NCBI RefSeq assembly: GCF_001083805.1
Contig: NZ_JXSK01000013.1
Coordinates: 1-64,000 of the forward strand
Reading direction: 5' to 3'
Source of the DNA: Photorhabdus luminescens subsp. luminescens
GTDB taxonomy: Bacteria > Pseudomonadota > Gammaproteobacteria > Enterobacterales > Enterobacteriaceae
DNA length: 64,000 nucleotides
The notes beneath the pieces are model-generated. The model was not told the DNA's origin. It saw nothing but the letters and a program-made list of their open reading frames with translations, and searched no databases. Positions 1 through 64,000 of the stretch are shown one piece after another. The translations under genes were made by a program, and so were the position numbers. Position 1 is the stretch's first letter, and each line of letters begins with the position of its first letter.

Positions 1-43
1 CTCCCTAAGATATCATTTTATATTAACTACAAATTGGTGAAAT

Positions 44-310
44 ATGATGAATAAATCAGAGATTTTTTCTATTATTAAAAACATTTTGACGAAAGAATTA
101 AATGTCGGTTCTCTTAATGACATAAGTGAATCAACATCATTACGTGATGAACTTGGGCTAGATTCAATGACTACACTGACATTTTTAATGTCTCTAGAGG
201 ATAACGTTCCAAATTTTATGATTGATGCAAATACATTGGAAGCCAGTGATGTACAAAGTATTGGCTCTGTCTGTGATTATGTTTTAGAACGCCTAAATGG
301 TGTATCATGA
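44..310 (+). CDS. Acyl carrier protein (stand-alone ACP/PCP)
   Basis: Small free-standing carrier protein of 88 residues. The motif GLDSM puts the phosphopantetheine-accepting serine at residue 41 inside an otherwise acidic helical protein, as usual for ACP/PCP proteins. It would hold acyl or aminoacyl thioesters for the ligases, dehydrogenase and KAS III-like proteins that follow. Two ATG codons are adjacent (44 and 47) behind a GGTG-type ribosome site, so the start is uncertain by one codon. It is the only carrier protein visible here and the first complete gene; the cluster probably extends upstream. Substrate unknown. Confidence 0.88.
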   Translation: MMNKSEIFSIIKNILTKELNVGSLNDISESTSLRDELGLDSMTTLTFLMSLEDNVPNFMIDANTLEASDVQSIGSVCDYVLERLNGVS

Positions 311-311
311 C

Positions 312-1190
312 ATGATTTACGTAAATCAAGTTTTCTGCGAAATAATGAATAAGAGATCTCTCAGAAAAACCCCAAGAAACCGTTATTCCATATACCAGAA
401 AGACTTGCATCGTATTTCTCAAGATGAATTAACTGATTCAACCTTATTAGAAGGTGAACAATACTCTTATACTGAATTAGGCGATTCTGTTCTTAAGAAA
501 ATGGAAAATTCTATTTTTTTAAGTGATGTTGATTTATCTATATTTGCCTATTGGACACCTGAGTTTGATCCGGATCATTCAGCTTTTGGTCCATATTTTA
601 TGGACCAATATAACCTTAAAGGATACTCATTCGACATTTGTGACAATGGAAGTTTGGTATCAACCACAGCTTTAGGTATTGCTGACAATTATTTATCTAG
701 TGATAGTGCGAGTAAAATATTACTGTTAGGAATGGAGCAAAATACTATTCCTCGTAATATTTCTAACGGATTTCCAATACCAGAGCGGTCTTGTGCTATT
801 GCAGCCTTACTCACAACGGAAAAAAGCAATGAAAATAAATGGATATTATTAAAAACAGGGCAGGTAAGTGAATGGGAGTTGGCTGATGGTTTGGATGCCT
901 TTGGCATGGTAAGAAATATATTGCATCAATTGCAGTTAGATGAAGAAGATACTGTATTATTAACAGAGCGTACAGGTTATTTCTTTAAAAAAATACGTTT
1001 TCAAATAGAAGCAAAAGATAGGAAAAATTCAATCAAATTTGCTTTCTTGAAACCTGAAGTCACAGGAATGAATATATTGTTACTTCTAGCGGATAAGACA
1101 CTAACACCATTAAATAGAAGGAACATATTATTAGTAGAGCATGATATGGAAAGTTTAAGAATAGCATGGTCTGTCTTACAAAAAATTTAG
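312..1190 (+). CDS. KAS III-like (thiolase-fold) protein lacking the catalytic cysteine
   Basis: A thiolase-fold protein of about 292 residues, recognisable by alignment with the two KAS III-like proteins further along the cluster. Where those have SNNC, this one has DNGS, so the nucleophilic Cys appears replaced by Ser; the PHNVN histidine motif is also absent. It is likely catalytically inactive as a ketosynthase and may be a structural partner, as PqsB is to PqsC, or a modified acyltransferase. A start at 312 (MIYVNQVF) fits the family's N-terminus better than an upstream ATG at 297, which overlaps the ACP gene. Function inferred from fold only. Confidence 0.6.
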   Translation: MIYVNQVFCEIMNKRSLRKTPRNRYSIYQKDLHRISQDELTDSTLLEGEQYSYTELGDSVLKKMENSIFLSDVDLSIFAYWTPEFDPDHSAFGPYFMDQYNLKGYSFDICDNGSLVSTTALGIADNYLSSDSASKILLLGMEQNTIPRNISNGFPIPERSCAIAALLTTEKSNENKWILLKTGQVSEWELADGLDAFGMVRNILHQLQLDEEDTVLLTERTGYFFKKIRFQIEAKDRKNSIKFAFLKPEVTGMNILLLLADKTLTPLNRRNILLVEHDMESLRIAWSVLQKI

Positions 1191-1200
1191 GAATCTAATC

Positions 1201-1875
1201 ATGTTTAATATCAGCTATCCATTCGAATCAAAGAAAGAACAACGTTTTCACTGGTCGATGGAACAATTAGCCCAAACAGTTTTCTCTACATCAAGCAAAA
1301 TTGTTGTGAGAAACGGGTTTGCTGTAGTTTCAGAAGAACAATGGAAGAATTCAGAATTACACTTTTTAGATGAAAAACAACATAGTTGGAAAGAGATAAA
1401 TACTGTCACTGTTCTTCCTGTCTGTAATAGTCTGAAGCGCCAGAGATTATTATTATGCAAATTGAAAGTAAAAGATGGTGATATTGCTCCACAAGAGATA
1501 GCGAAAAAGTATGTTAACTATCAATGTGAAATGATACGAATGCAACTTATTTGGATTGAACGATGGATATCGATTTTACTTGATCATACAGCCCAACGTA
1601 AGGTTGGCAATGTTTCTCTATTATCAATTTCCTCTATTCGTCTCCGTTTAGCGCAAGTTATACAGCGTCAATTATTATTATTTCAGTGTGTAGGAGACAT
1701 AAAAGAAAAAATACCTTCACAATTTGCTGAGCACGCAGCTGAAGAAATTGAGGAAATGATTAATATCCTGATTAAAATAACAGGGGGAAGAGCTCTTCTG
1801 CAACAAGGGTTGGTTGAAATGCAGCACATTTTTTCTGTTCTGAATCAAGTTTATTTGAGGAAGTTTCATGGTTAA
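1201..1875 (+). CDS. Uncharacterised biosynthetic protein, possible acyl-CoA dehydrogenase C-terminal-like helical domain
   Basis: 224 residues with no motif I can assign firmly. The C-terminal half is helical and includes GGRALLQQG, which weakly resembles the C-terminal helical domain of acyl-CoA dehydrogenases; no FAD-binding segment is visible. It sits 10 bp after the Cys-less KAS III-like gene and overlaps the start of the split dehydrogenase gene by 8 bp, so it is translated with that pair and may be a half-size partner of the dehydrogenase. It could equally be a cluster-specific protein of unknown fold. Confidence 0.6.
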   Translation: MFNISYPFESKKEQRFHWSMEQLAQTVFSTSSKIVVRNGFAVVSEEQWKNSELHFLDEKQHSWKEINTVTVLPVCNSLKRQRLLLCKLKVKDGDIAPQEIAKKYVNYQCEMIRMQLIWIERWISILLDHTAQRKVGNVSLLSISSIRLRLAQVIQRQLLLFQCVGDIKEKIPSQFAEHAAEEIEEMINILIKITGGRALLQQGLVEMQHIFSVLNQVYLRKFHG

Positions 1876-2946
1876 TTTTGACGATTCTATTGCCTGTACG
1901 CATTATGGAAAAAAATGGTTAGAGTTAGCTCAACTATTTCGCTCTTTGTCTTTGAAGGTGTTAGATGATCGGAATACTGTATTATCACATCTTGACGCAC
2001 CGCTTTTCGACCAACTTTATATGGATCGCAGTAGTAGCTGTCTGGAAAGGACAAAAATGTATGAAGTGCTTGCTTACGGAGATCCAAATGTCCTGCTGTC
2101 ATGTCCAGGTCCGTCTCTTTCCGGTATCATTGTACGAGAATTAGGCTCAACTGAACAACAAGACTATTTTTTGAATATGTGGCTCAGCATAAAGCTCGTA
2201 CCTGTATGGCAGTCACAGAGCCAAGCAAAGGCTCTGATGCAGGAAATCCGTCTTCATTGTTAAGTGATGATTTTGAACTTAACGCTGAAAAATGGCTAGT
2301 AGGTAATGGACACGATGCTACGATCGGAACAATGGTTGTCAGAACTGGAACGGGGCCATACAGTATCGGTGTAATTTTGTTGACACCTGAAACCCTTTCT
2401 CATCCTAAAGTTTTTCGTCAGTTGCTACCTGTTGCTGGACTGCAAGGTGCTGGCTTAAGCCACCTATATTTTGACAAAACTCCTATCTCTGAAGAACACA
2501 TTTTGGGCTTGCACCGTAGACCATTAGAAAGAGGTATGCACTCAGTGATAAAAACTTTTTATCGTATGAGGCCTTGTGTATGTGCTATGGCGTTAGGTAG
2601 TGCTCAAGCACTACTTGATTTTGCCATATCACATATAAGTAATGTGAAAGCTCGAGAGCTCCACTCCTCCTTGCAGATTGAAATTGAAGCTATAAGAAAT
2701 CTGAATTATCGTGCCGCCTTGAGAATAGATGATAACATATTGGATGGTGCAGCTGTTTCATTAGCCAAAGCTTGTTCTACCGAGTTTGTGGAAAAAGTTG
2801 TTCGTATCATGCCAAAGCTTGTTGGAACAGAGCTTTTTCTAACAGATATCTGGTTACAGAAGACAATTACTGATATTCAAGGATATGAATGGATGGAAGG
2901 AAGTCTGGATATGCAACGTCTAAATATTTTGGCTGGATCTATATAA
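1868..2946 (+). pseudogene. Acyl-CoA dehydrogenase family protein, split by a -1 frameshift at T TTT TTG
   Basis: Two overlapping frames together make a normal-length dehydrogenase of about 385 residues. The first frame runs 1868-2263; the second is open from before 2179 to 2946 and carries CMAVTEPSKGSDAG, the flavin-binding signature. Joining them at the T6 run near 2168-2174 gives a smooth reading (DYFFEYVAQHKARTCMAVTEP). Family members PltE, RedW and CloN3 oxidise carrier-bound prolyl groups to pyrroles; others oxidise acyl-ACP. The junction is a canonical -1 slippery heptamer in frame, so this may be programmed frameshifting or a phase-variable tract rather than a dead gene. Sequencing error is also possible. 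Confidence 0.7.
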
Positions 2947-2980
2947 TTTATTGAATATAACAAATAAATTGGTAATTTGT

Positions 2981-4351
2981 ATGACAATGCAATCCATATT
3001 TCAGCGGAGACATTTTCAGCGATATCAGTGGTTAAAATTACTTAGTGATCTTTGGAATACTGGCATCACACTTTGGGGAACTATGGTAGTTTCTGCAACT
3101 GCTGTGTTAATCAACATTAGCATTATTAGTCATAATTCACCTAATATGTTATATGTAACTGGATTATTCTTACCGCTGAATTATATGATGATGTCCATCC
3201 ATGAAGGATTGCGTGTACCTGCATTGCGGTATAGTTCACATTTAGGAAGTGCTAATTTTTCTCTATTAGGACAACGGTTATTATTGTTGTTTTTAGCTAT
3301 GTTAGCATTAATGGCAATACTCATATTCAATGTATGGTATTTTCGAAGTGGTATTTCTTATTTGTTTCATATTGAATCTTCACAGCAAGATGAAGTAATG
3401 AATTTTATCATTCCTATGCTTTTTATTGGGATAATGATTGGTTTTGCCACATTAATTTTATCCACTTTATTTGGTCTTGGATTTAATCGTTATGGAAGCT
3501 TACTAGGAATATCAGGTACCGTACTTAATATAGGTACAACTTACTTAACTGAGATATATTGGCATCAGGGCTTACAAAGCCTGATTTGGGGGGCAACTTT
3601 TGGTAGCTGCTATCTTATTTTAGTAGGAAGTATTTTACTCTATCGTCAAGGCGTGGTTATATCTTGGTTAAGAATGAGCGATCAATTTTTTCAAGTAATA
3701 AAAGATATATTTACGATGTCTTTACCCGTAATGGGGAGTTTCTCCCTTGTTTTTATTTTTTTATTTTCCTTTAATTATCTGGTGTCTTTTTATGATGTTT
3801 ATGAAATAGCAGGGTTTAGCATAGCTTTTCGTATACAGTCGTTTGTTATTTTGCCTGCTATTGCCTTAGGAACAGCTATAGCAATTCACTATAATAATTC
3901 TTTATCTAAACGGAATCTTGTCAGAGCTAACCAAGTATTTTTGATTGGTCTTAGTCTCACTGGTGTTATATATATATTTATTAGTGTTGCTGTATTCTTT
4001 TTGAAAGTTTGGTTAGTTAAGATTTTTACTTTAGATGAATTGATTGCTGAGGCTGCTTTACGCTATTTAAATTGTGTATCTCCATCCTATCTTAGCTTAG
4101 GCATAGTATTAGGGTTAATGACTGCTTTAGAGCAGATTGGTCAAGGATTACGAGTACTACTTATCAATATCACCTTGTATTCTCTGGAGATTGGAATAGC
4201 TGCATTATTAGGATTAAAGCAGGAAGATGCTACACGGTTGTATCTGACTATTGCTATTTTTAATTGGATTTCTGTGCTTTACACTTTTAGTATTTTTAAT
4301 AAAAAAAGTGATTTTAACATTAACTGCTCTTCCGGTGATATACACTCTTAA
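2981..4351 (+). CDS. MATE-family efflux transporter
   Basis: Polytopic membrane protein of about 456 residues with roughly twelve hydrophobic segments in two similar halves, the architecture of MATE (NorM/DinF-like) cation-coupled drug exporters. It probably exports the cluster's product or an intermediate, or gives self-resistance. An upstream in-frame TTG at 2951 is possible, but the ATG at 2981 places the start nearer the first hydrophobic segment. It lies 34 bp after the dehydrogenase gene and 25 bp before the ligase gene, in the same transcription unit. Confidence 0.82.
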   Translation: MTMQSIFQRRHFQRYQWLKLLSDLWNTGITLWGTMVVSATAVLINISIISHNSPNMLYVTGLFLPLNYMMMSIHEGLRVPALRYSSHLGSANFSLLGQRLLLLFLAMLALMAILIFNVWYFRSGISYLFHIESSQQDEVMNFIIPMLFIGIMIGFATLILSTLFGLGFNRYGSLLGISGTVLNIGTTYLTEIYWHQGLQSLIWGATFGSCYLILVGSILLYRQGVVISWLRMSDQFFQVIKDIFTMSLPVMGSFSLVFIFLFSFNYLVSFYDVYEIAGFSIAFRIQSFVILPAIALGTAIAIHYNNSLSKRNLVRANQVFLIGLSLTGVIYIFISVAVFFLKVWLVKIFTLDELIAEAALRYLNCVSPSYLSLGIVLGLMTALEQIGQGLRVLLINITLYSLEIGIAALLGLKQEDATRLYLTIAIFNWISVLYTFSIFNKKSDFNINCSSGDIHS

Positions 4352-4376
4352 TTAATTTAATTGTCAGGATGATTAC

Positions 4377-5954
4377 ATGAATTATAATTTGGTTGAGATT
4401 ATTAGAGATGCTGAAATGGCATATCCCCAAAAAACAGCTTTAATTTTCAACAATCAGAATTATACTTACAAAGATATATGGAGGCAAATATGTGCTATTG
4501 CAGCAGGTATGCGGCTGAATGGACTACAGCAAGGAGACAAGGTAGTAATTTGTTTAGGAAATCATGTAAACTCTATTGCTATATTTTTTGCTGCACAAAA
4601 ATTAGGTGCCTGTCCATCTATCATAGCATTTGATACACCAGAAGAAAAAATTAAATTTATTTTAAACAACAGTGGAGCTAGTTTCTTCTTCACTTCTTCA
4701 AAGATTGCAGCAACATTACTAAAATATGATCATTTTTATTTTTCAAACATTAATTTGATTGTTGATGAAGTTGAGAATATATATGCTGAAAATAATTTAA
4801 TTAATTTTTATGATTTTATTTCCGATCCGATTTCTGAAGCTAATATTCCACTTCAGGCAATTAGTGTTGATTTGGCTTCTATTATTTATACTTCAGGTTC
4901 TACTGGTGAACCGAAAGGAGTTATGTTAAGTCACCAAAATATGATGGCAGCTACACGGTCTCTGGTAAATTATTTAGAGTACCACCACGATGATACAGTA
5001 ATGGCAGTATTGCCAATTGCCTTTGATTACGGACTATATCAGATAATTTTAGCATTTTTTGTTGGGGGAACAGTGGTACTTGAGTCAAATAATACGCCTC
5101 CACCGGTAGTATTAAGGCATATTCAACAATACCGTTGCACAATTATGCCTGGGCTATCATCACTGTATAGTTTACTTGATATTTATGCTAGTAAAGGTTC
5201 TTTTGATTTGAGTTCTATACGTCTTGTCTCCAATACAGGTATGGCTTTGCGTAAACAGCATGTGTCAATGATTAAAAGACTATTCCCTACAGCCAAAATA
5301 TTTTCTATGTATGGACTGACAGAATGTAAACGTTGTACATATCTTCCTCCAGATGATCTAGACCGCAAACCAGATAGCGTAGGGATTGCTATCCCAAATA
5401 CTCAAATTATGGTTGTAAATGATAATAATCAACCCTGTGCAGTAGGCGAAATTGGACAGTTATTAATTCGCGGAGAAACTGTAATGCAAGGATATTGGCG
5501 TAATTCCGAAGCAACAGAAAAAAGAATTGGCATACATCCTATTTATGGGGATCGTTGTCTATATTCTGGTGACTATGGTTGGTTGGATGAAGAGGGGTAT
5601 TTTTATTTCGTTGGTCGTATGGATGAAGTTGCAAAAGTCCGTGGCCGCAAGGTAATTTTCAGTGAAATTGAAAAAGTTTTGTTTGGTCATAATTCTATTA
5701 TAGAAGCCGCGGTTATTGTACATTCTGGTGAAGAAAGTTCTGAAGATAGTATTATTGCTTTTGTGGCAACCCAGACACAAGAGAAACTATTAGAATCTGA
5801 TTTGAAACATTTTTGTTCTAATTTGTTAGAATTGCACCAAATACCCAGTGTTTTTATACAATTACCTCGGTTACCAAAAAATGCAAATGGAAAGTTTGAT
5901 AAGCATCAACTGCGTCAAAGATACCAATCTATAATTCAGGAGCGGTCCGCATGA
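4377..5954 (+). CDS. Adenylate-forming acyl/aminoacyl ligase (class I, exosortase-A-cluster type)
   Basis: 525-residue AMP-forming ligase. It has the P-loop YTSGSTGEPKGV, the motif MYGLTECKR followed by LPPDDLDRKP, the SGDYG aspartate, and a C-terminal PKNANGKFDK lysine. TECKR plus LPP(D/E) is what I recall from the ligases encoded with a PLP decarboxylase and an ACP in exosortase-A polysaccharide loci; this cluster carries a matching decarboxylase at 15908. The likely role is ATP-dependent loading of an acid or amino acid onto the ACP. Substrate not predictable by eye. The stop overlaps the next gene by 4 bp. Confidence 0.85.
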   Translation: MNYNLVEIIRDAEMAYPQKTALIFNNQNYTYKDIWRQICAIAAGMRLNGLQQGDKVVICLGNHVNSIAIFFAAQKLGACPSIIAFDTPEEKIKFILNNSGASFFFTSSKIAATLLKYDHFYFSNINLIVDEVENIYAENNLINFYDFISDPISEANIPLQAISVDLASIIYTSGSTGEPKGVMLSHQNMMAATRSLVNYLEYHHDDTVMAVLPIAFDYGLYQIILAFFVGGTVVLESNNTPPPVVLRHIQQYRCTIMPGLSSLYSLLDIYASKGSFDLSSIRLVSNTGMALRKQHVSMIKRLFPTAKIFSMYGLTECKRCTYLPPDDLDRKPDSVGIAIPNTQIMVVNDNNQPCAVGEIGQLLIRGETVMQGYWRNSEATEKRIGIHPIYGDRCLYSGDYGWLDEEGYFYFVGRMDEVAKVRGRKVIFSEIEKVLFGHNSIIEAAVIVHSGEESSEDSIIAFVATQTQEKLLESDLKHFCSNLLELHQIPSVFIQLPRLPKNANGKFDKHQLRQRYQSIIQERSA

Positions 5955-7024
5955 AACACCATCATGTGATATTGACATCTTGTGCTATTGTAGCAGTTAT
6001 TTTTGCAGGAATTTCTATCAACTTGGTTGCTGTTCGAGGAATTAATAATACTGAGGAGAAAGATACAAAAATATCTGTTACACAAAAAGGGCCTCCGCCA
6101 ATCTTGGTTGAAACAGCACAAGTCACTTCAATGAATTGGCAAGATAGAAAAAGTGTTATTGCTACAGTTAAATCAATACGCTATCTCCCTGTTCGAGCTG
6201 AAATATCTGGGACCATTTTGCAAATTGCACCTGCCGGAGGGCAGGTGCCAATCAATGGGGTATTGTACCATTTTGATGACCGCGTTGAACGTTTTCAGCT
6301 TAAGGAAAAAGAAGCTCACTTAGATATGACCCAGAAAAATACCAAGCGTGCCGATTTACTGGTGAATAAGGCAATTTCACAAGCAGCTCAACAAGCTGAG
6401 CACGTTAACTTAGCTCATGCTGTCAGTGAAGTAGAAAAATTTAAAAATACATTGCGTAAAATGATGGTTACAGCTCCATTTGCTGGAGTTGCTAGTTTAC
6501 ATGATTTGACGCCAGGACAGTTGATTCAGGAAGGCCAAACGTTATTTTCATTTTATGATCCAAATGATTTATATGTTGAATTCAATATCCCTGAAACTGA
6601 TATTGGAGCTCTATCGCCTGGTGTCCAGATTAATGTAAGTGATACTGTCTCTGGTTTTACTGGTATAGCCAACATTACATTGGTCAATACTGAAGTAAAT
6701 CCTATCAACAGAACTCTAACGTTACGAGCTAAATTGGAAAAAGGTAATTTTCGTCATGGTGCTAGCGTTCGGGTGACTTATCCTGCGAACGCTCCTCAGA
6801 TGACGCTAGTGATACCCAAAGTTTCTGTACGTTATAGTGCCTATGGGCAATCAGTATTTGTAGTAAAAGACAATCGAGTCCAACTCCGTTCTATTGTTAC
6901 TGGAGACGATAATGAGGGCATTGTCCAAGTAAGGAAAGGGTTAGAAAAAGGTGAATTAGTGGTGACTGCCGGGCAAATGCGTCTATACCCAGATGCTCCT
7001 ATTCGTCAGGAAACCCACCAATGA
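5951..7024 (+). CDS. RND efflux periplasmic adaptor (membrane fusion protein)
   Basis: 357 residues with an N-terminal membrane anchor (about residues 7-28), a lipoyl/barrel-sandwich region, a short helical hairpin and a beta-barrel domain, as in AcrA/MdtA-type adaptors. It bridges the inner-membrane pump encoded directly downstream (4-bp ATGA overlap) to an outer-membrane channel. No TolC-type channel gene is visible here, so the chromosomal TolC is probably used. The co-translated layout suggests dedicated export of the cluster's product. Confidence 0.9.
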   Translation: MKHHHVILTSCAIVAVIFAGISINLVAVRGINNTEEKDTKISVTQKGPPPILVETAQVTSMNWQDRKSVIATVKSIRYLPVRAEISGTILQIAPAGGQVPINGVLYHFDDRVERFQLKEKEAHLDMTQKNTKRADLLVNKAISQAAQQAEHVNLAHAVSEVEKFKNTLRKMMVTAPFAGVASLHDLTPGQLIQEGQTLFSFYDPNDLYVEFNIPETDIGALSPGVQINVSDTVSGFTGIANITLVNTEVNPINRTLTLRAKLEKGNFRHGASVRVTYPANAPQMTLVIPKVSVRYSAYGQSVFVVKDNRVQLRSIVTGDDNEGIVQVRKGLEKGELVVTAGQMRLYPDAPIRQETHQ

Positions 7025-10000
7025 AAATTATCGGTCTTTTTTTACGTCGTCCAATCATAGTAACAACATTTAGTGGCTTGCTGTTTATTGCTGGCTTGTT
7101 TTCTTTAGGGTATCTACCAGTAGGTCTCTATCCAAGAGTAGATGCAGACGCAATTAGTGTCAGTACTTTTTATCCTGGCGCCTCAGCAAATCTAATGGAT
7201 GGGCGTGTTACGTCAGAAGTATTATCGGCAGTATCTGGAATTGATGATATTAATTACGTCACCAGCACTTCAGAAACTGGACGTAGCAAAGTGGTATTGC
7301 ATTTGGCAATTGGTAGTGATACCCAAAAAGTACTAACTAATATCATGGAACGAGTCAATACCATATCTCATTTTCCTAATGATATGGAGCCACCGCAAAT
7401 CTCCCGTCAAGAAGCGGAACGAATTCCTGATTTCGCATTATCATTTACTAGTGAAACAATGCAAGCTGCACAGGTATCAGATTTTTTGCACCGAGTTGTT
7501 AAACCACGCTTAGAATCTTTAAAAGGGGTGGGGAATGTAGAAATATTGGGTAGTGAATATGCAATGAGAATTTGGTTAGATCCAGAGCGTATGGAACGCC
7601 ATGGTGTAACCGCAATAGATATCAGCAAAAGTTTAAAATTGGAGAATGCTCAAGCGAATGGAGGTGCTTTACATGATAGCAAATTACGTTTTCAACTTGT
7701 GCCAGAAACAGGGCTTTCAACAATAAGTGATTTTGCTAATTTATCTATTATAACTGCAACAAATATATCTCCGGTTCGTCTAAAGGATGTAGCTGATATA
7801 GAATTGGGAGGTAGTCAGCCGGAAATTAAATCTATTTTTAACGGTAAACCTGCCACAATAGTATTGATCAACTGGCAACAAGGTAGTAATCCCTTGTTAG
7901 CTGCTGATGATATATATAAAACTATAGGGGAATTGAAATCCAGTTTTCCTTATGATTTACAGGCTAACGTGCTTATCGACAGTAGTGAATATATTGGTGG
8001 TGCTGTACATGAAGTTTTCATCACTATTTTACTTACTTGTTGCGCTGTCACCCTAGTAATATTTTTGGGAGCAGGAACATTACGAGCTGTTGCGATCCCA
8101 GTTATTGCCATTCCACTCTCTTTGATTGGTGTGTGCTTAGTGATTTATTTGTGTGGTTTTTCAATTAATACACTGACCTTGTTAGCAATGGTTCTAGCAA
8201 CAGGGCTGGTAGTTGACGATGCCATAATTGTGTTAGACATAGCTCTGCATCGAATTCGAATGGGAGACACTCCTTATAAGGCTGCATTAAAAGGAGGGAA
8301 TGAAATTGCTATATCTCTAGTAACCATGACCTTAACTCTAGCAATCGTATATTTACCATTAGCATTTATTGGTGGAATTGTAGGAAAGTTATTTTCTGAA
8401 TTTGCAGTGACTCTTGCTGGAGCTGTAATTATCTCTGGGATATTAGCACTTAGCCTAACTCCCGTCATGTGCGCACGTATGCTATCAACCAATCATCAAC
8501 ATTCCCTGATGGTAATTCGAGTGGAAAAAATGTTTGCTCGCTTCCGTCGCAGCTATGAGCGTATTTTAATCCGGCTAATGAAAACTGGAAATTTCCCACT
8601 ATGGTTATGGGCAACTACATTAGCTGGAGTAATCATTTTGTTCATTATATTACCTCATGCATTGGCTCCTAAAGAAGATCAGGGAAGTTTAATGGTAATT
8701 GCAGAAGGCCCTAGTGTCATAGGAACAGACTATATTGAGCAACATACACCTATATTAGAGAATATTTATAGTACCTTACCGGAAATAGCTAATTTTAACT
8801 ATGTTATAGGCGTACCAAAAGACAACCAACTGCTTTCTTTTGTTCGATTAATTAATTGGTCCGAACGTCAACGTTCAACAATACAATTACAACCTGAATT
8901 GCAGAATATTGTTGCTAAAATCCCGGCGTTACAGTCGGTAGTAATCTTGCCTTCTTCCTTACCAGGTGTCGGAGGATTACCTTTCCAATTTGTGCTCAAG
9001 CACGAAGATAAAGATTACGCTAGTCTGGATACGCTTAGTGATCTAATGTTACGCGAAATGCGTGCTAGCGGTATGTTTTTATTTTTGAAAAAAGATTTGA
9101 AATATGATACTCCACAGATTCACATACGACTAGATCGTGAACAACTGGCAAAAGTGGGGATTTCCGCTTCAGATGTTGGTTATAGTATGAATTTGGCATA
9201 CGCCAATACTAAGCTACAACCTTTTATTTATGAGGGACGGACCTATAACGTCATCATGGCCTTGAAAAAAACTGAACGGGCTGCGATACAATCACTATTA
9301 GATCTACAAGTACGAAGTATAGATGGCAATCTTATTAGACTAGGAAGTCTGGTGACTCAGAATCCTGAAGTAGGTCCTGAATCTCTAAATACATTCCAAA
9401 AACAAGCTGCCGTGACACTACAAGGTGTGTTAGCTCCGGGAATAGGGCAATCAGAAGCAACAGAGTTTGCTCTTCAGCTACTCCACAATCTCAAGTCACA
9501 AGGAGTGTCATACGACCTATCAGGAGAAACACGACAAAGCAAAGAAGAAGGACAACGTTTACTAGTAACTTTTGCTATAGCATTAGTAGGTATTTATTGT
9601 CTATTAGCATTACAACTTACTAATTATCTGGGACCACTCATTGTTTTACTGGGTAGCATTCCTTTTTCAGTACTAGGTGCATTGCTAGCGTTATTTTGGT
9701 TTGATGTGCCGCTTGATATGTTTACACAAGTTGGCATGCTGACTTTGGTTGGGTTGATCAGTAAGCAAGGAATTTTAATGGTGCAGGCTACTGATAACTT
9801 ATGCAAGAAAAACGGTATTAGTATTTACTATGCAACTGTGAGAGCTTCCGCGTCTCGCTTACGTGCAATTGTTCTAACCACGCTGACCATGATATTAGGA
9901 GCCTTACCCCTTTTATTCGCCAGCGGTCCAGCGGCAGAATCTCGTTTTGAACTAGGTCTGGTGATTATCATGGGAATGTTAGTAGGTTCATGCCTTACCC

Positions 10001-10062
10001 TTTTCCTGCTGCCTTCGCTTTATATCTTTGTACATAAAAAAACGAATGGAGCCACATCGTGA
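7021..10062 (+). CDS. RND multidrug-type efflux permease (AcrB/MdtB family)
   Basis: 1013 residues, the normal length for HAE1-family RND pumps. It opens with LRRPIIVTTFSGLLF and has paired halves with large periplasmic loops. The proton-relay aspartates are in LATGLVVDDAIIVL, and the conserved FSALL-type region and C-terminal membrane bundle are present. With the adaptor before it, it would expel a hydrophobic product using proton motive force. It overlaps both neighbours by 4 bp, so translation is coupled. A pump inside a biosynthetic operon usually implies export and self-protection. Confidence 0.93.
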   Translation: MKIIGLFLRRPIIVTTFSGLLFIAGLFSLGYLPVGLYPRVDADAISVSTFYPGASANLMDGRVTSEVLSAVSGIDDINYVTSTSETGRSKVVLHLAIGSDTQKVLTNIMERVNTISHFPNDMEPPQISRQEAERIPDFALSFTSETMQAAQVSDFLHRVVKPRLESLKGVGNVEILGSEYAMRIWLDPERMERHGVTAIDISKSLKLENAQANGGALHDSKLRFQLVPETGLSTISDFANLSIITATNISPVRLKDVADIELGGSQPEIKSIFNGKPATIVLINWQQGSNPLLAADDIYKTIGELKSSFPYDLQANVLIDSSEYIGGAVHEVFITILLTCCAVTLVIFLGAGTLRAVAIPVIAIPLSLIGVCLVIYLCGFSINTLTLLAMVLATGLVVDDAIIVLDIALHRIRMGDTPYKAALKGGNEIAISLVTMTLTLAIVYLPLAFIGGIVGKLFSEFAVTLAGAVIISGILALSLTPVMCARMLSTNHQHSLMVIRVEKMFARFRRSYERILIRLMKTGNFPLWLWATTLAGVIILFIILPHALAPKEDQGSLMVIAEGPSVIGTDYIEQHTPILENIYSTLPEIANFNYVIGVPKDNQLLSFVRLINWSERQRSTIQLQPELQNIVAKIPALQSVVILPSSLPGVGGLPFQFVLKHEDKDYASLDTLSDLMLREMRASGMFLFLKKDLKYDTPQIHIRLDREQLAKVGISASDVGYSMNLAYANTKLQPFIYEGRTYNVIMALKKTERAAIQSLLDLQVRSIDGNLIRLGSLVTQNPEVGPESLNTFQKQAAVTLQGVLAPGIGQSEATEFALQLLHNLKSQGVSYDLSGETRQSKEEGQRLLVTFAIALVGIYCLLALQLTNYLGPLIVLLGSIPFSVLGALLALFWFDVPLDMFTQVGMLTLVGLISKQGILMVQATDNLCKKNGISIYYATVRASASRLRAIVLTTLTMILGALPLLFASGPAAESRFELGLVIIMGMLVGSCLTLFLLPSLYIFVHKKTNGATS

Positions 10063-11006
10063 GTCTAATAATTAATGATATTGGTGTTTATTTGCCAGAA
10101 CAGAAAATTGGATTGGAGCGAGTTCCTATTGAGCCTCAATTATCTGAAGATGCAATCAAGATATATCAGCGTTTTTATGGGTTAAATCGCATTGCTCTCA
10201 GTAAGATATCTCTGGAAGAAATGATGTATCGCGCAGCTCAAGATACGCTGACACGTAATGGTATAGCAATAGAATCTATTACTTTACTTATTCATGCGCA
10301 TACTGCTCCAGAAACTTGGACTTACCCAAATAATTTGTTGTCGAGGTTGAACCGACGATTGGGATTGCGTAATGCAACTTGTTTCTCTATTCACTCGAAT
10401 AACTGTGCTTCTAATCTTAATGGATTGCAGGTAATTCAAAATCATCTAATTGGAAACAGTGGTCAAGGTTATGCATTATTGCTGACAGCTGACCTAACTT
10501 TTAGCGGTATTTTACAACAGATTCCCAATACTACGTTGTGTGGCGATGCCGCTACAGCTTGCATAATTAGTCTAGGAAGTGATGGCGCCAAAATGAAAGC
10601 CTTAGAAATTGATTACTATGGACAACACTCTAAAGGTTCCTGGCAAACCGCAGAAGAACAAGTGCAATTTGAAACCAGTTATGCTGAACGCTTGGCTAAT
10701 GTAATGGAACGCTGTTTAAAACAATCTAATTTGTCTTGGGAACAGATCCGTTGGGTTTTTCCCCATAATGTGAACTTGATTTCATGGCGTGATGTAACCC
10801 AAAAAATCGCGTTACCTCTGAGCAAAGTTTATTTGGATAAATTACCTGAATTAGGTCACTGTTTTGGGGCAGATATCTTTATCAACTGGAATTTTGCTAG
10901 AGATACACTGCGATTAGGAGATTATGTAATGGTTGCCACTGTAGGATTAGGGGCAGTATTCGGTGCTGCTATTTTTCAATTAGTTAAAGAGGACATTGAA
11001 TCATGA
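10059..11006 (+). CDS. KAS III-like acyltransferase/ketosynthase with an altered third catalytic position
   Basis: 315 residues, thiolase fold. The nucleophile is C116 in SNNCASN and the histidine is H236 in FPHNVNL. Where FabH has the NTSAAS asparagine loop, this protein has LGHCFGAD, placing His267 there. Relatives with changed triads (CerJ- or CloN2-like) transfer acyl groups to O or N instead of making C-C bonds, so an acyltransferase role is plausible but unproven. The start is GTG in a 4-bp overlap with the pump gene, and its stop overlaps the next ligase by 4 bp. Confidence 0.78.
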   Translation: MSLIINDIGVYLPEQKIGLERVPIEPQLSEDAIKIYQRFYGLNRIALSKISLEEMMYRAAQDTLTRNGIAIESITLLIHAHTAPETWTYPNNLLSRLNRRLGLRNATCFSIHSNNCASNLNGLQVIQNHLIGNSGQGYALLLTADLTFSGILQQIPNTTLCGDAATACIISLGSDGAKMKALEIDYYGQHSKGSWQTAEEQVQFETSYAERLANVMERCLKQSNLSWEQIRWVFPHNVNLISWRDVTQKIALPLSKVYLDKLPELGHCFGADIFINWNFARDTLRLGDYVMVATVGLGAVFGAAIFQLVKEDIES

Positions 11007-12568
11007 GAGTTTTTAAACACTTAGGTGAATGGCTACATGATAGCGCACTGAAATATGCAGATCACCAAGCGTTATCTATTGATAATGATGTATATAGTTA
11101 CCGTGAGCTACACGAGTTAGCATCCCTTCTGGCCCGAGGTTTCTCTCTTTCACAGAGAAAATATTGTGCTTTGCTTGGAAGAAGAAATGTAGGAATCTTA
11201 GCAGGTGTTGTAGCTTCATTGTGTTACGGTAAGACTTATTTGCCATTAAACGAAGACGAGACTCCTGAAGGTCTGAGTTTATTATCTAAAATTACTGACT
11301 TTGATTTATTGGTGACTTGCGCTGAGGAGCAAAAGTTATTGCACGATTTGTTGAAACATATAGATAAACCGTTAGTAATAATTTTGTCAGATAGCAAACA
11401 ACGTCCGAATTGGTGTAATGATTATCCAAAACACTATTTTCTCGCACATGCTGATTTAGCCAGGATTCCTGCTGCACAAATGAAAACGGATAATCCTGAT
11501 GCATATTTGATGTTCACATCAGGTAGTACAGGTAATCCTAAAGGGGTTGAGGTTGCACATACTAATGTTACACGCTATGTCTCCAATACCATAGCTCTGT
11601 ATCAACCAACCTGTGCTGATCGTTTTTCTCAAATTTGTCCTCTGAGCTTTGATGTTTCCGTCCACGATCTATTTGTTCCTTGGACTATTGGAGCATCGAC
11701 TCATGTTTTTGATTCCAAAAACAGTTTAGTGCTTGGAGGGTTTATTCGAGATAAACATCTGACATTTTGGGCATCGGTGCCTTCTATTATTCTATACTTT
11801 CAGCGCTCACGACAATTGGAACCAGGTTCTTTTCCTAACTTACGCCAATCGCTATTTTGTGGAGAACCTTTATTACAGAGCATGGCTGAAAGTTGGCATC
11901 TGGCTGCACCTACATCACATATTGATAACATTTATGGGCCAACGGAAGCAACAGTTGCAGTTTGCGGTTATCGCTGGCGCCCTGAGTCGACAGTAACTAA
12001 TGAATTGATTGTTCCAATTGGAACTCCTTATCCTGGTACAAAGTTAAAGATTGGGCGCCCGCGTCAAAGCGAGGGGGATGTAGAAGAAGGTGAATTATGG
12101 ATTGGCGGTAAACAGGTGGTTAGTGGTTACTTATCAAGTAATTCTATACAGGCTGATAACTTCGAATATGACGGTAGTTGTTATTGGTATCGTACTGGGG
12201 ACTGGGTTAAGCGTGACAGTGATGGAATATTTCATTTCTTAGGACGTTGTGATGATCAACTGAAAGTCAATGGTCAACGTTTGGAGCGTTTGGAAATCGA
12301 GTCAATGCTAAGTAAGGCAGTAGGGATTGACGATATTGCGGTTATTGGCTGGCCTATTATAGAAGGGAACTGTGTTGAAGGATTAGTGTTCTTTATTTCT
12401 GGGCATGAAAAATCTAATCTAGAGCTGCGTAAAAGATGTCAGCAGTTTATGCCCCGAAGTATGTGGCCAACCAGATTGGTGATAGGGGCTATTCCTAAAA
12501 ATCGTAATGGAAAAACAGACTATAAGAAATTAAAGGCAAAACTTGCTGAAGGTAAAGTATCTTCTTAA
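11003..12568 (+). CDS. Amino-acid adenylation enzyme (stand-alone A domain, PltF/CloN4/DltA-like)
   Basis: 521 residues with the core motifs of a stand-alone adenylation domain: FTSGSTGNPKGVEVAH, SFDVSVHDLF, NIYGPTEATV, YRTGDW, GRCDDQLKVNGQR and the C-terminal catalytic lysine in PKNRNGKTDY. The overall pattern resembles single-module amino-acid loaders such as prolyl-carrier ligases (PltF, CloN4) or DltA, not fatty acyl-CoA ligases. It probably activates an amino acid and loads the ACP. With the dehydrogenase this would parallel pyrrole-2-carboxyl formation, but proline specificity cannot be read by eye. Last gene of the tightly coupled first operon. Confidence 0.83.
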   Translation: MRVFKHLGEWLHDSALKYADHQALSIDNDVYSYRELHELASLLARGFSLSQRKYCALLGRRNVGILAGVVASLCYGKTYLPLNEDETPEGLSLLSKITDFDLLVTCAEEQKLLHDLLKHIDKPLVIILSDSKQRPNWCNDYPKHYFLAHADLARIPAAQMKTDNPDAYLMFTSGSTGNPKGVEVAHTNVTRYVSNTIALYQPTCADRFSQICPLSFDVSVHDLFVPWTIGASTHVFDSKNSLVLGGFIRDKHLTFWASVPSIILYFQRSRQLEPGSFPNLRQSLFCGEPLLQSMAESWHLAAPTSHIDNIYGPTEATVAVCGYRWRPESTVTNELIVPIGTPYPGTKLKIGRPRQSEGDVEEGELWIGGKQVVSGYLSSNSIQADNFEYDGSCYWYRTGDWVKRDSDGIFHFLGRCDDQLKVNGQRLERLEIESMLSKAVGIDDIAVIGWPIIEGNCVEGLVFFISGHEKSNLELRKRCQQFMPRSMWPTRLVIGAIPKNRNGKTDYKKLKAKLAEGKVSS

Positions 12569-12937
12569 CGGTCAGTACTCAACTTATAGAATAAAAATTT
12601 AATTTAAAAAACAGCATCTATTAATTATATATTCATTCTATTTTAAGATGCAGGTTTGATATGTGAATTTTTTATTTTAAATCATATAATTATGAGGTTA
12701 AAAACCTGCATCTTCACGATTAGAACAGTATAGAAAGAAAGTAAAAATATTTCTTAATAGAATTAAATTTATGCTATGGAGTTTGAAATATAAATAAAAT
12801 GAATGGTGTCTATGATTTAATAAGAAGAGTATCTTATAGAGTTAATGAAAATAATATTAGTATAAAAAACCATTCGTTTTATAGTGGAATTTGATCATTT
12901 TACTAAACAATGGTAATAAATTGGAGACTTATATTAA
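12569..12937. other. AT-rich intergenic region with a perfect 13-bp inverted repeat
   Basis: 369 bp without a credible gene. It contains AAGATGCAGGTTT at 12645-12657 and its exact reverse complement AAACCTGCATCTT at 12702-12714, with a 44-nt AT-rich spacer. The position between the first operon and the alpha/beta hydrolase gene suggests a terminator, a transcript-stabilising stem or a regulator site. The region probably also holds the promoter for 12938 onward. Confidence 0.6.
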
Positions 12938-13870
12938 ATGCTAAATGGAGTCAATGATATATTGCACATCATTGGTAGTGGAGTAATGCACTACAATTGG
13001 CCATCTTCATTAGGAACTATTTCTGCTACTCTTTGGTATCCTGCATATGCTGGGAGTGGAACCGTAAAACGATACAGGGATATATTACATGCAAAATCAG
13101 AAGAAAATGCAATTCCCATGGGAACAAATTGGCCATTGATAATAATTTCTCATGGTTCTTGCGGTTCGCGTTTTGATCAATCATACCTTGCCGAATTTTT
13201 ATCAACACAAGGTTTTGCTGTATTAGCTGTGGATCATCAAGATATTCAGGATGCTCAGTATCGTTGGATGAATTTGACGACTAGACCTCAACGTTTAGTG
13301 TATGCATATAATGAGTTACTTTTAGAGACTCTAGGTGAGAGAATAAACTTTTCGCGTCTATTGGTAATAGGCCATTCCGCTGGAGCGTATGATGCATTAG
13401 TGATGTGTGGTTGTCAGCCTTGTTTTGAACTGGAACCAGAGTTTTCATCAGTACTAGATGAGCTATCGTGTTTTGCAGTTGAACAATGTTTGCTTAAGGA
13501 TATTTGTGCTGTGATCTTACTAGCTCCAGCTTTGTCAAATTTGTTTCTTGCTAATACCCTAAATGAAATGCTTTTACCTACTTTAATTTTATCAGGTGAA
13601 AGAGATACTATGAAGTTGCTAGGATCACCAACTGATTACGCAACGCACTTGCCTCATGCTAAGCATCATATCCTATTTGGAGCTGGTCATTACGCTTTTG
13701 TTTATGAGTTTTCTCCTTTATTGAAAGCATTAAATTCGATCGTTAGTGGTGGTGATTATGTACCAAGAAAAGAATTGCATTATAAAATAATGAACTATAT
13801 TTCAGCTTTTATAACGCCATTTAGCACAGGGGAAACTATATCTTTACCAAGGAAGCTTATTTATGTTTGA
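12938..13870 (+). CDS. Alpha/beta hydrolase (PAF-acetylhydrolase/chlorophyllase-like)
   Basis: 310 residues. The nucleophile elbow is GHSAG (Ser147), the oxyanion region is ISHGSCGSRFD, the acid is probably the Asp in LILSGERDT and the base the His in FGAGHYAF, so the triad looks intact. No signal peptide is visible, so it should act in the cytoplasm. In clusters of this kind such proteins hydrolyse or transfer thioesters (CloN7 is an alpha/beta-hydrolase-fold protein needed for acyl transfer). The gene overlaps the next by 8 bp. Substrate unknown. Confidence 0.78.
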   Translation: MLNGVNDILHIIGSGVMHYNWPSSLGTISATLWYPAYAGSGTVKRYRDILHAKSEENAIPMGTNWPLIIISHGSCGSRFDQSYLAEFLSTQGFAVLAVDHQDIQDAQYRWMNLTTRPQRLVYAYNELLLETLGERINFSRLLVIGHSAGAYDALVMCGCQPCFELEPEFSSVLDELSCFAVEQCLLKDICAVILLAPALSNLFLANTLNEMLLPTLILSGERDTMKLLGSPTDYATHLPHAKHHILFGAGHYAFVYEFSPLLKALNSIVSGGDYVPRKELHYKIMNYISAFITPFSTGETISLPRKLIYV

Positions 13871-14777
13871 TCCTATTAATCACTACCGGCAGCATACTGA
13901 GGTGACATTAGCAGAATCATATTCATCTCAGCTTGATAACTTACCTAATGGTGTGGAGGAATTAATTTCTATTGTTCAGAATTTATTGATTCATTATCAG
14001 ACAGAAAAAGACAAGCTTAACCCAGATATCATTTCTATACGTAATATAGAAATAGATAGCCGCTGTGTTTCACTGATGTTAAAAAAACTTTTGTTACTTG
14101 ATGATTCAGGTTTTTTAAATCCTCGGCCTCCAGAAAAACGTTTATTATCTACTTGTCGGGATTTTTCGGTTTTATTATGTTCCTTTATGCGACATAAAAA
14201 TATTCCTGCAAGAGTCCGTTATGGATTTGCTCATTATCAATATAATGATGAATGTCCGATGCATGATCATACTTTGGTAGAATATTGGAATGGTACTAGA
14301 TGGTTATATGCCGAAAGTCGATTAAATGTTTCTCCTAAGCCATTATTAGATGTTAATCCATCAGATTTTCCTCGGTATTTATTCTTTAGTGGCGCAGAAA
14401 TATGGAAGCATATCCGACAAGGAACAATGAATGAGCGTATTTTCAGTGGATATCGATTTGATGATGGATATGGGCAATGGATAGTACGTAATTTATTCTT
14501 TTTAGACTTAGCTTCATTGGCTGGATATGAACCGTTGATATGGGATAGCTGGGGAATACTGCTGGAGGAAAAGCCCGGAGTTAGGGTGACGGATGTACAA
14601 CAACTAAACTTTTTGGATCGTATGGCATTGTTGGATCCTTGTTTACCAGATGAATGTAATGAACTGATTACGTCTTTTAATAATTACAGTGGACTGAGTT
14701 ATCGAGGAAAAGTTCATAGTTTTAGCCCGGTATCCGGTGCTTATTGTGTCGATTTACATGCTATATGGAGTAAATAA
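13863..14777 (+). CDS. Transglutaminase-fold protein, candidate amide synthase
   Basis: 304 residues. The papain-like transglutaminase core is visible: Cys98 in STCRDFSVLL, His136 in DHTLVEYW and an acidic partner near YAESRL, separated by IPARVRYGFA as is typical. Most such proteins are proteases or crosslinkers, but AdmF in andrimid biosynthesis uses this fold to join two carrier-bound acyl groups through an amide. Context (ACP, ligases, no condensation domain) makes an AdmF-like role attractive, though it is inference. Translation is probably coupled to the preceding hydrolase. Confidence 0.72.
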   Translation: MFDPINHYRQHTEVTLAESYSSQLDNLPNGVEELISIVQNLLIHYQTEKDKLNPDIISIRNIEIDSRCVSLMLKKLLLLDDSGFLNPRPPEKRLLSTCRDFSVLLCSFMRHKNIPARVRYGFAHYQYNDECPMHDHTLVEYWNGTRWLYAESRLNVSPKPLLDVNPSDFPRYLFFSGAEIWKHIRQGTMNERIFSGYRFDDGYGQWIVRNLFFLDLASLAGYEPLIWDSWGILLEEKPGVRVTDVQQLNFLDRMALLDPCLPDECNELITSFNNYSGLSYRGKVHSFSPVSGAYCVDLHAIWSK

Positions 14778-14782
14778 TTCAT

Positions 14783-15721
14783 ATGATGACTTTAGAGACT
14801 CTTGCTAGCTATGTACCTCAAAAGAGACTTGAGGTTGAAAGGGAATACCAACGCTTAGGTTTAACCCAAAATGAGGCGCGGGTATTTAGCCGTATGTATG
14901 AATTATCTCATTGTCCAGTAGAGGAAGGCAGTGAAGAAGAAATGCTGCTAAAACCCTGCAAGGAATTGTTTCAACAAGCTCCCCACATTAAGCAAGAAGT
15001 TGTATTGCTAGTTTATGCTCATACGGGGACTATAAGTGGTGTATGGGGTCAAAATATGGCTTCATTGCTTGTTCGACGCTTACAGCTACCTAATGCTGTT
15101 GCTATAGGAACCAGCAGCAACAATTGTGTATCCATATTTTCCGCATTATCTTTAGCAAAACATTATTTACAGAATGCACTTCCTAATAGTAAAGCTTTGA
15201 TAGTAGTCGGGGAAATTGCTGACAGTTTTGAACTTAGAATAGTTCCTAATGTAGCGGTAATCGGTGATGCCGCCGCCGCCACTTTGCTATCTCTTAACGG
15301 GAAAGGTCCAAGCATTCTTGCTCATTCTATACATAATTATCCAGGGTATTCTCAAGGTATTTGGTTACCAACTAATTCTGATGCCTATCGAGATTTTGCA
15401 GCGAATTATCAACTCAGATTACAATCTGTGATTCAAGATGTATTACGGCAGGCGGATATTACGATGGATGAAATATCTTATATTATTCCACATAATGTGA
15501 ATATTTTAATATGGCGTCGAGCAGCAGAATTTATGAACATTCCTATAGAAAAGATATTTCTTAAAAACATTAGTGAAACAGCACATTGTTTTGGTGCCGA
15601 TATGCTTATTAATTTACATTCGTTGAAAAATAGTGAAGAATTACATTCAGGAGATAAAGTTTTGCTGATTTCTGCTGGGGTAGGTGGTCTATTTGGCACC
15701 TCTTTATTACTTTATTCGTAA
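14783..15721 (+). CDS. KAS III-like protein, second Cys-containing paralogue
   Basis: 312 residues, similar throughout to the product of 10059-11006. Cys115 in SSNNCVSI and His237 in IPHNVNIL are kept. The third position reads TAHCFGAD, again His (268) instead of the FabH asparagine. The shared HCFGAD signature suggests a subfamily with modified chemistry. Two ATG codons are adjacent (14783, 14786) and no strong ribosome site is visible; it begins 5 bp after the transglutaminase-fold gene. It may act with its paralogue or with the Cys-less protein as a heterodimer. Confidence 0.76.
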   Translation: MMTLETLASYVPQKRLEVEREYQRLGLTQNEARVFSRMYELSHCPVEEGSEEEMLLKPCKELFQQAPHIKQEVVLLVYAHTGTISGVWGQNMASLLVRRLQLPNAVAIGTSSNNCVSIFSALSLAKHYLQNALPNSKALIVVGEIADSFELRIVPNVAVIGDAAAATLLSLNGKGPSILAHSIHNYPGYSQGIWLPTNSDAYRDFAANYQLRLQSVIQDVLRQADITMDEISYIIPHNVNILIWRRAAEFMNIPIEKIFLKNISETAHCFGADMLINLHSLKNSEELHSGDKVLLISAGVGGLFGTSLLLYS

Positions 15722-15907
15722 TTAACCAGTTATGGATATATCCTTTATTTTTTAATAAAGCAAATGTATTTTTATTTCCATGAATATATATGGTAGGGGG
15801 GGTATAACTTTAAAAATACCAGAGATTAACTCTATTCATAAGAATTTTATAATTCTGTTGGTGAATTATATATACTAATGCTGTCTTTTTCTAATGTGAG
15901 GTAAATT
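15722..15907. other. Intergenic region with a G7 tract
   Basis: AT-rich spacer of 186 bp between the third KAS III-like gene and the decarboxylase gene. A run of seven G (15796-15802) stands out from the AT background about 105 bp before the start codon. A TGTGAGGT ribosome-site-like segment precedes the ATG at 15908. The region probably holds a promoter for the decarboxylase. Confidence 0.4.
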
Positions 15908-17167
15908 ATGAATGTAAAAAATGTAATGACACAGAAAAGTTTATCGATGAAAATAGCAGAAAAATTTGTCATTAAAGACGATTGTTTGGAAATAGGAGGG
16001 ATACCATTAACCCGACTGGAAACTCAAATAGGACAAACTCCTTTTTTTGCCTATTCTAGAAAACATATTGACCATCAAGTGCGTCTACTACGTAAATATT
16101 TACCTGAAAAAATTAGTATCCATTATGCAATTAAAGCAAATCCTTTTGTACCCCTTATCCACCACTTATCCCAAAAAATTGAAGGGTTTGATGTTGCATC
16201 TGCGAATGAAATGGCATTGGCGCTAAATACAGGAATCTCTCCTGAAGATATTAGTTTTGCAGGGCCGGGTAAAACAGATACAGAATTAAAAAGAGCAATT
16301 TCTGCACAGGTATTGTTAAATGTCGAGTCGTTAAATGAGTTACGGCGAATTCAAATATTGTCTGAAAAACTTAGTTTGTGCGCACGTGTTTCTTTACGTA
16401 TAAACCCTAATTATAATCTTAACTCCTCTGGCATGAAGATGGGAGGTGGACCACGCCAATTTGGTATGGATGTAATTTATGTCCCTGATGCACTGATGTT
16501 TATACGTGATTGTCCAGATTCCCTAGTTTTTGAGGGATTTCAAATTTATCCTGGCTCACAAAATTTACGTGCAGAGCATCTGATTGAAGCTCAAAATAAG
16601 GCTCTAGATTTAGTAATTGAATTATCACGGTTTGCTCCATCTCCAATACGTCGTTTTAATCTAGGAGGTGGTTTTGGAGTCCCTTACTTTCAGGGAGATA
16701 CAGAACTAAATATTACCGAAGTAGGCAGTGCGATGCACAAACTGGTAGAACGTGCAGAGAAGTTCCTACCTGAAACAGAAATTATTTTGGAGTTAGGTCG
16801 TTATTTAGTTGCTTCATCTGGAATTTATGTGACTAAAATTGTTGAACGTAAGATCTCTCACGATATGGTCTTTTTAGTTACGGATGGTGGAATGAATCAC
16901 CACCTATCTGCATCAGGAAATCTGGGTCAACTAATAAGAAGAAACTATCCTGTAATCATTGGTAACAAAATTAAAGGAAAGAAACGTGAAACAGTGAATA
17001 TAGTTGGCCCACTCTGTACCCCACTAGATATCCTTGTTCATCAAGGAGATATGTCAGCGGCAATTCCGGGGGATTTAGTGGTAATTTTTCAATCTGGCGC
17101 TTATGGTTTAAGCGCAAGTCCAAATCATTTTCTAAGCCAAACAAATGCAGTAGAAATATTAGTTTAA
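15908..17167 (+). CDS. Fold-type III PLP-dependent decarboxylase (DAP/ornithine decarboxylase family)
   Basis: 419 residues. The PLP lysine is K76 in HYAIKANP, followed by FDVASANE, a glycine-rich phosphate loop (NLGGGFGVPY) and the C-terminal active-site cysteine C370 in GPLCTPLD, so both domains look intact. GMKMGGGPRQFG and SGAYGLSASPNHFLS resemble the decarboxylases of exosortase-A clusters and BtrK, which decarboxylates an aminoacyl group held on an ACP. With the ligase at 4377 and the ACP at 44 it could make a carrier-bound amine. It has a separate 186-bp upstream region and closes the cluster. Confidence 0.85.
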   Translation: MNVKNVMTQKSLSMKIAEKFVIKDDCLEIGGIPLTRLETQIGQTPFFAYSRKHIDHQVRLLRKYLPEKISIHYAIKANPFVPLIHHLSQKIEGFDVASANEMALALNTGISPEDISFAGPGKTDTELKRAISAQVLLNVESLNELRRIQILSEKLSLCARVSLRINPNYNLNSSGMKMGGGPRQFGMDVIYVPDALMFIRDCPDSLVFEGFQIYPGSQNLRAEHLIEAQNKALDLVIELSRFAPSPIRRFNLGGGFGVPYFQGDTELNITEVGSAMHKLVERAEKFLPETEIILELGRYLVASSGIYVTKIVERKISHDMVFLVTDGGMNHHLSASGNLGQLIRRNYPVIIGNKIKGKKRETVNIVGPLCTPLDILVHQGDMSAAIPGDLVVIFQSGAYGLSASPNHFLSQTNAVEILV

Positions 17168-17228
17168 TGGTATCAATACATTTTGTTGATTATTTTAGAA
17201 ATATTGTTTTAGATTTATTATGTGATTT

Positions 17229-17248
17229 TTTGGGGGGAAACCCCCAAA
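17229..17248. terminator. Strong GC hairpin with GAAA tetraloop after the decarboxylase gene
   Basis: TTTGGGGG, loop GAAA, CCCCCAAA: an 8-bp perfect stem about 60 bp after the decarboxylase stop. There is no T run downstream on the plus strand, so it is not a textbook intrinsic terminator, but its position suggests transcript ending or 3' protection. Confidence 0.5.
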
Positions 17249-17259
17249 TTATACATTGG

Positions 17260-17470
17260 GTATATTTTGTGATGCCTTTCAATATATGCTCCAATGGGTT
17301 TTTCATGGATTTCCATTGGACGTGAATAACAAATTGTCCTTATTGCCAATTTCTTGATATATGTTCGTCGATTGAGATTATACCGCTTTATACATAGGTA
17401 AAAATTTTTCCTACCAAATGTGCTTTTCTGGGACCAATTTCTTTGACATAACTCCCCTTCCCAAAGGCTT
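17260..17470 (-). pseudogene. IS1-family transposase (InsB) C-terminal remnant
   Basis: Minus-strand reading gives RTYIKKLAIRTICYSR followed by MEIHEKPIGAYIERH, clearly like the C-terminal end of IS1 InsB (I recall RIKRLARKTICFSR and VEIHEKVIGxFIEKH). A second frame just before it gives GSYVKEIGPRKAHLVGKIFT, matching the preceding InsB segment GSY-REV-P-KHLTGKIFT, so a frameshift lies near the T run at about 17405. Only the last third is left and no IS ends were found. It lies between the metabolite cluster and the trailer end of the CRISPR array. Confidence 0.75.
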
Positions 17471-17529
17471 ATCGAAAGCTGAGAGAGAAACCACAAGACA
17501 ATATTGCAGTTATCCCTCAACAACACCAT

Positions 17530-18296
17530 CATCATTTCCCCGTAAAAACGGGGAGCATTTCCACTCCAGCTATCATCCAAAACCTGAATCTGGTTTATCC
17601 CCATCAATTCAAGGAACTCTGACTTTCTATGTCAATGACCTTTCCGGATGACGGTTGATCCCCGTAGATTACGGGGAACAAGTTGTAACAAATGGCGATA
17701 GCTCTGTATTTAGCGGTTTACCCCCGTAGAAACAGGGAACAAGTCTATCTCTGCCAGCTAAAACGCTAGCTGTTCGGTTTATCCCCGTCAATAACAGGGA
17801 ACACGCTTCCAACCCCTAAGACACAACAGTATCAGTTTGGTTCACCCCCGTGGACACAGGGAACACCGCTTACTACCGACTTTATCACTGTTACTGTCCG
17901 GTTTATCCCCATTAGAGGCAGGGAGCATCAGGAAAGCCGATTATCAGCGTCATTTTCACACGGTTTATCCCCGTTAATACAGGGAATACATCTTTAACTT
18001 TACAACTATTTGGAGCACTGCTAGGTCCATCCCCGTCAGTACAGGGAACATTTAGTCAACATAGTAAAACATCACTCATGCCGCGGTTTATCCCCGCAAA
18101 TGCAGGGAACACTTAAATCCTCTCGTTGACGAGATACATCGAGTTTGGGTCACCCCGGTAACGCTCAGGAACGTCTACTAACACGACATCCTATCATTAA
18201 TTATAGCGGTTTATCCCATTAAACACAGGGAACATATTCTGTCTGGTTCAAATGTGTACCAAAATTCAGGTTCATCCCCACAGGCGTGAGGAACAC
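17530..18296 (-). CRISPR. Degenerate type I-E CRISPR array, 13 repeats and 12 spacers
   Basis: Repeats of 29-30 bp start near 17530, 17591, 17652, 17714, 17775, 17838, 17899, 17961, 18023, 18084, 18145, 18207 and 18268, a 61-63 bp period with spacers of about 32 bp. On the plus strand they read CGGTTTATCCCCG ... GGGAACAC, so the transcribed strand is minus, the same as the cas genes. Few repeats are identical: substitutions and 1-bp insertions occur at both ends and in the middle, including in the stem. Some stay self-complementary. The leader end would be at the high-coordinate side, next to casE. Confidence 0.93.
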
Positions 18297-18505
18297 GGTA
18301 ATTATTTTATCCATATTTCCGTAAGTAGCGACTACTTCCTCTACTCTACAGAATGATATTCATTAGCAATATCACTTTTTACCATGCTTTCGAAATGTAA
18401 CACAAACACTTAACAACCGCGAATGCGCCACCTTTACCTTTAACATCAATATCCCAATACAACAAAGAATATTGCATTACTAGCTCCGACAAAAATAAAT
18501 TTCCA
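18297..18505 (-). promoter_or_regulatory. Probable CRISPR leader region
   Basis: 209 bp of AT-rich sequence between the end of casE and the first (leader-side) repeat. No ORF is visible. In complete I-E loci cas1 and cas2 would stand here before the leader; they are absent. A leader promoter cannot be assigned confidently by eye. Confidence 0.4.
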
Positions 18506-19180
18506 TTACACTGATCTGATTAGCATCAATCCGCATCCCATCGCTTTAGCACGACCAAAGCCTTTTGCATACTGTTCCAAATATAGCTCGCCATCGGTCA
18601 CTGTCAAAAGTCCTTGGAAATCAACGCTGGAAAATTGTATTTTCTGCCCCTGCTTTTTTACGCTTCGATGCTGGGTATAACCTTCAACATCCAGTAAATC
18701 GTCAAACTGAATGCCCCACTGCTGCATACGGCGATTATTCAACAACCAATTACGGGCAGCATTATCCATCATGGCTTTTATTTTCCCCTGCTCCGTTTCA
18801 CCTTGCTGCCTTGCCAGAAACTTAGCATGCATCAAGACATCATGACGCTGACGTTTTCCAGAAGGATCGGTAATACAGATTGTTGGATTAACGCGTAATT
18901 TGAAAGCTAAACGTTGCCCCTCTTTCAATTGAGGATAAAATGCTTTCGTTTCCACCTCAAACAATGGCGACTCAGTTTGAGGTGATGTTTTAGATAAAAC
19001 ATAGAATACGGGTAATCCCATTATTCCAAACTCTTCCCGAAATAGAAATTGACGTTTTTCGTCTGACGAAAACAATTTCCATAACAATTGATGAGAAGTA
19101 TAAACGCCATTCGCACCCAGTTTTGCTAATATATTTGCTGTTTGACTCGATTGCCGAAGCACAACTTTAGACAAATACAT
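18506..19180 (-). CDS. casE: Cas6e/CasE crRNA endoribonuclease
   Basis: Type I-E pre-crRNA processing nuclease. The start MYLSKVVLRQ at 19180 matches the E. coli family opening (MYLSKV), so the longer frame to 19255 is rejected; 224 residues against about 199 in E. coli. The C-terminus has the glycine-rich GFGRAKAMGCGLMLIRS loop typical of RAMP Cas6 proteins. It cuts the repeat hairpin and stays bound to the crRNA in Cascade. It overlaps casD by 14 bp and is the last gene of the operon; cas1-cas2 should follow and do not. Confidence 0.93.
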   Translation of the reverse strand: MYLSKVVLRQSSQTANILAKLGANGVYTSHQLLWKLFSSDEKRQFLFREEFGIMGLPVFYVLSKTSPQTESPLFEVETKAFYPQLKEGQRLAFKLRVNPTICITDPSGKRQRHDVLMHAKFLARQQGETEQGKIKAMMDNAARNWLLNNRRMQQWGIQFDDLLDVEGYTQHRSVKKQGQKIQFSSVDFQGLLTVTDGELYLEQYAKGFGRAKAMGCGLMLIRSV

Positions 19181-19913
19181 CAACACCCTCCTCGACAGAA
19201 AGTTGATACATAGTACGTTGCCGGAATTGCCAACGCGCCCGGTTAATCGGCTCATCCCAAGGATGGCTGATTAAGATATTTGAAGAGCTCATTTCATCTT
19301 TATTCCCCTCCCAAAAATAAGTCACAGTACCATTTGCGCCTAGCCATAATTTATCCTCTCTATCAGAATGAATCAGCGGTGGAAAAGGGATATCCAACGC
19401 GGTTTTTAATGCCGATGACGTAATGAGTTTAGGGCAGAGAGGTAAAGCAAGCGGGCAAGATTTACGTCCAAGATGCAAGATAAATACAGGTTTAAGCAAA
19501 GCATCCCGTAATTGTTCAAGCGTAAAACCAGTATGTTCAGTTAATGTAATAGCCACGATCCAAATACCATCGCAACGATAATCACGATTAGACAGAATGG
19601 TATTCAGTTTATCTGACCTTAATTCACTTTTACGGTTCTGATGAACCACATTATTATTGTGCGTCGGCACTTGCGTCGTATGATAATCACGCATTAAAGA
19701 GCCAGGAACTGTCTGTTTAATTGCAATTAACACACTTTTTTGTAATTTTGCTAATTCAGACTCATTATCTCGTCGAATACCTAACGCGGCGCCTAATAAT
19801 CCCAAAATCGCCGAGCGACCCGGATACAATTCCGTCGGCCGCTCTCCTCCAACCGCAGGTTGGCCCCAACTTGCCATCGGGCCATATAATCGGAAGACTA
19901 AATATGCTTTCAT
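19167..19913 (-). CDS. casD: Cas5e/CasD Cascade subunit
   Basis: RAMP protein that caps the 5' handle of the crRNA in Cascade. The start at 19913 gives MKAYLVFRLYGPMASWGQ, the family opening (YLxLRLxGPMxxWG). The motif GRSAILGLLGAALGI and a C-terminal strand region are present; 248 residues against about 224 in E. coli. It is preceded by casC with a 10-bp gap and overlaps casE by 14 bp. No inactivating change is visible. Confidence 0.93.
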   Translation of the reverse strand: MKAYLVFRLYGPMASWGQPAVGGERPTELYPGRSAILGLLGAALGIRRDNESELAKLQKSVLIAIKQTVPGSLMRDYHTTQVPTHNNNVVHQNRKSELRSDKLNTILSNRDYRCDGIWIVAITLTEHTGFTLEQLRDALLKPVFILHLGRKSCPLALPLCPKLITSSALKTALDIPFPPLIHSDREDKLWLGANGTVTYFWEGNKDEMSSSNILISHPWDEPINRARWQFRQRTMYQLSVEEGVDVFV

Positions 19914-19923
19914 TCTGCCCCCA

Positions 19924-20958
19924 TTACTGCACAACAAATTCAAGTAGCTCGGTCAAAGTTCCTTCCCCGGTGAATGTGTTGAATTTATAGCGGGCATCGG
20001 CACAAGTACCGTAAACCTGATCAATATTGTGCATTTGGCTTTCTAATGCATTAATTGCCGATGGCCCTTGGTCGCTGTCATTAATAGGTTTTAAAAATGC
20101 AACGGATAAAGAACGAGGTTGTTGTTCACCTTTCTCAGCGAGAGCAAAACTGGCATAAGCACGAGAAGCAAAACTATTTTGTTTACCCGCAGGCGATACT
20201 TTCACAGCGGCTTCTGTTAATGCTTTAATCGCTTTATTAGCAAGAGTTTCATCGCCATCCAAATTTTTTATTAATTGCGTTTTATTAATGCAGATATAAC
20301 TGTAAAACAACGCGGCGGCAAAACCCAATTCCCCGATATGGGCCGACCCGGTATCTTCCTTACCATCATTTAAATCATCCACCGCGGTAAAATAATCATC
20401 TTCAATAACCACACTATGCACACTAATAGCATGAGCGACCTGACAGGCGGCCTCGACGTTAAACGCAGGACTTGAAGCTAACATCCGACCAAACAAAGCA
20501 ATATCCACCGCCGTTTGTTTAGTCTTTAATAAATTAAGCTCTTCGGCTGTTGGTCCCCGGTTTTCTTCCGCCAGCACCTCAATTAACGACATGACAGATC
20601 GTTGCTCTGCCGGGCTGATATGCGCCAATTGTTCAATTTCTAAAGCATCTTTTTTTGTTTTTCCAAAAACACCGGCAATCGTTGTAGCCAATGCTTTCGC
20701 GGATTTTTCTTTCACTCCAGCACTGACCAAAGCGTCAAATACCTTAATACCAAATCGCTTGGTGCGAATACCAATATTCTCTGATAACACCTGTTCAAAT
20801 AATTCAGAAGTACGCCAGTGGCGTTTTAAACTTTGAGAACTCACGCGTAAACGTTCAAAACCGCCCATTCTCGCTGTTTTAGGCCGGCCTAAATCATCTC
20901 GATTCAGATTAGATGGCGCATAGGAAGTTAATAAGTGTAATTGAATAAACTGACTCAT
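19924..20958 (-). CDS. casC: Cas7e/CasC Cascade backbone subunit
   Basis: The six-copy backbone protein of type I-E Cascade that coats the crRNA spacer. It opens MSQFIQLHLLTSYAPSNLNR, with the LNRDDxGRPKxxxxGG segment characteristic of Cas7e, then RVSSQSLKRHWR. The start at 20958 is chosen because a TTAGGA ribosome site lies about 9 bp upstream; an in-frame ATG three codons earlier is less well placed. 344 residues against about 363 in E. coli. Apparently intact. Confidence 0.94.
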   Translation of the reverse strand: MSQFIQLHLLTSYAPSNLNRDDLGRPKTARMGGFERLRVSSQSLKRHWRTSELFEQVLSENIGIRTKRFGIKVFDALVSAGVKEKSAKALATTIAGVFGKTKKDALEIEQLAHISPAEQRSVMSLIEVLAEENRGPTAEELNLLKTKQTAVDIALFGRMLASSPAFNVEAACQVAHAISVHSVVIEDDYFTAVDDLNDGKEDTGSAHIGELGFAAALFYSYICINKTQLIKNLDGDETLANKAIKALTEAAVKVSPAGKQNSFASRAYASFALAEKGEQQPRSLSVAFLKPINDSDQGPSAINALESQMHNIDQVYGTCADARYKFNTFTGEGTLTELLEFVVQ

Positions 20959-20978
20959 AATAATCATCCTAAACTCAA

Positions 20979-21560
20979 TTAATGAAAATCCGATAAATCA
21001 ACCGATTTACCACTCGCTGCACGGTAATAATCCATAACCCACTTCACCTTGATACGCTTATCCGCCTTACATGGCCGTAATTGTCCATATTCAGCGAACC
21101 ATTCCTCAATGTCCCGCGCTAAAGCCAAAACAGAAATATTGCCTTTAACTTTCTGTAAAACTTGACGTAATCGACGTAGTAATTCGTTCGGTGTTTTAGC
21201 ATTTTGTAATTGTGAAAATCTTAATTCACTGACAACCGGTTTATTTCCTCCTCCTTTCTTACCCGCCGCTACTGCCAATGTAATATCACTGTTGCTTTTA
21301 ACATAAACTAATGTTGCCGCCATCGTGGCCCAATATTCCAATTTTACTGGATTATCCGATAAGCTAATTTCATCCGGTAAACTAAACCATAAATCCCGAA
21401 AACCTTCAGTTAACATAGCCATCTCAACGTTTTCACAGCGCTTTAACTGGGCTTTATAAGTCAAAGGCGCTGGAATAATACCTTTCTCTTCTAACTGCTT
21501 CGGTGACATAAACATACTTTGCCACCAACGCAATAATATGACTTCGATCTTGCTGTCCAT
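20979..21560 (-). CDS. casB: Cse2/CasB Cascade small subunit
   Basis: 193 residues, helical and basic, in the Cse2 position. It begins at the TAATG overlap with the casA stop, so translation is coupled. In Cascade two Cse2 copies form the belly and stabilise the displaced DNA strand. Assignment rests mostly on position and size, supported by motifs such as LRRLRQVLQKVKG and a basic RIKVKWVMDYYR tail. Confidence 0.88.
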   Translation of the reverse strand: MDSKIEVILLRWWQSMFMSPKQLEEKGIIPAPLTYKAQLKRCENVEMAMLTEGFRDLWFSLPDEISLSDNPVKLEYWATMAATLVYVKSNSDITLAVAAGKKGGGNKPVVSELRFSQLQNAKTPNELLRRLRQVLQKVKGNISVLALARDIEEWFAEYGQLRPCKADKRIKVKWVMDYYRAASGKSVDLSDFH

Positions 21561-23164
21561 TACATTTCCTCTTGACCAGAGTGAATATGGTGATTGGTAA
21601 TAAATGTGTTGATCTCTTTTAAAGCTTTTTGTCCATATAGCCCGATGATTAACTGTTGACGCGCTTTCATACGTTTTGCCATTGAGCGCTCATTACCCAA
21701 TTCAGATAAAGCAACATATTCATCGAATAAATCTCTACAGAGACGACGCAAGGTATTAAGCCAATGTTTAGCCTGCTCTGGTGTCAGAAAAGGCGCCTCC
21801 AAACGTCTATTATTGATAAGTTGATGCACCACAGAAAAAAACAGGGATTCACTTTGTTGCCAAAAAATCAGGTCAATAAAGGAAATGTCGCCTTTCACAT
21901 CCGCGGGCTTTTCAAACCAAGCTGCTTTTATTTGATTTCGGCATAGCCAAATCATATTGGTTGCCAATTTTTGCAGCTCTTTGATTTGATATAGAATCTT
22001 TTCCTGCTGTTCTGGTAAGACAAAAAACAGCGGCACAGTGACAGAATACCAACAACGGGCTTTCATATTATCCATATCGTAGCCAAACACCCACAGACGA
22101 GGCATTACCCTTCGCAGTTCAGCAAAATGACAACATAAAGCATAAAAATGGCTTACGACCGGCGCACAACGTTGCCCTCTCTCATGGCTGGTAAATACCA
22201 AAGCATCCCAAATTTTATACGTCACCCCTCCAGGTTGGCCTTTAATAGATAAATGTTGTGTCGATTTTTTCAGATCCCATTTATAGGGCGTTAACGGATG
22301 AGTCCAATTACCGGAATAATTGCCGCCGTAATTTTGTGTCCGATATTCAGAGACAGTGAATGCAGAATATTTACCTGAAATTTTGCAAACATTTTCTCCC
22401 TCTTCCACCACAAGACGTATACGTCTCGGCATTGCCCAATACATATGTAAGGGATGCACATCCTCAGCATAAATTTCTGTCCCATCATTAACACTCACTT
22501 TTGTTGGCGCTAACCAGGGAAAAATCTGAGCACTGGTTAAATCAGGTTCTGAATAATGCCATTCACTTCGACTAATAACGTTTAACCACAGTTTTTGCCA
22601 TAATGTGGTATCCGTTTGTTGCGGCACTATTAACGTGGTTAATGGCCCTCCGCCTCGTAATCCTACCCGATGGCCCACTCCTCCTGACGGCGCATTAATT
22701 TGTAAGGTAAACAGCGCCAGAGCCGCCATTTCAAGGGACATCACGTCTCCAATGCCACGTTTAATAAAATGATCTGTATTAAGTCTTAAACCATTCGCTC
22801 CCGGCGCTTCAATTAATAATCCAGCTACAGTGGTTGATTTCACTGTTTGCAGCGGATCAAAATCCTGCATAAAAAGAGGCCCTATACCGGTAACATTGAA
22901 AGCATGTACCACTTTATTAAAAGCTTGTTGTAATATCTTTTTATCAGGCGATGCTTCATATAGAGCATGCCATTGATATTTATCTTCTGGCGCAAAAACG
23001 GTTTGTAATAAACCAATAGCAAATTGGCAAGCTGCTCCTTGAAAATCAGCTCGCGGTAAAGCAAAGTCCATAACATCATGATCACATATCGCATTAATAG
23101 GCAGTACTTTTTCACTACCATCACGTAATCGAAAGGGCAACCACGGGTCCTGAACTAAGTTCAT
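21560..23164 (-). CDS. casA: Cse1/CasA Cascade large subunit
   Basis: 534 residues against about 502 in E. coli. It opens MNLVQDPWLPFRLRDGSEK, the classic Cse1 start (xLlxdpWIPV), with a strong AGGAGGT ribosome site 5 bp upstream. It recognises the PAM, opens the target DNA and recruits Cas3. A C-terminal four-helix bundle is suggested by the leucine- and arginine-rich end. It lies 14 bp after cas3 and is coupled to casB. No frameshift seen. Confidence 0.94.
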   Translation of the reverse strand: MNLVQDPWLPFRLRDGSEKVLPINAICDHDVMDFALPRADFQGAACQFAIGLLQTVFAPEDKYQWHALYEASPDKKILQQAFNKVVHAFNVTGIGPLFMQDFDPLQTVKSTTVAGLLIEAPGANGLRLNTDHFIKRGIGDVMSLEMAALALFTLQINAPSGGVGHRVGLRGGGPLTTLIVPQQTDTTLWQKLWLNVISRSEWHYSEPDLTSAQIFPWLAPTKVSVNDGTEIYAEDVHPLHMYWAMPRRIRLVVEEGENVCKISGKYSAFTVSEYRTQNYGGNYSGNWTHPLTPYKWDLKKSTQHLSIKGQPGGVTYKIWDALVFTSHERGQRCAPVVSHFYALCCHFAELRRVMPRLWVFGYDMDNMKARCWYSVTVPLFFVLPEQQEKILYQIKELQKLATNMIWLCRNQIKAAWFEKPADVKGDISFIDLIFWQQSESLFFSVVHQLINNRRLEAPFLTPEQAKHWLNTLRRLCRDLFDEYVALSELGNERSMAKRMKARQQLIIGLYGQKALKEINTFITNHHIHSGQEEM

Positions 23165-23178
23165 AACACCTCCTGCTT

Positions 23179-25896
23179 TTATCTTTCACAAAAACCTATT
23201 GTTGAAGAATAAGTAAAATTCGGATCTTGCTCTGGCAACCAAGGTTGCAAATATCTAATTTGGTAATATCTCTGCTGCAAAGCATTGAGAGCGGGTATTA
23301 ACTCTGTCGGAATGGGAGCTAATTTATTTGCATACTTATATCTGGATAATTTAATCGTACTCAGTGACACCGAAAATTCGCCTGAATTTACCCAAGGTAC
23401 CAGTTGCCTTAAACCTCTTTTTTTCAGAATTAACACCTCAACAGTTTCAATATCACTGTAGCGAGCATTAATATCGGCATCATCTTCATACCAATGATCA
23501 GCACTGCGATCACAATAACCATATAATTGCCACTGTAACCAAAAAGATTTAGCTTTAGCTGTCTGGCTTCGCTCCTCGTTAATGAATTCATTATCTTGGT
23601 GTTTTAACACTTCAGGCGCTTGCTCATAAGCATGACCATAAACTGCCTCAATTAATTGGCGAGTTTCCGCAGGCATACGTATAGCCCCCAATTTTCTCAA
23701 CACGCGCATGCTTAACCACAAACGCGCAGGCGAGCGATAAACACATTGCGTGTTACGAAAATTATAGCTTAGCCAATCTGATCCAGGTTGCTCCCGCCAT
23801 TCAGGCGCGTGAACAAACAATATTGGCGCAGGGCGTGAATCTTTAATACCCCATCGATAAATACCATCACTATCGCGAGTATGACGATGCAAACGCCCGG
23901 CTCGCTGAATGAGATCATCAATAGGACAAATATCTGAAATCATGACATCGGCATCAGTATCTAAACTTTCCTGAAATATTTGTGTGGCGATTAATGCTTT
24001 GCCTCGCCGCATTTCACCCTGACTATTTTTACCAAAAATAGTCATGACATGATTTTCAATCTCTTTTCGATGCTGCAAAATAAACTGGCTATGAAATAAT
24101 AAACAGCGCTCAGGTTCAGTCAGCAAACTTTGCAGCGTCTGATAAGCTTCAATAACATCATCCACTGTATTTCGTATCCAAACGACACATTGCCCTTGTA
24201 CAATGGCGGCTAATACCTTTTCAACACAACTGCCAAAGCTATTTAAGAAATCAACTTTAACTTCCCGGCTAACATCTTTTCGACTTGATAACGGTTGCTC
24301 AATAACAGGCGATATGGCATTTAAACTTATTTTGGTTGCTAAAGGAAAATCCGTTTTTTGCAATAATTGAGAATTTAGTCCACCCGCATTCAGCCAAATA
24401 TCCGTTAAACGCTGACGCTGTTTAAAGGTCAATGTTGCTGTCAACAAAATGGCTGAACCACCCTGATAAAGATGCAGCGCTAATAAATTTTCCAATAAAT
24501 TAAACATAAATTCATCAGCAGCATGGACTTCATCAACGATGAGTACTTTACGATTAAGCCCAAATAATCTCAGTGATTGATAGCGCCTTGGTAAGACAGC
24601 CAATAAAGCCTGATCAATCGCTCCGATGCCAACAGGCGCTAACAGAGCCTGTTTACGTGGATCGGCTAACCATTGATTGCATTGCGCCGAAGAGGGAATA
24701 TCTGTTTTACCATAGTTTCTATCTGGATGACCTAACGCTAAAACGGGTTCACGAAATTGATTATTCATCTCCCGCATACCATGAGCTAAAACGATATTCG
24801 GCTTACTGTCATCCTCTATTGATAGCATTTGCTGATAATGTTTAGCAATTCGACTAAATATTGCATTAGAAGACGCCATTGTAGGCAAACCAAAATAAAA
24901 ACCATCAGCGGCTTTTGCTTGCATCAAACGATGAGTAAGCGCAAACGCGGCTTCTGTTTTACCTGCCCCAGTCACATCTTCCAAAATAAATAGTTGAGGA
25001 GAATTATCTACAGATATTGATTCGACCCACTGTTGCAACGGTGTTGCGGCAAAACCGTAATATTCCTGGATGGAAATAAACGGCTTAATGACCGGCGCCT
25101 TACCTAAATTGGTCGCCATAACCGCTTTTTTTGCCATTGCTTGCGCATGTTGCCAATAATCTGCTAATGGCATAGGTTCGGATTGATAGGTAAAATAATG
25201 ATTATCAGAACCAATCCAATCCGCCAATATTGCAATACCGGCAAACTGCCAACTCACTTGTTCCAATCGCCGTCGCCACTCTTTAGATTGTAATTTTTCA
25301 ATGGGAAACTCAGGTTGAAATAATTCAACCAAATGATGAACAAAGAGTGTGGCAGCAGTAAGATTATGAGGTTCAATAAAATGTTTAATCGCTTTATAGT
25401 GTGTTTTATCAATGGGCTGGCCGTGATGCCCTAATACACAATCCATGAATACCATTAAGGTATCAAACATCTCTCGCTGTTCTCTTCGCTCCACACCTTC
25501 AATATTAACCAGCCTATTAAGTAACTCCGGTTTGATATTTTCCCAGAAATATAACCCTATACGATCATGACAAAAATAACGGCCGCCAGACTCTTTAGAG
25601 CAATCTGGTCGATGCAGACCGACCTCCAGACCGGGAAGTAATTTTTGAAAAGCAGATGCAAATTTACCAATATCGTGCAAAGCCAATATAAAAGAGACCA
25701 TGCTTTGTAGCTGCTGGGTAGATAACGCTAGAAAATTAGCAAGATCTCTAGTCAACGATCTTTCTAAAGAGAGTAACTGCATTCCTACCGCAGCAACATC
25801 CAAACAATGGTAAGGAAGCAGATGATAATCTGCATTATCAACCTCTAAGACTCGCTTCGCCTTACCCCAGTATTGAAAATAAATTGGCATTTCCAT
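23179..25896 (-). CDS. cas3: Cas3 helicase-nuclease
   Basis: 905 residues (E. coli about 888). An N-terminal HD nuclease domain has HDIGKFASAFQ and a second histidine motif near VLGHHGQP. The helicase has Walker A TGAGKTEAA, the box VDEVHAADE, TATLT and the C-terminal QRAGRLHRH. All key residues are present, so interference could work if crRNAs are made. It is first in the operon, with an AAGGAT ribosome site. The 500-bp region upstream should hold its promoter and possible H-NS/LeuO-type control. Confidence 0.96.
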   Translation of the reverse strand: MEMPIYFQYWGKAKRVLEVDNADYHLLPYHCLDVAAVGMQLLSLERSLTRDLANFLALSTQQLQSMVSFILALHDIGKFASAFQKLLPGLEVGLHRPDCSKESGGRYFCHDRIGLYFWENIKPELLNRLVNIEGVERREQREMFDTLMVFMDCVLGHHGQPIDKTHYKAIKHFIEPHNLTAATLFVHHLVELFQPEFPIEKLQSKEWRRRLEQVSWQFAGIAILADWIGSDNHYFTYQSEPMPLADYWQHAQAMAKKAVMATNLGKAPVIKPFISIQEYYGFAATPLQQWVESISVDNSPQLFILEDVTGAGKTEAAFALTHRLMQAKAADGFYFGLPTMASSNAIFSRIAKHYQQMLSIEDDSKPNIVLAHGMREMNNQFREPVLALGHPDRNYGKTDIPSSAQCNQWLADPRKQALLAPVGIGAIDQALLAVLPRRYQSLRLFGLNRKVLIVDEVHAADEFMFNLLENLLALHLYQGGSAILLTATLTFKQRQRLTDIWLNAGGLNSQLLQKTDFPLATKISLNAISPVIEQPLSSRKDVSREVKVDFLNSFGSCVEKVLAAIVQGQCVVWIRNTVDDVIEAYQTLQSLLTEPERCLLFHSQFILQHRKEIENHVMTIFGKNSQGEMRRGKALIATQIFQESLDTDADVMISDICPIDDLIQRAGRLHRHTRDSDGIYRWGIKDSRPAPILFVHAPEWREQPGSDWLSYNFRNTQCVYRSPARLWLSMRVLRKLGAIRMPAETRQLIEAVYGHAYEQAPEVLKHQDNEFINEERSQTAKAKSFWLQWQLYGYCDRSADHWYEDDADINARYSDIETVEVLILKKRGLRQLVPWVNSGEFSVSLSTIKLSRYKYANKLAPIPTELIPALNALQQRYYQIRYLQPWLPEQDPNFTYSSTIGFCER

Positions 25897-26414
25897 CTGA
25901 AATCCTTACTTAAACATCTGTTTTACCTATTTTTAGAACATAATGCGAAAATTTAGATCAGAAAAATACTAGTTTCTGTTTTTTTAGGATAATTCTGTAT
26001 AAAAACTCATTACCTAAACAGATGAATCTTTGGCCGACCTCTGAACATAAGCCAGAATTAAAGTGACATCATAGTGCAAGGAACAGTTTGAGCGGGTAGC
26101 CAACCTATATTCATCTATTTGATAAATAAAGATAATTACATGTAATGTCGGTACTCGTTTTACCAAAGTTCATTTACACTGATAACCCTGCGTATATGAT
26201 GTCAGGCCAAAGTGGGATGAAAATACTGGCGGGTGTTTAACGATGTCAATTACAATTATTTCGTAAATCGATTTTAATCCTCATCTTTACAAATTTAAGC
26301 CCTGATGCGACGACATAACGAAAGAACTAATTAATAGCTTTTCTAAGATAACGGCGTAATTAACCCGGAAATTTTTTATGGTCATTTGACCATTCAATAG
26401 CGAGAATACAAAGA
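25897..26414. other. Non-coding region upstream of cas3, including a decayed copy of the mutS 5' region
   Basis: No convincing gene in about 520 bp. The part next to cas3 must carry its promoter. From about 26249 to 26381 the plus strand resembles 45203-45335, the stretch running into the mutS start codon: GCGACGACATAACGAAAGAA here against GCGATACCATAACAAAAGAA there, then a further similar block through the mutS start. Similarity is patchy (about two thirds identical by eye). Confidence 0.45.
26249..26381 (+). repeat. Imperfect direct repeat, copy A (partner at 45203-45335)
   Basis: About 130 bp aligning, with small gaps, to the region upstream of mutS including its first codons. The best segment is 26297-26325 against 45264-45290. 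Both copies are on the plus strand and 19 kb apart, flanking the retron, fec and lectin blocks. Confidence 0.45.
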
Positions 26415-26800
26415 CTATCGGTGTTTTCCCTGCCATTTTTCAAATTGCGCAGGTCGGAGGCCATACCTTGCTAAAACACCTTCATGCAATCGCCGTAATT
26501 CCTCAATAACCAATGCTTTTAACGTGTCACGCTAAGAAGAATTGCTTAAATGAATCTGAGATAGCTCGGGAAATTATCCGATCTATCCGCTACCGGATCT
26601 GATATTTCCTCCGTGGCGATAACATAGCGGCGGCTTCGACCTTCACCCAACATCTGTACTTTGTTATCTTCAACAAGTTTCCCCAACCAACGTTGAACAG
26701 TCCTTCCAGGAACGGAGGGATGCTCCGCCAATAAATCCGAAACAGACATCGGTTGTGATGCAACACATAAGGTCTCATAAATATCAGTTATTAAACTCAT
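26415..26800 (-). pseudogene. Winged-helix DNA-binding protein, apparent internal deletion derivative
   Basis: The frame from 26800 to 26546 encodes an N-terminal winged helix: YETLCVASQPMSVSDLLAEH, then RTVQRWLGKLVEDNKV and a GEGRSRRYVI wing. After its stop, a coherent second minus-strand frame (26531-26415) reads TLKALVIEELRRLHEGVLA followed by RYGLRPAQFEKWQGKH, which looks like the C-terminal tail of a larger protein, possibly of the winged-helix Fic-type group. I infer loss of the middle of a larger gene. The ATG at 26800 is preferred over a TTG at 26809. The surviving winged-helix part could still bind DNA. Confidence 0.5.
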
Positions 26801-26827
26801 AGCGAACAATAGATTCTAGTAAAAATA

Positions 26828-26893
26828 TGGCGCGATTATGGCGCAATTCAGATTAATCGCGCCACTTTTGTGCCACCAAATATGGCGCGATTT
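26828..26893. promoter_or_regulatory. Operator cluster of TGGCGCGATTA-type sites
   Basis: Four related sites lie directly upstream of the winged-helix gene: TGGCGCGATTA (26828-26838), TGGCGCAATT (26839-26848), the exact inverted TAATCGCGCCA (26854-26864) and TGGCGCGATTT (26883-26893). GC-rich sites in an AT-rich region and their placement 28 bp before the start point to autoregulation by the winged-helix protein. Confidence 0.65.
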
Positions 26894-27236
26894 AAAATCA
26901 TCTTACTATTTCAAATAGATAGAGTGATTTTTTGTACCCGCATTATTAATCTCTCTTAGACTAATATATACTTGTTCGATATATTTAAGGATATTTACCT
27001 AAGCATAAATGCGAACACTCAAGCCATATTTATAGAAATAGAACAACAATATTGCTCTGTAATTATTAAGAAATATTAAAACAACTCCCAATTTTTATAC
27101 TAGTGTTCCTATAAATATTAATCACAAAGTTAACAATTACTCCTAACTCCAGCTTTATTAGTTTGGACATAATCTCTTTTTCCAAACCCTAAATTTAAAA
27201 AAGTTGCCTTTTTATTCGAATTGACTTATATTTAAC
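26894..27236. other. AT-rich region between the operator cluster and the retron RNA
   Basis: About 340 bp with no credible ORF. It should contain the retron promoter and perhaps the a1 part of the non-coding RNA, but I could not identify a convincing a1/a2 pair by eye; CTCTTT at 27173 is the only short complement to AAAGAG at 27361. Confidence 0.3.
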
Positions 27237-27378
27237 CCATGCTAGCGACTAGGAGTATCTCCAGTCAGCAATGTTAGCCTCTACGAGCCTTTATGTAATG
27301 TTACTCTTGTACTGCCCTTCTTCATAAACCTGAAAAGGGTATGTACAGGTAGTAAATTTCAAAGAGAACGAGCCTTTT
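27237..27378 (+). ncRNA. Retron non-coding RNA (msr-msd)
   Basis: Directly upstream of the reverse transcriptase gene. A candidate branching site ATGCTAGC (27240-27246) is followed by an msr-type hairpin: GACT-A-GGAG (27247-27255), loop TAT, CTCC-AGTC (27259-27266). The msd region is a long interrupted hairpin: TTACT/AGTAA (27301-27305 with 27351-27355), GTAC/GTAC (27309-27312 with 27343-27346) and CCCTT/AAGGG (27315-27319 with 27335-27339). The order and spacing match known retrons. Transcript ends and the a1/a2 duplex are not resolved. Confidence 0.75.
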
Positions 27379-28365
27379 GTGAATACTCCTGATAATCCCA
27401 TTATTCCTAAGAGTAAAAAAATACTTAAACTGGAAACAATTTTCAGCATCGCATTTCATGAAAAGACTAAATTAGATGATTTTTTATCCTTTAATATTAA
27501 AAGTGAATATAAAAAATTAGAATACAACGGACGTATAATTTATCATCCTTCAACTAAGCTTAAAAGCTACCACAAATTTATTAATGATTTTATTCTTTTC
27601 TATTTAAACATTAATAAAGAGGTAGTTTATTCATATAGAAAAGGAAGTAGTACTTACGAAGCAGTAAAAAAGCATTCTGATAAAAAATGGTTTTTCAACA
27701 CAGACATTAATAATTTTTTCTCAAGCATCACTAAAAATTTCGCAAGAGAAGTGTTAGAAGATAACACCTCAGCGATCCCTATTATTGATATACAAGAATA
27801 TTATGATAAAATATTGGACTTTATAATTGTCGATGATATATTACCGATTGGTTTTTCAACCTCACCAGCATTCAGCAATGCGTGTCTATACAAATTTGAT
27901 AACAACATCCAATATTATAGTTCAGAAAACAACTTAATTTACACCAGATATTCTGATGACATAATAATATCATCAGATAATAAAGAAATAATTCATAGTA
28001 TTTATACAACAGTATCCAATTTCCTCAGCAAAGAGAATAATGGTAATTTTTCTTTAAATAAATATAAAACAAAGATCGTTAATAAAGGAAATAAAGTAAA
28101 ACTTCTTGGTATGGTTGTGCTACCTTCAGGAAAAGTTACTGTTGATATAAAAATAAAGAAAAAAATTGAATATTTAATTTACTTTTATATCACCGATAAA
28201 GATAAATTCAAAGATGCTATTGGTAAAGATATAGATAAAGGGATTGAGATGATTTCAGGAAACCTTAATCATATAAATACTATTGATAAAAGTTATTTAA
28301 ACAAGCTCAGAAAAAAATACGGCAATGTTATAATCGATATGTTTTTCCATAAGAATGTATTCTAA
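27379..28365 (+). CDS. Retron reverse transcriptase
   Basis: 328 residues. RT motif A is FNTDINNFFSSI (catalytic D109), motif B' is LPIGFSTSPAFSNACL and the catalytic box is YSDD (191-194). A late segment ISGNLNHINTID matches the region retron RTs use to hold the RNA, and the usual VTG signature appears as LLGMVV. The start is GTG at 27379, one base after a GAGCCTTTT stretch. It would copy the msd part of the upstream RNA into msDNA that controls the effector encoded 3 bp downstream. Low GC, unlike the core genes, which suggests transfer. Confidence 0.9.
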   Translation: MNTPDNPIIPKSKKILKLETIFSIAFHEKTKLDDFLSFNIKSEYKKLEYNGRIIYHPSTKLKSYHKFINDFILFYLNINKEVVYSYRKGSSTYEAVKKHSDKKWFFNTDINNFFSSITKNFAREVLEDNTSAIPIIDIQEYYDKILDFIIVDDILPIGFSTSPAFSNACLYKFDNNIQYYSSENNLIYTRYSDDIIISSDNKEIIHSIYTTVSNFLSKENNGNFSLNKYKTKIVNKGNKVKLLGMVVLPSGKVTVDIKIKKKIEYLIYFYITDKDKFKDAIGKDIDKGIEMISGNLNHINTIDKSYLNKLRKKYGNVIIDMFFHKNVF

Positions 28366-28368
28366 GAT

Positions 28369-29668
28369 ATGAACATTACAATTAATATTTCAAAAGTGCA
28401 ACACATTAATGAAATGAGTTTTTCATTAGATTTAACAAAAAATAAAATTACATGTATTGTAGGAAAAAATGGTATTGGAAAAACCACATTTATAAAATCA
28501 ATTAAAATTTACAATCAGCCGATATATTCATAAAAACATCATCACGTTATATCTTTAATCAAGAAAGCAGAATAGAATATTTGATAAATAATGATGTCAT
28601 AACTTATATTTATAATAGTAACCTAAAAGTTATTGATACAAAATCAATTGTTCCTGAAGAAGTAAAATCTAACATATTTGTTGAACTACCGATTCCCTAT
28701 GGGGATAGATTCAATAGTTTTCCAACATTAAGTAAAATCGACTCAGATTTAAGAAAGTGCATAGCTTTTCAAACCTATGAGGTTCCCAGTGAGCTTATTA
28801 AAATGTTAAATTCAGTTTATAAAACTGATGTCTATAAAAACTTAAAATCTTTTAAAGTTAAACAAAATAATTACTACTTTCGACTTAACGAAAATGGATA
28901 TTATATACGGGAAGATTATTTTAGTTCAGGAGAATTTTTCATCATCAACCTTTATAGGATGATTGAATCTAAAAGAAAATACATCATTATTGATGAAATT
29001 GATATTTCTTTAGATTCCTCAGCACAAGTAGAATTAGTAAATTTACTTAGAGAATTTTGCGATAAATATAATTTAAATATCATTTTTACAACCCATTCCT
29101 TGGCATTAATGAAAACACTTAATGATGATGAGCTTTATTATATGTATAGAGAAGGCAATAAGACCATGATATCAAAGAGATCTTATAACTTCATTAAAAG
29201 CTCTCTTTTTGCCTTTAAAGGCTGGGATAAATATATTCTAACTGAAGATGAAACTTTGCAAGATTACTTAGAATATATCATAGACAGAAATAATAATTCT
29301 TATTTTTATAATATAAATAATATATATTGGAGGAGCCACCAACGTTGTTAATCTTATGAAAAGGAATGAAAAAGAAGAATTTCTAACAAAACCTGAAAAT
29401 GTAATTTGTGTTTTAGATGGCGATCAAGCACGTTTATAAGAATTCTAATGTGTATTGTATTCCATTTCAAAGCATTGAAAAAGATATCTATTCTGCTTAT
29501 CAAACTGATCTAACAATTCCAAGAGTAACAGTTACCGCTACTAAAGAATTAGAAAAAAAAGTATATAAAGCTCTTGTAAAAACCTATAATAACGGCTGGT
29601 CAAAGGCTACCATATTTAATTATCTAGATAAAAAAATGCCACTTGAGAGTGAGATTTTTAAAAAATAA
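28369..29668 (+). pseudogene. Retron effector: ATPase-TOPRIM (OLD-like) protein broken by three frameshifts
   Basis: Pieces in three frames form one protein of about 430 residues. The first frame starts at 28369 with Walker A VGKNGIGKTT. A shift near 28515 continues as LQSADIFIKTSSRYIF, then FSSGEFFIINLYR (ABC signature), KYIIIDEIDISLD (Walker B) and IIFTTHSLA. The TOPRIM part has ILTEDETLQDYLEYI, then a shift near 29325 into IGGATNVVNLMKRN and VICVLDGDQA (DxD), and a shift near 29435 into YKNSNVYCIPFQSIEKDIY. Eco8-type retrons use an OLD-family nuclease as toxin; this looks like that class. Decayed or misread at short A/AT runs. Confidence 0.75.
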
Positions 29669-30093
29669 TCATAGATTTTTTAAAAGCCAAATAATAAAAA
29701 TCATTTATAAAAACATCAATATCATAAATGGACATTAAAATAGATATCCATCAATTTTCTATTTATACGTATAGGTATCTGTAATCCCTAACCAGATATA
29801 TAAAGTCGCTATATTATCATTAAAAAATCTGGAGTAAAAAGTGCGAATCTAACTAAATCTATATTCATAAATTTAATTTTTTATGATGAGATCTACCTTT
29901 TTGCTCCAGGCTATAACCTTTTAACATAAAAGAAGAATATTCATAACATCACCATATTATATTGAACCGCTCGCATATTATTTATAAACGAATACGAAAC
30001 TGAACAGATACTGCAAATCTTGCGACAGAAAAAAGTTTATGCTATCTATAATGATTAAATACCTTCGTATAATATACAACTAATCTTTAAAAG
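29669..30093. other. Intergenic region containing a nested inverted repeat
   Basis: No gene seen. CTGGAGTAAAAAG (29829-29841) faces CTTTTTGCTCCAG (29897-29909), 12 of 13 complementary. Inside the loop TCATAAA and TTTATGA form a second stem. The ~80-nt unit could be a small palindromic mobile repeat, a structured RNA or a bidirectional terminator between convergent genes. Confidence 0.45.
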
Positions 30094-31125
30094 CTAACTT
30101 TCATCATCAATAATATTGTTATAAAAGCGATATTCAGGAACTTTAGCTTCATTAATCGTGCCAATTCTTACCGGTAAATGACCATACGAATGACATAATA
30201 GTTTTATATAATTCCAATATTCCCTCTCTGTTTCTATATGCTCTATCAGTGGATCAAAAGCACCATCATAAACTTCAACATTTAATTCTCTATCATCATT
30301 AATTCCATTAATATTTCCACTATTATTTTCTTGTTGATTAATATACTCTTTATTATCCTTTTCGTGATTCATATTTCCGCGATCTATAATTTCCAGCATC
30401 TCTTTTATCATTTCTAAGCTATGGCAAGCTGTTTGCGGTGAATTGTAGAATAAGCCATCATTAAAAATAGCTTCCATCAATTCATAAAACGCGAACGAGG
30501 TTGTTCCCTGTATATATTTGATATTTCTATTATCATATATACCAAAACATTTATCATTCAAAATATCCGTATTATTATCATCATAGCCAATTAATATTTG
30601 CCTGTCACTGGCAATAACGGGAATGTTTTTAATTTCGTGGATATATTCACTGATACTGTAATGCTCTTTATCTCCTTTTCTATAACCCGATGCCATACAA
30701 ACTGATTCAATATTAAAATATTTTGTCGGCGTATGTTCACGATTAAAATACTCAGACAACTTTTCATTATCTTTCATATCTTTTCGCTGATATACCCGAT
30801 GAACCGATGTAATTCTCTGAATACTGATCCAATCAAATATCGGTTCTTCTTGCGAAGGTTTTCTAATCTCTGCAATATAAGCGGCAATATCAATTTCCAG
30901 CCAAGTGCTTAACATAGCCTGCCACGGTTCTATCGCAAGAAATATATTTGATATTGTCACTCCTTTTTCTATTATGACTTTATTTCTGAAATATTTCAGG
31001 AAAAAGAACGGATCATTTTTCCCTAGCTGTTCCTGAACTGATAACATCGGTACAGCGATTGTCATATCGTAATCTGAACGAAATCTCAGAATCGAATCAA
31101 CACAAATAATTAAAGTACCTTCCAT
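30094..31125 (-). CDS. Uncharacterised protein
   Basis: 343 residues, start ATG at 31125 with a GAGGGA ribosome site 7 bp upstream, so it looks genuinely expressed. No signal peptide, membrane segment or family motif that I recognise. It is rich in Asn, Asp, Glu and Ile, with a low-complexity polar stretch at about residues 253-280 (NHEKDNKEYINQQENNSGN). It stands alone on the minus strand between the retron and the fec-type genes and has low GC. Function unknown; a defence or effector role by location would be a guess. Confidence 0.7.
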   Translation of the reverse strand: MEGTLIICVDSILRFRSDYDMTIAVPMLSVQEQLGKNDPFFFLKYFRNKVIIEKGVTISNIFLAIEPWQAMLSTWLEIDIAAYIAEIRKPSQEEPIFDWISIQRITSVHRVYQRKDMKDNEKLSEYFNREHTPTKYFNIESVCMASGYRKGDKEHYSISEYIHEIKNIPVIASDRQILIGYDDNNTDILNDKCFGIYDNRNIKYIQGTTSFAFYELMEAIFNDGLFYNSPQTACHSLEMIKEMLEIIDRGNMNHEKDNKEYINQQENNSGNINGINDDRELNVEVYDGAFDPLIEHIETEREYWNYIKLLCHSYGHLPVRIGTINEAKVPEYRFYNNIIDDES

Positions 31126-31590
31126 CTTATCCCTCGTTCATTTAAGCTTTTAATATATTAACCACCGCAATTCTTGTATATATAACCCTCTATTATAGCC
31201 ATATATCTGGATTTTGCTATTTTTGAACGTCAGATTTGTCATTCTAGCTTCCTACATTACATCAATATTAAAAGATAGTTACATGATATATTAGGCACAC
31301 ATCAATAAACACCACACCATATTACTTTATCCTAAACCTAAAATTATTAAAAATTTTTCCTTGTGAAAATATTTTTAATATTAAATTCAATACGAAATTA
31401 TTTAAATCCTAAATCCCTGTTTAAGGTTCTTATAATTTATCCCTGTCAATCACGATCAAAACTACAAATTAATTCATTAATTTGCTTTATAGTAAATAGA
31501 AATGCATTTGATCAGCCGCTTCCCACCACTATTTATTGGTAACAGAAAGTCATTGGTAACGGAAAGCAATTACCTGTAATATACCAAAAT
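31126..31590. other. Divergent intergenic region upstream of the orphan gene and the sigma-factor gene
   Basis: About 465 bp, AT-rich, no ORF of note. It must contain promoters in both directions. Near its right end two similar short segments, TAACAGAAAGTCATTGG and TAACGGAAAGCAATTAC, follow one another (about 31541-31573). Confidence 0.4.
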
Positions 31591-31609
31591 GATAATGATT
31601 TGCATTTAC
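31591..31609 (+). promoter_or_regulatory. Fur box upstream of the ECF sigma factor
   Basis: GATAATGATTTGCATTTAC resembles the Fur consensus GATAATGATAATCATTATC (good left half, weaker right half) and lies 15 bp before the sigma-factor start. It implies iron repression of the sigma/anti-sigma/receptor unit. Confidence 0.65.
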
Positions 31610-31623
31610 ATTGATAGCATGGC

Positions 31624-32133
31624 ATGAAAATGACCGTTAATGTTTCAGACTCTCAACAGATCCAGTGCATGTACATCCACAATCATGATTGGCTATTTCG
31701 TTGGCTTAAGCACCGTCTTAACTGCGATGAAACTGCCGCAGACTTGGCTCAAGATACTTTTGTTAAATTACTTCGTTCACCTTTACCACAGCGACTCAAT
31801 GAGCCACGTGCCTACATCGTCACCATTGCTAAGGGGTTGATGGTTAACTGGTACCGTCGCCGCTCACTTGAACAATCTTATCTGGATTTACTCGTCAGTC
31901 TGCCCGAACCGCTTATTCCCGCACCAGAGCAAAAACTTATTATCCTAGAAACACTTCAAGAAATTGATATCATGCTCAATCAACTCCCCACGCCAGTGCA
32001 AACTGTCTTTTTACTTTCCCAGATAGAAGGCATGAAGTATGAAGATATTGCAAATCAGATGAATATTTCGCTGTCCACAGTAAAACGTTATATGAAACAA
32101 GGCTTTTATCAATGCCTGATAGCAATGGCATAA
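31624..32133 (+). CDS. ECF RNA polymerase sigma factor, FecI type
   Basis: 169 residues. Region 2 includes AADLAQDTFVKLLRS and AYIVTIAKGLMVNWYRR; region 4 has LPTPVQTVFLLSQIEG and the helix-turn-helix YEDIANQMNISLSTVKRYMK. FecI-like factors are released by a FecR partner when an outer-membrane receptor binds its ligand, and then transcribe the receptor gene. Order here is sigma, FecR-like, receptor, the standard arrangement. A Fur box precedes it, so iron starvation is probably the first signal. Confidence 0.92.
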   Translation: MKMTVNVSDSQQIQCMYIHNHDWLFRWLKHRLNCDETAADLAQDTFVKLLRSPLPQRLNEPRAYIVTIAKGLMVNWYRRRSLEQSYLDLLVSLPEPLIPAPEQKLIILETLQEIDIMLNQLPTPVQTVFLLSQIEGMKYEDIANQMNISLSTVKRYMKQGFYQCLIAMA

Positions 32134-32144
32134 GAGGAATTGGT

Positions 32145-33125
32145 ATGGCTTCCACTGATACATCTTCCTCATCAAGTACACCTTCTGAAACGATACTTGC
32201 CGAAGCCGCAGAATGGCTGACCATTTTACATGATAGTCATGCCAGCGAAGCTGATCGGAACGCCTGCGCCGCCTGGTGTGCGCAAAGTCCAGAACATGCT
32301 CAAGCCTGGGAGCGAGCACAATGTCTGTTAGCACGCATCCATCATTTGCCACCGCATATCGCCTCACCTCTGTTAAACAACAAACAAGCCCTTTCCCGTC
32401 GAGAAGCCATCAGAAAGCTTATACTCATGTTGTTAATACCGGCTGGCGCATCATCACTCTTCTGGCAATCTGATCAATTTCAGCTTCTCACTGGCGATTA
32501 TCACACCAAAACGGGGCAAATTCAGCGCTGGTCACTGCCAGATAGCAGTCAACTGACGCTAAATACCCAAAGCTCAACCGATGTTCGTTATAACGATACC
32601 CAACGGCTTATTAGTCTAAAGCTAGGGGAAATCTATATTGAAACCCATAAAGATAACCGTCATCCGGCTCGACCATTTAAGGTACAAACCCAACAAGGCG
32701 TTATTGTGGCATTGGGCACAAAATTCAGCGTCCGCCAACAAGCCTCACACACTCAGGTGGAAATCGTAGAAGGGGCGGTTCGCATTACGCCAGATAATGG
32801 TTTGCCACACATACTCTATGCTGGAGAAGCAACCCATTTCACTCAATTTGCCGTTGCCCCACAACATCCCCGGTCAGTAACTTCATTGAGCTGGCTACAA
32901 GGTATGATAGTGGCTGATAACCTGCCGCTGGCAACGGTAGTTAACGAACTGAACCGCTATCGTTCCGGTATCATTCGTTGTGACGATGCAGTCGCTAATT
33001 TGCGGGTCTCTGGCGCTTTTCCCATACGAGATACGGATCTGGCGCTGCATATGCTATTACAAACCCATCCGCTCTCAATGCGCAGCCTGACCCGCTATTG
33101 GATTACCCTCTATTCGCCCGGTTAA
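32145..33125 (+). CDS. FecR-family anti-sigma/transmembrane signal transducer
   Basis: About 326 residues. The N-terminal DUF4880-type region has AAEWLTILHDSHASEADRN and AWCAQSPEHAQAWERA; a membrane segment lies near residues 96-115; the periplasmic FecR domain includes SSQLTLNTQSSTDVRY and GVIVALGTKFSVRQ. The start at 32145 has an AGAGGA site 8 bp upstream and is preferred over 32112, which overlaps the sigma gene. It should relay ligand occupancy of the receptor's N-terminal signalling domain to the sigma factor. Confidence 0.9.
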   Translation: MASTDTSSSSSTPSETILAEAAEWLTILHDSHASEADRNACAAWCAQSPEHAQAWERAQCLLARIHHLPPHIASPLLNNKQALSRREAIRKLILMLLIPAGASSLFWQSDQFQLLTGDYHTKTGQIQRWSLPDSSQLTLNTQSSTDVRYNDTQRLISLKLGEIYIETHKDNRHPARPFKVQTQQGVIVALGTKFSVRQQASHTQVEIVEGAVRITPDNGLPHILYAGEATHFTQFAVAPQHPRSVTSLSWLQGMIVADNLPLATVVNELNRYRSGIIRCDDAVANLRVSGAFPIRDTDLALHMLLQTHPLSMRSLTRYWITLYSPG

Positions 33126-33211
33126 TAAAAATAATCATTTTTACTGACACTTTTTCCAATCTCATACGGCATAGAAATAGAAGAAGCTTAAAAAGTTATG
33201 GAGAACTTACT

Positions 33212-35794
33212 ATGCCATATCATGTTGACTGCCAAGATTCACAACCACGTTGGCAGAAAAAGTCCTTAGTCGCACTGTTATTGCCATTAATACTGCTACC
33301 GGCACGTTCCCTGTATGCCGCCACACCAGCAGATACACTCTATTCCGTTCATATTCCACCAGGTTCATTAGGCAATGCTTTGTCCCACTTTGCAGCTCAA
33401 ACCGGTACAGCGCTCTCCTTCGATCCTAATTTAACCAACGGGCTAACAGCGCCTTCATTAAACGGCAGTTTTACTGCTCATCAAGGTTTAGTACAACTGC
33501 TCACAGGCAGTCATTTACAACTGTCCCAACGTACCGATGGCAGTTATACCTTGGTAAAAATGACAAAGAATATGACCAACAAAGGTGTAATCGTACTAAA
33601 TCCCCTTACGGTAGCAGGTAATCGCGGATACGCAGGTAATGAACCATTGCGGTTCGGCAGTACCACCATCAAAGGTAAAGATATTGAAAAATTCGGTGTG
33701 ATCCATCCCGTTGATATTTTCAAAACAACACCGGGGGTATTATCCGGCGAAGCGCGTAGTTCAGGCAGTCTCGATGTGAATATCCGGGGCCTGCAAGGAC
33801 AAGGCAGAGTCTTAACCACCGTTGATGGCGCATCTAACCAAACCGCGCTCTACCGCGGTTATCAAGGTGTCTCCAACCGTTCCTTTATTGATCCCGATTT
33901 CATTGGCCGGGTAGATATCAGTAAAGGCCCGACAGGAAAAGGTGGTATGGGAGCCATTGGCGGCACCGTGGAGATAAAAACCATTGAAGCCAGTGATATC
34001 CTACTTGATGGACAAAAGGCAGGGCTGCGCCTGAAAGGAAGTCTGTTGAGCAACCATTCCAATCCTGACGATTATCAACGCAATGATTGGGCTTCCCCAT
34101 CAAAAACTTCTCTTTTCGACGCTAAGAATCGCACCGGGAGTATTGTTTTCGCGATAGCCGAACCTTCCTATGAATTGCTGTTTGGCGCTTCTCAGCGCAA
34201 GCGGGGCAATTACCATTCGGGTAAACACGGACCGGGCGCGAAGGAACGTGGCATGCCCGGCTATTTGTGTGAAAGTGATCCACAAGATTGCTACATTCCA
34301 CAATTCAGTGAACAGATGGCAGGTTATTCGTTATATGCAATGGGAGATGCCGTCCCAAATACTTCTGAAGATAGTCAGTCATTACTGGGTAAAGGAAAAG
34401 TTCGTTTTGGCGATGGTCATGAAATCTCCGCTATCATTAGCCATTATCAAAATCTCTACGGAGAATCCTATGTCGCGGATATGGCAAACCTAAGCCAAAC
34501 ATTTATGATTCTGGAACAGGGGCCACTGACACGGCTCAATATGAACAGACATAGCCTAAATTATAAATGGGAACCTGCGTCAAATCCCTGGATTAATTTG
34601 GATATCGGAGTATGGCAAACACGGGTTAACGATCGCCCTCGAACCGCAAATAATACCCTCGGTGATAAAAAATTCATGCGTACAGTAGGGATGAATTTGA
34701 GTAACACCTCATTATTTGCGCTTTCAATGCAAGATATTGAGTTGAACTACGGCGCCAGCTTTATTCGTGAACGCACTGGCCCAAGCGCGGGTAAATGGGA
34801 ATATGCCGTTAATCGGGAAGGAGAGCGTAAAGAAGGCCATTTTTTCCTGAACGGGAACTATATACTTGCCGACCGTCTGACCCTAATGGGCGGATGGGAT
34901 TACAAATCCTATCAGATCGAAGATGACAGTCCAGTTCGTCCGGGTAGCTCTTGGTTACCACAGCTCACCTCTGGGAAAGTAAACAATAAGCGAGATCATG
35001 CTCATGGCTATTGGGTAGGCACTAAGCTTGAACTTAATCATGAAACAGCGCTGCATGCCAAATATGCCTATGCCCCACGTTTTCCATCAATGGTTGAAGG
35101 TATTCGCGGCTACATGATGAGTGTTGACGACCATATAAAACCTGAAATTTCAAAAAATATCGAAGTCGGGCTGACATCACGCTTCCAGAATGTTATTGCT
35201 CAAAATGATAGCTTCGATATCGCAATGTCCTACTTTGATAATCGGATAAAGGACTATATCAGCCGCTCATGGATGGATGATTACTGGAGTATGTACATCA
35301 GTAATATTAAAGAGGCGAAATTCGCCGGATTAGAATTAGCAAGCACTTACCACAGCGATCACTTTGATGCGCGTTTATCAATGAATTACTACACAAAAGT
35401 GAGATTCTGTACGGAAAATGAAGGTTGTGTCGCACGTAGCCTCCCTTCGGATTATGCGACTAATCACATTCCGCCTAAATATGCGGTATCACTCGATCTG
35501 ACACAGCGATTTTTAAATGACAATGTATCTGCTAACGTCAGAGTTTCTCATTATGGGCAAAGATCTGTCCCAGCGGCAAAACCGGGCCGAGGTTCTGCTC
35601 CCCTGCTAGCACCCATTATCTGGCGGCCTGCAACCGTGGCGGATATCTCTCTGACTGCCCGTATCAATAAGCATGTCGAGTTTGAGTTTGGTGTAGATAA
35701 TGTGTTCGACAAATATTATATCCAGCCTCTCAGCCTCGGCTATATCCCTTCACCGGGCAGAACGTTTCGGGCCGGAATGACGACTTATTTTTAA
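33212..35794 (+). CDS. TonB-dependent outer-membrane receptor with N-terminal signalling (STN) domain
   Basis: 860 residues from the ATG at 33212 (GGAGAA site 7 bp upstream); the longer frame from 33098 is rejected. A signal peptide ends near SLYAA. The STN domain (LYSVHIPPGSLGNALSHFAA) contacts the FecR-like partner. The plug has VNIRGLQGQGRV and RVDISKGPTGKGGMGAIGG, and the 22-strand barrel ends in the terminal aromatic YF. The plug resembles heme receptors of the HasR type as much as FecA, so substrate (heme or ferric siderophore) is open. No hemophore, ABC transporter or siderophore gene lies nearby. Confidence 0.92.
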   Translation: MPYHVDCQDSQPRWQKKSLVALLLPLILLPARSLYAATPADTLYSVHIPPGSLGNALSHFAAQTGTALSFDPNLTNGLTAPSLNGSFTAHQGLVQLLTGSHLQLSQRTDGSYTLVKMTKNMTNKGVIVLNPLTVAGNRGYAGNEPLRFGSTTIKGKDIEKFGVIHPVDIFKTTPGVLSGEARSSGSLDVNIRGLQGQGRVLTTVDGASNQTALYRGYQGVSNRSFIDPDFIGRVDISKGPTGKGGMGAIGGTVEIKTIEASDILLDGQKAGLRLKGSLLSNHSNPDDYQRNDWASPSKTSLFDAKNRTGSIVFAIAEPSYELLFGASQRKRGNYHSGKHGPGAKERGMPGYLCESDPQDCYIPQFSEQMAGYSLYAMGDAVPNTSEDSQSLLGKGKVRFGDGHEISAIISHYQNLYGESYVADMANLSQTFMILEQGPLTRLNMNRHSLNYKWEPASNPWINLDIGVWQTRVNDRPRTANNTLGDKKFMRTVGMNLSNTSLFALSMQDIELNYGASFIRERTGPSAGKWEYAVNREGERKEGHFFLNGNYILADRLTLMGGWDYKSYQIEDDSPVRPGSSWLPQLTSGKVNNKRDHAHGYWVGTKLELNHETALHAKYAYAPRFPSMVEGIRGYMMSVDDHIKPEISKNIEVGLTSRFQNVIAQNDSFDIAMSYFDNRIKDYISRSWMDDYWSMYISNIKEAKFAGLELASTYHSDHFDARLSMNYYTKVRFCTENEGCVARSLPSDYATNHIPPKYAVSLDLTQRFLNDNVSANVRVSHYGQRSVPAAKPGRGSAPLLAPIIWRPATVADISLTARINKHVEFEFGVDNVFDKYYIQPLSLGYIPSPGRTFRAGMTTYF

Positions 35795-36306
35795 ATCTAT
35801 TTATTTTTAAATCCATTCGTTAAACTGGTGGCATATCCACGATATGCCACTCTCCCGCCAAATAATGTAATTAGAGCGAAAGCAGAATGTCAATATAAAT
35901 TATTATCTCCTTTCGTCGGAGTTAATATAATTTTAACAATGAAAGCTCAGCGCTGGTTTAAATTATCGCATAAATATAATATGCCATCAGGTATTTTTAA
36001 TGAAATTAAAACAATCATGGAAAATATATTTAAAACAGAAATTCAAATGAAACTTTAAAACAATGAAATAGTTTATATGTAATTAATTGTTTTTAAAAGA
36101 CCGTATGTAAAAATATATACCAGCACGTAGGGATTTATAATATATAATCACTTTTCCCAATGAGTTAACAACCATAAGTTAACTGCAAATAAGACATTAA
36201 TAATTCATTATTTAATAAAACAATCAAGATATAAACAAAAATATTAATTTTTTCTTATCGAATAACTATTTGGTTAACCTAAAAATTATTTTTAACGAGG
36301 ATATAT
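35795..36306. other. Intergenic region and leader of the first lectin gene
   Basis: 510 bp. A short plus frame (35828-36058) has no family features or good start and is probably not a gene. A -10-like TATAAT at 36136-36141 lies 166 bp before the lectin start, in a block (TGTAAAAATATATA ...) that recurs upstream of the third and fourth lectin genes. A GAGGATATATATG start context is shared by the lectin genes. Confidence 0.45.
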
Positions 36307-37422
36307 ATGAAAAAAGAACCAGTTAATACATCAAATCCAGATAATATCGAATTATCTGTTACAGACGAGATAAAAGCCGAAAATTTACCTATCGCGGTGT
36401 CCGGCATTGTCCCAGTGACGAATACCTATAATGGCCGACTCGAAGTTTTTGGTGTAAGTACTGATAATGCAGTATGGAGCAATGGACAAACGACACATAC
36501 AGGCTCTTCCTGGACCGGCTGGACCTCACTCGGCTTAAAGGCAACCAGCAAACCTGCCGTTCACATCAATACAGACGGTCGATTGGAAGTATTCGCACGC
36601 GGCGCCGATAACGCCCTATGGCATAACTGGCAAACCGCCCCCGGCGCCGGTTGGTCAGGCTGGCAATCTTTAGGTGGCGTGCTCACCAGTAATCCTGTGG
36701 TATCTGTCAACGCCGATGGTCGGCTTGAAGTCTTTGCCCGCGGCGCCGACAACACACTTTGGCACATCTGGCAAACCGCCCCCCACTCCAATCCGTGGTC
36801 AAGCTGGTATTCTCTGGGCCAAGTGATCACCAGTAACCCGGCAGTCCATATCAACTCTGACGGTCGGCTGGAGGTTTTTGCCCGCGGCGCCGACAATGCA
36901 CTCTGGCACATCTGGCAAACCGCTCCCCATACCGGTTATTGGTCAAGTTGGCAGTCTTTAGGCGGCGTCATCAATAGTGACCCTGTGGTCATCCGCACCG
37001 TCGATGGCCGGCTTGAGGTTTTTGTACGCGGCACTGATAACGCTCTCTACCACATCTGGCAAACCGTCCCCTATTCCAGTCAGTGGTCTAACTGGGCTTC
37101 ATTGGGTGGTATTATCACCAGCGCCCCTGCGGTAGCAAAGAACTGCGACGGCCGACTTGAGGTTTTTGTACGCGGCACTGATAACGCTCTCTACCACATC
37201 TGGCAAAATGATACCCATTCCGGTTCATGGCACACTAACTGGGAGCGATTGGGTGGTGGACTCTCCAGCGGCCCAGAAGTCGTGAAAAATTCTGATGGTC
37301 AACTTGAAGTCTTTGTACGTGACAATGGTAACGGACTCCACCACATCTGGCGTACCCCATCATCGTGGTCAGCTTGGACCTCCCTTGGCGGCATCTTAAT
37401 CGACGCTTCCGTGATCAAATAA
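36307..37422 (+). CDS. PLL-family seven-bladed beta-propeller lectin, copy 1
   Basis: 371 residues made of seven repeats of about 47 residues, each with GRLEVFxxGxDNALWHxWQT, a W-SW turn and an SLGG-x-TS-P-V strand. The Photorhabdus lectins PLL, PLL2, PLL3 and PHL have this design; each blade interface forms a sugar site, commonly for fucose and O-methylated sugars, with roles proposed in nematode or insect host interaction. A polar N-terminal extension of about 25 residues precedes blade 1 and no classical signal peptide is seen. Blade 7 is most diverged (GQLEVFVRDNGNGLHH). Confidence 0.9.
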   Translation: MKKEPVNTSNPDNIELSVTDEIKAENLPIAVSGIVPVTNTYNGRLEVFGVSTDNAVWSNGQTTHTGSSWTGWTSLGLKATSKPAVHINTDGRLEVFARGADNALWHNWQTAPGAGWSGWQSLGGVLTSNPVVSVNADGRLEVFARGADNTLWHIWQTAPHSNPWSSWYSLGQVITSNPAVHINSDGRLEVFARGADNALWHIWQTAPHTGYWSSWQSLGGVINSDPVVIRTVDGRLEVFVRGTDNALYHIWQTVPYSSQWSNWASLGGIITSAPAVAKNCDGRLEVFVRGTDNALYHIWQNDTHSGSWHTNWERLGGGLSSGPEVVKNSDGQLEVFVRDNGNGLHHIWRTPSSWSAWTSLGGILIDASVIK

Positions 37423-38000
37423 TTTAAAAGGAGCCAGATTCGCACAATATACGCGTAACTTTCTGGCCCGATGCATTAGAGAAAGTATTCACTACTCTGC
37501 ATCAGGCCAGTAATACCTCATTTGCTGGCGTTATCCCAATAGCCAGATGACGAATTGTGTACTTTAATAACGATCATCAGATATTTTGAATAAAAAATAA
37601 AATAACCGTGAAAAAAACAGATTTAAAATAGAAAATAAATAAAACTTTAAAATAAGAAAATAGTTTATATATAATTAATGTTTTTTATACGTTTGCATTT
37701 AAAAATACATATCAACATATAGAGCAGAATAATATAAAATCACATTCTTATGATAACTAAAGAATTATAATTTAACGTCAAACAAAATATTACTTACTCA
37801 TTCTATAAATAAGAATAAATAAGGTTTCATAATTCCGCTACACATGGTTTTATTCAACTCATTGTTATACATAGGGTTGTTGGTAGATAAGGTGTAGCAC
37901 CATTTTGGAAAGTTATTTATACAAGATGCAATCGAAAATACTAATGTTAAATTAAATATATTTCTTATTAAATGACTATTTACTTTAAAAGGATATCTAT
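37423..38000. other. Intergenic region after lectin copy 1
   Basis: 578 bp without a gene. Contains the hairpin at 37463-37510, a block ATAGCCAGATGACGAATTGT (37540-37559) that recurs almost unchanged after lectin copy 4 (from 42586), and an AT-rich leader for copy 2 with less conserved promoter sequence than copies 1, 3 and 4. Confidence 0.45.
37463..37510 (+). terminator. Conserved 3' hairpin, lectin unit 1
   Basis: CTGGCCCGATGCA pairs with TGCATCAGGCCAG with one C-A mismatch and a 22-nt loop. The same structure follows all five lectin genes. There is no downstream T run, so it may be a Rho-dependent end, a stabilising stem or a recombination mark. Confidence 0.6.
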
Positions 38001-39107
38001 ATGAAAAAAGAACCTATTAATATACCAGATCCAGATAATGCCGAGCCGTCTGTTGCAAACAAAGTAGAAATATCCAACGAAATTTCTTGGACCGCACTAC
38101 CCGGAGTTATCTCAGCAGCAAACAACGCCGATGGTCGGCTTGAGATTTTCGGTGTGAGCACCGACAATGCTGTGTGGCACAATTGGCAAACAGAACCAAA
38201 CACCGAATCTTCCTGGTCTGGTTGGCGCTCGATGAATGAAGGAGCCACCAGCAAACCCGCCGTTTACATTAATTCAGACGGCAGATTGGAAGTATTCGTC
38301 CGTGGTTCTGACAATGCATTATGGCATAACTGGCAGACCGCCCCCGGCGCCGGTTGGTCAGGCTGGCAATCTTTAGGCGGTATCATCACTAGTAACCCAG
38401 TGGTATATGTCAACGCCGATGGTCGGCTTGAGGTCTTTGCTCGCAGTTCCGATAACGCTCTCTGGCACATCTGGCAAACCGCTCCCCATGCCGGTCCGTG
38501 GTCTAGTTGGCAATCACTAAATGGCGTGCTCACCAGTGATCCAGCGGTATATATCAACGCCAGTGGTCTGCTTGAGGTCTTTGCGCGCAGCAACGATTAC
38601 TCTCTCTGGTACATCAAGCAAACGACTTCTCAGATTTATCCTTGGACAAATTGGCAGTCACTGAGTGGTGTGATAACTAGCAATCCGGTGGTGATCAGCA
38701 ACTCTGATGGTCGGCTTGAAGTTTTTGCACGCGGCTCCGATAACGCTCTCTGGCACATCTGGCAAGTCGCGCCTAATGAAGGTTGGACAAACTGGCGCTC
38801 ACTGTCTGGCGTCATCACCAGCGACCCAGCGGTACATATCAACGCCGACGGCCGGCTTGAGGTCTTTGCGCGCGGCCCCGATAACGCTCTCTGGCATATC
38901 TGGCAGACGGAAGCATCTGGTTCATGGTCTGAATGGACCTCATTGTCTGGTGTGATTACCAGCGCCCCTACGGTAGCGAAGAATTCTGACGGCCGGCTTG
39001 AAGTTTTTGCACGCAGTTCCGATAGCGCACTCTGGCACATTCAGCAAACTACATCATTATCGTGGTCCGCTTGGGCATCCCTCGGCATCACCTTAATTGA
39101 TGCTTGA
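38001..39107 (+). CDS. PLL-family seven-bladed beta-propeller lectin, copy 2
   Basis: 368 residues with the seven-blade layout of copy 1. Blade 4 is unusual: GLLEVFARSNDYSLWYIKQT, with the common GRLEVF Arg and the DNALWH core changed, which probably alters or removes that sugar site. Start ATG behind AAAAGGATATCTAT. It has its own upstream and downstream non-coding regions, so expression is probably independent of copy 1. Cytoplasmic by sequence; release would need lysis or an unusual export route. Confidence 0.9.
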   Translation: MKKEPINIPDPDNAEPSVANKVEISNEISWTALPGVISAANNADGRLEIFGVSTDNAVWHNWQTEPNTESSWSGWRSMNEGATSKPAVYINSDGRLEVFVRGSDNALWHNWQTAPGAGWSGWQSLGGIITSNPVVYVNADGRLEVFARSSDNALWHIWQTAPHAGPWSSWQSLNGVLTSDPAVYINASGLLEVFARSNDYSLWYIKQTTSQIYPWTNWQSLSGVITSNPVVISNSDGRLEVFARGSDNALWHIWQVAPNEGWTNWRSLSGVITSDPAVHINADGRLEVFARGPDNALWHIWQTEASGSWSEWTSLSGVITSAPTVAKNSDGRLEVFARSSDSALWHIQQTTSLSWSAWASLGITLIDA

Positions 39108-39158
39108 GCAGTTAAATAATCTAGTAGGATCAACTTCGCACAAGACACACATAATTTT

Positions 39159-39206
39159 CTGGCCTGATGCATTAAAGAAAACATTCACAGTGCTGCATCA
39201 GGCCAG
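39159..39206 (+). terminator. Conserved 3' hairpin, lectin unit 2
   Basis: CTGGCCTGATGCA and TGCATCAGGCCAG form a perfect 13-bp stem. Relative to unit 1 the mismatch is repaired by a C-to-T change. Confidence 0.6.
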
Positions 39207-39370
39207 TAGTACCTGATTTGATGGAATTAACCCAATATTCGACATACAAGCCAGATATTCACTCCATCTAACTCCCGTTATTTATGATAAAAATATATTT
39301 TTCAAATATAAGTAAAATGAAATCTTAAAATAGAGAAACAATTTATTTATAGTTTATTATTTTTGAATGG

Positions 39371-39411
39371 TTGTATGTAAAAATATATATAAACACATGA
39401 GACTTTATAAT
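39371..39411 (+). promoter_or_regulatory. Conserved promoter-like block upstream of lectin copy 3
   Basis: TTGTATGTAAAAATATATAT ... ACTTTATAATG; the same block, nearly unchanged, lies upstream of copy 4 with TATAAT at 41005-41010, and a diverged form upstream of copy 1. TATAAT sits 166-177 bp before the start codons, implying a long conserved 5' leader. Confidence 0.5.
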
Positions 39412-39579
39412 GTAGCATCACACTTATTTGACACTTTATGGCTCATATACCAGTATCAAATAGAATATTCATTATTTCTCTAAAAATAAAAGTGAGAATA
39501 TTAACTCAACAAATTAAATATCTTGTTTATTAAATAAATACTTAGTGAATCTGAAAAATCATTTCTAACGAGGATATAT

Positions 39580-40695
39580 ATGCAAGAAGAATCTATTAAT
39601 ATACCAAAGCCAGATAATGCCGAGCTTTCTGTTATAAATGAGCTAATCGAAAACTCATCTATCGCGATGTCCAGCATTGTCTCAGTGACTAACAAACCCG
39701 CTGTTTCTCGTAATTTGGACGGTCGATTGGAAGTATTCGTGCGCGGTGCTGATAACGCGCTCTGGCACATCTGGCAAACCGCTCCCAATTCCGATTGGTC
39801 AAACTGGCAATCTTTAGGGAACACCATTACCAGTAACCCTGCCGTATATGCTAACGCCGATGGTCGCCTTGAAGTCTTTGCCCGCGGTGCTGATAACACG
39901 CTCTGGCACATCTGGCAAACCGCGCCCAATTCCAGTTGGTCAGACTGGCAATCTTTAGGGAGCACAATTACCAGTGACCCTGCCGTATATGCTAACGCCG
40001 ATGGTCGTCTTGAAGTCTTTGCCCGCGGTGCTGATAACGCGCTCTGGCACATCTGGCAAACCGCTCCTAATTCCGGCTGGTCAGACTGGCAATCTTTAGG
40101 GAACACAATTACCAGTAACCCTGCCGTATATGCTAACGCCGATGGTCGTCTTGAAGTCTTTGCCCGCGGCGCCGATAACGCCCTCTGGCATATCTGGCAA
40201 ACCGCGCCCAATTCCGGCTGGTCAGACTGGCAATCTTTAGGGAACACAATTACTAGCAACCCTGCCGTATATGCCAACGCCGATGGTCGCCTTGAAGTCT
40301 TTGCCCGCGGCGCCGATAACGCCCTCTGGCACATCTGGCAAACTGCTCCCAATTCCGGCTGGTCAGACTGGCAATCTTTAAAGAACACAATTACTAGCAA
40401 CCCTGCCGTATATGCCAACGCCGATGGTCGCCTTGAAGTCTTTGCCCGCGGCGCCGATAACATCCATAACGCCCTCTGGCACATCTGGCAAACCGCGCCC
40501 AATTCCGGCTGGTCAGACTGGCAATATTTAGGGAACGTACTTACCAGTGACCCTGCCGTATATGCTAACGCCGATGGTCGTCTTGAAGTCTTTGCTCGCG
40601 GCTCCGATAAAGCGCTTTGGCACATCTGGCAGAAGGTAGCATCCGGTTCATGGTCTAGTTCATGGTCTGGCTGGACATCCCTTGGGGCACCTTGA
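39580..40695 (+). CDS. PLL-family lectin, copy 3, with near-identical internal repeats
   Basis: 371 residues, seven blades. Five to six blades are almost identical at DNA level, as direct repeats with a 141-bp period (47 codons): the AACGCCGATGGTCG element recurs near 39853, 39994, 40135, 40276, 40417 and 40567. The divergent first blade of the other copies (GVSTDNAVWHN) is missing, and the total of seven is kept by an extra canonical blade. Blade 6 carries a 3-residue insertion (GADNIHNALWH). The pattern indicates recent unequal recombination or gene conversion within the gene. Confidence 0.9.
   Translation: MQEESINIPKPDNAELSVINELIENSSIAMSSIVSVTNKPAVSRNLDGRLEVFVRGADNALWHIWQTAPNSDWSNWQSLGNTITSNPAVYANADGRLEVFARGADNTLWHIWQTAPNSSWSDWQSLGSTITSDPAVYANADGRLEVFARGADNALWHIWQTAPNSGWSDWQSLGNTITSNPAVYANADGRLEVFARGADNALWHIWQTAPNSGWSDWQSLGNTITSNPAVYANADGRLEVFARGADNALWHIWQTAPNSGWSDWQSLKNTITSNPAVYANADGRLEVFARGADNIHNALWHIWQTAPNSGWSDWQYLGNVLTSDPAVYANADGRLEVFARGSDKALWHIWQKVASGSWSSSWSGWTSLGAP
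39745..40640 (+). repeat. 141-bp tandem repeats inside lectin copy 3
   Basis: About six units of 141 bp (one of 150 bp) with very high mutual identity, each coding one propeller blade. Slippage by one unit would keep the frame but change blade number. Confidence 0.85.
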
Positions 40696-41186
40696 GCGAC
40701 GCTTAAACAATGAAATAATCTGTCAAGCTCAGCTCCGCACAAGACATACATAACTTTTTGGCCTGATGCATTAGAGAAAACATTTACTACTCTGCATCAG
40801 GCCAGTAGTACCTTGTTTGCTGGAATTAACCTAATATTCAACACACAAGCCAGGTATTCCCTCGACCTAACTCCCGTTATTTATGATAAAAATATATTTT
40901 TCAAATATAAGTAAAATGAAACTTTAAAACAAAGAAATAATTTATTTATCATTTATTATTTTTGAATAATTGTATGCAAAAATACATATAAACACACGAG
41001 ACTTTATAATGTAGCATCTCATCCACTTAATACTTAACGGATCATTAATCAGCATAAAATAAAACATTAATTATTTCTTCAAAGAAGAAAGAGTAAAAAT
41101 GAGAGTATTAATTCACAGAATTAAACACCTTACTTATTAAATGACTATTTAGTCAATCTGAAAAATTATTTCTAACGAGGATATAT
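40696..41186. other. Intergenic region after lectin copy 3, with leader of copy 4
   Basis: 491 bp, no gene. The layout copies the region after copy 2: hairpin 40759-40804, the CTAACTCCCGTTATTTATGA block, then the promoter-like block with TATAAT at 41005-41010. The resemblance shows that whole gene-plus-spacer units were duplicated. Confidence 0.5.
40759..40804 (+). terminator. Conserved 3' hairpin, lectin unit 3
   Basis: TGGCCTGATGCA and TGCATCAGGCCA form a perfect 12-bp stem; the outermost C-G pair of the other units is lost (T at the 5' side). Confidence 0.6.
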
Positions 41187-42302
41187 ATGCAACAAGAATC
41201 TATTAATATGCCAAAGTCAGATAATACCGAACTACCTGTTGAAAATGAGGTAGCCATCGAAAACGGCACAATCGCGTTGTCTGAAATTGTCTCAGTAGTA
41301 AACACCGCTGATGGTCGGCTTGAGGTTTTCGGCGTCGGTACTGACAATGCTGTGTGGCACAATCGGCAAACAGAACCACATTCAGGCTCTTCCTGGTCTG
41401 GCTGGATCTCACTTAACGGAAACGTAACCAGCAAACCTGTCGTTTATATCAATACAGATGGTCGACTGGAAGTATTCGCACGCGGCACCGATAATGCGCT
41501 CTGGCATACCTGGCAAACCGCCGTCAATGCCGGTTGGTCAAACTGGCAATCTTTAGGAGGTACAATTACTAGTAACCCAGCGGTAGCTGTTAGCACCGAT
41601 GGTCGGCTAGAAGTCTTTGCGCGCGGCACCGATAACGCTCTCTACCACATCTCACAAACTGCCGCTCATTCCGGTCCGTGGTCAAATTGGCAATCTTTGA
41701 ACGGCGCGATCACCAGCAACCCCGCAGTTCATATCAACTCCGACGGTCGGCTTGAAGTCTTCGCGCGTGGTACCGATAACGCTCTCTGGCACATCTGGCA
41801 AACCGCTCCCCATTCCAACCAGTGGTCAAATTGGGATTCACTCGGTGGCATCATCACTAGCGATCCTGTAGTCATCGACACCGCTGATGGTCGGCTTGAA
41901 GTTTTTGCACGCGGCACCAATAACGCACTCTACCACATCTGGCAAACCGTTCCCCATTCCGGGCCGTGGTCTGGCTGGGCTTCGTTAAATGGCTGGCTCA
42001 CCAGTGCCCCTGCGGTGGCAAAGAACGCCGATGGACGACTTCAAGTTTTTGCACGCGGCGCTAATAACACACTCTACCAAATCTGGCAAACGGCTTCCCA
42101 TTCCGGTCCGTGGTCTAATTGGGCCCCGTTCAATGGCACGATCACCAGCGCACCAACGGCAGTGAAAGACGCCGATGGTCGGCTTGAAATTTTTGTTCGC
42201 GGCACCGATAACGCTCTCTGGAACACCAGGCAAGGCACATCATCGTGGTCCGCTTGGGTATCCCTCAATGGCTCATTAATCGACGCTTCAGCAATCAAAT
42301 AA
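41187..42302 (+). CDS. PLL-family seven-bladed beta-propeller lectin, copy 4
   Basis: 371 residues, seven blades. The N-terminal extension (MQQESINMPKSDNTELPVEN) is close to that of copy 3. Several blades have LYH or LYQ in place of LWH (RGTDNALYHISQT, RGTNNALYHIWQT, RGANNTLYQIWQT), an aromatic change in a residue expected to line the sugar pocket. Start context GAGGATATATATG as in the other copies, with the conserved promoter-like block 177 bp upstream. Confidence 0.9.
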   Translation: MQQESINMPKSDNTELPVENEVAIENGTIALSEIVSVVNTADGRLEVFGVGTDNAVWHNRQTEPHSGSSWSGWISLNGNVTSKPVVYINTDGRLEVFARGTDNALWHTWQTAVNAGWSNWQSLGGTITSNPAVAVSTDGRLEVFARGTDNALYHISQTAAHSGPWSNWQSLNGAITSNPAVHINSDGRLEVFARGTDNALWHIWQTAPHSNQWSNWDSLGGIITSDPVVIDTADGRLEVFARGTNNALYHIWQTVPHSGPWSGWASLNGWLTSAPAVAKNADGRLQVFARGANNTLYQIWQTASHSGPWSNWAPFNGTITSAPTAVKDADGRLEIFVRGTDNALWNTRQGTSSWSAWVSLNGSLIDASAIK

Positions 42303-42948
42303 TCTGGAATGAATCCAGCTTTGCATAAGACAAACGTCACCTTCTGGCCCGATACGCTAAGGAAAATATTCACTGCGCTTCATCGGGCCAGTGGTACAAA
42401 ATTTGCTGATAAAAATCTGATACTCGATACATAAACCCGGTACGAATTCTAAATTACATATTATCTTTGATAATAAGAACATATTTTTGTCTATCTGAAA
42501 CAGACTGTTAGTCGAATATGCCTGGAAAACAACTTCAAACAGAATAACCTTTTTTAGGTACATGATTAAATCAGGATCTGTGTTTATCAATAGCCAGATT
42601 ACGAATTGTGTGCTTTAATAATGATTCAAAAAAATATTTTAAATAAAATTTAAAAAACATAGAAAAATATATTTAAAATAGGAACCAACTGGGACTTTAA
42701 AATAAAAAAATAGTTAATTTAAATTAAATAATTTCGTATAAAAACAACATATAAAAATATGTAACCGCATAATACGAGGCTATATTTATTTAACATTTTA
42801 CAGTTCAATCATTAACAAAAAAACATCCACCATTTATTTCATTAAAAAAATAGGAGACCAGTAAAAACATCAATATATAAAGCCCAATAACCTTCCCATT
42901 AAGTGATTATTTTTAGTCCGAAAAATTATTTTTAAAGAGAATATATAT
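42303..42948. other. Intergenic region after lectin copy 4
   Basis: 646 bp without a credible gene. Holds the hairpin at 42344-42391, the ATAGCCAGATTACGAATTGT block (42586-42605) shared with the region after copy 1, and a diverged AT-rich leader for copy 5. Confidence 0.45.
42344..42391 (+). terminator. Conserved 3' hairpin, lectin unit 4
   Basis: CTGGCCCGAT pairs perfectly with ATCGGGCCAG. Compared with unit 2 a T-A pair has become C-G, a compensated change. Confidence 0.6.
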
Positions 42949-44079
42949 ATGAAAAAAGAGCCCATAAAAACGCCAAATCCAGATAATACCGAAGTATATG
43001 TTGCCGATGAAGTAGGAATAGAGAGCTCTGCAATAGCATTACCTGGAATTGTCTCAGTAGCAAACAACGCCGATAATCGACTTGAAGTTTTCGGTGTGAG
43101 CGCTGACAGCGCAGTATGGCACAACTGGCAAACAACACCGCTGCCAAGCTCCTCTTGGGCCGGCTGGAGCAAATTTAACGGAGTAGTAACTAGCAAACCC
43201 GCTGTTCATCGTAATTCGGACGGCCGATTGGAAGTATTCGTGCGTGGTACGGACAATGCACTCTGGCACAACTGGCAGACCGCCGCTGATAGCAATACTT
43301 GGTCAAGCTGGCAGCCGCTACAGGGAGCGATCACCAGTAACCCAGAGGTATGCATCAACTCTGACGGCCGACTTGAGGTCTTTGCACGCGGCACCGATAA
43401 CGCTCTCTGGCACATCTGGCAAACCGCAGCCCATACCAATTCGTGGTCAAACTGGAAATCTCTAGGCGGCACACTCACCAGTAACCCTGCCGCACATATC
43501 AACGCCGATGGCCGGATTGAGGTCTTTGCACGTGGCTCCGATAACGCGCTATGGCACATTTGGCAAACGACTGCCCACACGGATCAGTGGTCAAATTGGC
43601 AATCACTAAAAGGCATAATCACTAGCGATCCAGTGGTCATCGACAACTGCGATGGTCGGCTCGAAGTCTTTGCACGCGGTGCCGATAGCACACTCCGGCA
43701 CATCTCACAGATCAGCTCAGATTCTGTTTCGTGGTCAAACTGGCAGTGTTTGGATGGTGTGATTACTAGCGCCCCGGCGGCAGTGAAGAATATCTCTGGT
43801 CAGCTTGAGGTCTTTGCACGCGGCGCTGATAACACGCTCTGGCGCACCAGGCAAATTTCTCATAACGGTCCGTGGTCTAACTGGGCCTCATTCACAGGCA
43901 TTATCGCCAGCGCCCCAACGCTAGCAAAGAATTCAGATGGCCGGATTGAGGTCTTTGTGCTTGGTCTTGATAAAGCCCTCTGGCACCTCTGGCAAACCAC
44001 TTCATCACCGACATCATCGTGGACCGCCTGGGCTCTCATCGGCGGTATCACCTTGATCGACGCTTCTGTGATCAAGTAA
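42949..44079 (+). CDS. PLL-family seven-bladed beta-propeller lectin, copy 5
   Basis: 376 residues, the most diverged of the five. Blades 5-7 depart from the canonical core (ADSTLRHISQI, GQLEVFARGADNTLWRTRQI, GRIEVFVLGLDKALWHLWQT), so several sugar sites may be weak or altered. The N-terminal extension MKKEPIKTPNPDNTEVYV is like copies 1 and 2. It ends the lectin array, with its own 3' hairpin. Confidence 0.9.
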   Translation: MKKEPIKTPNPDNTEVYVADEVGIESSAIALPGIVSVANNADNRLEVFGVSADSAVWHNWQTTPLPSSSWAGWSKFNGVVTSKPAVHRNSDGRLEVFVRGTDNALWHNWQTAADSNTWSSWQPLQGAITSNPEVCINSDGRLEVFARGTDNALWHIWQTAAHTNSWSNWKSLGGTLTSNPAAHINADGRIEVFARGSDNALWHIWQTTAHTDQWSNWQSLKGIITSDPVVIDNCDGRLEVFARGADSTLRHISQISSDSVSWSNWQCLDGVITSAPAAVKNISGQLEVFARGADNTLWRTRQISHNGPWSNWASFTGIIASAPTLAKNSDGRIEVFVLGLDKALWHLWQTTSSPTSSWTAWALIGGITLIDASVIK

Positions 44080-44119
44080 TCAGAAAGAAGCTAGCTTCAC
44101 ACGAGGCGATCGTGAGCTG

Positions 44120-44166
44120 CTGGCCCGGTGCAAAAGGAAAATATCCATTGCGTCTCACCGGGCCAG
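44120..44166 (+). terminator. Conserved 3' hairpin, lectin unit 5
   Basis: CTGGCCCGGTG pairs perfectly with CACCGGGCCAG; an A-T pair of the other units is replaced by G-C on both sides, direct covariation support for a functional RNA stem. Confidence 0.65.
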
Positions 44167-44343
44167 ATAGGGGGATAATGGGCTGTACCCAAATTCTGTA
44201 TCAAGGCTCTTTTATCATCAATATTCGAACATTTAAGGATTATTTTTATAAAAAAAGCTATATCTCAACCTACACATTTACAACTGATTAATTCACCCGT
44301 CATTACTGTCCCACTTAATCTTCATCATTCAACCGCAATGGTT

Positions 44344-44470
44344 TATACCCAATGGATTTCAAGATGCATCGCGACGGCAAGGGAGCGAATCCCCGGGAGC
44401 ATAGAGAACTATGTGACCGGGGTGAGTGAGTGCAGCCAACAAAGAGGCAACTTGAAAGATAACGGGTATA
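44344..44470. repeat. ERIC element (intergenic repeat unit), 127 bp
   Basis: Ends TATACCC and GGGTATA, with the characteristic inner segments TTTCAAGATGCATCGCGACG, GTGACCGGGGTGAGTGAGTG and GCAGCCAACAAAGAGGCAAC. Length is exactly the standard 127 bp. It lies between the last lectin unit and a gene fragment whose frame begins at the element's edge. Confidence 0.9.
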
Positions 44471-44473
44471 AAC

Positions 44474-44776
44474 GGTAAAATAGATGGCAATGCCTGTATA
44501 GTTGTTCCTCTATCAAGCAAATGTGATCAAAATAAATTACAACGTGGAATGCATGTTGTAATTGATAAAAACGTTATTGAAAATATGAAATATTTTGAAC
44601 AAATAACACGTTGGGCAAAAGCGGATCTTGTACAACAAGTCAGCCGACAACGGCTACAAAGGCCAAGAACTGATAGAGGTTATTTAAATCAAATTTTACC
44701 CAGAGAAATTATCACTAAAATTCAATTGGCAATAATTAAAGCCATAAATGCAAGTCAATTGTTATCAAAATCATAA
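44474..44776 (+). pseudogene. 5'-truncated gene fragment next to the ERIC element
   Basis: An open frame runs from the ERIC boundary, upstream of its first ATG at 44549, and reads coherently: ACIVVPLSSKCDQNKLQRG, then VVIDKNVIENMKYFEQITRW, AKADLVQQVSRQRLQR, RTDRGYLNQILPREIITKIQ. The PLSS and QRG-HVVI-K pattern suggests the C-terminal part of a PemK/MazF-like toxin family protein, but that is tentative. No start codon with a ribosome site is seen before the coherent part, so I read it as the remains of a gene cut at its 5' side. Confidence 0.45.
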
Positions 44777-44861
44777 CACTTGATCTTTCCAGTAAGATCG
44801 CTGACAATATGACTGTTGCCCATAGAGGCCTAAAGTATTTATTCCCCTTGAGGGACCTGCA

Positions 44862-44884
44862 AAGCCTAGCTAATTGCTAGGCTT
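44862..44884. terminator. Perfect 9-bp hairpin
   Basis: AAGCCTAGC, loop TAATT, GCTAGGCTT. No T run follows on the plus strand. It probably ends or separates transcripts between the gene fragment and the minus-strand ORF. Confidence 0.4.
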
Positions 44885-44926
44885 CTGCCATTTCAGCGCT
44901 CCATAATTTCAACAAAAAATTTCCAT

Positions 44927-44956
44927 AAAAAAAGCTCTTAGTACATAAGAACTTAG
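44927..44956 (-). terminator. Intrinsic terminator on the minus strand
   Basis: On the minus strand AAGTTCTTA and TAAGAGCTT form a stem (one wobble) with loop TGTAC, followed by seven T. It lies at the 3' end of the small minus-strand ORF that begins near 45204. Confidence 0.55.
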
Positions 44957-45204
44957 GCTGTTGGCAAAACTAATGACAAAAACCAATGAGACACTTGCTT
45001 TGATTTTGCATTGGTCATACTGGCGTCAGCGACATCAATATCGAACTCAACAATCTCACTATCGTCACCGAAGAAATTCTTTACCAACAAGGCAATTACG
45101 GCTGTAGTATTAGAAAGCAAAAACCAGTCAACATCGGGAAATTCTTTAAACCACTTCGGCAACGCAGCTTTATCTTTCACACAGAACCAAATTAACCAGA
45201 CCAA
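44953..45204 (-). CDS. Small hypothetical or decayed membrane-associated protein
   Basis: About 83 residues from a TTG; the open frame goes some 20 residues further without an ATG and includes a hydrophobic segment (FAKLVVILVWLIWFCV). The rest (KWFKEFPDVDWFLLSNTTAV, ASMTNAKSKQVSHWFLSLV) reads like real protein, and a good terminator follows. The lack of a proper start suggests a 5'-truncated gene. Divergent from mutS; its start region is part of the repeat shared with 26249-26381. Confidence 0.35.
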   Translation of the reverse strand: MVWLIWFCVKDKAALPKWFKEFPDVDWFLLSNTTAVIALLVKNFFGDDSEIVEFDIDVADASMTNAKSKQVSHWFLSLVLPTA

Positions 45205-45335
45205 AATTACAACTAATTTTGCGAATTGCTTCCAGATTTTACTTGTGTAAGTTTAAAGCTTGGTGCGATACCATAACAAAAGAATTGATTCACAAACTTA
45301 ACTAAGACCACTGCATGATTAATACAGAAACTTTC
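45203..45335 (+). repeat. Imperfect direct repeat, copy B (partner at 26249-26381)
   Basis: Covers the mutS upstream region and its first codons. See copy A for the best-matching segment. Copy B is in its natural position, so copy A is the likely derived one. Confidence 0.45.
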
Positions 45336-47870
45336 GACACCCACACGCCCATGATGCAGCAATATCTCCGTCTTAAAGCACAGCATCCTGATATCCTGCT
45401 GTTTTACAGAATGGGGGATTTCTATGAGCTATTTTATGACGATGCCAAAAAGGCGGCGAAATTGCTGGATATTTCCCTGACCAAACGAGGTCAATCAGCC
45501 GGCAATCCCATCCCTATGGCAGGTGTGCCCCATCATGCAGTAGAAAACTATTTAGCTAAGCTGGTTCAATTAGGCGAATCAGTCGCTATCTGTGAGCAAA
45601 TTGGCGATCCTGCCGCCAGCAAAGGCCCGGTTGAACGTAAAGTTGTTCGCATCGTTACTCCCGGTACCGTGACAGATGAAGCATTATTACAGGAACGGCA
45701 AGATAATCTGCTGGCGGCTATTTGGCACGATAATCAAGGATTTGGTTATGCCACACTGGATGTAACATCTGGCCGCTTCCAAATATCTGAAATGGCAGAG
45801 TTGGAAACGATAGCCGCTGAATTGCAACGTAGCCGTCCTGTTGAATTGCTCTATCCTGAAAGTTTTGAGCATATGGCGCTGATTGAAAATCTTCATGGCC
45901 TGCGCCGTCGCCCTTTATGGGAATTTGAGCTGGATACCGCAAAACAGCAATTGAACCTGCAATTTGGTACCCGTGATCTCGTCGGTTTTGGTGTGGAAAA
46001 AGCAGCACTCGCTCTGCGTGCCGCTGGTTGCCTGTTGCAATACGTCAAAGATACTCAACGCACGGCGCTGCCGCATATCCGTGGCATTACGGTGGAACGT
46101 CAGCAAGATACGGTTATTATGGATGCCGCAACCCGCCGTAATCTGGAACTAACACAAAATCTGTCTGGCAGTACAGATAATACTCTCGCTTCTGTTCTTG
46201 ATCTGTGTGTTACCCCAATGGGTAGCCGGATGTTGAAACGCTGGTTGCATGCCCCTGTCAGGGACCGCCAGATATTAGAAAACCGTCAACAAGCTATCGC
46301 TACCTTGCAGGAAATTGGGTTGGAGTTGCAGCCATTTTTGCTACAGGTAGGTGATCTCGAACGTGTGTTAGCTCGTTTGGCTTTACGCTCTGCTCGTCCA
46401 AGGGATCTGGCAAGAATGCGCCATGCATTCCAGCAATTACCGGATATCCACCAAATTATGGACTCCTCAGATTCCTCCTATATCAAGCAATTGCAGAAAA
46501 ATATCGGCAGGTTTGACGAATTACAGGAATTGCTTGAAAAAGCGATTGTAGAAACTCCTCCGGTATTGGTTCGGGATGGCGGCGTAATCGCGCCGGGTTA
46601 TAACAGCGAGTTGGATGAGTGGCGCACACTGGCTGACGGCGCCAGTAACTACTTGGAACAACTGGAAATCCGCGAACGAGAAAAACTGGGCATTGATACT
46701 CTGAAAGTCGGCTTTAATGGTGTTCATGGCTACTATATCCAAGTCAGCCGAGGGCAGAGCCATTTGGTGCCGATTCATTATGTCCGTCGTCAGACACTGA
46801 AAAATGCTGAGCGTTATATCATCCCCGAGCTAAAAGAATATGAAGATAAGGTTCTGACCTCTAAAGGAAAATCTCTGGCAATAGAGAAAGCGCTCTACGA
46901 AGAATTATTCGATCTATTACTGCCTCATTTGGCCGAATTACAAACCAGTGCCGAAGCACTGGCTGAGCTTGATGTATTGGCAAATCTGGCAGAACGCGCA
47001 GAAACCCTGAATTATATTTGCCCAACATTGAGTGACAAACCGGGAATTCAAATCACCGGTGGCCGCCATCCAGTTGTTGAGCAAGTTCTGAGTGAGCCAT
47101 TTATCTCAAACCCTCTCTCTTTATCTGCACAGCGGCGCCTGCTGATTATTACCGGTCCAAACATGGGCGGTAAAAGTACCTACATGCGTCAGGCAGCGCT
47201 TATTACACTTCTGGCCTATATCGGTAGCTTTGTACCGGCTGAAAAAGCTGTTATCGGCCCGGTTGATCGTATATTTACCCGTGTAGGCGCTTCCGATGAT
47301 CTGGCATCCGGCCGTTCAACCTTCATGGTCGAAATGACCGAAACCGCCAATATTTTGCATAATGCGACAGAACAAAGTTTGGTATTGATGGATGAGATTG
47401 GCAGAGGCACATCAACCTACGATGGCCTTTCTCTGGCATGGGCATGTGCAGAAAATCTGGCAAACCGCATTAAAGCAATGACCTTGTTTGCCACTCACTA
47501 TTTTGAACTGACCACATTGCCGGAAAAACTTGAAGGAGTGGTCAATATTCATCTGGATGCGGTAGAGCATGGGGATACCATCGCATTTATGCACAGCGTA
47601 CAAGAGGGTGCAGCCAGTAAGAGTTACGGGCTGGCAGTGGCTTCTCTCGCTGGAGTTCCACGCGAAGTGATCAAACGAGCTCGCCAGAAACTTAAAGAGC
47701 TGGAATCGCTATCCAATCATGCAACGGCAAGTCATGTGGATACACCGCAGCTTGCGCTATTAACAGAAGAAACATCACCGGCGGTTGAAGCATTAGAAAA
47801 TCTTAATCCAGATTCACTGACTCCGCGTCAAGCATTAGAATGGATTTATCGATTAAAAGATATGGTGTAA
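45315..47870 (+). CDS. mutS: DNA mismatch repair ATPase MutS
   Basis: 851 residues, full length (E. coli 853). The mismatch-reading motif is in [11 protein letters not shown] at about residues 29-39 (Phe-x-Glu is in DFYELF); Walker A is [13 protein letters not shown]; Walker B includes [16 protein letters not shown]; the C-terminal helix-turn-helix dimer region is intact. It binds mismatches and recruits MutL. The upstream region is short and shared with the minus-strand ORF; miaE follows 4 bp after the stop and is probably co-transcribed. Confidence 0.98.
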
Positions 47871-47874
47871 GAAC

Positions 47875-48636
47875 GTGTTTGACAAAAGCCTTTTACAACC
47901 AATATACCGTTTTTTGCAATGTGAAACCCCGGATTTGTGGGTAGATAAAGCAAAACAGCCTGAAAATTTATCTGTGCTTCTACGGGATCATCTGTTATGT
48001 GAACTCAAAGCAGCACAGAGCGCGATGTTTTTGATCCGCAAATATGCTGTGGATCAGCGAAGTGAGGATACACTTCTGGCATGGTTTAAACCTTATGAAG
48101 ATTTTGCTTACAAGAAGATTGGCGATCTCAATTCACTAAAAGGCCAAAACCAAGTAACCAAACAGATCGTCGCCAAAGCTAATTCACCCTATAGCCAGGA
48201 TCTGATTGATAAAATGGTATTGCTGATTAAAGAAGAGTTACATCACTTCTATCAGGTGCTGGAGATCATGGATGAGCGCAATATCAGCTATGAAAGCATC
48301 ACTGCCAGCCGTTATGCTAAAGGTATGCTTAGTCACATTACCAACCATGAACCTTATACACTGGTAGATAAGCTGATTATCGGCGCTTACATTGAAGCGC
48401 GTTCTTGTGAACGTTTTGCCAAACTAGCTCCTCATCTGGATGAAGATCTGAGTAAATTTTATATCTCGCTGCTGCGCTCTGAAGCGCGTCATTACCAAGA
48501 CTATCTTTCACTAGCGCAATCTATTGCTAATGAAGATATTACCGAGCGAGTGAACTATTTTGGCCGTGTTGAAGCTGAATTAATTCAAAATCCAGATAGC
48601 AATTTTAAATTCCATAGCGGCATCCCTGTAATTTGA
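47875..48636 (+). CDS. miaE: tRNA 2-methylthio-N6-isopentenyladenosine(37) hydroxylase MiaE
   Basis: 253 residues, ferritin-like diiron fold. Iron ligands are visible as CELKAAQSA, EELHHFYQ, EARSCERF and SEARHYQD. It hydroxylates ms2i6A37 in tRNA using O2, and is absent from E. coli. The start is GTG at 47875, 4 bp after the mutS stop with no separate promoter room, so expression depends on mutS. Two hairpins follow, the second a good terminator. Confidence 0.95.
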   Translation: MFDKSLLQPIYRFLQCETPDLWVDKAKQPENLSVLLRDHLLCELKAAQSAMFLIRKYAVDQRSEDTLLAWFKPYEDFAYKKIGDLNSLKGQNQVTKQIVAKANSPYSQDLIDKMVLLIKEELHHFYQVLEIMDERNISYESITASRYAKGMLSHITNHEPYTLVDKLIIGAYIEARSCERFAKLAPHLDEDLSKFYISLLRSEARHYQDYLSLAQSIANEDITERVNYFGRVEAELIQNPDSNFKFHSGIPVI

Positions 48637-48691
48637 ATGTAACATTGATTAGAAAAAGGTGAGCTTATACTCACCTTTCACACCGATGATA

Positions 48692-48720
48692 AACCTCGTT
48701 TAAAATAACGAGGTTTTTTT
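48692..48720 (+). terminator. Intrinsic terminator after miaE
   Basis: AACCTCGTT and AACGAGGTT with a 6-nt loop and a run of T after the stem. A second hairpin just before it (AAAGGTGAGC ... CTCACCTTT, about 48656-48679) may assist. Confidence 0.85.
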
Positions 48721-48861
48721 CCATTTTGAAAAATATTCTGACCCCATGATATAACTGGAGCATGGAAAGAGCTTGTAAATTTCAATATCGATAAAAATGT
48801 ATATGATAATAAAATCAAACTGCTAATTGATAAACAATAGCGGATATTTATTATCGTGCAT

Positions 48862-49077
48862 TTAATGCACGACATAATATAGAAACTCAGATAGATTTAA
48901 AAAATAGTAAAGTAGTAGCGGAGAAAAAATATCAACTAAAATAAAAATAATAACACTTACTACCGATGATATTAATGCTTTTTTTATGTTTTTATTTAAA
49001 ATAAAGAAATAACTAACCGTTATAGATAATAGAAAAAAAACAATGGCATCAATTAGTCGTGATAACAAAAATATCAT
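48862..49077 (-). CDS. Small two-helix membrane protein, hypothetical
   Basis: 71 residues, almost entirely hydrophobic in two or three segments (LIDAIVFFLLSITVSYFFIL; ALISSVVSVIIFILVDIF), separated by NKNIKK. ATG at 49077 has an AAAGGATGTGG ribosome site. No family recognised. It stands alone between miaE and rpoS on the minus strand. It could be a small toxin-like or housekeeping membrane protein; nothing in the sequence decides. Confidence 0.55.
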   Translation of the reverse strand: MIFLLSRLIDAIVFFLLSITVSYFFILNKNIKKALISSVVSVIIFILVDIFSPLLLYYFLNLSEFLYYVVH

Positions 49078-49537
49078 TCCACATCCTTTGTTGAAAAATT
49101 TTTCTTTAATTATACAACCAATTTTATTGAAAATAATTGCTGTTTTAAAACCATTAAGTTGGCATAGTAATCAAAGTAGTGACTTGTGACACAATTATCA
49201 ATTATTTTCGATTAATTTTATTGGCGTATCGTTTAGGTTCAAGAAGGGCAACCTCAAGTTGGCCGGTAACCCCTTAGACTGGATTCTCCCCTTCTCTGGA
49301 CTGCCACTAATCGAATGTGGAATCTCAAAGCGAATCAGGAAAGAAGTTAAAAAAGGGGCGTTCATCACATCACTGCAATTTAAGTATCAAAAATATTTGA
49401 TTGAAATTTATTATCATCATCTCAGACAATTAGAGTCATTCTACAGGGTACTGAAGAACCTGATAATACCAAGCATCAACAATGCAAAAACAGGGATAAC
49501 AGTTCTTCAGAACCCAAGTAGCCAAACTATTCAACAA
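49078..49537. other. Intergenic region between the small membrane protein and rpoS
   Basis: 460 bp. A 97-codon plus frame (49259-49552) runs into the antisense of rpoS, lacks a ribosome site and has no family features; I do not call it. CTGAAGAAC (about 49453) and GTTCTTCAG (about 49501) are inverted and may shape the rpoS transcript end. Confidence 0.4.
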
Positions 49538-50536
49538 TTAAGTACGGAATAACGCTTCAATATTCAAACCTTGAGTTTGCATAATATCTTTCAGACGTCG
49601 CAAACCTTCGACCTGGATCTGACGCACTCTTTCCCTTGTCAAACCGATCTCTTTACCCACATCTTCCAACGTTTCAGCTTCATATCCCAAAAGACCAAAA
49701 CGACGCGCTAATACTTCACGTTGCTTCGAATTCAACTCAAACAGCCATTTGACGATACTCTTTTTCATATCGTCTTCTTGTGTTGTTCCCTCCGGCCCGG
49801 TTTCATTCTCATCCGATAAAACATCCAATAGCGCTTTATCAGAATCACTGCTAATAGGTGTATCAACCGAAATGATACGTTCATTTAACCGCAACATACG
49901 GCTTACATCATCAACCGGTCTATCCAGTTGCTCTGCTATCTCTTCCGGGCTAGGTTCATGATCCAATTTATGGGCAAGTTCTCTTGCGGTACGCAAGTAG
50001 ACGTTGAGCTCTTTAACAATGTGGATTGGCAACCGAATAGTACGGGTTTGATTCATAATCGCCCGTTCAATGGTTTGCCGAATCCACCATGTTGCATAGG
50101 TAGAAAACCTGAACCCGCGCTCCGGGTCAAATTTTTCAACAGCACGGATAAGGCCAAGATTACCTTCTTCAATCAAATCAAGAAGAGCTAAGCCTCTGTT
50201 ACTGTAACGACGGGAAATTTTGACAACCAATCGCAAGTTACTTTCGATCATTCTCTGGCGGGCCAGAACATCGCCACGTAATGCCCGCCTTGCGAAAAAA
50301 ACTTCTTCTTCCGCTGTCAGCAAAGGAGAAAAACCAATCTCGCCGAGATAAAGCTGTGTCGCATCAAGAACCCGCTGGCTCATGCCATGCAATACATCTA
50401 AATCATTTTCAAAATCAGTTAGATCATCCTCATCGTTCTTCAATAATTTCTCATCGAAGTCGTCAGCTTCAATACCACTTTCATCTAAATCCGCATCATC
50501 ATACAACTCGTTAACTTTCAGCGTATTTTGGCTCAT
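49538..50536 (-). CDS. rpoS: RNA polymerase sigma-S (sigma-38)
   Basis: 332 residues. An acidic N-terminus is followed by regions 2 ([40 protein letters not shown]), 3 and 4 ([20 protein letters not shown]). The master stationary-phase and stress sigma factor. nlpD is upstream by 51 bp; in enterobacteria the main rpoS promoter lies inside nlpD, and the long leader is controlled by Hfq and sRNAs. No truncation or frameshift seen. Confidence 0.98.
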
Positions 50537-50587
50537 AAGCTGCCCCTACCCATGATAATGCAGGCAGAATTCAGCATTCTGCCCAGT

Positions 50588-51583
50588 TTATCGCTGCGGA
50601 AGATAACGCAGCGGGTTTACGGATTTTCCCTTGTAACGAATTTCAAAGTGTAATCTTACAGAACTGGTACCCGTGCTACCCATAGTGGCAATTTTTTGCC
50701 CCGCCTTGATGTCCTGTTGCTCACGAACTAGCATTGTATCGTTATGAGCATAGGCACTCAGGTAGTCATCGTTATGTTTTATAATTATTAGATTTCCATA
50801 TCCGCGTAAGGCGTTTCCGGCGTAGACAACTCGACCACCTGCTGTCGCAAATACTGACTGGCCCCTGCTACCTGCGATATCAATCCCTTTGTTACCCCCT
50901 TGGGTATCAGAGAAACTCTCAATCATTTTACCTTCAGCCGGCCACATCCAACTGCTAACAACACTGTTTCCACTGCTCGCGGTTGTCGTCGGTGATTCTA
51001 AATACGTATTGTTTACTGTTGACGTAGTTGCCCGTGGCAACATTTTTACACTCTTTTGTATCCCGGAATTTGCAGGATACGCATTAGTTGATTGAGAATC
51101 AACCAGGGCTGTTTGCTTTTGATTATGGTTATAAGTGGTTAACATCCCGCTACTACCGGTCCTCAAAGTCTGCCCCACCGTCAGACTGTAAGGTTCTGAA
51201 ATATTATTTTTGCTCGCAAGATCACGAAAATCATTACCTGTGATCCAAGCGATATAAAACAGAGTATCACCATGCCTGACCGTATAAGCGCTGCCGTTAT
51301 AGCTGCCCTTAGGAATACTGTCATAATCACGGTTATAAACAATTTTCCCCTGCAAATTGCTATCAGTCTCACTCATTGATGAAGGTGAAGATAGCATCGG
51401 CGTAGATATAGCAGAATTGCCAGAATATATTACTGGATGACTACTCCCTCTGCTTTGTTTTTGATCAATACTGGTGATAGGCGCAGGACGAGTTGGCGTA
51501 TTTGTACAGCCGACTAACCAAGCTCCCATCAATAAACACGTTACAATCCGCTGTATTTTTTTCATTGGGCTTCCCGAATTCAT
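50588..51583 (-). CDS. nlpD: Murein hydrolase activator lipoprotein NlpD
   Basis: About 331 residues. The lipobox LVGC follows a short signal peptide; a LysM domain ([19 protein letters not shown]) precedes a C-terminal M23 domain ([21 protein letters not shown]). The first M23 zinc His is replaced (NKGIDIAG), as in family members that activate AmiC without cutting themselves. The start at 51583 (MNSGSPMKK) has a GGAAGGA site and matches the family; the frame extends 5 codons further upstream. Confidence 0.95.
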
Positions 51584-51734
51584 ATTTCCTTCCCCCATAA
51601 CGGCAAAGATAAGCGTAAAAGTTAATAATTTCTAAAGGTTATACATAACTAAAAAAATTCCAAAACGAAAGTAATTTCGCTTATTAAAGCAAATATAACC
51701 ATTAATTGAAAAATAGTTGCAATAGGCTATGAAC

Positions 51735-52361
51735 TTAAGCCAGTTCCCCTTGCACAAGGGGCACAAAACGCACAGCTTCGATCACTTCACTATGAAAACC
51801 ATTGCCATGACGTTTCACGGATTTAAGAGTTTGTGTACGCTCACCCACCGGTAAAACCATCACTCCCCCATCCGTAAGCTGAAGCATCAATTCTTGTGGG
51901 ATATACGGAGGCGCTGCGGTCACAATAATAGCATCAAATAACCCACGAGACGGCCATCCTTGCCAACCATCCCCATGACGAGTTGAAACATTATGCAAAT
52001 CAAGCTGTTTCAACCTCCGTTTAGCCTGCCACTGTAAGCCCTTGATCCGTTCTACCGAGAAAACATGTTTGACCAAATGCGCTAATATTGCCGTCTGATA
52101 ACCAGATCCGGTACCAATTTCCAAAACCTTAGCATCGGGTGTTAACTGAAGTAGTTCCGTCATACGGGCGACAATATAAGGCTGAGAAATCGTTTGCCCA
52201 TGACCAATAGGCAAAGCTGTATTTTCATACGCTTTATGCGCCAGTGCTTCATCGACAAAACGTTCCCTAGGCACGGCGGAAATAGCAGCCAGTAAACGTT
52301 CATCTTTTATTCCCTGCTGGCGTAATTGTGTCAGCAAATTTTTCATTGCCCGACTCAGCAT
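51735..52361 (-). CDS. pcm: Protein-L-isoaspartate O-methyltransferase
   Basis: 208 residues, SAM-dependent methyltransferase with [16 protein letters not shown] as motif I and [20 protein letters not shown] at the substrate side. It repairs isoaspartyl residues in aged proteins. It overlaps surE by 7 bp, the usual surE-pcm-nlpD-rpoS order. Confidence 0.97.
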
Positions 52362-53119
52362 TCTCCATCAACCTCAGCTTTAGCTAACCAATCTTTTACT
52401 AACGCCTGCGCTTTATACGCAGTCAGATCTACCTGTAATGGCGTAATAGATACATATCCCTGTTCCACCGCCGCAAAATCTGTTTCAGGGCCAGCGTCAT
52501 GTTTATCTCCCGGCGGCCCCAACCAGTAAAGCATGTTGCCTTTCGGATCTTGCATAGCATAAACTTCTTCCGCAGCATGACGGCTACCACAACGTGTTAC
52601 CCGAAAACCTTTAATTTGCTCAAGCGGCAGATCAGGAACATTCACATTTAAAATATTACCCGCTCTTAAAGGCGTTGTTTGTAACATTTGTAGCAAACGA
52701 CATGTGATTTCCGCCGCTGTTTGGTAATGCAATTCGCCATCAAGTGAAATAGCCAATGCCGGTAATCCCAAGTGACGCCCTTCCATCGCAGCAGCAACCG
52801 TACCGGAATAAATCACATCATCCCCAAGGTTGGGGCCGCGATTAATGCCGGAAACAACAATTTCAGGACGCGGGAGAACCAAGCGATTAACACCAAGATA
52901 AACACAATCCGTTGGTGTGCCGCCCAACACCGAGATATCACCATTCTCCAACGTATTAACACTTAATGAGCGATCAAGGGTCAACGCATTAGATGCGCCA
53001 CTCCGATTACGATCGGGCGCAACAACCTGCACATGGTAACTTTTCCGCAACGCTGCCGCTAAAACCTGAATCCCTGGAGCGGTTACACCGTCATCATTAC
53101 TCAACAATATTCGTAACAT
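52355..53119 (-). CDS. surE: 5'/3'-nucleotidase SurE
   Basis: 254 residues from [16 protein letters not shown] at 53119; the frame to 53164 adds 15 non-family residues and is rejected. The metal-binding SNDDG and [20 protein letters not shown] motifs are intact. It dephosphorylates nucleotides and short polyphosphate in stationary phase. It overlaps truD by 23 bp and pcm by 7 bp, so the genes are co-transcribed. Confidence 0.97.
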
Positions 53120-54146
53120 TATTTTGATCCTGATTGATAATTTCCCTGACCACGCTGGTAGCAAAACTGCCAGCGGGTAACCAGAAACTGATTTTCACCG
53201 TGTCATTATCTTGCCATTGCCAACTCAGATTCTGAGGCTGCACCAGAATCGCCCTACGGGAACCATCCACCCTTTCACGCTTGATAAGCTCCCACAATGA
53301 TTCATAAGGCTGCAAATATTGCCGTTCAAAATCCGCAGCTTGATGCTGCGTTCCCAATTCACCATCACCAGGCAACGGTGCAGTTATTTGTAATTCTCCA
53401 TCGATCACCCGCTGTTGCAATAAAGGCAATTCAGTTTCATCAGCGACAAACCAACTACCACGCCCCGTTAATTGTAAGGCGTCACCCTTCATTACCTGTT
53501 GCTGTTGTTTCAGAACAATCCGCGCACTGGCTACCGCATTAAACATAGCACTACGACTGGCCGACAGATAAAAACTACGTTTATTTCTCTCTTTGACTCG
53601 GATTTCATTATTTGCCCAACGCTGCGCTTGGATCAGATTCTGTCCATCCCGACCAAAACGCTGTTCACCAAAATAGTTAGGCACGCCGCCTTGCTGAATC
53701 AGCCGTAGTCTATTTTCAACCAATTGGTGATGGCTGATTTCCCGCAAAATCAACGTAAATGAATTTCCTTTCAATGCGCCAATGCGCAGTTTACGTTTCT
53801 GACGGGCCGTCGTCAGAACTTCACATCCTTCAAGCTGAAACGAGGCAAAATCAGGTTCTTGTTTGCCCGGTAAGTGCAAACAAAACCACTGTTCTGTCAC
53901 GGCATGACGGTCTTTTAAACCGGCATAACTGACCGATCTAGACGGTATACCAGCAAAACGAGCGAGGTTATCTGCAACAAATTGGGTATTACAACCCGTT
54001 TTACGGATGTGCGCCATTAAGTGCTCACCTTCTCCATCAGGAGAAAATCCCAAATCTTCACAGACAATAAAATCTTCCGGCGAGGCTTTTAGTATCCCCG
54101 TCGCTTCTGGTTGCCCATACAGCCAATTTAATTCAGCCAATACCAT
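53097..54146 (-). CDS. truD: tRNA pseudouridine(13) synthase TruD
   Basis: 349 residues, full length. The catalytic aspartate is in [16 protein letters not shown], and the [14 protein letters not shown] segment is characteristic. It makes pseudouridine 13 in tRNA-Glu. It sits between ispF (3-bp gap) and surE (overlap), as in E. coli. Confidence 0.97.
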
Positions 54147-54149
54147 CCA

Positions 54150-54623
54150 TTATTCCTTAACCAGTAAAGCAACCGCTTCGCAAGCAATACCTTCTTTACG
54201 CCCAACAAATCCCAATTTTTCGGTAGTTGTGGCTTTAACATTGATATCATCAATGTGACATTGCAGATCTTCTGCCAGATTGACTCTCATTTGTGGGATA
54301 TGCGGCAGCATTTTGGGTGCTTGAGCGATAATCGTAATATCCAGATTACCAATTCGATAACCCTTTTCTCTAATACGTGAATAGGCTTCGCGCAATAATT
54401 TACGGCTATCCACCCCTTTAAACGCTGGATCAGTATCTGGGAATAATTTCCCAATATCGCCCAATGCCGCAGCACCTAACAAAGCATCAGTCGCCGCATG
54501 GAGAGCAACATCACCATCGGAATGCGCCAACAACCCTTGTTCATAAGGAATACGAACACCACCGATAATAATCGGCCCTTCACCACCAAATTTATGTACA
54601 TCGAAACCGTGTCCGATCCTCAT
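54150..54623 (-). CDS. ispF: 2-C-methyl-D-erythritol 2,4-cyclodiphosphate synthase
   Basis: 157 residues. [30 protein letters not shown] (zinc and substrate His/Asp) and [18 protein letters not shown] are all present. Fifth step of the MEP isoprenoid pathway. Directly follows ispD in the conserved ftsB-ispD-ispF-truD order. Confidence 0.98.
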
Positions 54624-54636
54624 GATGTCTGTTCCT

Positions 54637-55371
54637 CTATTTTCTAGACAGATAAAATTCTGCCAATGCCAAATCTTCAGGGCGCGTAACTTTTATATTG
54701 TCCGAACGCCCGTTAACCAACACCGGTTGGTAACCACAATATTCCAGTGCGGAAGCTTCATCTGTAATATTAGCGTGTTGCGAAAGCGCTTTTGACAAAC
54801 AATCCCTTAGTAACATCAATGGAAAAAACTGCGGTGTCAGCCCATGCCAGAGATCTTGCCGTTCTACCGTATGGTCAATAACTTGACCAACCCGTCCACG
54901 TTTCATCGTATCGCGGACCGGCGAGGCCAGAATACCGCCGCATACAATATTTCCCTGCTCATCTGCTACTGCCAATTGCAGCAAACGTTCAAGATCATCA
55001 CGGTGTAAACAAGGGCGGGCTGCATCATGCACTAAAACCCAACAATTATTATCACTGCCAGTCAAATGGGCGAGATGATTTAAACCAGCCAGCACAGAAT
55101 CTGCTCGCTGTTCACCACCCACTACCGTAGTAATGCGCGAATCTGATGCAACCTCAAGGGAATGAAACTGTGTGTCCGCGGGATTTAAAACAATCACAAC
55201 ATGCCGAATACGGGGATGATCAAGTAATAGAGCCAACGTATGCTCAATAATGGTCTTTCCGGCAATAGACAGGTATTGCTTTGGGCAATCCGAATTCATT
55301 CGGCTACCAATACCCGCTGCTGGTACCAAAGCCATAATATCAGCACAGGAATGAAGTAATAGATTGTTCAT
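54637..55371 (-). CDS. ispD: 2-C-methyl-D-erythritol 4-phosphate cytidylyltransferase
   Basis: 244 residues. The nucleotide-binding [18 protein letters not shown] loop and VHDAARPC are intact. It couples CTP to MEP in the isoprenoid pathway. 5 bp after ftsB and 13 bp before ispF, one transcription unit. Confidence 0.98.
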
Positions 55372-55376
55372 TTTAA

Positions 55377-55697
55377 TTATTGAGTTTTATTTGGAGTCGA
55401 GGGACGCGAAGTGTTTTCTTTAGATTTATCAACGATTAAACGATAAAAAGTTTCACCCGGTTTGATCATGCCTAATTCACTACGGGATCGTTCTTCGATG
55501 GCTTCCTGTCCACCAGTAAGATCATCAATTTCCGCCGATAACTGATCGTTACGCGCTTTAAGTTTGCTGTTATTACGTTCTTGCATCGCAACATCATTCT
55601 TAACCCGCACATAATCATGAATGCCGTTTTTACCAAGCCACAGTGAATACTGTAACCATCCGAGTAAAACCAGTAATAGTAGCGTCAGCTTACCCAT
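55377..55697 (-). CDS. ftsB: Cell division protein FtsB
   Basis: 106 residues: one N-terminal membrane helix ([19 protein letters not shown]), a coiled coil ([19 protein letters not shown]) and the conserved [17 protein letters not shown] tail. Part of the FtsQLB complex that activates septal peptidoglycan synthesis. First gene of the ispDF unit here; promoter in the 148-bp gap after cysC. Confidence 0.96.
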
Positions 55698-55845
55698 TTC
55701 CGCCCCCTGAAATATCTGTCAATCATCCCATAACTCAAAGAATGACGCTACTATCACAAAACAGGAATAGGGAAAATAGTTAAATGAAGTCGTTACATAA
55801 GCACATCATTTAAGATGCAATAATGTGCTTTTGTTAATTTATACG

Positions 55846-56460
55846 CTATGGATTCATGCCGCGCTTTTCTAATGCCGCTAGCAATTGGGCCACAGAAGCT
55901 TCAACGGGTTGTTGACCTGGAAGATAAATTTCCGGGTTATCGGGAACTTCATAGACCGAATCAATCCCCGTGAAATGACGAATTTCACCGGCACGGGCTT
56001 TTTTGTACAATCCTTTCGGATCACGAGATTCGCAAATCTCCAACGGTGTATCGACAAAAACTTCAATAAATTTCCCCGGTTCCAGCAGTTCACGAACCTT
56101 TTGCCGCTCTGCTTTATGAGGAGAGATAAAAGCCGTCAGCACGACTAAACCCGCATCGACCATTAGACTAGCAACCTCACCCACACGGCGGATATTTTCC
56201 TGCCTATCCTGTTCAGAAAAACCCAAATCACTACAAAGGCCATGACGCAAGTTATCGCCATCAAGCAAATAAGTTTTTATTCCCTGTTGAAACAGGGCCT
56301 GCTCTAAGGCCCCAGCCACAGTAGATTTCCCTGAACCCGATAAACCAGTGAACCAAATAACCAATGCAGGATGTCCATTTTCAACCTCCCGCTGCGCTCT
56401 GGTCAGTTGATGTGAATGCCAGACAACGTTTTCTGATGCCAGATTTTCAATGTCAGCCAA
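55846..56460 (-). CDS. cysC: Adenylylsulfate (APS) kinase
   Basis: 204 residues. P-loop [32 protein letters not shown]; conserved [10 protein letters not shown]. It phosphorylates APS to PAPS in sulfate assimilation. 1 bp after cysN, last of the cysG-cysD-cysN-cysC run. Confidence 0.97.
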
Positions 56461-56461
56461 T

Positions 56462-57904
56462 TTATTTACCTCCCAGTAAATCTCTGGCCCCCCAATGAGG
56501 GAAATGACGACGAATCAACCGATTCAATTCCAGTTCAAATTCACTGAATTCTTTTGGCCCTTCATAAACATCTGTCTGAATTTCACGCACTAATCCCGCG
56601 CCAACAGTGACATTAGTCAGTCGATCGATCAAAATAATACCGCCAGTGTCGCTATTTTGCTGATAGCTATCGAGCATTAATGGCTCTTCAAAAGAAAACT
56701 CCACCGATCCGATGGCGTTCAATGGTAAATCAACGGCCACCCGCTGTGTCAGGTGAGTAATATCCACCTGGTACTGAATATTCTCAACTTTCCCACGGCT
56801 CTTTTTACCCGCCACTTTGATATCAAGATTCTGCCCCTGCACCAAAGGCTGTTCAGACATCCATACCACATCCACCAGCGCATGTCGGGTAACCCTCATC
56901 TCATCATCGGCAGAAATTAGGAGATCACCCCGGCTGATATCAATTTCATCTTTCAGCACCACCGTAATGGCTTCACCCGGAACAGCAAAATCCAAATCAC
57001 CATTGAAAGTCACGATCCGCTCCACCTGTGAGCAGATACCGGATGGCATGACTTTAATTTTCTGCCCCTTACGTAAAATCCCAGACGAAAGTGTGCCGCT
57101 GTAACCACGAAAGTCGAGATCAGGCCGACTAACATATTGTACCGGGAAACGTAGTAACTGCTCCGAGGCTTCCTTCTTTACATCAACTATTTCAAGGATA
57201 TCCAACAACGTTGGTCCTTCATACCAATACATATTGCGACTTCTAGTGACAATATTATCGCCATCAAGTGCAGAGATTGGGACAAAATGAACGGCCAAAT
57301 CTGTCGGCAATTGGGCAGCGAAATTCATATAATCCTGTTTGATCTGATGAAAAACTTCCTGACGATATTCCATCAGATCCATTTTATTCACTGCTACCAC
57401 CAAATGGCGAATGCCTAGCAATGTACTGATAAAACTGTGACGACGGGTCTGCTCCTGAACACCTTTACGCGCATCAATCAACAGAATAGAGAGATCACAC
57501 GTCGATGCACCCGTTGCCATATTACGGGTGTACTGCTCATGTCCCGGTGTATCAGCAATGATAAATTTGCGTTTTTCTGTTGAAAAATAACGATAAGCTA
57601 CATCAATAGTAATACCTTGCTCGCGCTCTGCGGCAAGACCATCCACCAATAAAGCCAGATCTAATTTTTCACCCTGAGTACCAATACGTTTACTGTCATT
57701 CTGCAATGTTGAAAGCTGATCTTCGTAGATCTGACGGGTATCATGTAACAAGCGTCCAATCAGAGTACTTTTGCCATCATCCACACTGCCGCATGTCAGG
57801 AAACGCAGTAATCCTTTCTCTTGTTGAGCACGCAGATAAGCTTCCACTCCGCCCTGTTGTTTAATTTGATGAGCAATGGCTTCATTCTGTGCAAGTGCTG
57901 ACAT
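56462..57904 (-). CDS. cysN: Sulfate adenylyltransferase GTPase subunit
   Basis: 480 residues with EF-Tu-like G motifs: [41 protein letters not shown] hydrolysis drives APS formation by CysD. Full length and adjacent to cysD (11-bp gap). Confidence 0.98.
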
Positions 57905-57915
57905 GGTTGCTCTCC

Positions 57916-58824
57916 TTAGAAATAACCTTGACGTTTTTTCAGTTCCATAGAAGCCGATTGATCACTATCAATCAGCCGCCCTTGCCGCTCACTTGTCGTC
58001 GATATCAGCATCTCTTCAATAATTTCCGGCAATGTTTCAGCATCAGATTTCACTGCTCCCGTCAGCGGCCAACAACCGAGAGTACGGAAACGAACTTTAC
58101 GCTGGCTGATAACCTCACCCGGTTGCAGATCGATCCGATCATCATCAACCATAATCAGCGTACCCTCACGCTCCAATACCGGGCGTAATTTGGCAAAATA
58201 AAGAGGAACAATATCAATTTGCTCCAAATAGATATATTGCCAAACATCCAATTCAGTCCAATTAGACAGTGGGAATACGCGAATGCTTTCACCTTTGTTA
58301 ATCTGACCGTTGTAATTACGCCACAATTCAGGACGCTGGTTTTTAGGGTCCCAACGATGTGAGCGATCTCGGAAAGAATAGATCCGCTCCTTGGCCCGTG
58401 ATTTTTCTTCATCACGACGGGCGCCGCCGAAAGCAGCATCAAAACCATATTTATCCAGCGCCTGTTTTAACCCTTCCGTTTTCATGATGTCAGTGTGTTT
58501 GGCGCTACCATGCACAAATGGATTGATTCCCATTGCTTCCCCTTGCGGGTTGCGATACACCAATAGTTCAAAGCCGTAATTCTTCGCAGTACGATCACGA
58601 AACTCGTACATTTCGCGAAATTTCCATCCCGTGTCCACATGCAGCAAAGGAAATGGCAATGTTCCCGGATAGAACGCCTTGCGTGCAAGATGAAGCATGA
58701 CCGAAGAGTCTTTACCGATAGAGTAAAGCATCACCGGGTTTTCAAACTCGGCGGCCACTTCCCGTATAATATGAATACTTTCAGCTTCAAGTTGCTGCAA
58801 GTGTGTCAATCTTTTCTCATCCAT
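57916..58824 (-). CDS. cysD: Sulfate adenylyltransferase catalytic subunit
   Basis: 302 residues, PP-loop family with [18 protein letters not shown] and the typical C-terminus [11 protein letters not shown]. It makes APS from ATP and sulfate together with CysN. 9 bp after cysG, so siroheme synthesis and sulfate activation are co-expressed, probably under CysB. Confidence 0.98.
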
Positions 58825-58833
58825 TACAACTCC

Positions 58834-60246
58834 TTATGCAAAATCGACTACTGCCGGACGGCTTATCTTGGCAATAGATTGCTGACCAAACCAAGCTATC
58901 TGATGGTGAAGTTGAGCCACCTCTCCCACCACCAATAAGGCCGGCGACGGTGCCTGTTGTGCTAACTGTTCCAGTTCAAGCAAAGTGCCGGTTAACACTT
59001 GCTGCTCTAGACGAGTACCACAACCAATGACGGCCACTGGTGTATCTTCCGCTCGCCCATGTAAAATTAATTGATGACTTATTAAGGCGGCTTTGACCGT
59101 CCCCATATAAATCACCAGAGTCTGATAACCTCTGGCTAAAGCCGGCCAATCCAGCTCATTACCCTTTTCTCGACAATGACCGGTAATAAAAGTGATACTC
59201 TGTGAGTGTTCCCGGTGAGTCAGAGGAATTCCCGCGTAAGCCGTCGCTCCGATGGCGGCAGTAATTCCCGGTACAACCTGAAAAGGAATGCCTGCTGACG
59301 CTGCAACCTGTAATTCCTCACCACCGCGGCCAAAGATAAAGGGATCACCGCCTTTAAGGCGAACCACTTTTTCCCCCCGTCTGGCAAATTTCACAATCAA
59401 TCGGTTAGTTTCCTCCTGAGAAACAGAGTGATTACCCGCTCTTTTGCCAACGCAAATTTTATCTGCATCACGGCGAACCAGATCCAGTACATCGCTGCTG
59501 ACCAAATGATCGTAAAGCACTACATCAGCCTGCTGAATAACTTGCAATCCCTTTAATGTCAGCAATCCCGGATCACCAGGCCCTGCCCCAACCAAAGCCA
59601 ATTCTCCCTGCGAATCAGACTGTTCCAGTTGTTGCTCAAGCTGCTTTTCCGCCTGTTGAATCTGACCGTTTGTAACTAACATAGCGAAACGACCATTGAA
59701 AGCCTGTTCCCAAAAAGAACGACGCTGGCGCATGGAAGTTAATCGCTGTTTTACTCGTTCACGCCACTTCCCGGCGATGTTCGCCATCATGCCAAGGCTG
59801 GAAGGCAGTAACGCTTCCAATTTCTCGCGGATTAAACGCGCTAATACCGGTGCTTTCCCCGCTGATGAAATCGCCACCAAAACCGGAGAACGGTCAATAA
59901 TTGATGGAAAAATAAATGAACAATGGGCTTGATCATCAACTACATTGACCAAAATACCGCGCTTATCAGCCTCAGAAAAAACCTGATGGTTTAGAATGCG
60001 ATCATCAGTCGCAGCAATGACCAAAAAGATGCCATCAAGATATTCAGGCTGGAATTCTCCCTTATACCATTCCAGCTCGCCAGCTTGATAACGCTGTTGT
60101 AATTCAGAGCGCAATTCAGGCGCTATAACCCGTAATAATGCACCTGCCCGTAGTAGTAGAGTCGCCTTACGCGCGGCCACCTCTCCACCACCGACAAGTA
60201 ATACAAGCCGCCCTTTCAGCTCAACAAATATCGGTAAGTAATCCAC
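58834..60246 (-). CDS. cysG: Siroheme synthase (methyltransferase, dehydrogenase, ferrochelatase)
   Basis: 470 residues. The N-terminal dehydrogenase/ferrochelatase half has [18 protein letters not shown] and [19 protein letters not shown]; the C-terminal SUMT half has [35 protein letters not shown] and [20 protein letters not shown]. It makes siroheme for sulfite and nitrite reductase. First gene of the cys unit; the prophage integrase lies 235 bp further, so its promoter region borders the insertion. Confidence 0.97.
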
Positions 60247-60481
60247 AATTGCCCTTGATATCCAGTGAAATATTTATAAGTACTGAAACTGTTTCGAATG
60301 AATATATGAGTCGGTGGTAAAGTTATAAAATGACAAAATGGAATTAATTGTTCTGTAATGGAATATAGCCAGCCACTCCGCATCAGTGCTCACGCGGGCT
60401 AGCGAAAGTAAACACGAATTACAGATCCTTAATAATCTTAATAAATCCGAGTATTTTGGGCAAAATGTGGATCACTTACCG

Positions 60482-61474
60482 CTAGTTAAATGAGTTTTCT
60501 AATGGATTCAAGCGTACCGCATCATTCAAATAATCGGGGGAAAAATGCGCGTAAATCATAGTTTGCACAATTGAAGCGTGTCCGAGTATTTTTTGTAAAG
60601 TTAGTATGTTTCCCCCATTCATCATAAAGTGGCTTGCGAATGTGTGACGTAGTACATGCGTTGCTTGTCCTTTTGGTAGATTTGGAATCATTGACTTAAG
60701 TAAGAGCCGAACATATGAGTAATTCACATCGGGAAATAATTGTCGGTTCTTATGTTGCGAAATTTCATCATAAAGTGATTTAGAGATAGGAACCGTTCTG
60801 TTCTTGCCGTTTTTTGTATCTACGAAAGTAACTTTGTGCTTTATTACCCCTTCCCTAGTCAAATATGCCGCTTCATTCCATCGGGCCCCAGTAGCTAAGC
60901 ACAATCTTGCAACTTTTAAGTTGTCACCAGCCAGCGCGGACAGAAAATCTGCAATCTGTTCCAGACTGAGAAAAGCCATCTCAGCTTGGCTTTTCTTTAG
61001 CTGCTCAATTCCTTTTAATGGATGAATACCATGATATTTATCCAATTTGATTAACGTCGTGAAAACCCCACTGAGCAACATTTGCTTTTTGTTAATCGTT
61101 GCTGGTTTTATACCTGCTAGTAGCTTCTCTGCCCTGTAATCTGCAAATGTACTTTTCGTCATTTTCAGTACTGGCGGATTTTCCATATCACGCGCCATAT
61201 TCAACAAATTCTGTTTGGATTCCTTACCTGTTTTTAAAGATTGCCCCTTGTACTTCCACCACAGATCAATTAACTCAATGAGAGTCCGGCGATCCGTTGG
61301 TTTATTTAACCAGTCTTTATCGTTTTGGGTAGCGATTACCCATCGTTCATACTGCTGCGCTTCGGACTTTGTACTAAAGCGCTTGCGAATACGCTTGCCT
61401 TTACGCCCTTGCGGGCGAACATCAACAAGGTACTGCCCGCTATCTAATTTTGATACACTCACAATCAGCAACAC
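60482..61474 (-). CDS. int: P2-like prophage tyrosine integrase
   Basis: 330 residues. The catalytic set is visible: Arg in LATGARWNEAAYL, HVLRHTFASHF (His-x-x-Arg), a later His in LGHASIVQTM and the tyrosine in IYAHFSPDYL. An N-terminal arm-type DNA-binding region precedes a SAM-like core-binding domain. It points toward cysG, so attL should lie in 60247-60481. The C-type repressors beyond it place it in the P2/186 group. Confidence 0.93.
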   Translation of the reverse strand: MLLIVSVSKLDSGQYLVDVRPQGRKGKRIRKRFSTKSEAQQYERWVIATQNDKDWLNKPTDRRTLIELIDLWWKYKGQSLKTGKESKQNLLNMARDMENPPVLKMTKSTFADYRAEKLLAGIKPATINKKQMLLSGVFTTLIKLDKYHGIHPLKGIEQLKKSQAEMAFLSLEQIADFLSALAGDNLKVARLCLATGARWNEAAYLTREGVIKHKVTFVDTKNGKNRTVPISKSLYDEISQHKNRQLFPDVNYSYVRLLLKSMIPNLPKGQATHVLRHTFASHFMMNGGNILTLQKILGHASIVQTMIYAHFSPDYLNDAVRLNPLENSFN

Positions 61475-61557
61475 CTACAAGATAATCAGTACCAACTAAT
61501 GAGGGCACAGCTAAGTTTATATGGCGCACCCTTAATGCGTGTATATTTTATATACGG

Positions 61558-61760
61558 CTAACCAACTTTCTGGCCGCTTTGGTTGTCGGATATGTCGTCG
61601 CACCTATCATGGGAGAGGGCTGGAGATATCTGTCCCGCCGCTTTCGACGTCTTATCTGTCATTAACCACAATGTGTACTTTTCAAATTGTGGATTTTGCG
61701 TAATTTTCGCCAATGCATTTGCTCCGGGTTCAAAATTTAGCTTGGCTTAACCCCTCTGCA
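61558..61760 (-). pseudogene. Third, truncated copy of the P2 C-type repressor
   Basis: A minus-strand frame with no start reads NALAKITQNPQFEKYTLWLM, then TDKTSKAAGQISPALSHD and ends SGQKVG, clearly like the C-terminal half of the two repressors upstream. The helix-turn-helix half is missing apart from a trace (AEGLSQAKF) before a stop, so an internal deletion plus frame loss has occurred. Confidence 0.75.
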
Positions 61761-62055
61761 ACCCTAATTGCTTTGATTCAAAACCATTAGGGGAAAGAAC
61801 GGGGGATATTTGCCCTGACATTTCTAAAGTTTTATTACTCATTAGCCACATCGTGTATTTTTCAAATCTGGGATGATGAGTGACTTTACCAATAGTTGAT
61901 AAACCAGCCTCTTTATGTCCCGTTTCATAATTTTTTACAGTACTCAAACCCACCCCCAGTTCTTTTGCAAATGCGACTTGCGTTAGCCCCTCTGCTTTTC
62001 TGATAAGTCTAAGTTTTTCTGCATAACTGCTTGACAAGGTTTCCACTTGATTCAT
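61747..62055 (-). CDS. P2 C-type phage repressor, second copy
   Basis: 102 residues. N-terminal helix-turn-helix GLTQVAFAKELGVGLSTVKN; C-terminal RFEKYTMWLMSNKT ... GQISPVLSPNG, the hallmark of P2 C repressors (FTKYTLWFMTNQ ... GQIAPALA). Nearly identical in DNA to the copy at 62173-62484 but with a different last 10 residues (FESKQLGLQRG), where it has fused into the deleted third copy. Start ATG. Confidence 0.85.
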   Translation of the reverse strand: MNQVETLSSSYAEKLRLIRKAEGLTQVAFAKELGVGLSTVKNYETGHKEAGLSTIGKVTHHPRFEKYTMWLMSNKTLEMSGQISPVLSPNGFESKQLGLQRG

Positions 62056-62172
62056 TGACTGATAATCACCATCACAAATATTTTCATTAATGAACTCCTT
62101 AAGTTATAAGCTAAGGGAAACGTTCAGCGCAAATCCCACCACGCCCCCAACGTATGTATATGTTATATATAG

Positions 62173-62484
62173 TTAACCAACCTTCTGGCCGCTTCGGCTG
62201 TTGTATGTGTCGTCGTCGGGCCCATCAGGGGAGAGAGCGGGGGATATCTGCCCCGCCATTTCTAAAGTTTTATTACTCATTAGCCACATTGTGTATTTTT
62301 CAAATCTGGGGTGATTCGTGATTTTATCAATAATTGATAAACCAGCCTCTCTACGCCCCGTTTCATAATTTTTTACAGTACTCAAACCCACTCCCAGTTC
62401 TTTTGCAAATGCGACTTGCGTTAGCCCCTCTGCTTTTCTGATGAGTTTAAGTTTTTTTGCATAACTGCTTGACAAGGTTTGCAC
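62173..62484 (-). CDS. P2 C-type phage repressor, first copy
   Basis: 103 residues, GTG start at 62484. Same domains as the second copy, with a C-terminus ending SRSGQKVG like the truncated third copy, so this is probably the parental form. It is divergent from the Cox-like gene, with a 20-bp palindromic operator between them; it should keep the prophage silent by repressing the early promoter. The tandem duplication includes flanking sequence (GTATATAcTT-like segments near 61540 and 62160). Confidence 0.88.
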   Translation of the reverse strand: MQTLSSSYAKKLKLIRKAEGLTQVAFAKELGVGLSTVKNYETGRREAGLSIIDKITNHPRFEKYTMWLMSNKTLEMAGQISPALSPDGPDDDTYNSRSGQKVG

Positions 62485-62508
62485 TTGAAGACTATCCTCA
62501 CATTATTG

Positions 62509-62528
62509 AGGACTTCAATTGAAGTCCT
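62509..62528. promoter_or_regulatory. 20-bp perfect palindrome, candidate C/Cox operator
   Basis: AGGACTTCAATTGAAGTCCT, perfectly symmetric, centred between the divergent repressor and the Cox-like gene. P2-type C repressors bind short repeats in this position to switch between lysogenic and early transcription. Confidence 0.8.
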
Positions 62529-62583
62529 TTGAATCCGGTTAAATCCGAACGAAATTCAGATAAAGATTTGGGAAGAATAAACC

Positions 62584-62844
62584 ATGTCAGTTAAAAGGCC
62601 CAAGCCTCTCGTGATAAAAATGCCCGATTGCCCTGTTGTTTTCTGTCTGCCATACCCAAAGCTAACGCTTTCAGCATATGCAGAGGTCACAGGTCAAACG
62701 GTCAGAACCGTCCAGCAACAAGCCAATGAGCAAAAATTGATATTGACAAAGAAAAAGAAAGGCAGAGAACGTGAAGTAAATATGGTTTATGAGTTCCTTG
62801 AAGCTTATGAAGAAGCTCAGGAAGCGCTCCGCATGAAGTTTTAA
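62584..62844 (+). CDS. Phage Cox/Apl-like or early regulator protein
   Basis: 86 residues. A helix-turn-helix-like segment LTLSAYAEVTGQTVRTVQQQ is followed by a basic stretch (TKKKKGREREV). First rightward gene after the repressor operator, the position of cox in P2 and apl in 186, which control excision and the lysogeny switch. Family identity inferred from position and the HTH-like core. Confidence 0.65.
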   Translation: MSVKRPKPLVIKMPDCPVVFCLPYPKLTLSAYAEVTGQTVRTVQQQANEQKLILTKKKKGREREVNMVYEFLEAYEEAQEALRMKF

Positions 62845-62861
62845 AAATAGCTGAGGTGATA

Positions 62862-63068
62862 ATGATAAATCACACCAATCTCATTCTAAAACCAGTCAGC
62901 AATCATACAGAAACCTACGGCGCTTTTGCAATTCGCCGGTTGCCGAGAAACAAAATCAATACAACCACTCGCTACCAGATCAGCGACGGCGAGTATTCAT
63001 ATGGCAAGTTTGATTCAAAAGAACAAGCAATGAGTCAGGTCAGACAGTTATATAGGAGCAGACAGTGA
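62862..63068 (+). CDS. Small phage early protein, hypothetical
   Basis: About 68 residues (INHTNLILKPVSNHTETYGA ... SKEQAMSQVRQLYRSRQ). The ATG at 62862 has a GAGG site 5 bp upstream and is preferred to the GTG at 62856. No family recognised. It overlaps the next frame by 4 bp, so it lies in the early operon. Confidence 0.6.
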   Translation: MINHTNLILKPVSNHTETYGAFAIRRLPRNKINTTTRYQISDGEYSYGKFDSKEQAMSQVRQLYRSRQ

Positions 63069-63259
63069 ATAGCGTATATAAAACAAAATATAAAGTAGGG
63101 GATACCGTTATTCATGGTACCCGCCTTGCTTACTCGGCTTACGGTCAAATAGTTAATATCAATGCGTATGATTTTCTTGAGCAGCTCCCTGCAACAGTTC
63201 GGCGCGTTGAATATAGCCTTGAAGAAACTTCACCGTGTCTTTTGCTTGCTCAAGAGTAA
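63065..63259 (+). CDS. Small phage early protein, hypothetical, 3' part antisense to another gene
   Basis: 64 residues from a GTG overlapping the previous stop. The first half (KYKVGDTVIHGTRLAYSAYG) reads like a small beta-barrel protein; the second half is exactly opposite a coherent minus-strand frame ending at 63159 and may be a read-through tail made when that segment was inserted. Confidence 0.45.
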   Translation: MNSVYKTKYKVGDTVIHGTRLAYSAYGQIVNINAYDFLEQLPATVRRVEYSLEETSPCLLLAQE

Positions 63260-63397
63260 GCCCGGTAAATAGCTGACCGTCTTTAGGTAGTTTATGTGGT
63301 GGTTTGAGGCGATGTGGAACCGGAGGCAAGCCAGATGATTTGCTTCGATGTATTCCAGTTCGGCGGGGATATAAATAGGTACTTCTTTTTTAGACAT
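63159..63397 (-). pseudogene. Small minus-strand gene broken by one frameshift
   Basis: ATG at 63397 behind an AAGGTAAG ribosome site: MSKKEVPIYIPAELEYIEAN. A 1-bp shift near 63320 continues coherently as VPHRLKPPHKLPKDGQLFTG, LTLEQAKDTVKFLQGY, IQRAELLQGAAQENHTH and a stop at 63159. About 79 residues in all. No family named. The good start and coherent second half argue that this was a real gene, probably inserted against the phage operon's direction. Confidence 0.5.
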
Positions 63398-63511
63398 TTT
63401 GCTTACCTTTTTGGTCGTATGGACGCACCAGAATACCATGTGCCAGATATGGATAAAACCAAGCAACATTTGATCAATACTTGAGAATAGTTTGATTGTA
63501 TGAGGTGAAAA

Positions 63512-63733
63512 ATGGAATGTTTAATGTTTCAGCATAACAAAAAAACTATTTTAGTGATTGAAAGTGATATTGCTTACAGTTATCCGGTTTCATCATTAAG
63601 TTGTTTATGTATAGTCATGAATAATGGAAAGAAATATAACGCTACCAATGTTGTATCGGTATCCCTTGAAAACATTAATGGCGAACTCTTGTTAACAGAA
63701 CAATGTTATCAACAAAGTCAGGTAATTATATAG
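63512..63733 (+). CDS. Small phage protein, hypothetical
   Basis: 73 residues (FQHNKKTILVIESDIAYSY ... NGELLLTEQCYQQ). A TGAGGTG site lies upstream of the ATG at 63512. No recognised family; same direction and spacing as the other early genes. Confidence 0.6.
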   Translation: MECLMFQHNKKTILVIESDIAYSYPVSSLSCLCIVMNNGKKYNATNVVSVSLENINGELLLTEQCYQQSQVII

Positions 63734-63744
63734 GAGTAGAGAAC

Positions 63745-63987
63745 ATGCAACGTCTAACAACTGATTCTGGATTACCAAATTTAAAATTATTATCACATAT
63801 TGAACGCGCCGATCTTCATTTAACAATCGTGCGTCGAATAACAGATGTCCTGCAATATGCGGGAGACGAAACCCCGCTGTCTCTTTCTGACGTGATAGCA
63901 ATCTTTGAATCATTCATGAAGATTAGCACCGGTGAAAATTACGAACTGAGATTGTTAAATAGAGGATTAAGCAATGTCACAAAATAA
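63745..63987 (+). CDS. Small phage early protein, hypothetical
   Basis: 80 residues from the ATG at 63745, with a TAGGAGTAG ribosome site; the frame to 63703 is rejected. Helical, acidic (TIVRRITDVLQYAG; LSDVIAIFESFMKI). No recognised family. It overlaps the start of the next gene by 14 bp. Confidence 0.6.
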   Translation: MQRLTTDSGLPNLKLLSHIERADLHLTIVRRITDVLQYAGDETPLSLSDVIAIFESFMKISTGENYELRLLNRGLSNVTK

Positions 63988-64000
63988 AAAACACGTACAC
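63974..64000 (+). CDS. 5' end of a further phage gene (partial)
   Basis: ATG at 63974 with AGAGGATT upstream; nine codons (MSQNKKHVH) before the window ends. Likely the next early gene of the P2-like prophage. Nothing more can be said. Confidence 0.4.

What the first reader, a model, noticed from the sequence alone, without database searches (positions are those of the whole stretch)
44..17167. Metabolite cluster built from stand-alone carrier-protein enzymes
One ACP, three KAS III-like proteins, a split acyl-CoA dehydrogenase, two ligases, an alpha/beta hydrolase, a transglutaminase-fold protein and a PLP decarboxylase sit with MATE and RND pumps, and no NRPS or PKS module. Single parts recall CloN/Plt (aminoacyl-ACP oxidation and transfer), BtrK (aminoacyl-ACP decarboxylation) and AdmF (amide formation). 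I do not recognise this combination as a described pathway. It is the best candidate here for an undescribed system.
Basis: partly seen in the sequence, partly recalled or inferred. Interest (0 to 1): 0.85.

Follow-up and report, generated by a model that had tools for sequence, protein, structure and literature searches.

The report
Photorhabdus stand-alone-enzyme peptide assembly cluster
A conserved 17-kb gene set in some Photorhabdus bacteria looks built to make a small unsaturated peptide-like compound with separate enzymes on one carrier protein, a style of assembly worked out in 2025 for a Burkholderia antifungal, but with different finishing enzymes and an unknown product.

Summary
The inventory is real: ACP, two KAS III-like enzymes plus a degenerate third, acyl-CoA dehydrogenase (ACAD), two adenylating ligases, BtrK-type decarboxylase, hydrolase, transglutaminase-fold protein, MATE and RND pumps, no NRPS/PKS module by Pfam. 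The host is a Photorhabdus; 4 of 12 genomes of the genus carry it. The split ACAD is a frame break in this assembly; three relatives have one 359-aa gene. dN/dS is 0.05-0.45 in 42 of 42 comparisons. The logic is known: it matches the condensation-domain-free AFC-BC11 pathway (PMC12186527), in which aspartate is loaded on an ACP, decarboxylated to beta-alanine, desaturated, and moved by KAS III-like enzymes. Ligase 1 keeps VinN's Asp230/Lys330/Arg331. Ligase 2 is AlmE/IdnL7-like. Decarboxylase and ACAD are fused in 4 of 10 related clusters. It is not an afc cluster: acyl ligase, citrate synthase and methyltransferase are absent; transglutaminase, hydrolase and a 224-aa protein are extra. Best reading: an acyl- or aminoacyl-dehydro-beta-alanine product, unidentified. 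New variant of a known kind.

The parts
44..310 (+). Acyl/peptidyl carrier protein, the only one in the cluster; phosphopantetheine Ser41
   Evidence: PF00550 E 6e-7; NCBIfam carrier models incl. cispentacin AmcB, all below cut-off; Ser41 by motif
297..1190 (+). KAS1: degenerate KAS III-fold protein, Ser in place of catalytic Cys and no catalytic His; possible non-catalytic partner of KAS2/KAS3
   Evidence: hhalign of its family against the KAS2/3 family, probability 94, E 1.5e-7; active-site alignment; relatives in 8 of 10 related loci, E 1.8e-6 to 0.0016
1201..1875 (+). P224: 224-aa protein of unknown family, conserved in the three other Photorhabdus carriers
   Evidence: no Pfam/NCBIfam; no match in 10 loci or plasmids; dN/dS 0.14-0.16
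1868..2946 (+). Acyl-CoA dehydrogenase, read as two overlapping ORFs 1868-2263 and 2179-2946 (frame break in this assembly; intact 359-aa copies exist in relatives)
   Evidence: PF02770 4.5e-14 and PF00441 8.2e-26 on the second piece; intact in G007, G009, G001
2951..4351 (+). MATE-family exporter
   Evidence: PF01554 5.5e-18; relatives in 4 of 10 related loci by phmmer, a fifth (G478) by blastp
4377..5954 (+). LIG1: VinN-type adenylating enzyme, predicted to load the beta-carboxyl of L-Asp on the ACP
   Evidence: pocket stretch matches only VinN chains in the PDB at E<=1e-8; VinN D230/K330/R331 = D217/K318/R319, F231 to Y218, S299 to T287
5951..7024 (+). RND periplasmic adaptor
   Evidence: TIGR01730 over cut-off
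7021..10062 (+). RND permease (AcrB family)
   Evidence: PF00873 6.8e-227
10059..11006 (+). KAS2: KAS III-like acyltransferase type, Cys116/His236, FabH Asn replaced by His with Asp272 downstream
   Evidence: PF08541 7e-12; alignment; positions
11003..12568 (+). LIG2: AlmE/IdnL7-like adenylating enzyme, small amino acid (Gly or Ala) predicted; pocket nearer AlmE than the VinM type
   Evidence: best PDB sequence matches 4oxi (AlmE) 8.4e-75 and 6akd (IdnL7) 2.2e-64; pocket D V H S L C I V A
12938..13870 (+). Alpha/beta hydrolase with apparent triad Ser147/Asp223/His251
   Evidence: PF00561 and PF03403 above cut-off; motif positions
13863..14777 (+). Transglutaminase-fold protein (TGL), apparent triad Cys98/His136/Glu151; distant relative of a protein in an andrimid-like locus
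   Evidence: PF01841 3e-6; alignment; 26% to L063:8890-9834, pairwise E 3e-20
14783..15721 (+). KAS3: KAS III-like acyltransferase type, Cys115/His237, Asp273
   Evidence: PF08541 1.5e-17; alignment; positions
15908..17167 (+). Fold-III PLP decarboxylase predicted to act on a carrier-bound amino acid (BtrK/VinO/AfcP type); PLP Lys76
   Evidence: TIGR03099 over cut-off, 636.6 bits; nearest solved structures 7ru7 and 2j66 (BtrK)

Best explanation
A carrier-templated peptide pathway without condensation domains that makes an exported small metabolite containing dehydro-beta-alanine (an enamide). Proposed order: LIG1 adenylates the side-chain carboxyl of L-aspartate and loads it on the ACP; the PLP decarboxylase removes the alpha-carboxyl to give beta-alanyl-ACP; LIG2 and/or the transglutaminase-fold protein puts a small amino acid (Gly or Ala) or an acyl group on the beta-amino group, in the way VinM does; the ACAD desaturates the N-acyl-beta-alanyl thioester; KAS2 and KAS3, with degenerate KAS1 as a possible partner, take the chain as a Cys-thioester and pass it to an amine or alcohol; the hydrolase trims or releases; MATE and RND export. 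Shown here: the gene set, its conservation and low dN/dS, the VinN-type pocket, the C/H/D-type KAS III sites, decarboxylase-ACAD fusions in relatives. Inferred: substrates, order, product, export, and the roles of LIG2, KAS1, P224, hydrolase and transglutaminase.
For: LIG1's pocket stretch matches only VinN among PDB chains at E<=1e-8 and keeps Asp230, Lys330 and Arg331; papers give these residues as the basis of beta-carboxylate recognition (passages; AfcQ). The PLP enzyme's nearest solved relative is BtrK. The decarboxylase and an ACAD are one protein in 4 of 10 related clusters, which ties decarboxylation to desaturation. LIG2 is nearest to AlmE (Gly) and IdnL7 (Gly/Ala/Ser); VinM, an enzyme grouped with IdnL7, adds Ala to a beta-aminoacyl-ACP (passages). 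KAS2/KAS3 keep Cys and His but have HxxxxD in place of the FabH Asn motif, in line with the Cys/His/Asp triad reported for AfcL/AfcO. AFC-BC11 shows that the core steps of such a system work in vitro. Fourteen coding stretches have dN/dS 0.05-0.45 against each of three relatives. A block of about 18 kb sits at two different sites: beside cas genes in three genomes and elsewhere in G001, whose cas-side site lacks it.
Against: No chemistry was tested. LIG1 differs from VinN at two pocket positions (F231 to Tyr, S299 to Thr), and over its full length the top PDB matches are gramicidin synthase chains (2 stretches each), with VinN seventh. LIG2 lacks all three residues said to mark VinM-type enzymes: IdnL7 C217, A285, T318 read V218, C286, A319 (alignment, passage). 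No ligase for an acyl chain is in the cluster. Nothing shows which nucleophile KAS2/KAS3 use. The ACAD is broken in the window's own assembly. The best transglutaminase matches are not from known biosynthetic loci (the R. etli one is stand-alone). P224, TGL, the hydrolase and RND have no match by phmmer in 10 related loci.
Confidence: 0.6

Rival explanations
1. Same logic but with L-glutamate: gamma-glutamyl-ACP is decarboxylated to GABA-ACP and desaturated to a 4-aminocrotonyl unit, as BtrK does for butirosin without the oxidation.
For: The nearest solved decarboxylases are BtrK; that LIG1 prefers Asp is inferred from its pocket only.
Against: LIG1 has the VinN/AfcQ/BolO residues tied to Asp or methyl-Asp; butirosin loads Glu with an unrelated ATP-grasp enzyme (recalled).
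Confidence: 0.12
2. A CloN/Plt/Pig-like pathway: one ligase loads L-proline and the ACAD makes pyrrole-2-carboxyl-ACP, which KAS III-like enzymes transfer.
For: ACP + ACAD + ligase + KAS III-like + hydrolase are also the parts of that pathway (recalled); weak NCBIfam hits of the ACAD piece to prolyl-PCP dehydrogenases (E 2e-5 and 8e-4); a prolyl ligase is among LIG2's PDB hits (2.7e-47).
Against: Those two ACAD hits are the weakest of the eight listed and far below cut-off; LIG2 is nearer AlmE and IdnL7 (8.4e-75, 2.2e-64); a side-chain-acid decarboxylase fused to the ACAD in relatives has no role in it.
Confidence: 0.08
3. The ligase-decarboxylase-ACP part decorates a surface polysaccharide or exported protein with beta-alanine, as the neighbours of its 'exosortase A-associated' relatives suggest, and the rest is accessory.
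For: The PLP enzyme is over the TIGR03099 cut-off and is 48% identical to one in a Sinorhizobium glycosyltransferase locus.
Against: No glycosyltransferase or exosortase among the cluster's ORFs by Pfam; LIG1 falls on the KAS-type side of a 100/100 split, though with a long-branch warning; MATE and RND pumps suggest a small molecule.
Confidence: 0.07
4. In the window's own strain the cluster is decaying and makes nothing, or a dihydro (beta-alanine) congener, because the ACAD is broken. (This can hold together with the best explanation for the intact carriers.)
For: ACAD read as two ORFs here and intact in three relatives.
Against: All other genes are full length, and dN/dS is low for the second ACAD piece too (0.09-0.14); an assembly error cannot be excluded. 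In another pathway a bolQ deletion still gives dihydro-bolagladins (passages).
Confidence: 0.2

Closest known systems
afc cluster / AFC-BC11 (Burkholderia cepacia complex; PMC12186527)
   Same: Sole ACP, VinN-type A enzyme, PLP decarboxylase, ACAD, three KAS III-like proteins of which one has an altered triad, no C domain; amide bonds made by stand-alone enzymes.
   Different: By Pfam the Photorhabdus set has no citrate synthase, methyltransferase, glycosyltransferase or desaturase gene, and neither ligase is taken for a fatty acyl-AMP ligase; it has LIG2, a transglutaminase-fold protein, P224 and RND/MATE pumps. LIG1 is 32% and PLP 22% identical to the afc-type locus L052; LIG1 pocket DYTKR against DATFR.
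Bolagladin dehydro-beta-alanine module (Burkholderia gladioli; PMC7756342)
   Same: VinN-like BolO, ACP BolC, BtrK-like BolN, KAS III homologues, ACAD BolQ; bolQ deletion leaves beta-alanine (passages).
   Different: Feeds a modular NRPS; none here. Sequences not compared.
Macrolactam beta-amino acid starter set VinN/VinL/VinO/VinM (PMC11284099)
   Same: Possible counterparts here: LIG1, ACP, PLP, LIG2.
   Different: No PKS, mutase or VinK-type acyltransferase; ACAD and KAS III-like enzymes instead; LIG2 lacks the VinM-type pocket residues.
   Same: In 7 of the 10 loci compared: LIG1-, LIG2-, ACP-, PLP-, ACAD-, KAS1- and KAS2/3-like proteins. S. decoyicus L034 has the ACP-, PLP-, ACAD-, KAS1- and KAS3-like ones, but an NRPS in place of the ligases.
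   Different: They variously add P450, further ligases, luciferase-like oxygenases and ABC exporters; no match to TGL, P224 or RND.
Andrimid AdmF-type transglutaminase homologue (name recalled)
   Same: TGL is 26% identical to a protein of V. coralliilyticus locus L063, which has PKS, A domain, PPTase and accD genes and looks to me like an andrimid cluster.
   Different: Glu in place of the third triad residue; the L063 protein itself gets no Pfam hit; better matches lie elsewhere.

Membership tests
afc (AFC-BC11) clusters | Sole ACP + VinN-type Asp ligase + PLP decarboxylase + ACAD + KAS III-like proteins, no C domain | tested here: met
   by sequence only:
afc (AFC-BC11) clusters | FAAL (AfcA), citrate synthase (AfcS), O-methyltransferase (AfcT), desaturases (AfcC/D/N) | tested here: not met
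   None among the 15 ORFs by Pfam/NCBIfam; a second AMP-binding ORF and a citrate synthase are found in the afc-type locus L052
afc (AFC-BC11) clusters | Product is an N-acyl tetrapeptide with dehydro-beta-alanines | not testable with these tools
   needs metabolite analysis
VinN-type beta-carboxylate adenylating enzymes (LIG1) | Asp230 and Lys330/Arg331 of VinN | tested here: met
   D217, K318, R319
VinN-type beta-carboxylate adenylating enzymes (LIG1) | Phe231 and Ser299 of VinN | tested here: inconclusive
   Tyr218 and Thr287; Thr at this place in 11 of the 12 relatives aligned, incl. the afc-type one
AlmE/IdnL7-like small amino acid enzymes (LIG2) | Nearest solved relatives are AlmE and IdnL7; Asp235 kept; Cys as in AlmE C316 | tested here: met
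   D217 and C286; AlmE L248 reads V218
VinM-type amide-forming enzymes (LIG2) | IdnL7 C217, A285, T318, said to be conserved in VinM-type enzymes | tested here: not met
   V218, C286, A319 (alignment; passage)
VinM-type amide-forming enzymes (LIG2) | Adds the amino acid to an aminoacyl-ACP amine | not testable with these tools
   biochemical
C/H/D KAS III-like acyltransferases (KAS2, KAS3) | Cys and His of FabH kept, Asn lost, Asp present | tested here: met
C/H/D KAS III-like acyltransferases (KAS1) | Catalytic Cys and His | tested here: not met
   Ser at Cys position, no His; 6 of 6 KAS1-family rows lack the Cys
BtrK/VinO-type ACP decarboxylases | Fold-III PLP decarboxylase nearest to BtrK, PLP Lys | tested here: met
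Exosortase A-associated system | TIGR03099/TIGR03098 members | tested here: inconclusive
   PLP over cut-off; LIG1 373.8 bits against a cut-off of 592.35
Exosortase A-associated system | Exosortase and PEP-CTERM neighbours | tested here: not met
   none among the cluster's ORFs; rest of genome not searched for them
CloN/Plt pyrrole pathway | Prolyl-specific ligase | tested here: not met
   no ligase has a prolyl enzyme as its best match
AdmF | Transglutaminase fold with Cys-His-Asp (recalled) | tested here: inconclusive
   Cys98, His136, Glu151

The most novel reading that the evidence does not exclude
The Photorhabdus cluster and its cousins in Rahnella, Tritonibacter, Agrobacterium, Rhizobium and unnamed Proteobacteria form an undescribed branch of condensation-domain-free peptide assembly: a VinN-type and an AlmE/IdnL7-like ligase build a short aminoacyl-dehydro-beta-alanyl chain on a carrier protein, and a KAS III set with a dead partner (in the manner of a chain-length-factor pair) forms the final amide or ester. 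The Photorhabdus version adds a transglutaminase-fold amide synthase and makes a new enamide metabolite for insect or nematode life.
Probability: 0.4. Interest if true: 0.75.

Novelty: new variant of a known kind. Interest (0 to 1): 0.55.

Why it matters
The only reconstituted pathway of this style that I found is AFC-BC11 (2025). A second, compact version with different finishing enzymes, conserved in culturable nematode symbionts, would show which parts are the general core, what the KAS III-like enzymes (including an inactive-looking one) do, and could give a new chemotype. Gene-cluster finders that look for NRPS or PKS modules may overlook such clusters (not tested here).

Tried and rejected
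Structure prediction of KAS1 alone gave a useless model (mean pLDDT 38.5), so no fold search was run; P224 could not be submitted. P224 against the ACAD set and against two small proteins of related loci by hhalign gave nothing (probability 0.3 and 0.1); in that script the set 'smallA' came out empty, so the rows printed for it are stale and not used. TGL against the PDB: no match at E<=1. KAS1 and P224 against plasmids: no match. The CloN/Plt reading was considered and set aside. LIG2 was first read as VinM-type; the three VinM-type residues are not kept, so it is filed as AlmE/IdnL7-like only. L033 of B. cenocepacia was first suspected to be the afc cluster; it has no citrate synthase among the ORFs scanned and is taken as a different, smaller cluster (5 ORFs scanned). 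L052 of B. arboris fits the afc gene order (AMP-binding, ACP-like ORF, AurF-like, KAS, PLP, ligase, ACAD, citrate synthase), but the record bears no gene names, so I call it afc-type. The trees of LIG1 and PLP have long branches and few starred forks, so the mosaic origin they suggest (LIG1 with KAS-type clusters, PLP with polysaccharide-type ones) is only a hint. Nine paper searches listed no Photorhabdus paper on this cluster; some listings were cut (20 of 54; 20 of 35; 20 of 40; 12 of 581), and the library lacks most subscription journals.

Full report
What is there. The window starts at base 1 of contig C13 of a 5.46-Mb genome. The named records that hold relatives of KAS3 are Photorhabdus sp. 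CRCIA-P01, P. akhurstii DSM 15138 and P. noenieputensis DSM 25462 (91-96% identity, 3 of 3 loci), so the host is a Photorhabdus. Between 44 and 17167 lie 14 genes (15 ORFs, since the ACAD is read as two) on one strand. Families are in the parts list. No condensation domain or PKS module was found by these scans. G+C is 36.7% for 1-17273 and 41.6% for the rest of the window.

Conservation and boundaries. Both KAS2 and KAS3 are in 4 of 12 genomes of the genus, the window's own included. In the other three (G001, G007, G009) the stretch from window base 3 to about 15.7 kb aligns at about 94%, and the stretch with the PLP gene at 90-94%. Each of the 15 window ORFs has its counterpart in G007 and G009 (the two ACAD pieces match one ORF), and the ACP-to-ACAD part is there in G001 too; the ACAD is a single 359-aa ORF in all three. 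Nei-Gojobori dN/dS over 14 coding stretches (ACAD by 228 codons of its second piece only) against three relatives is 0.05-0.45 in 42 of 42 comparisons; the highest, 0.34 and 0.45, are for KAS1. No formal test of selection was made. In G007 the 1.1 kb upstream of the ACP hold no ORF of 60 aa or more, and no biosynthetic gene is seen further up by eye. The shared block runs about 0.7 kb upstream of the ACP and ends a little beyond the PLP gene (window about 17,273). In G000, G007 and G009 it lies beside the type I-E cas genes. In G001 the left flank of the G007 site and the cas genes stand about 1.3 kb apart without it, and the block lies on another contig. So about 18 kb moved as a unit. In samples outside the genus no close relative was seen: the KAS3 search gave 2 of 369 genomes of the class at E<=1e-15 (own, and G334, whose 20 kb show a ligase but no PLP or ACAD match) and 8 of 398 of the phylum at E<=1e-11 (own included; next best 28% identity or less); KAS2 gave 1 of 295 of the order at E<=1e-15 (own).

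Related clusters. tblastn of KAS3 against plasmids hit 23 records. I compared 10 loci: L031 Rahnella, L032 Tritonibacter, L033 B. cenocepacia, L034 S. decoyicus, L035 A. vitis, L036 Rhizobium, L052 B. arboris (afc-type), and unnamed G493, G559, G478; other hits were not examined this way. LIG1 has a stand-alone relative in 9 of 10 (in L034 only NRPS domains match), a distinct LIG2-type ligase is in 7 of 10, PLP in 10 of 10 (weakly in L052), the second ACAD piece in 9 of 10 (not L052, though L052 has another ACAD), KAS1 in 8 of 10, ACP in 8 of 10, MATE in 4 of 10 (a fifth by blastp). TGL, P224, the hydrolase and RND matched in 0 of 10 at E<=1; alpha/beta hydrolases of other kinds are annotated in 5 of the 5 annotated loci. 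In 4 of 10 (L032, L036, G559, G478) the PLP decarboxylase and an ACAD are one protein, confirmed by Pfam. That fusion is the strongest sequence evidence that decarboxylation and desaturation act in succession on the same carrier-bound unit.

Enzyme reading. LIG1: the specificity stretch (residues 210-335) matches only VinN chains in the PDB at E<=1e-8; over the full length gramicidin synthase chains rank first (each with two matching stretches) and VinN seventh. VinN Asp230, Phe231, Ser299, Lys330, Arg331 correspond to Asp217, Tyr218, Thr287, Lys318, Arg319. Of 12 relatives, 7 read D-Y-T-H-R, 4 D-A-T-F-R (afc-type, B. cenocepacia, two polysaccharide-type) and 1 D-Y-S-F-R. Papers tie these positions to beta-carboxylate activation of Asp or methyl-Asp (passages; AfcQ Arg311). 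LIG2: best PDB matches AlmE (4oxi, Gly) and IdnL7 (6akd, Gly/Ala/Ser; identities from the table in PMC11253843). It keeps AlmE's Cys (C286) but not the three residues said to mark VinM-type enzymes (V218, C286, A319 for C217, A285, T318), so a VinM-like step is an analogy, not a membership. PLP: BtrK nearest, TIGR03099 over cut-off. KAS2 and KAS3 keep the FabH Cys and His and have HxxxxD in place of the GNTS motif; KAS1 has Ser for Cys and no His, and 6 of 6 rows of its family lack the Cys; it is linked to the KAS III fold only by profile. TGL: Cys98, His136, Glu151 line up with transglutaminase triads; its best matches are Vibrio and Rhizobium proteins at 31-33%, one of which, in R. etli, stands outside any biosynthetic locus, while fusions at 32-33% sit beside MATE and PPTase genes and a 26% relative sits in an andrimid-like locus.

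Comparison with what is known. PMC12186527 (parts 1-4 of 5 of the text read) reconstitutes core steps of AFC-BC11: AfcQ loads L-Asp on AfcK and extends it, AfcP decarboxylates, AfcA acylates, KAS III-like AfcL takes the chain and transfers it to Lys-CoA; AfcE is expected, not shown, to make dehydro-beta-alanine; AfcL/O have Cys/His/Asp and AfcR Thr/His/Glu. PMC7756342 (passages) shows that deleting the ACAD bolQ leaves beta-alanine instead of dehydro-beta-alanine. PMC11284099 (passages) gives VinN-VinO-VinM. PMC6301696 (passages) was seen only for afcE as an ACAD. The window's cluster works like these but is not an afc cluster, since AfcA, AfcS, AfcT and desaturase counterparts are absent and it has genes of its own.

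Judgement. Confidence 0.6 in the dehydro-beta-alanine model, lower for each later step.

Noticed in passing
window 18506-25896: Type I-E cas operon (cas6e, cas5, cas7, cse2, cse1 by Pfam; a 905-aa ORF upstream in the place of cas3, not scanned). Cas1 (PF01867) gave 0 matches in the whole genome (9 of 14 control genomes matched); cas2 was not searched.
   Followed up: partly
G001:C141:8000-18000 (L080) against L021/L022: Site without the cluster: the left flank of the G007 site and the cas genes stand about 1.3 kb apart where G000, G007 and G009 carry it; in G001 the cluster lies on C176 near usher-like and transposase-like ORFs (by eye, not scanned).
   Followed up: yes
L032:16262-18700, L036:16261-18684, L048:15056-17497, L050:11104-13590: PLP decarboxylase fused to an acyl-CoA dehydrogenase, about 810 aa, in four related clusters; I recall no described fusion of this kind and did not search papers for one.
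   Followed up: partly
L058:5989-9813 and L059:7965-10481: Transglutaminase-like N-terminus fused to a UvrA-like protein beside MATE and PPTase genes (Klebsiella grimontii and Paenibacillus sonchi plasmids).
   Followed up: no
L053, L054, L055: VinN-like ligase plus PLP decarboxylase ('exosortase A-associated' in L053 and L054) inside glycosyltransferase loci of Aureimonas, Sinorhizobium and Shinella plasmids, which might mean beta-alanyl decoration of polysaccharides.
   Followed up: no
window 44344-44471: About 128-bp element repeated near the cluster in G007, near the cluster-free site in G001 and near the cas genes of G005 (85-96% identity).
   Followed up: no
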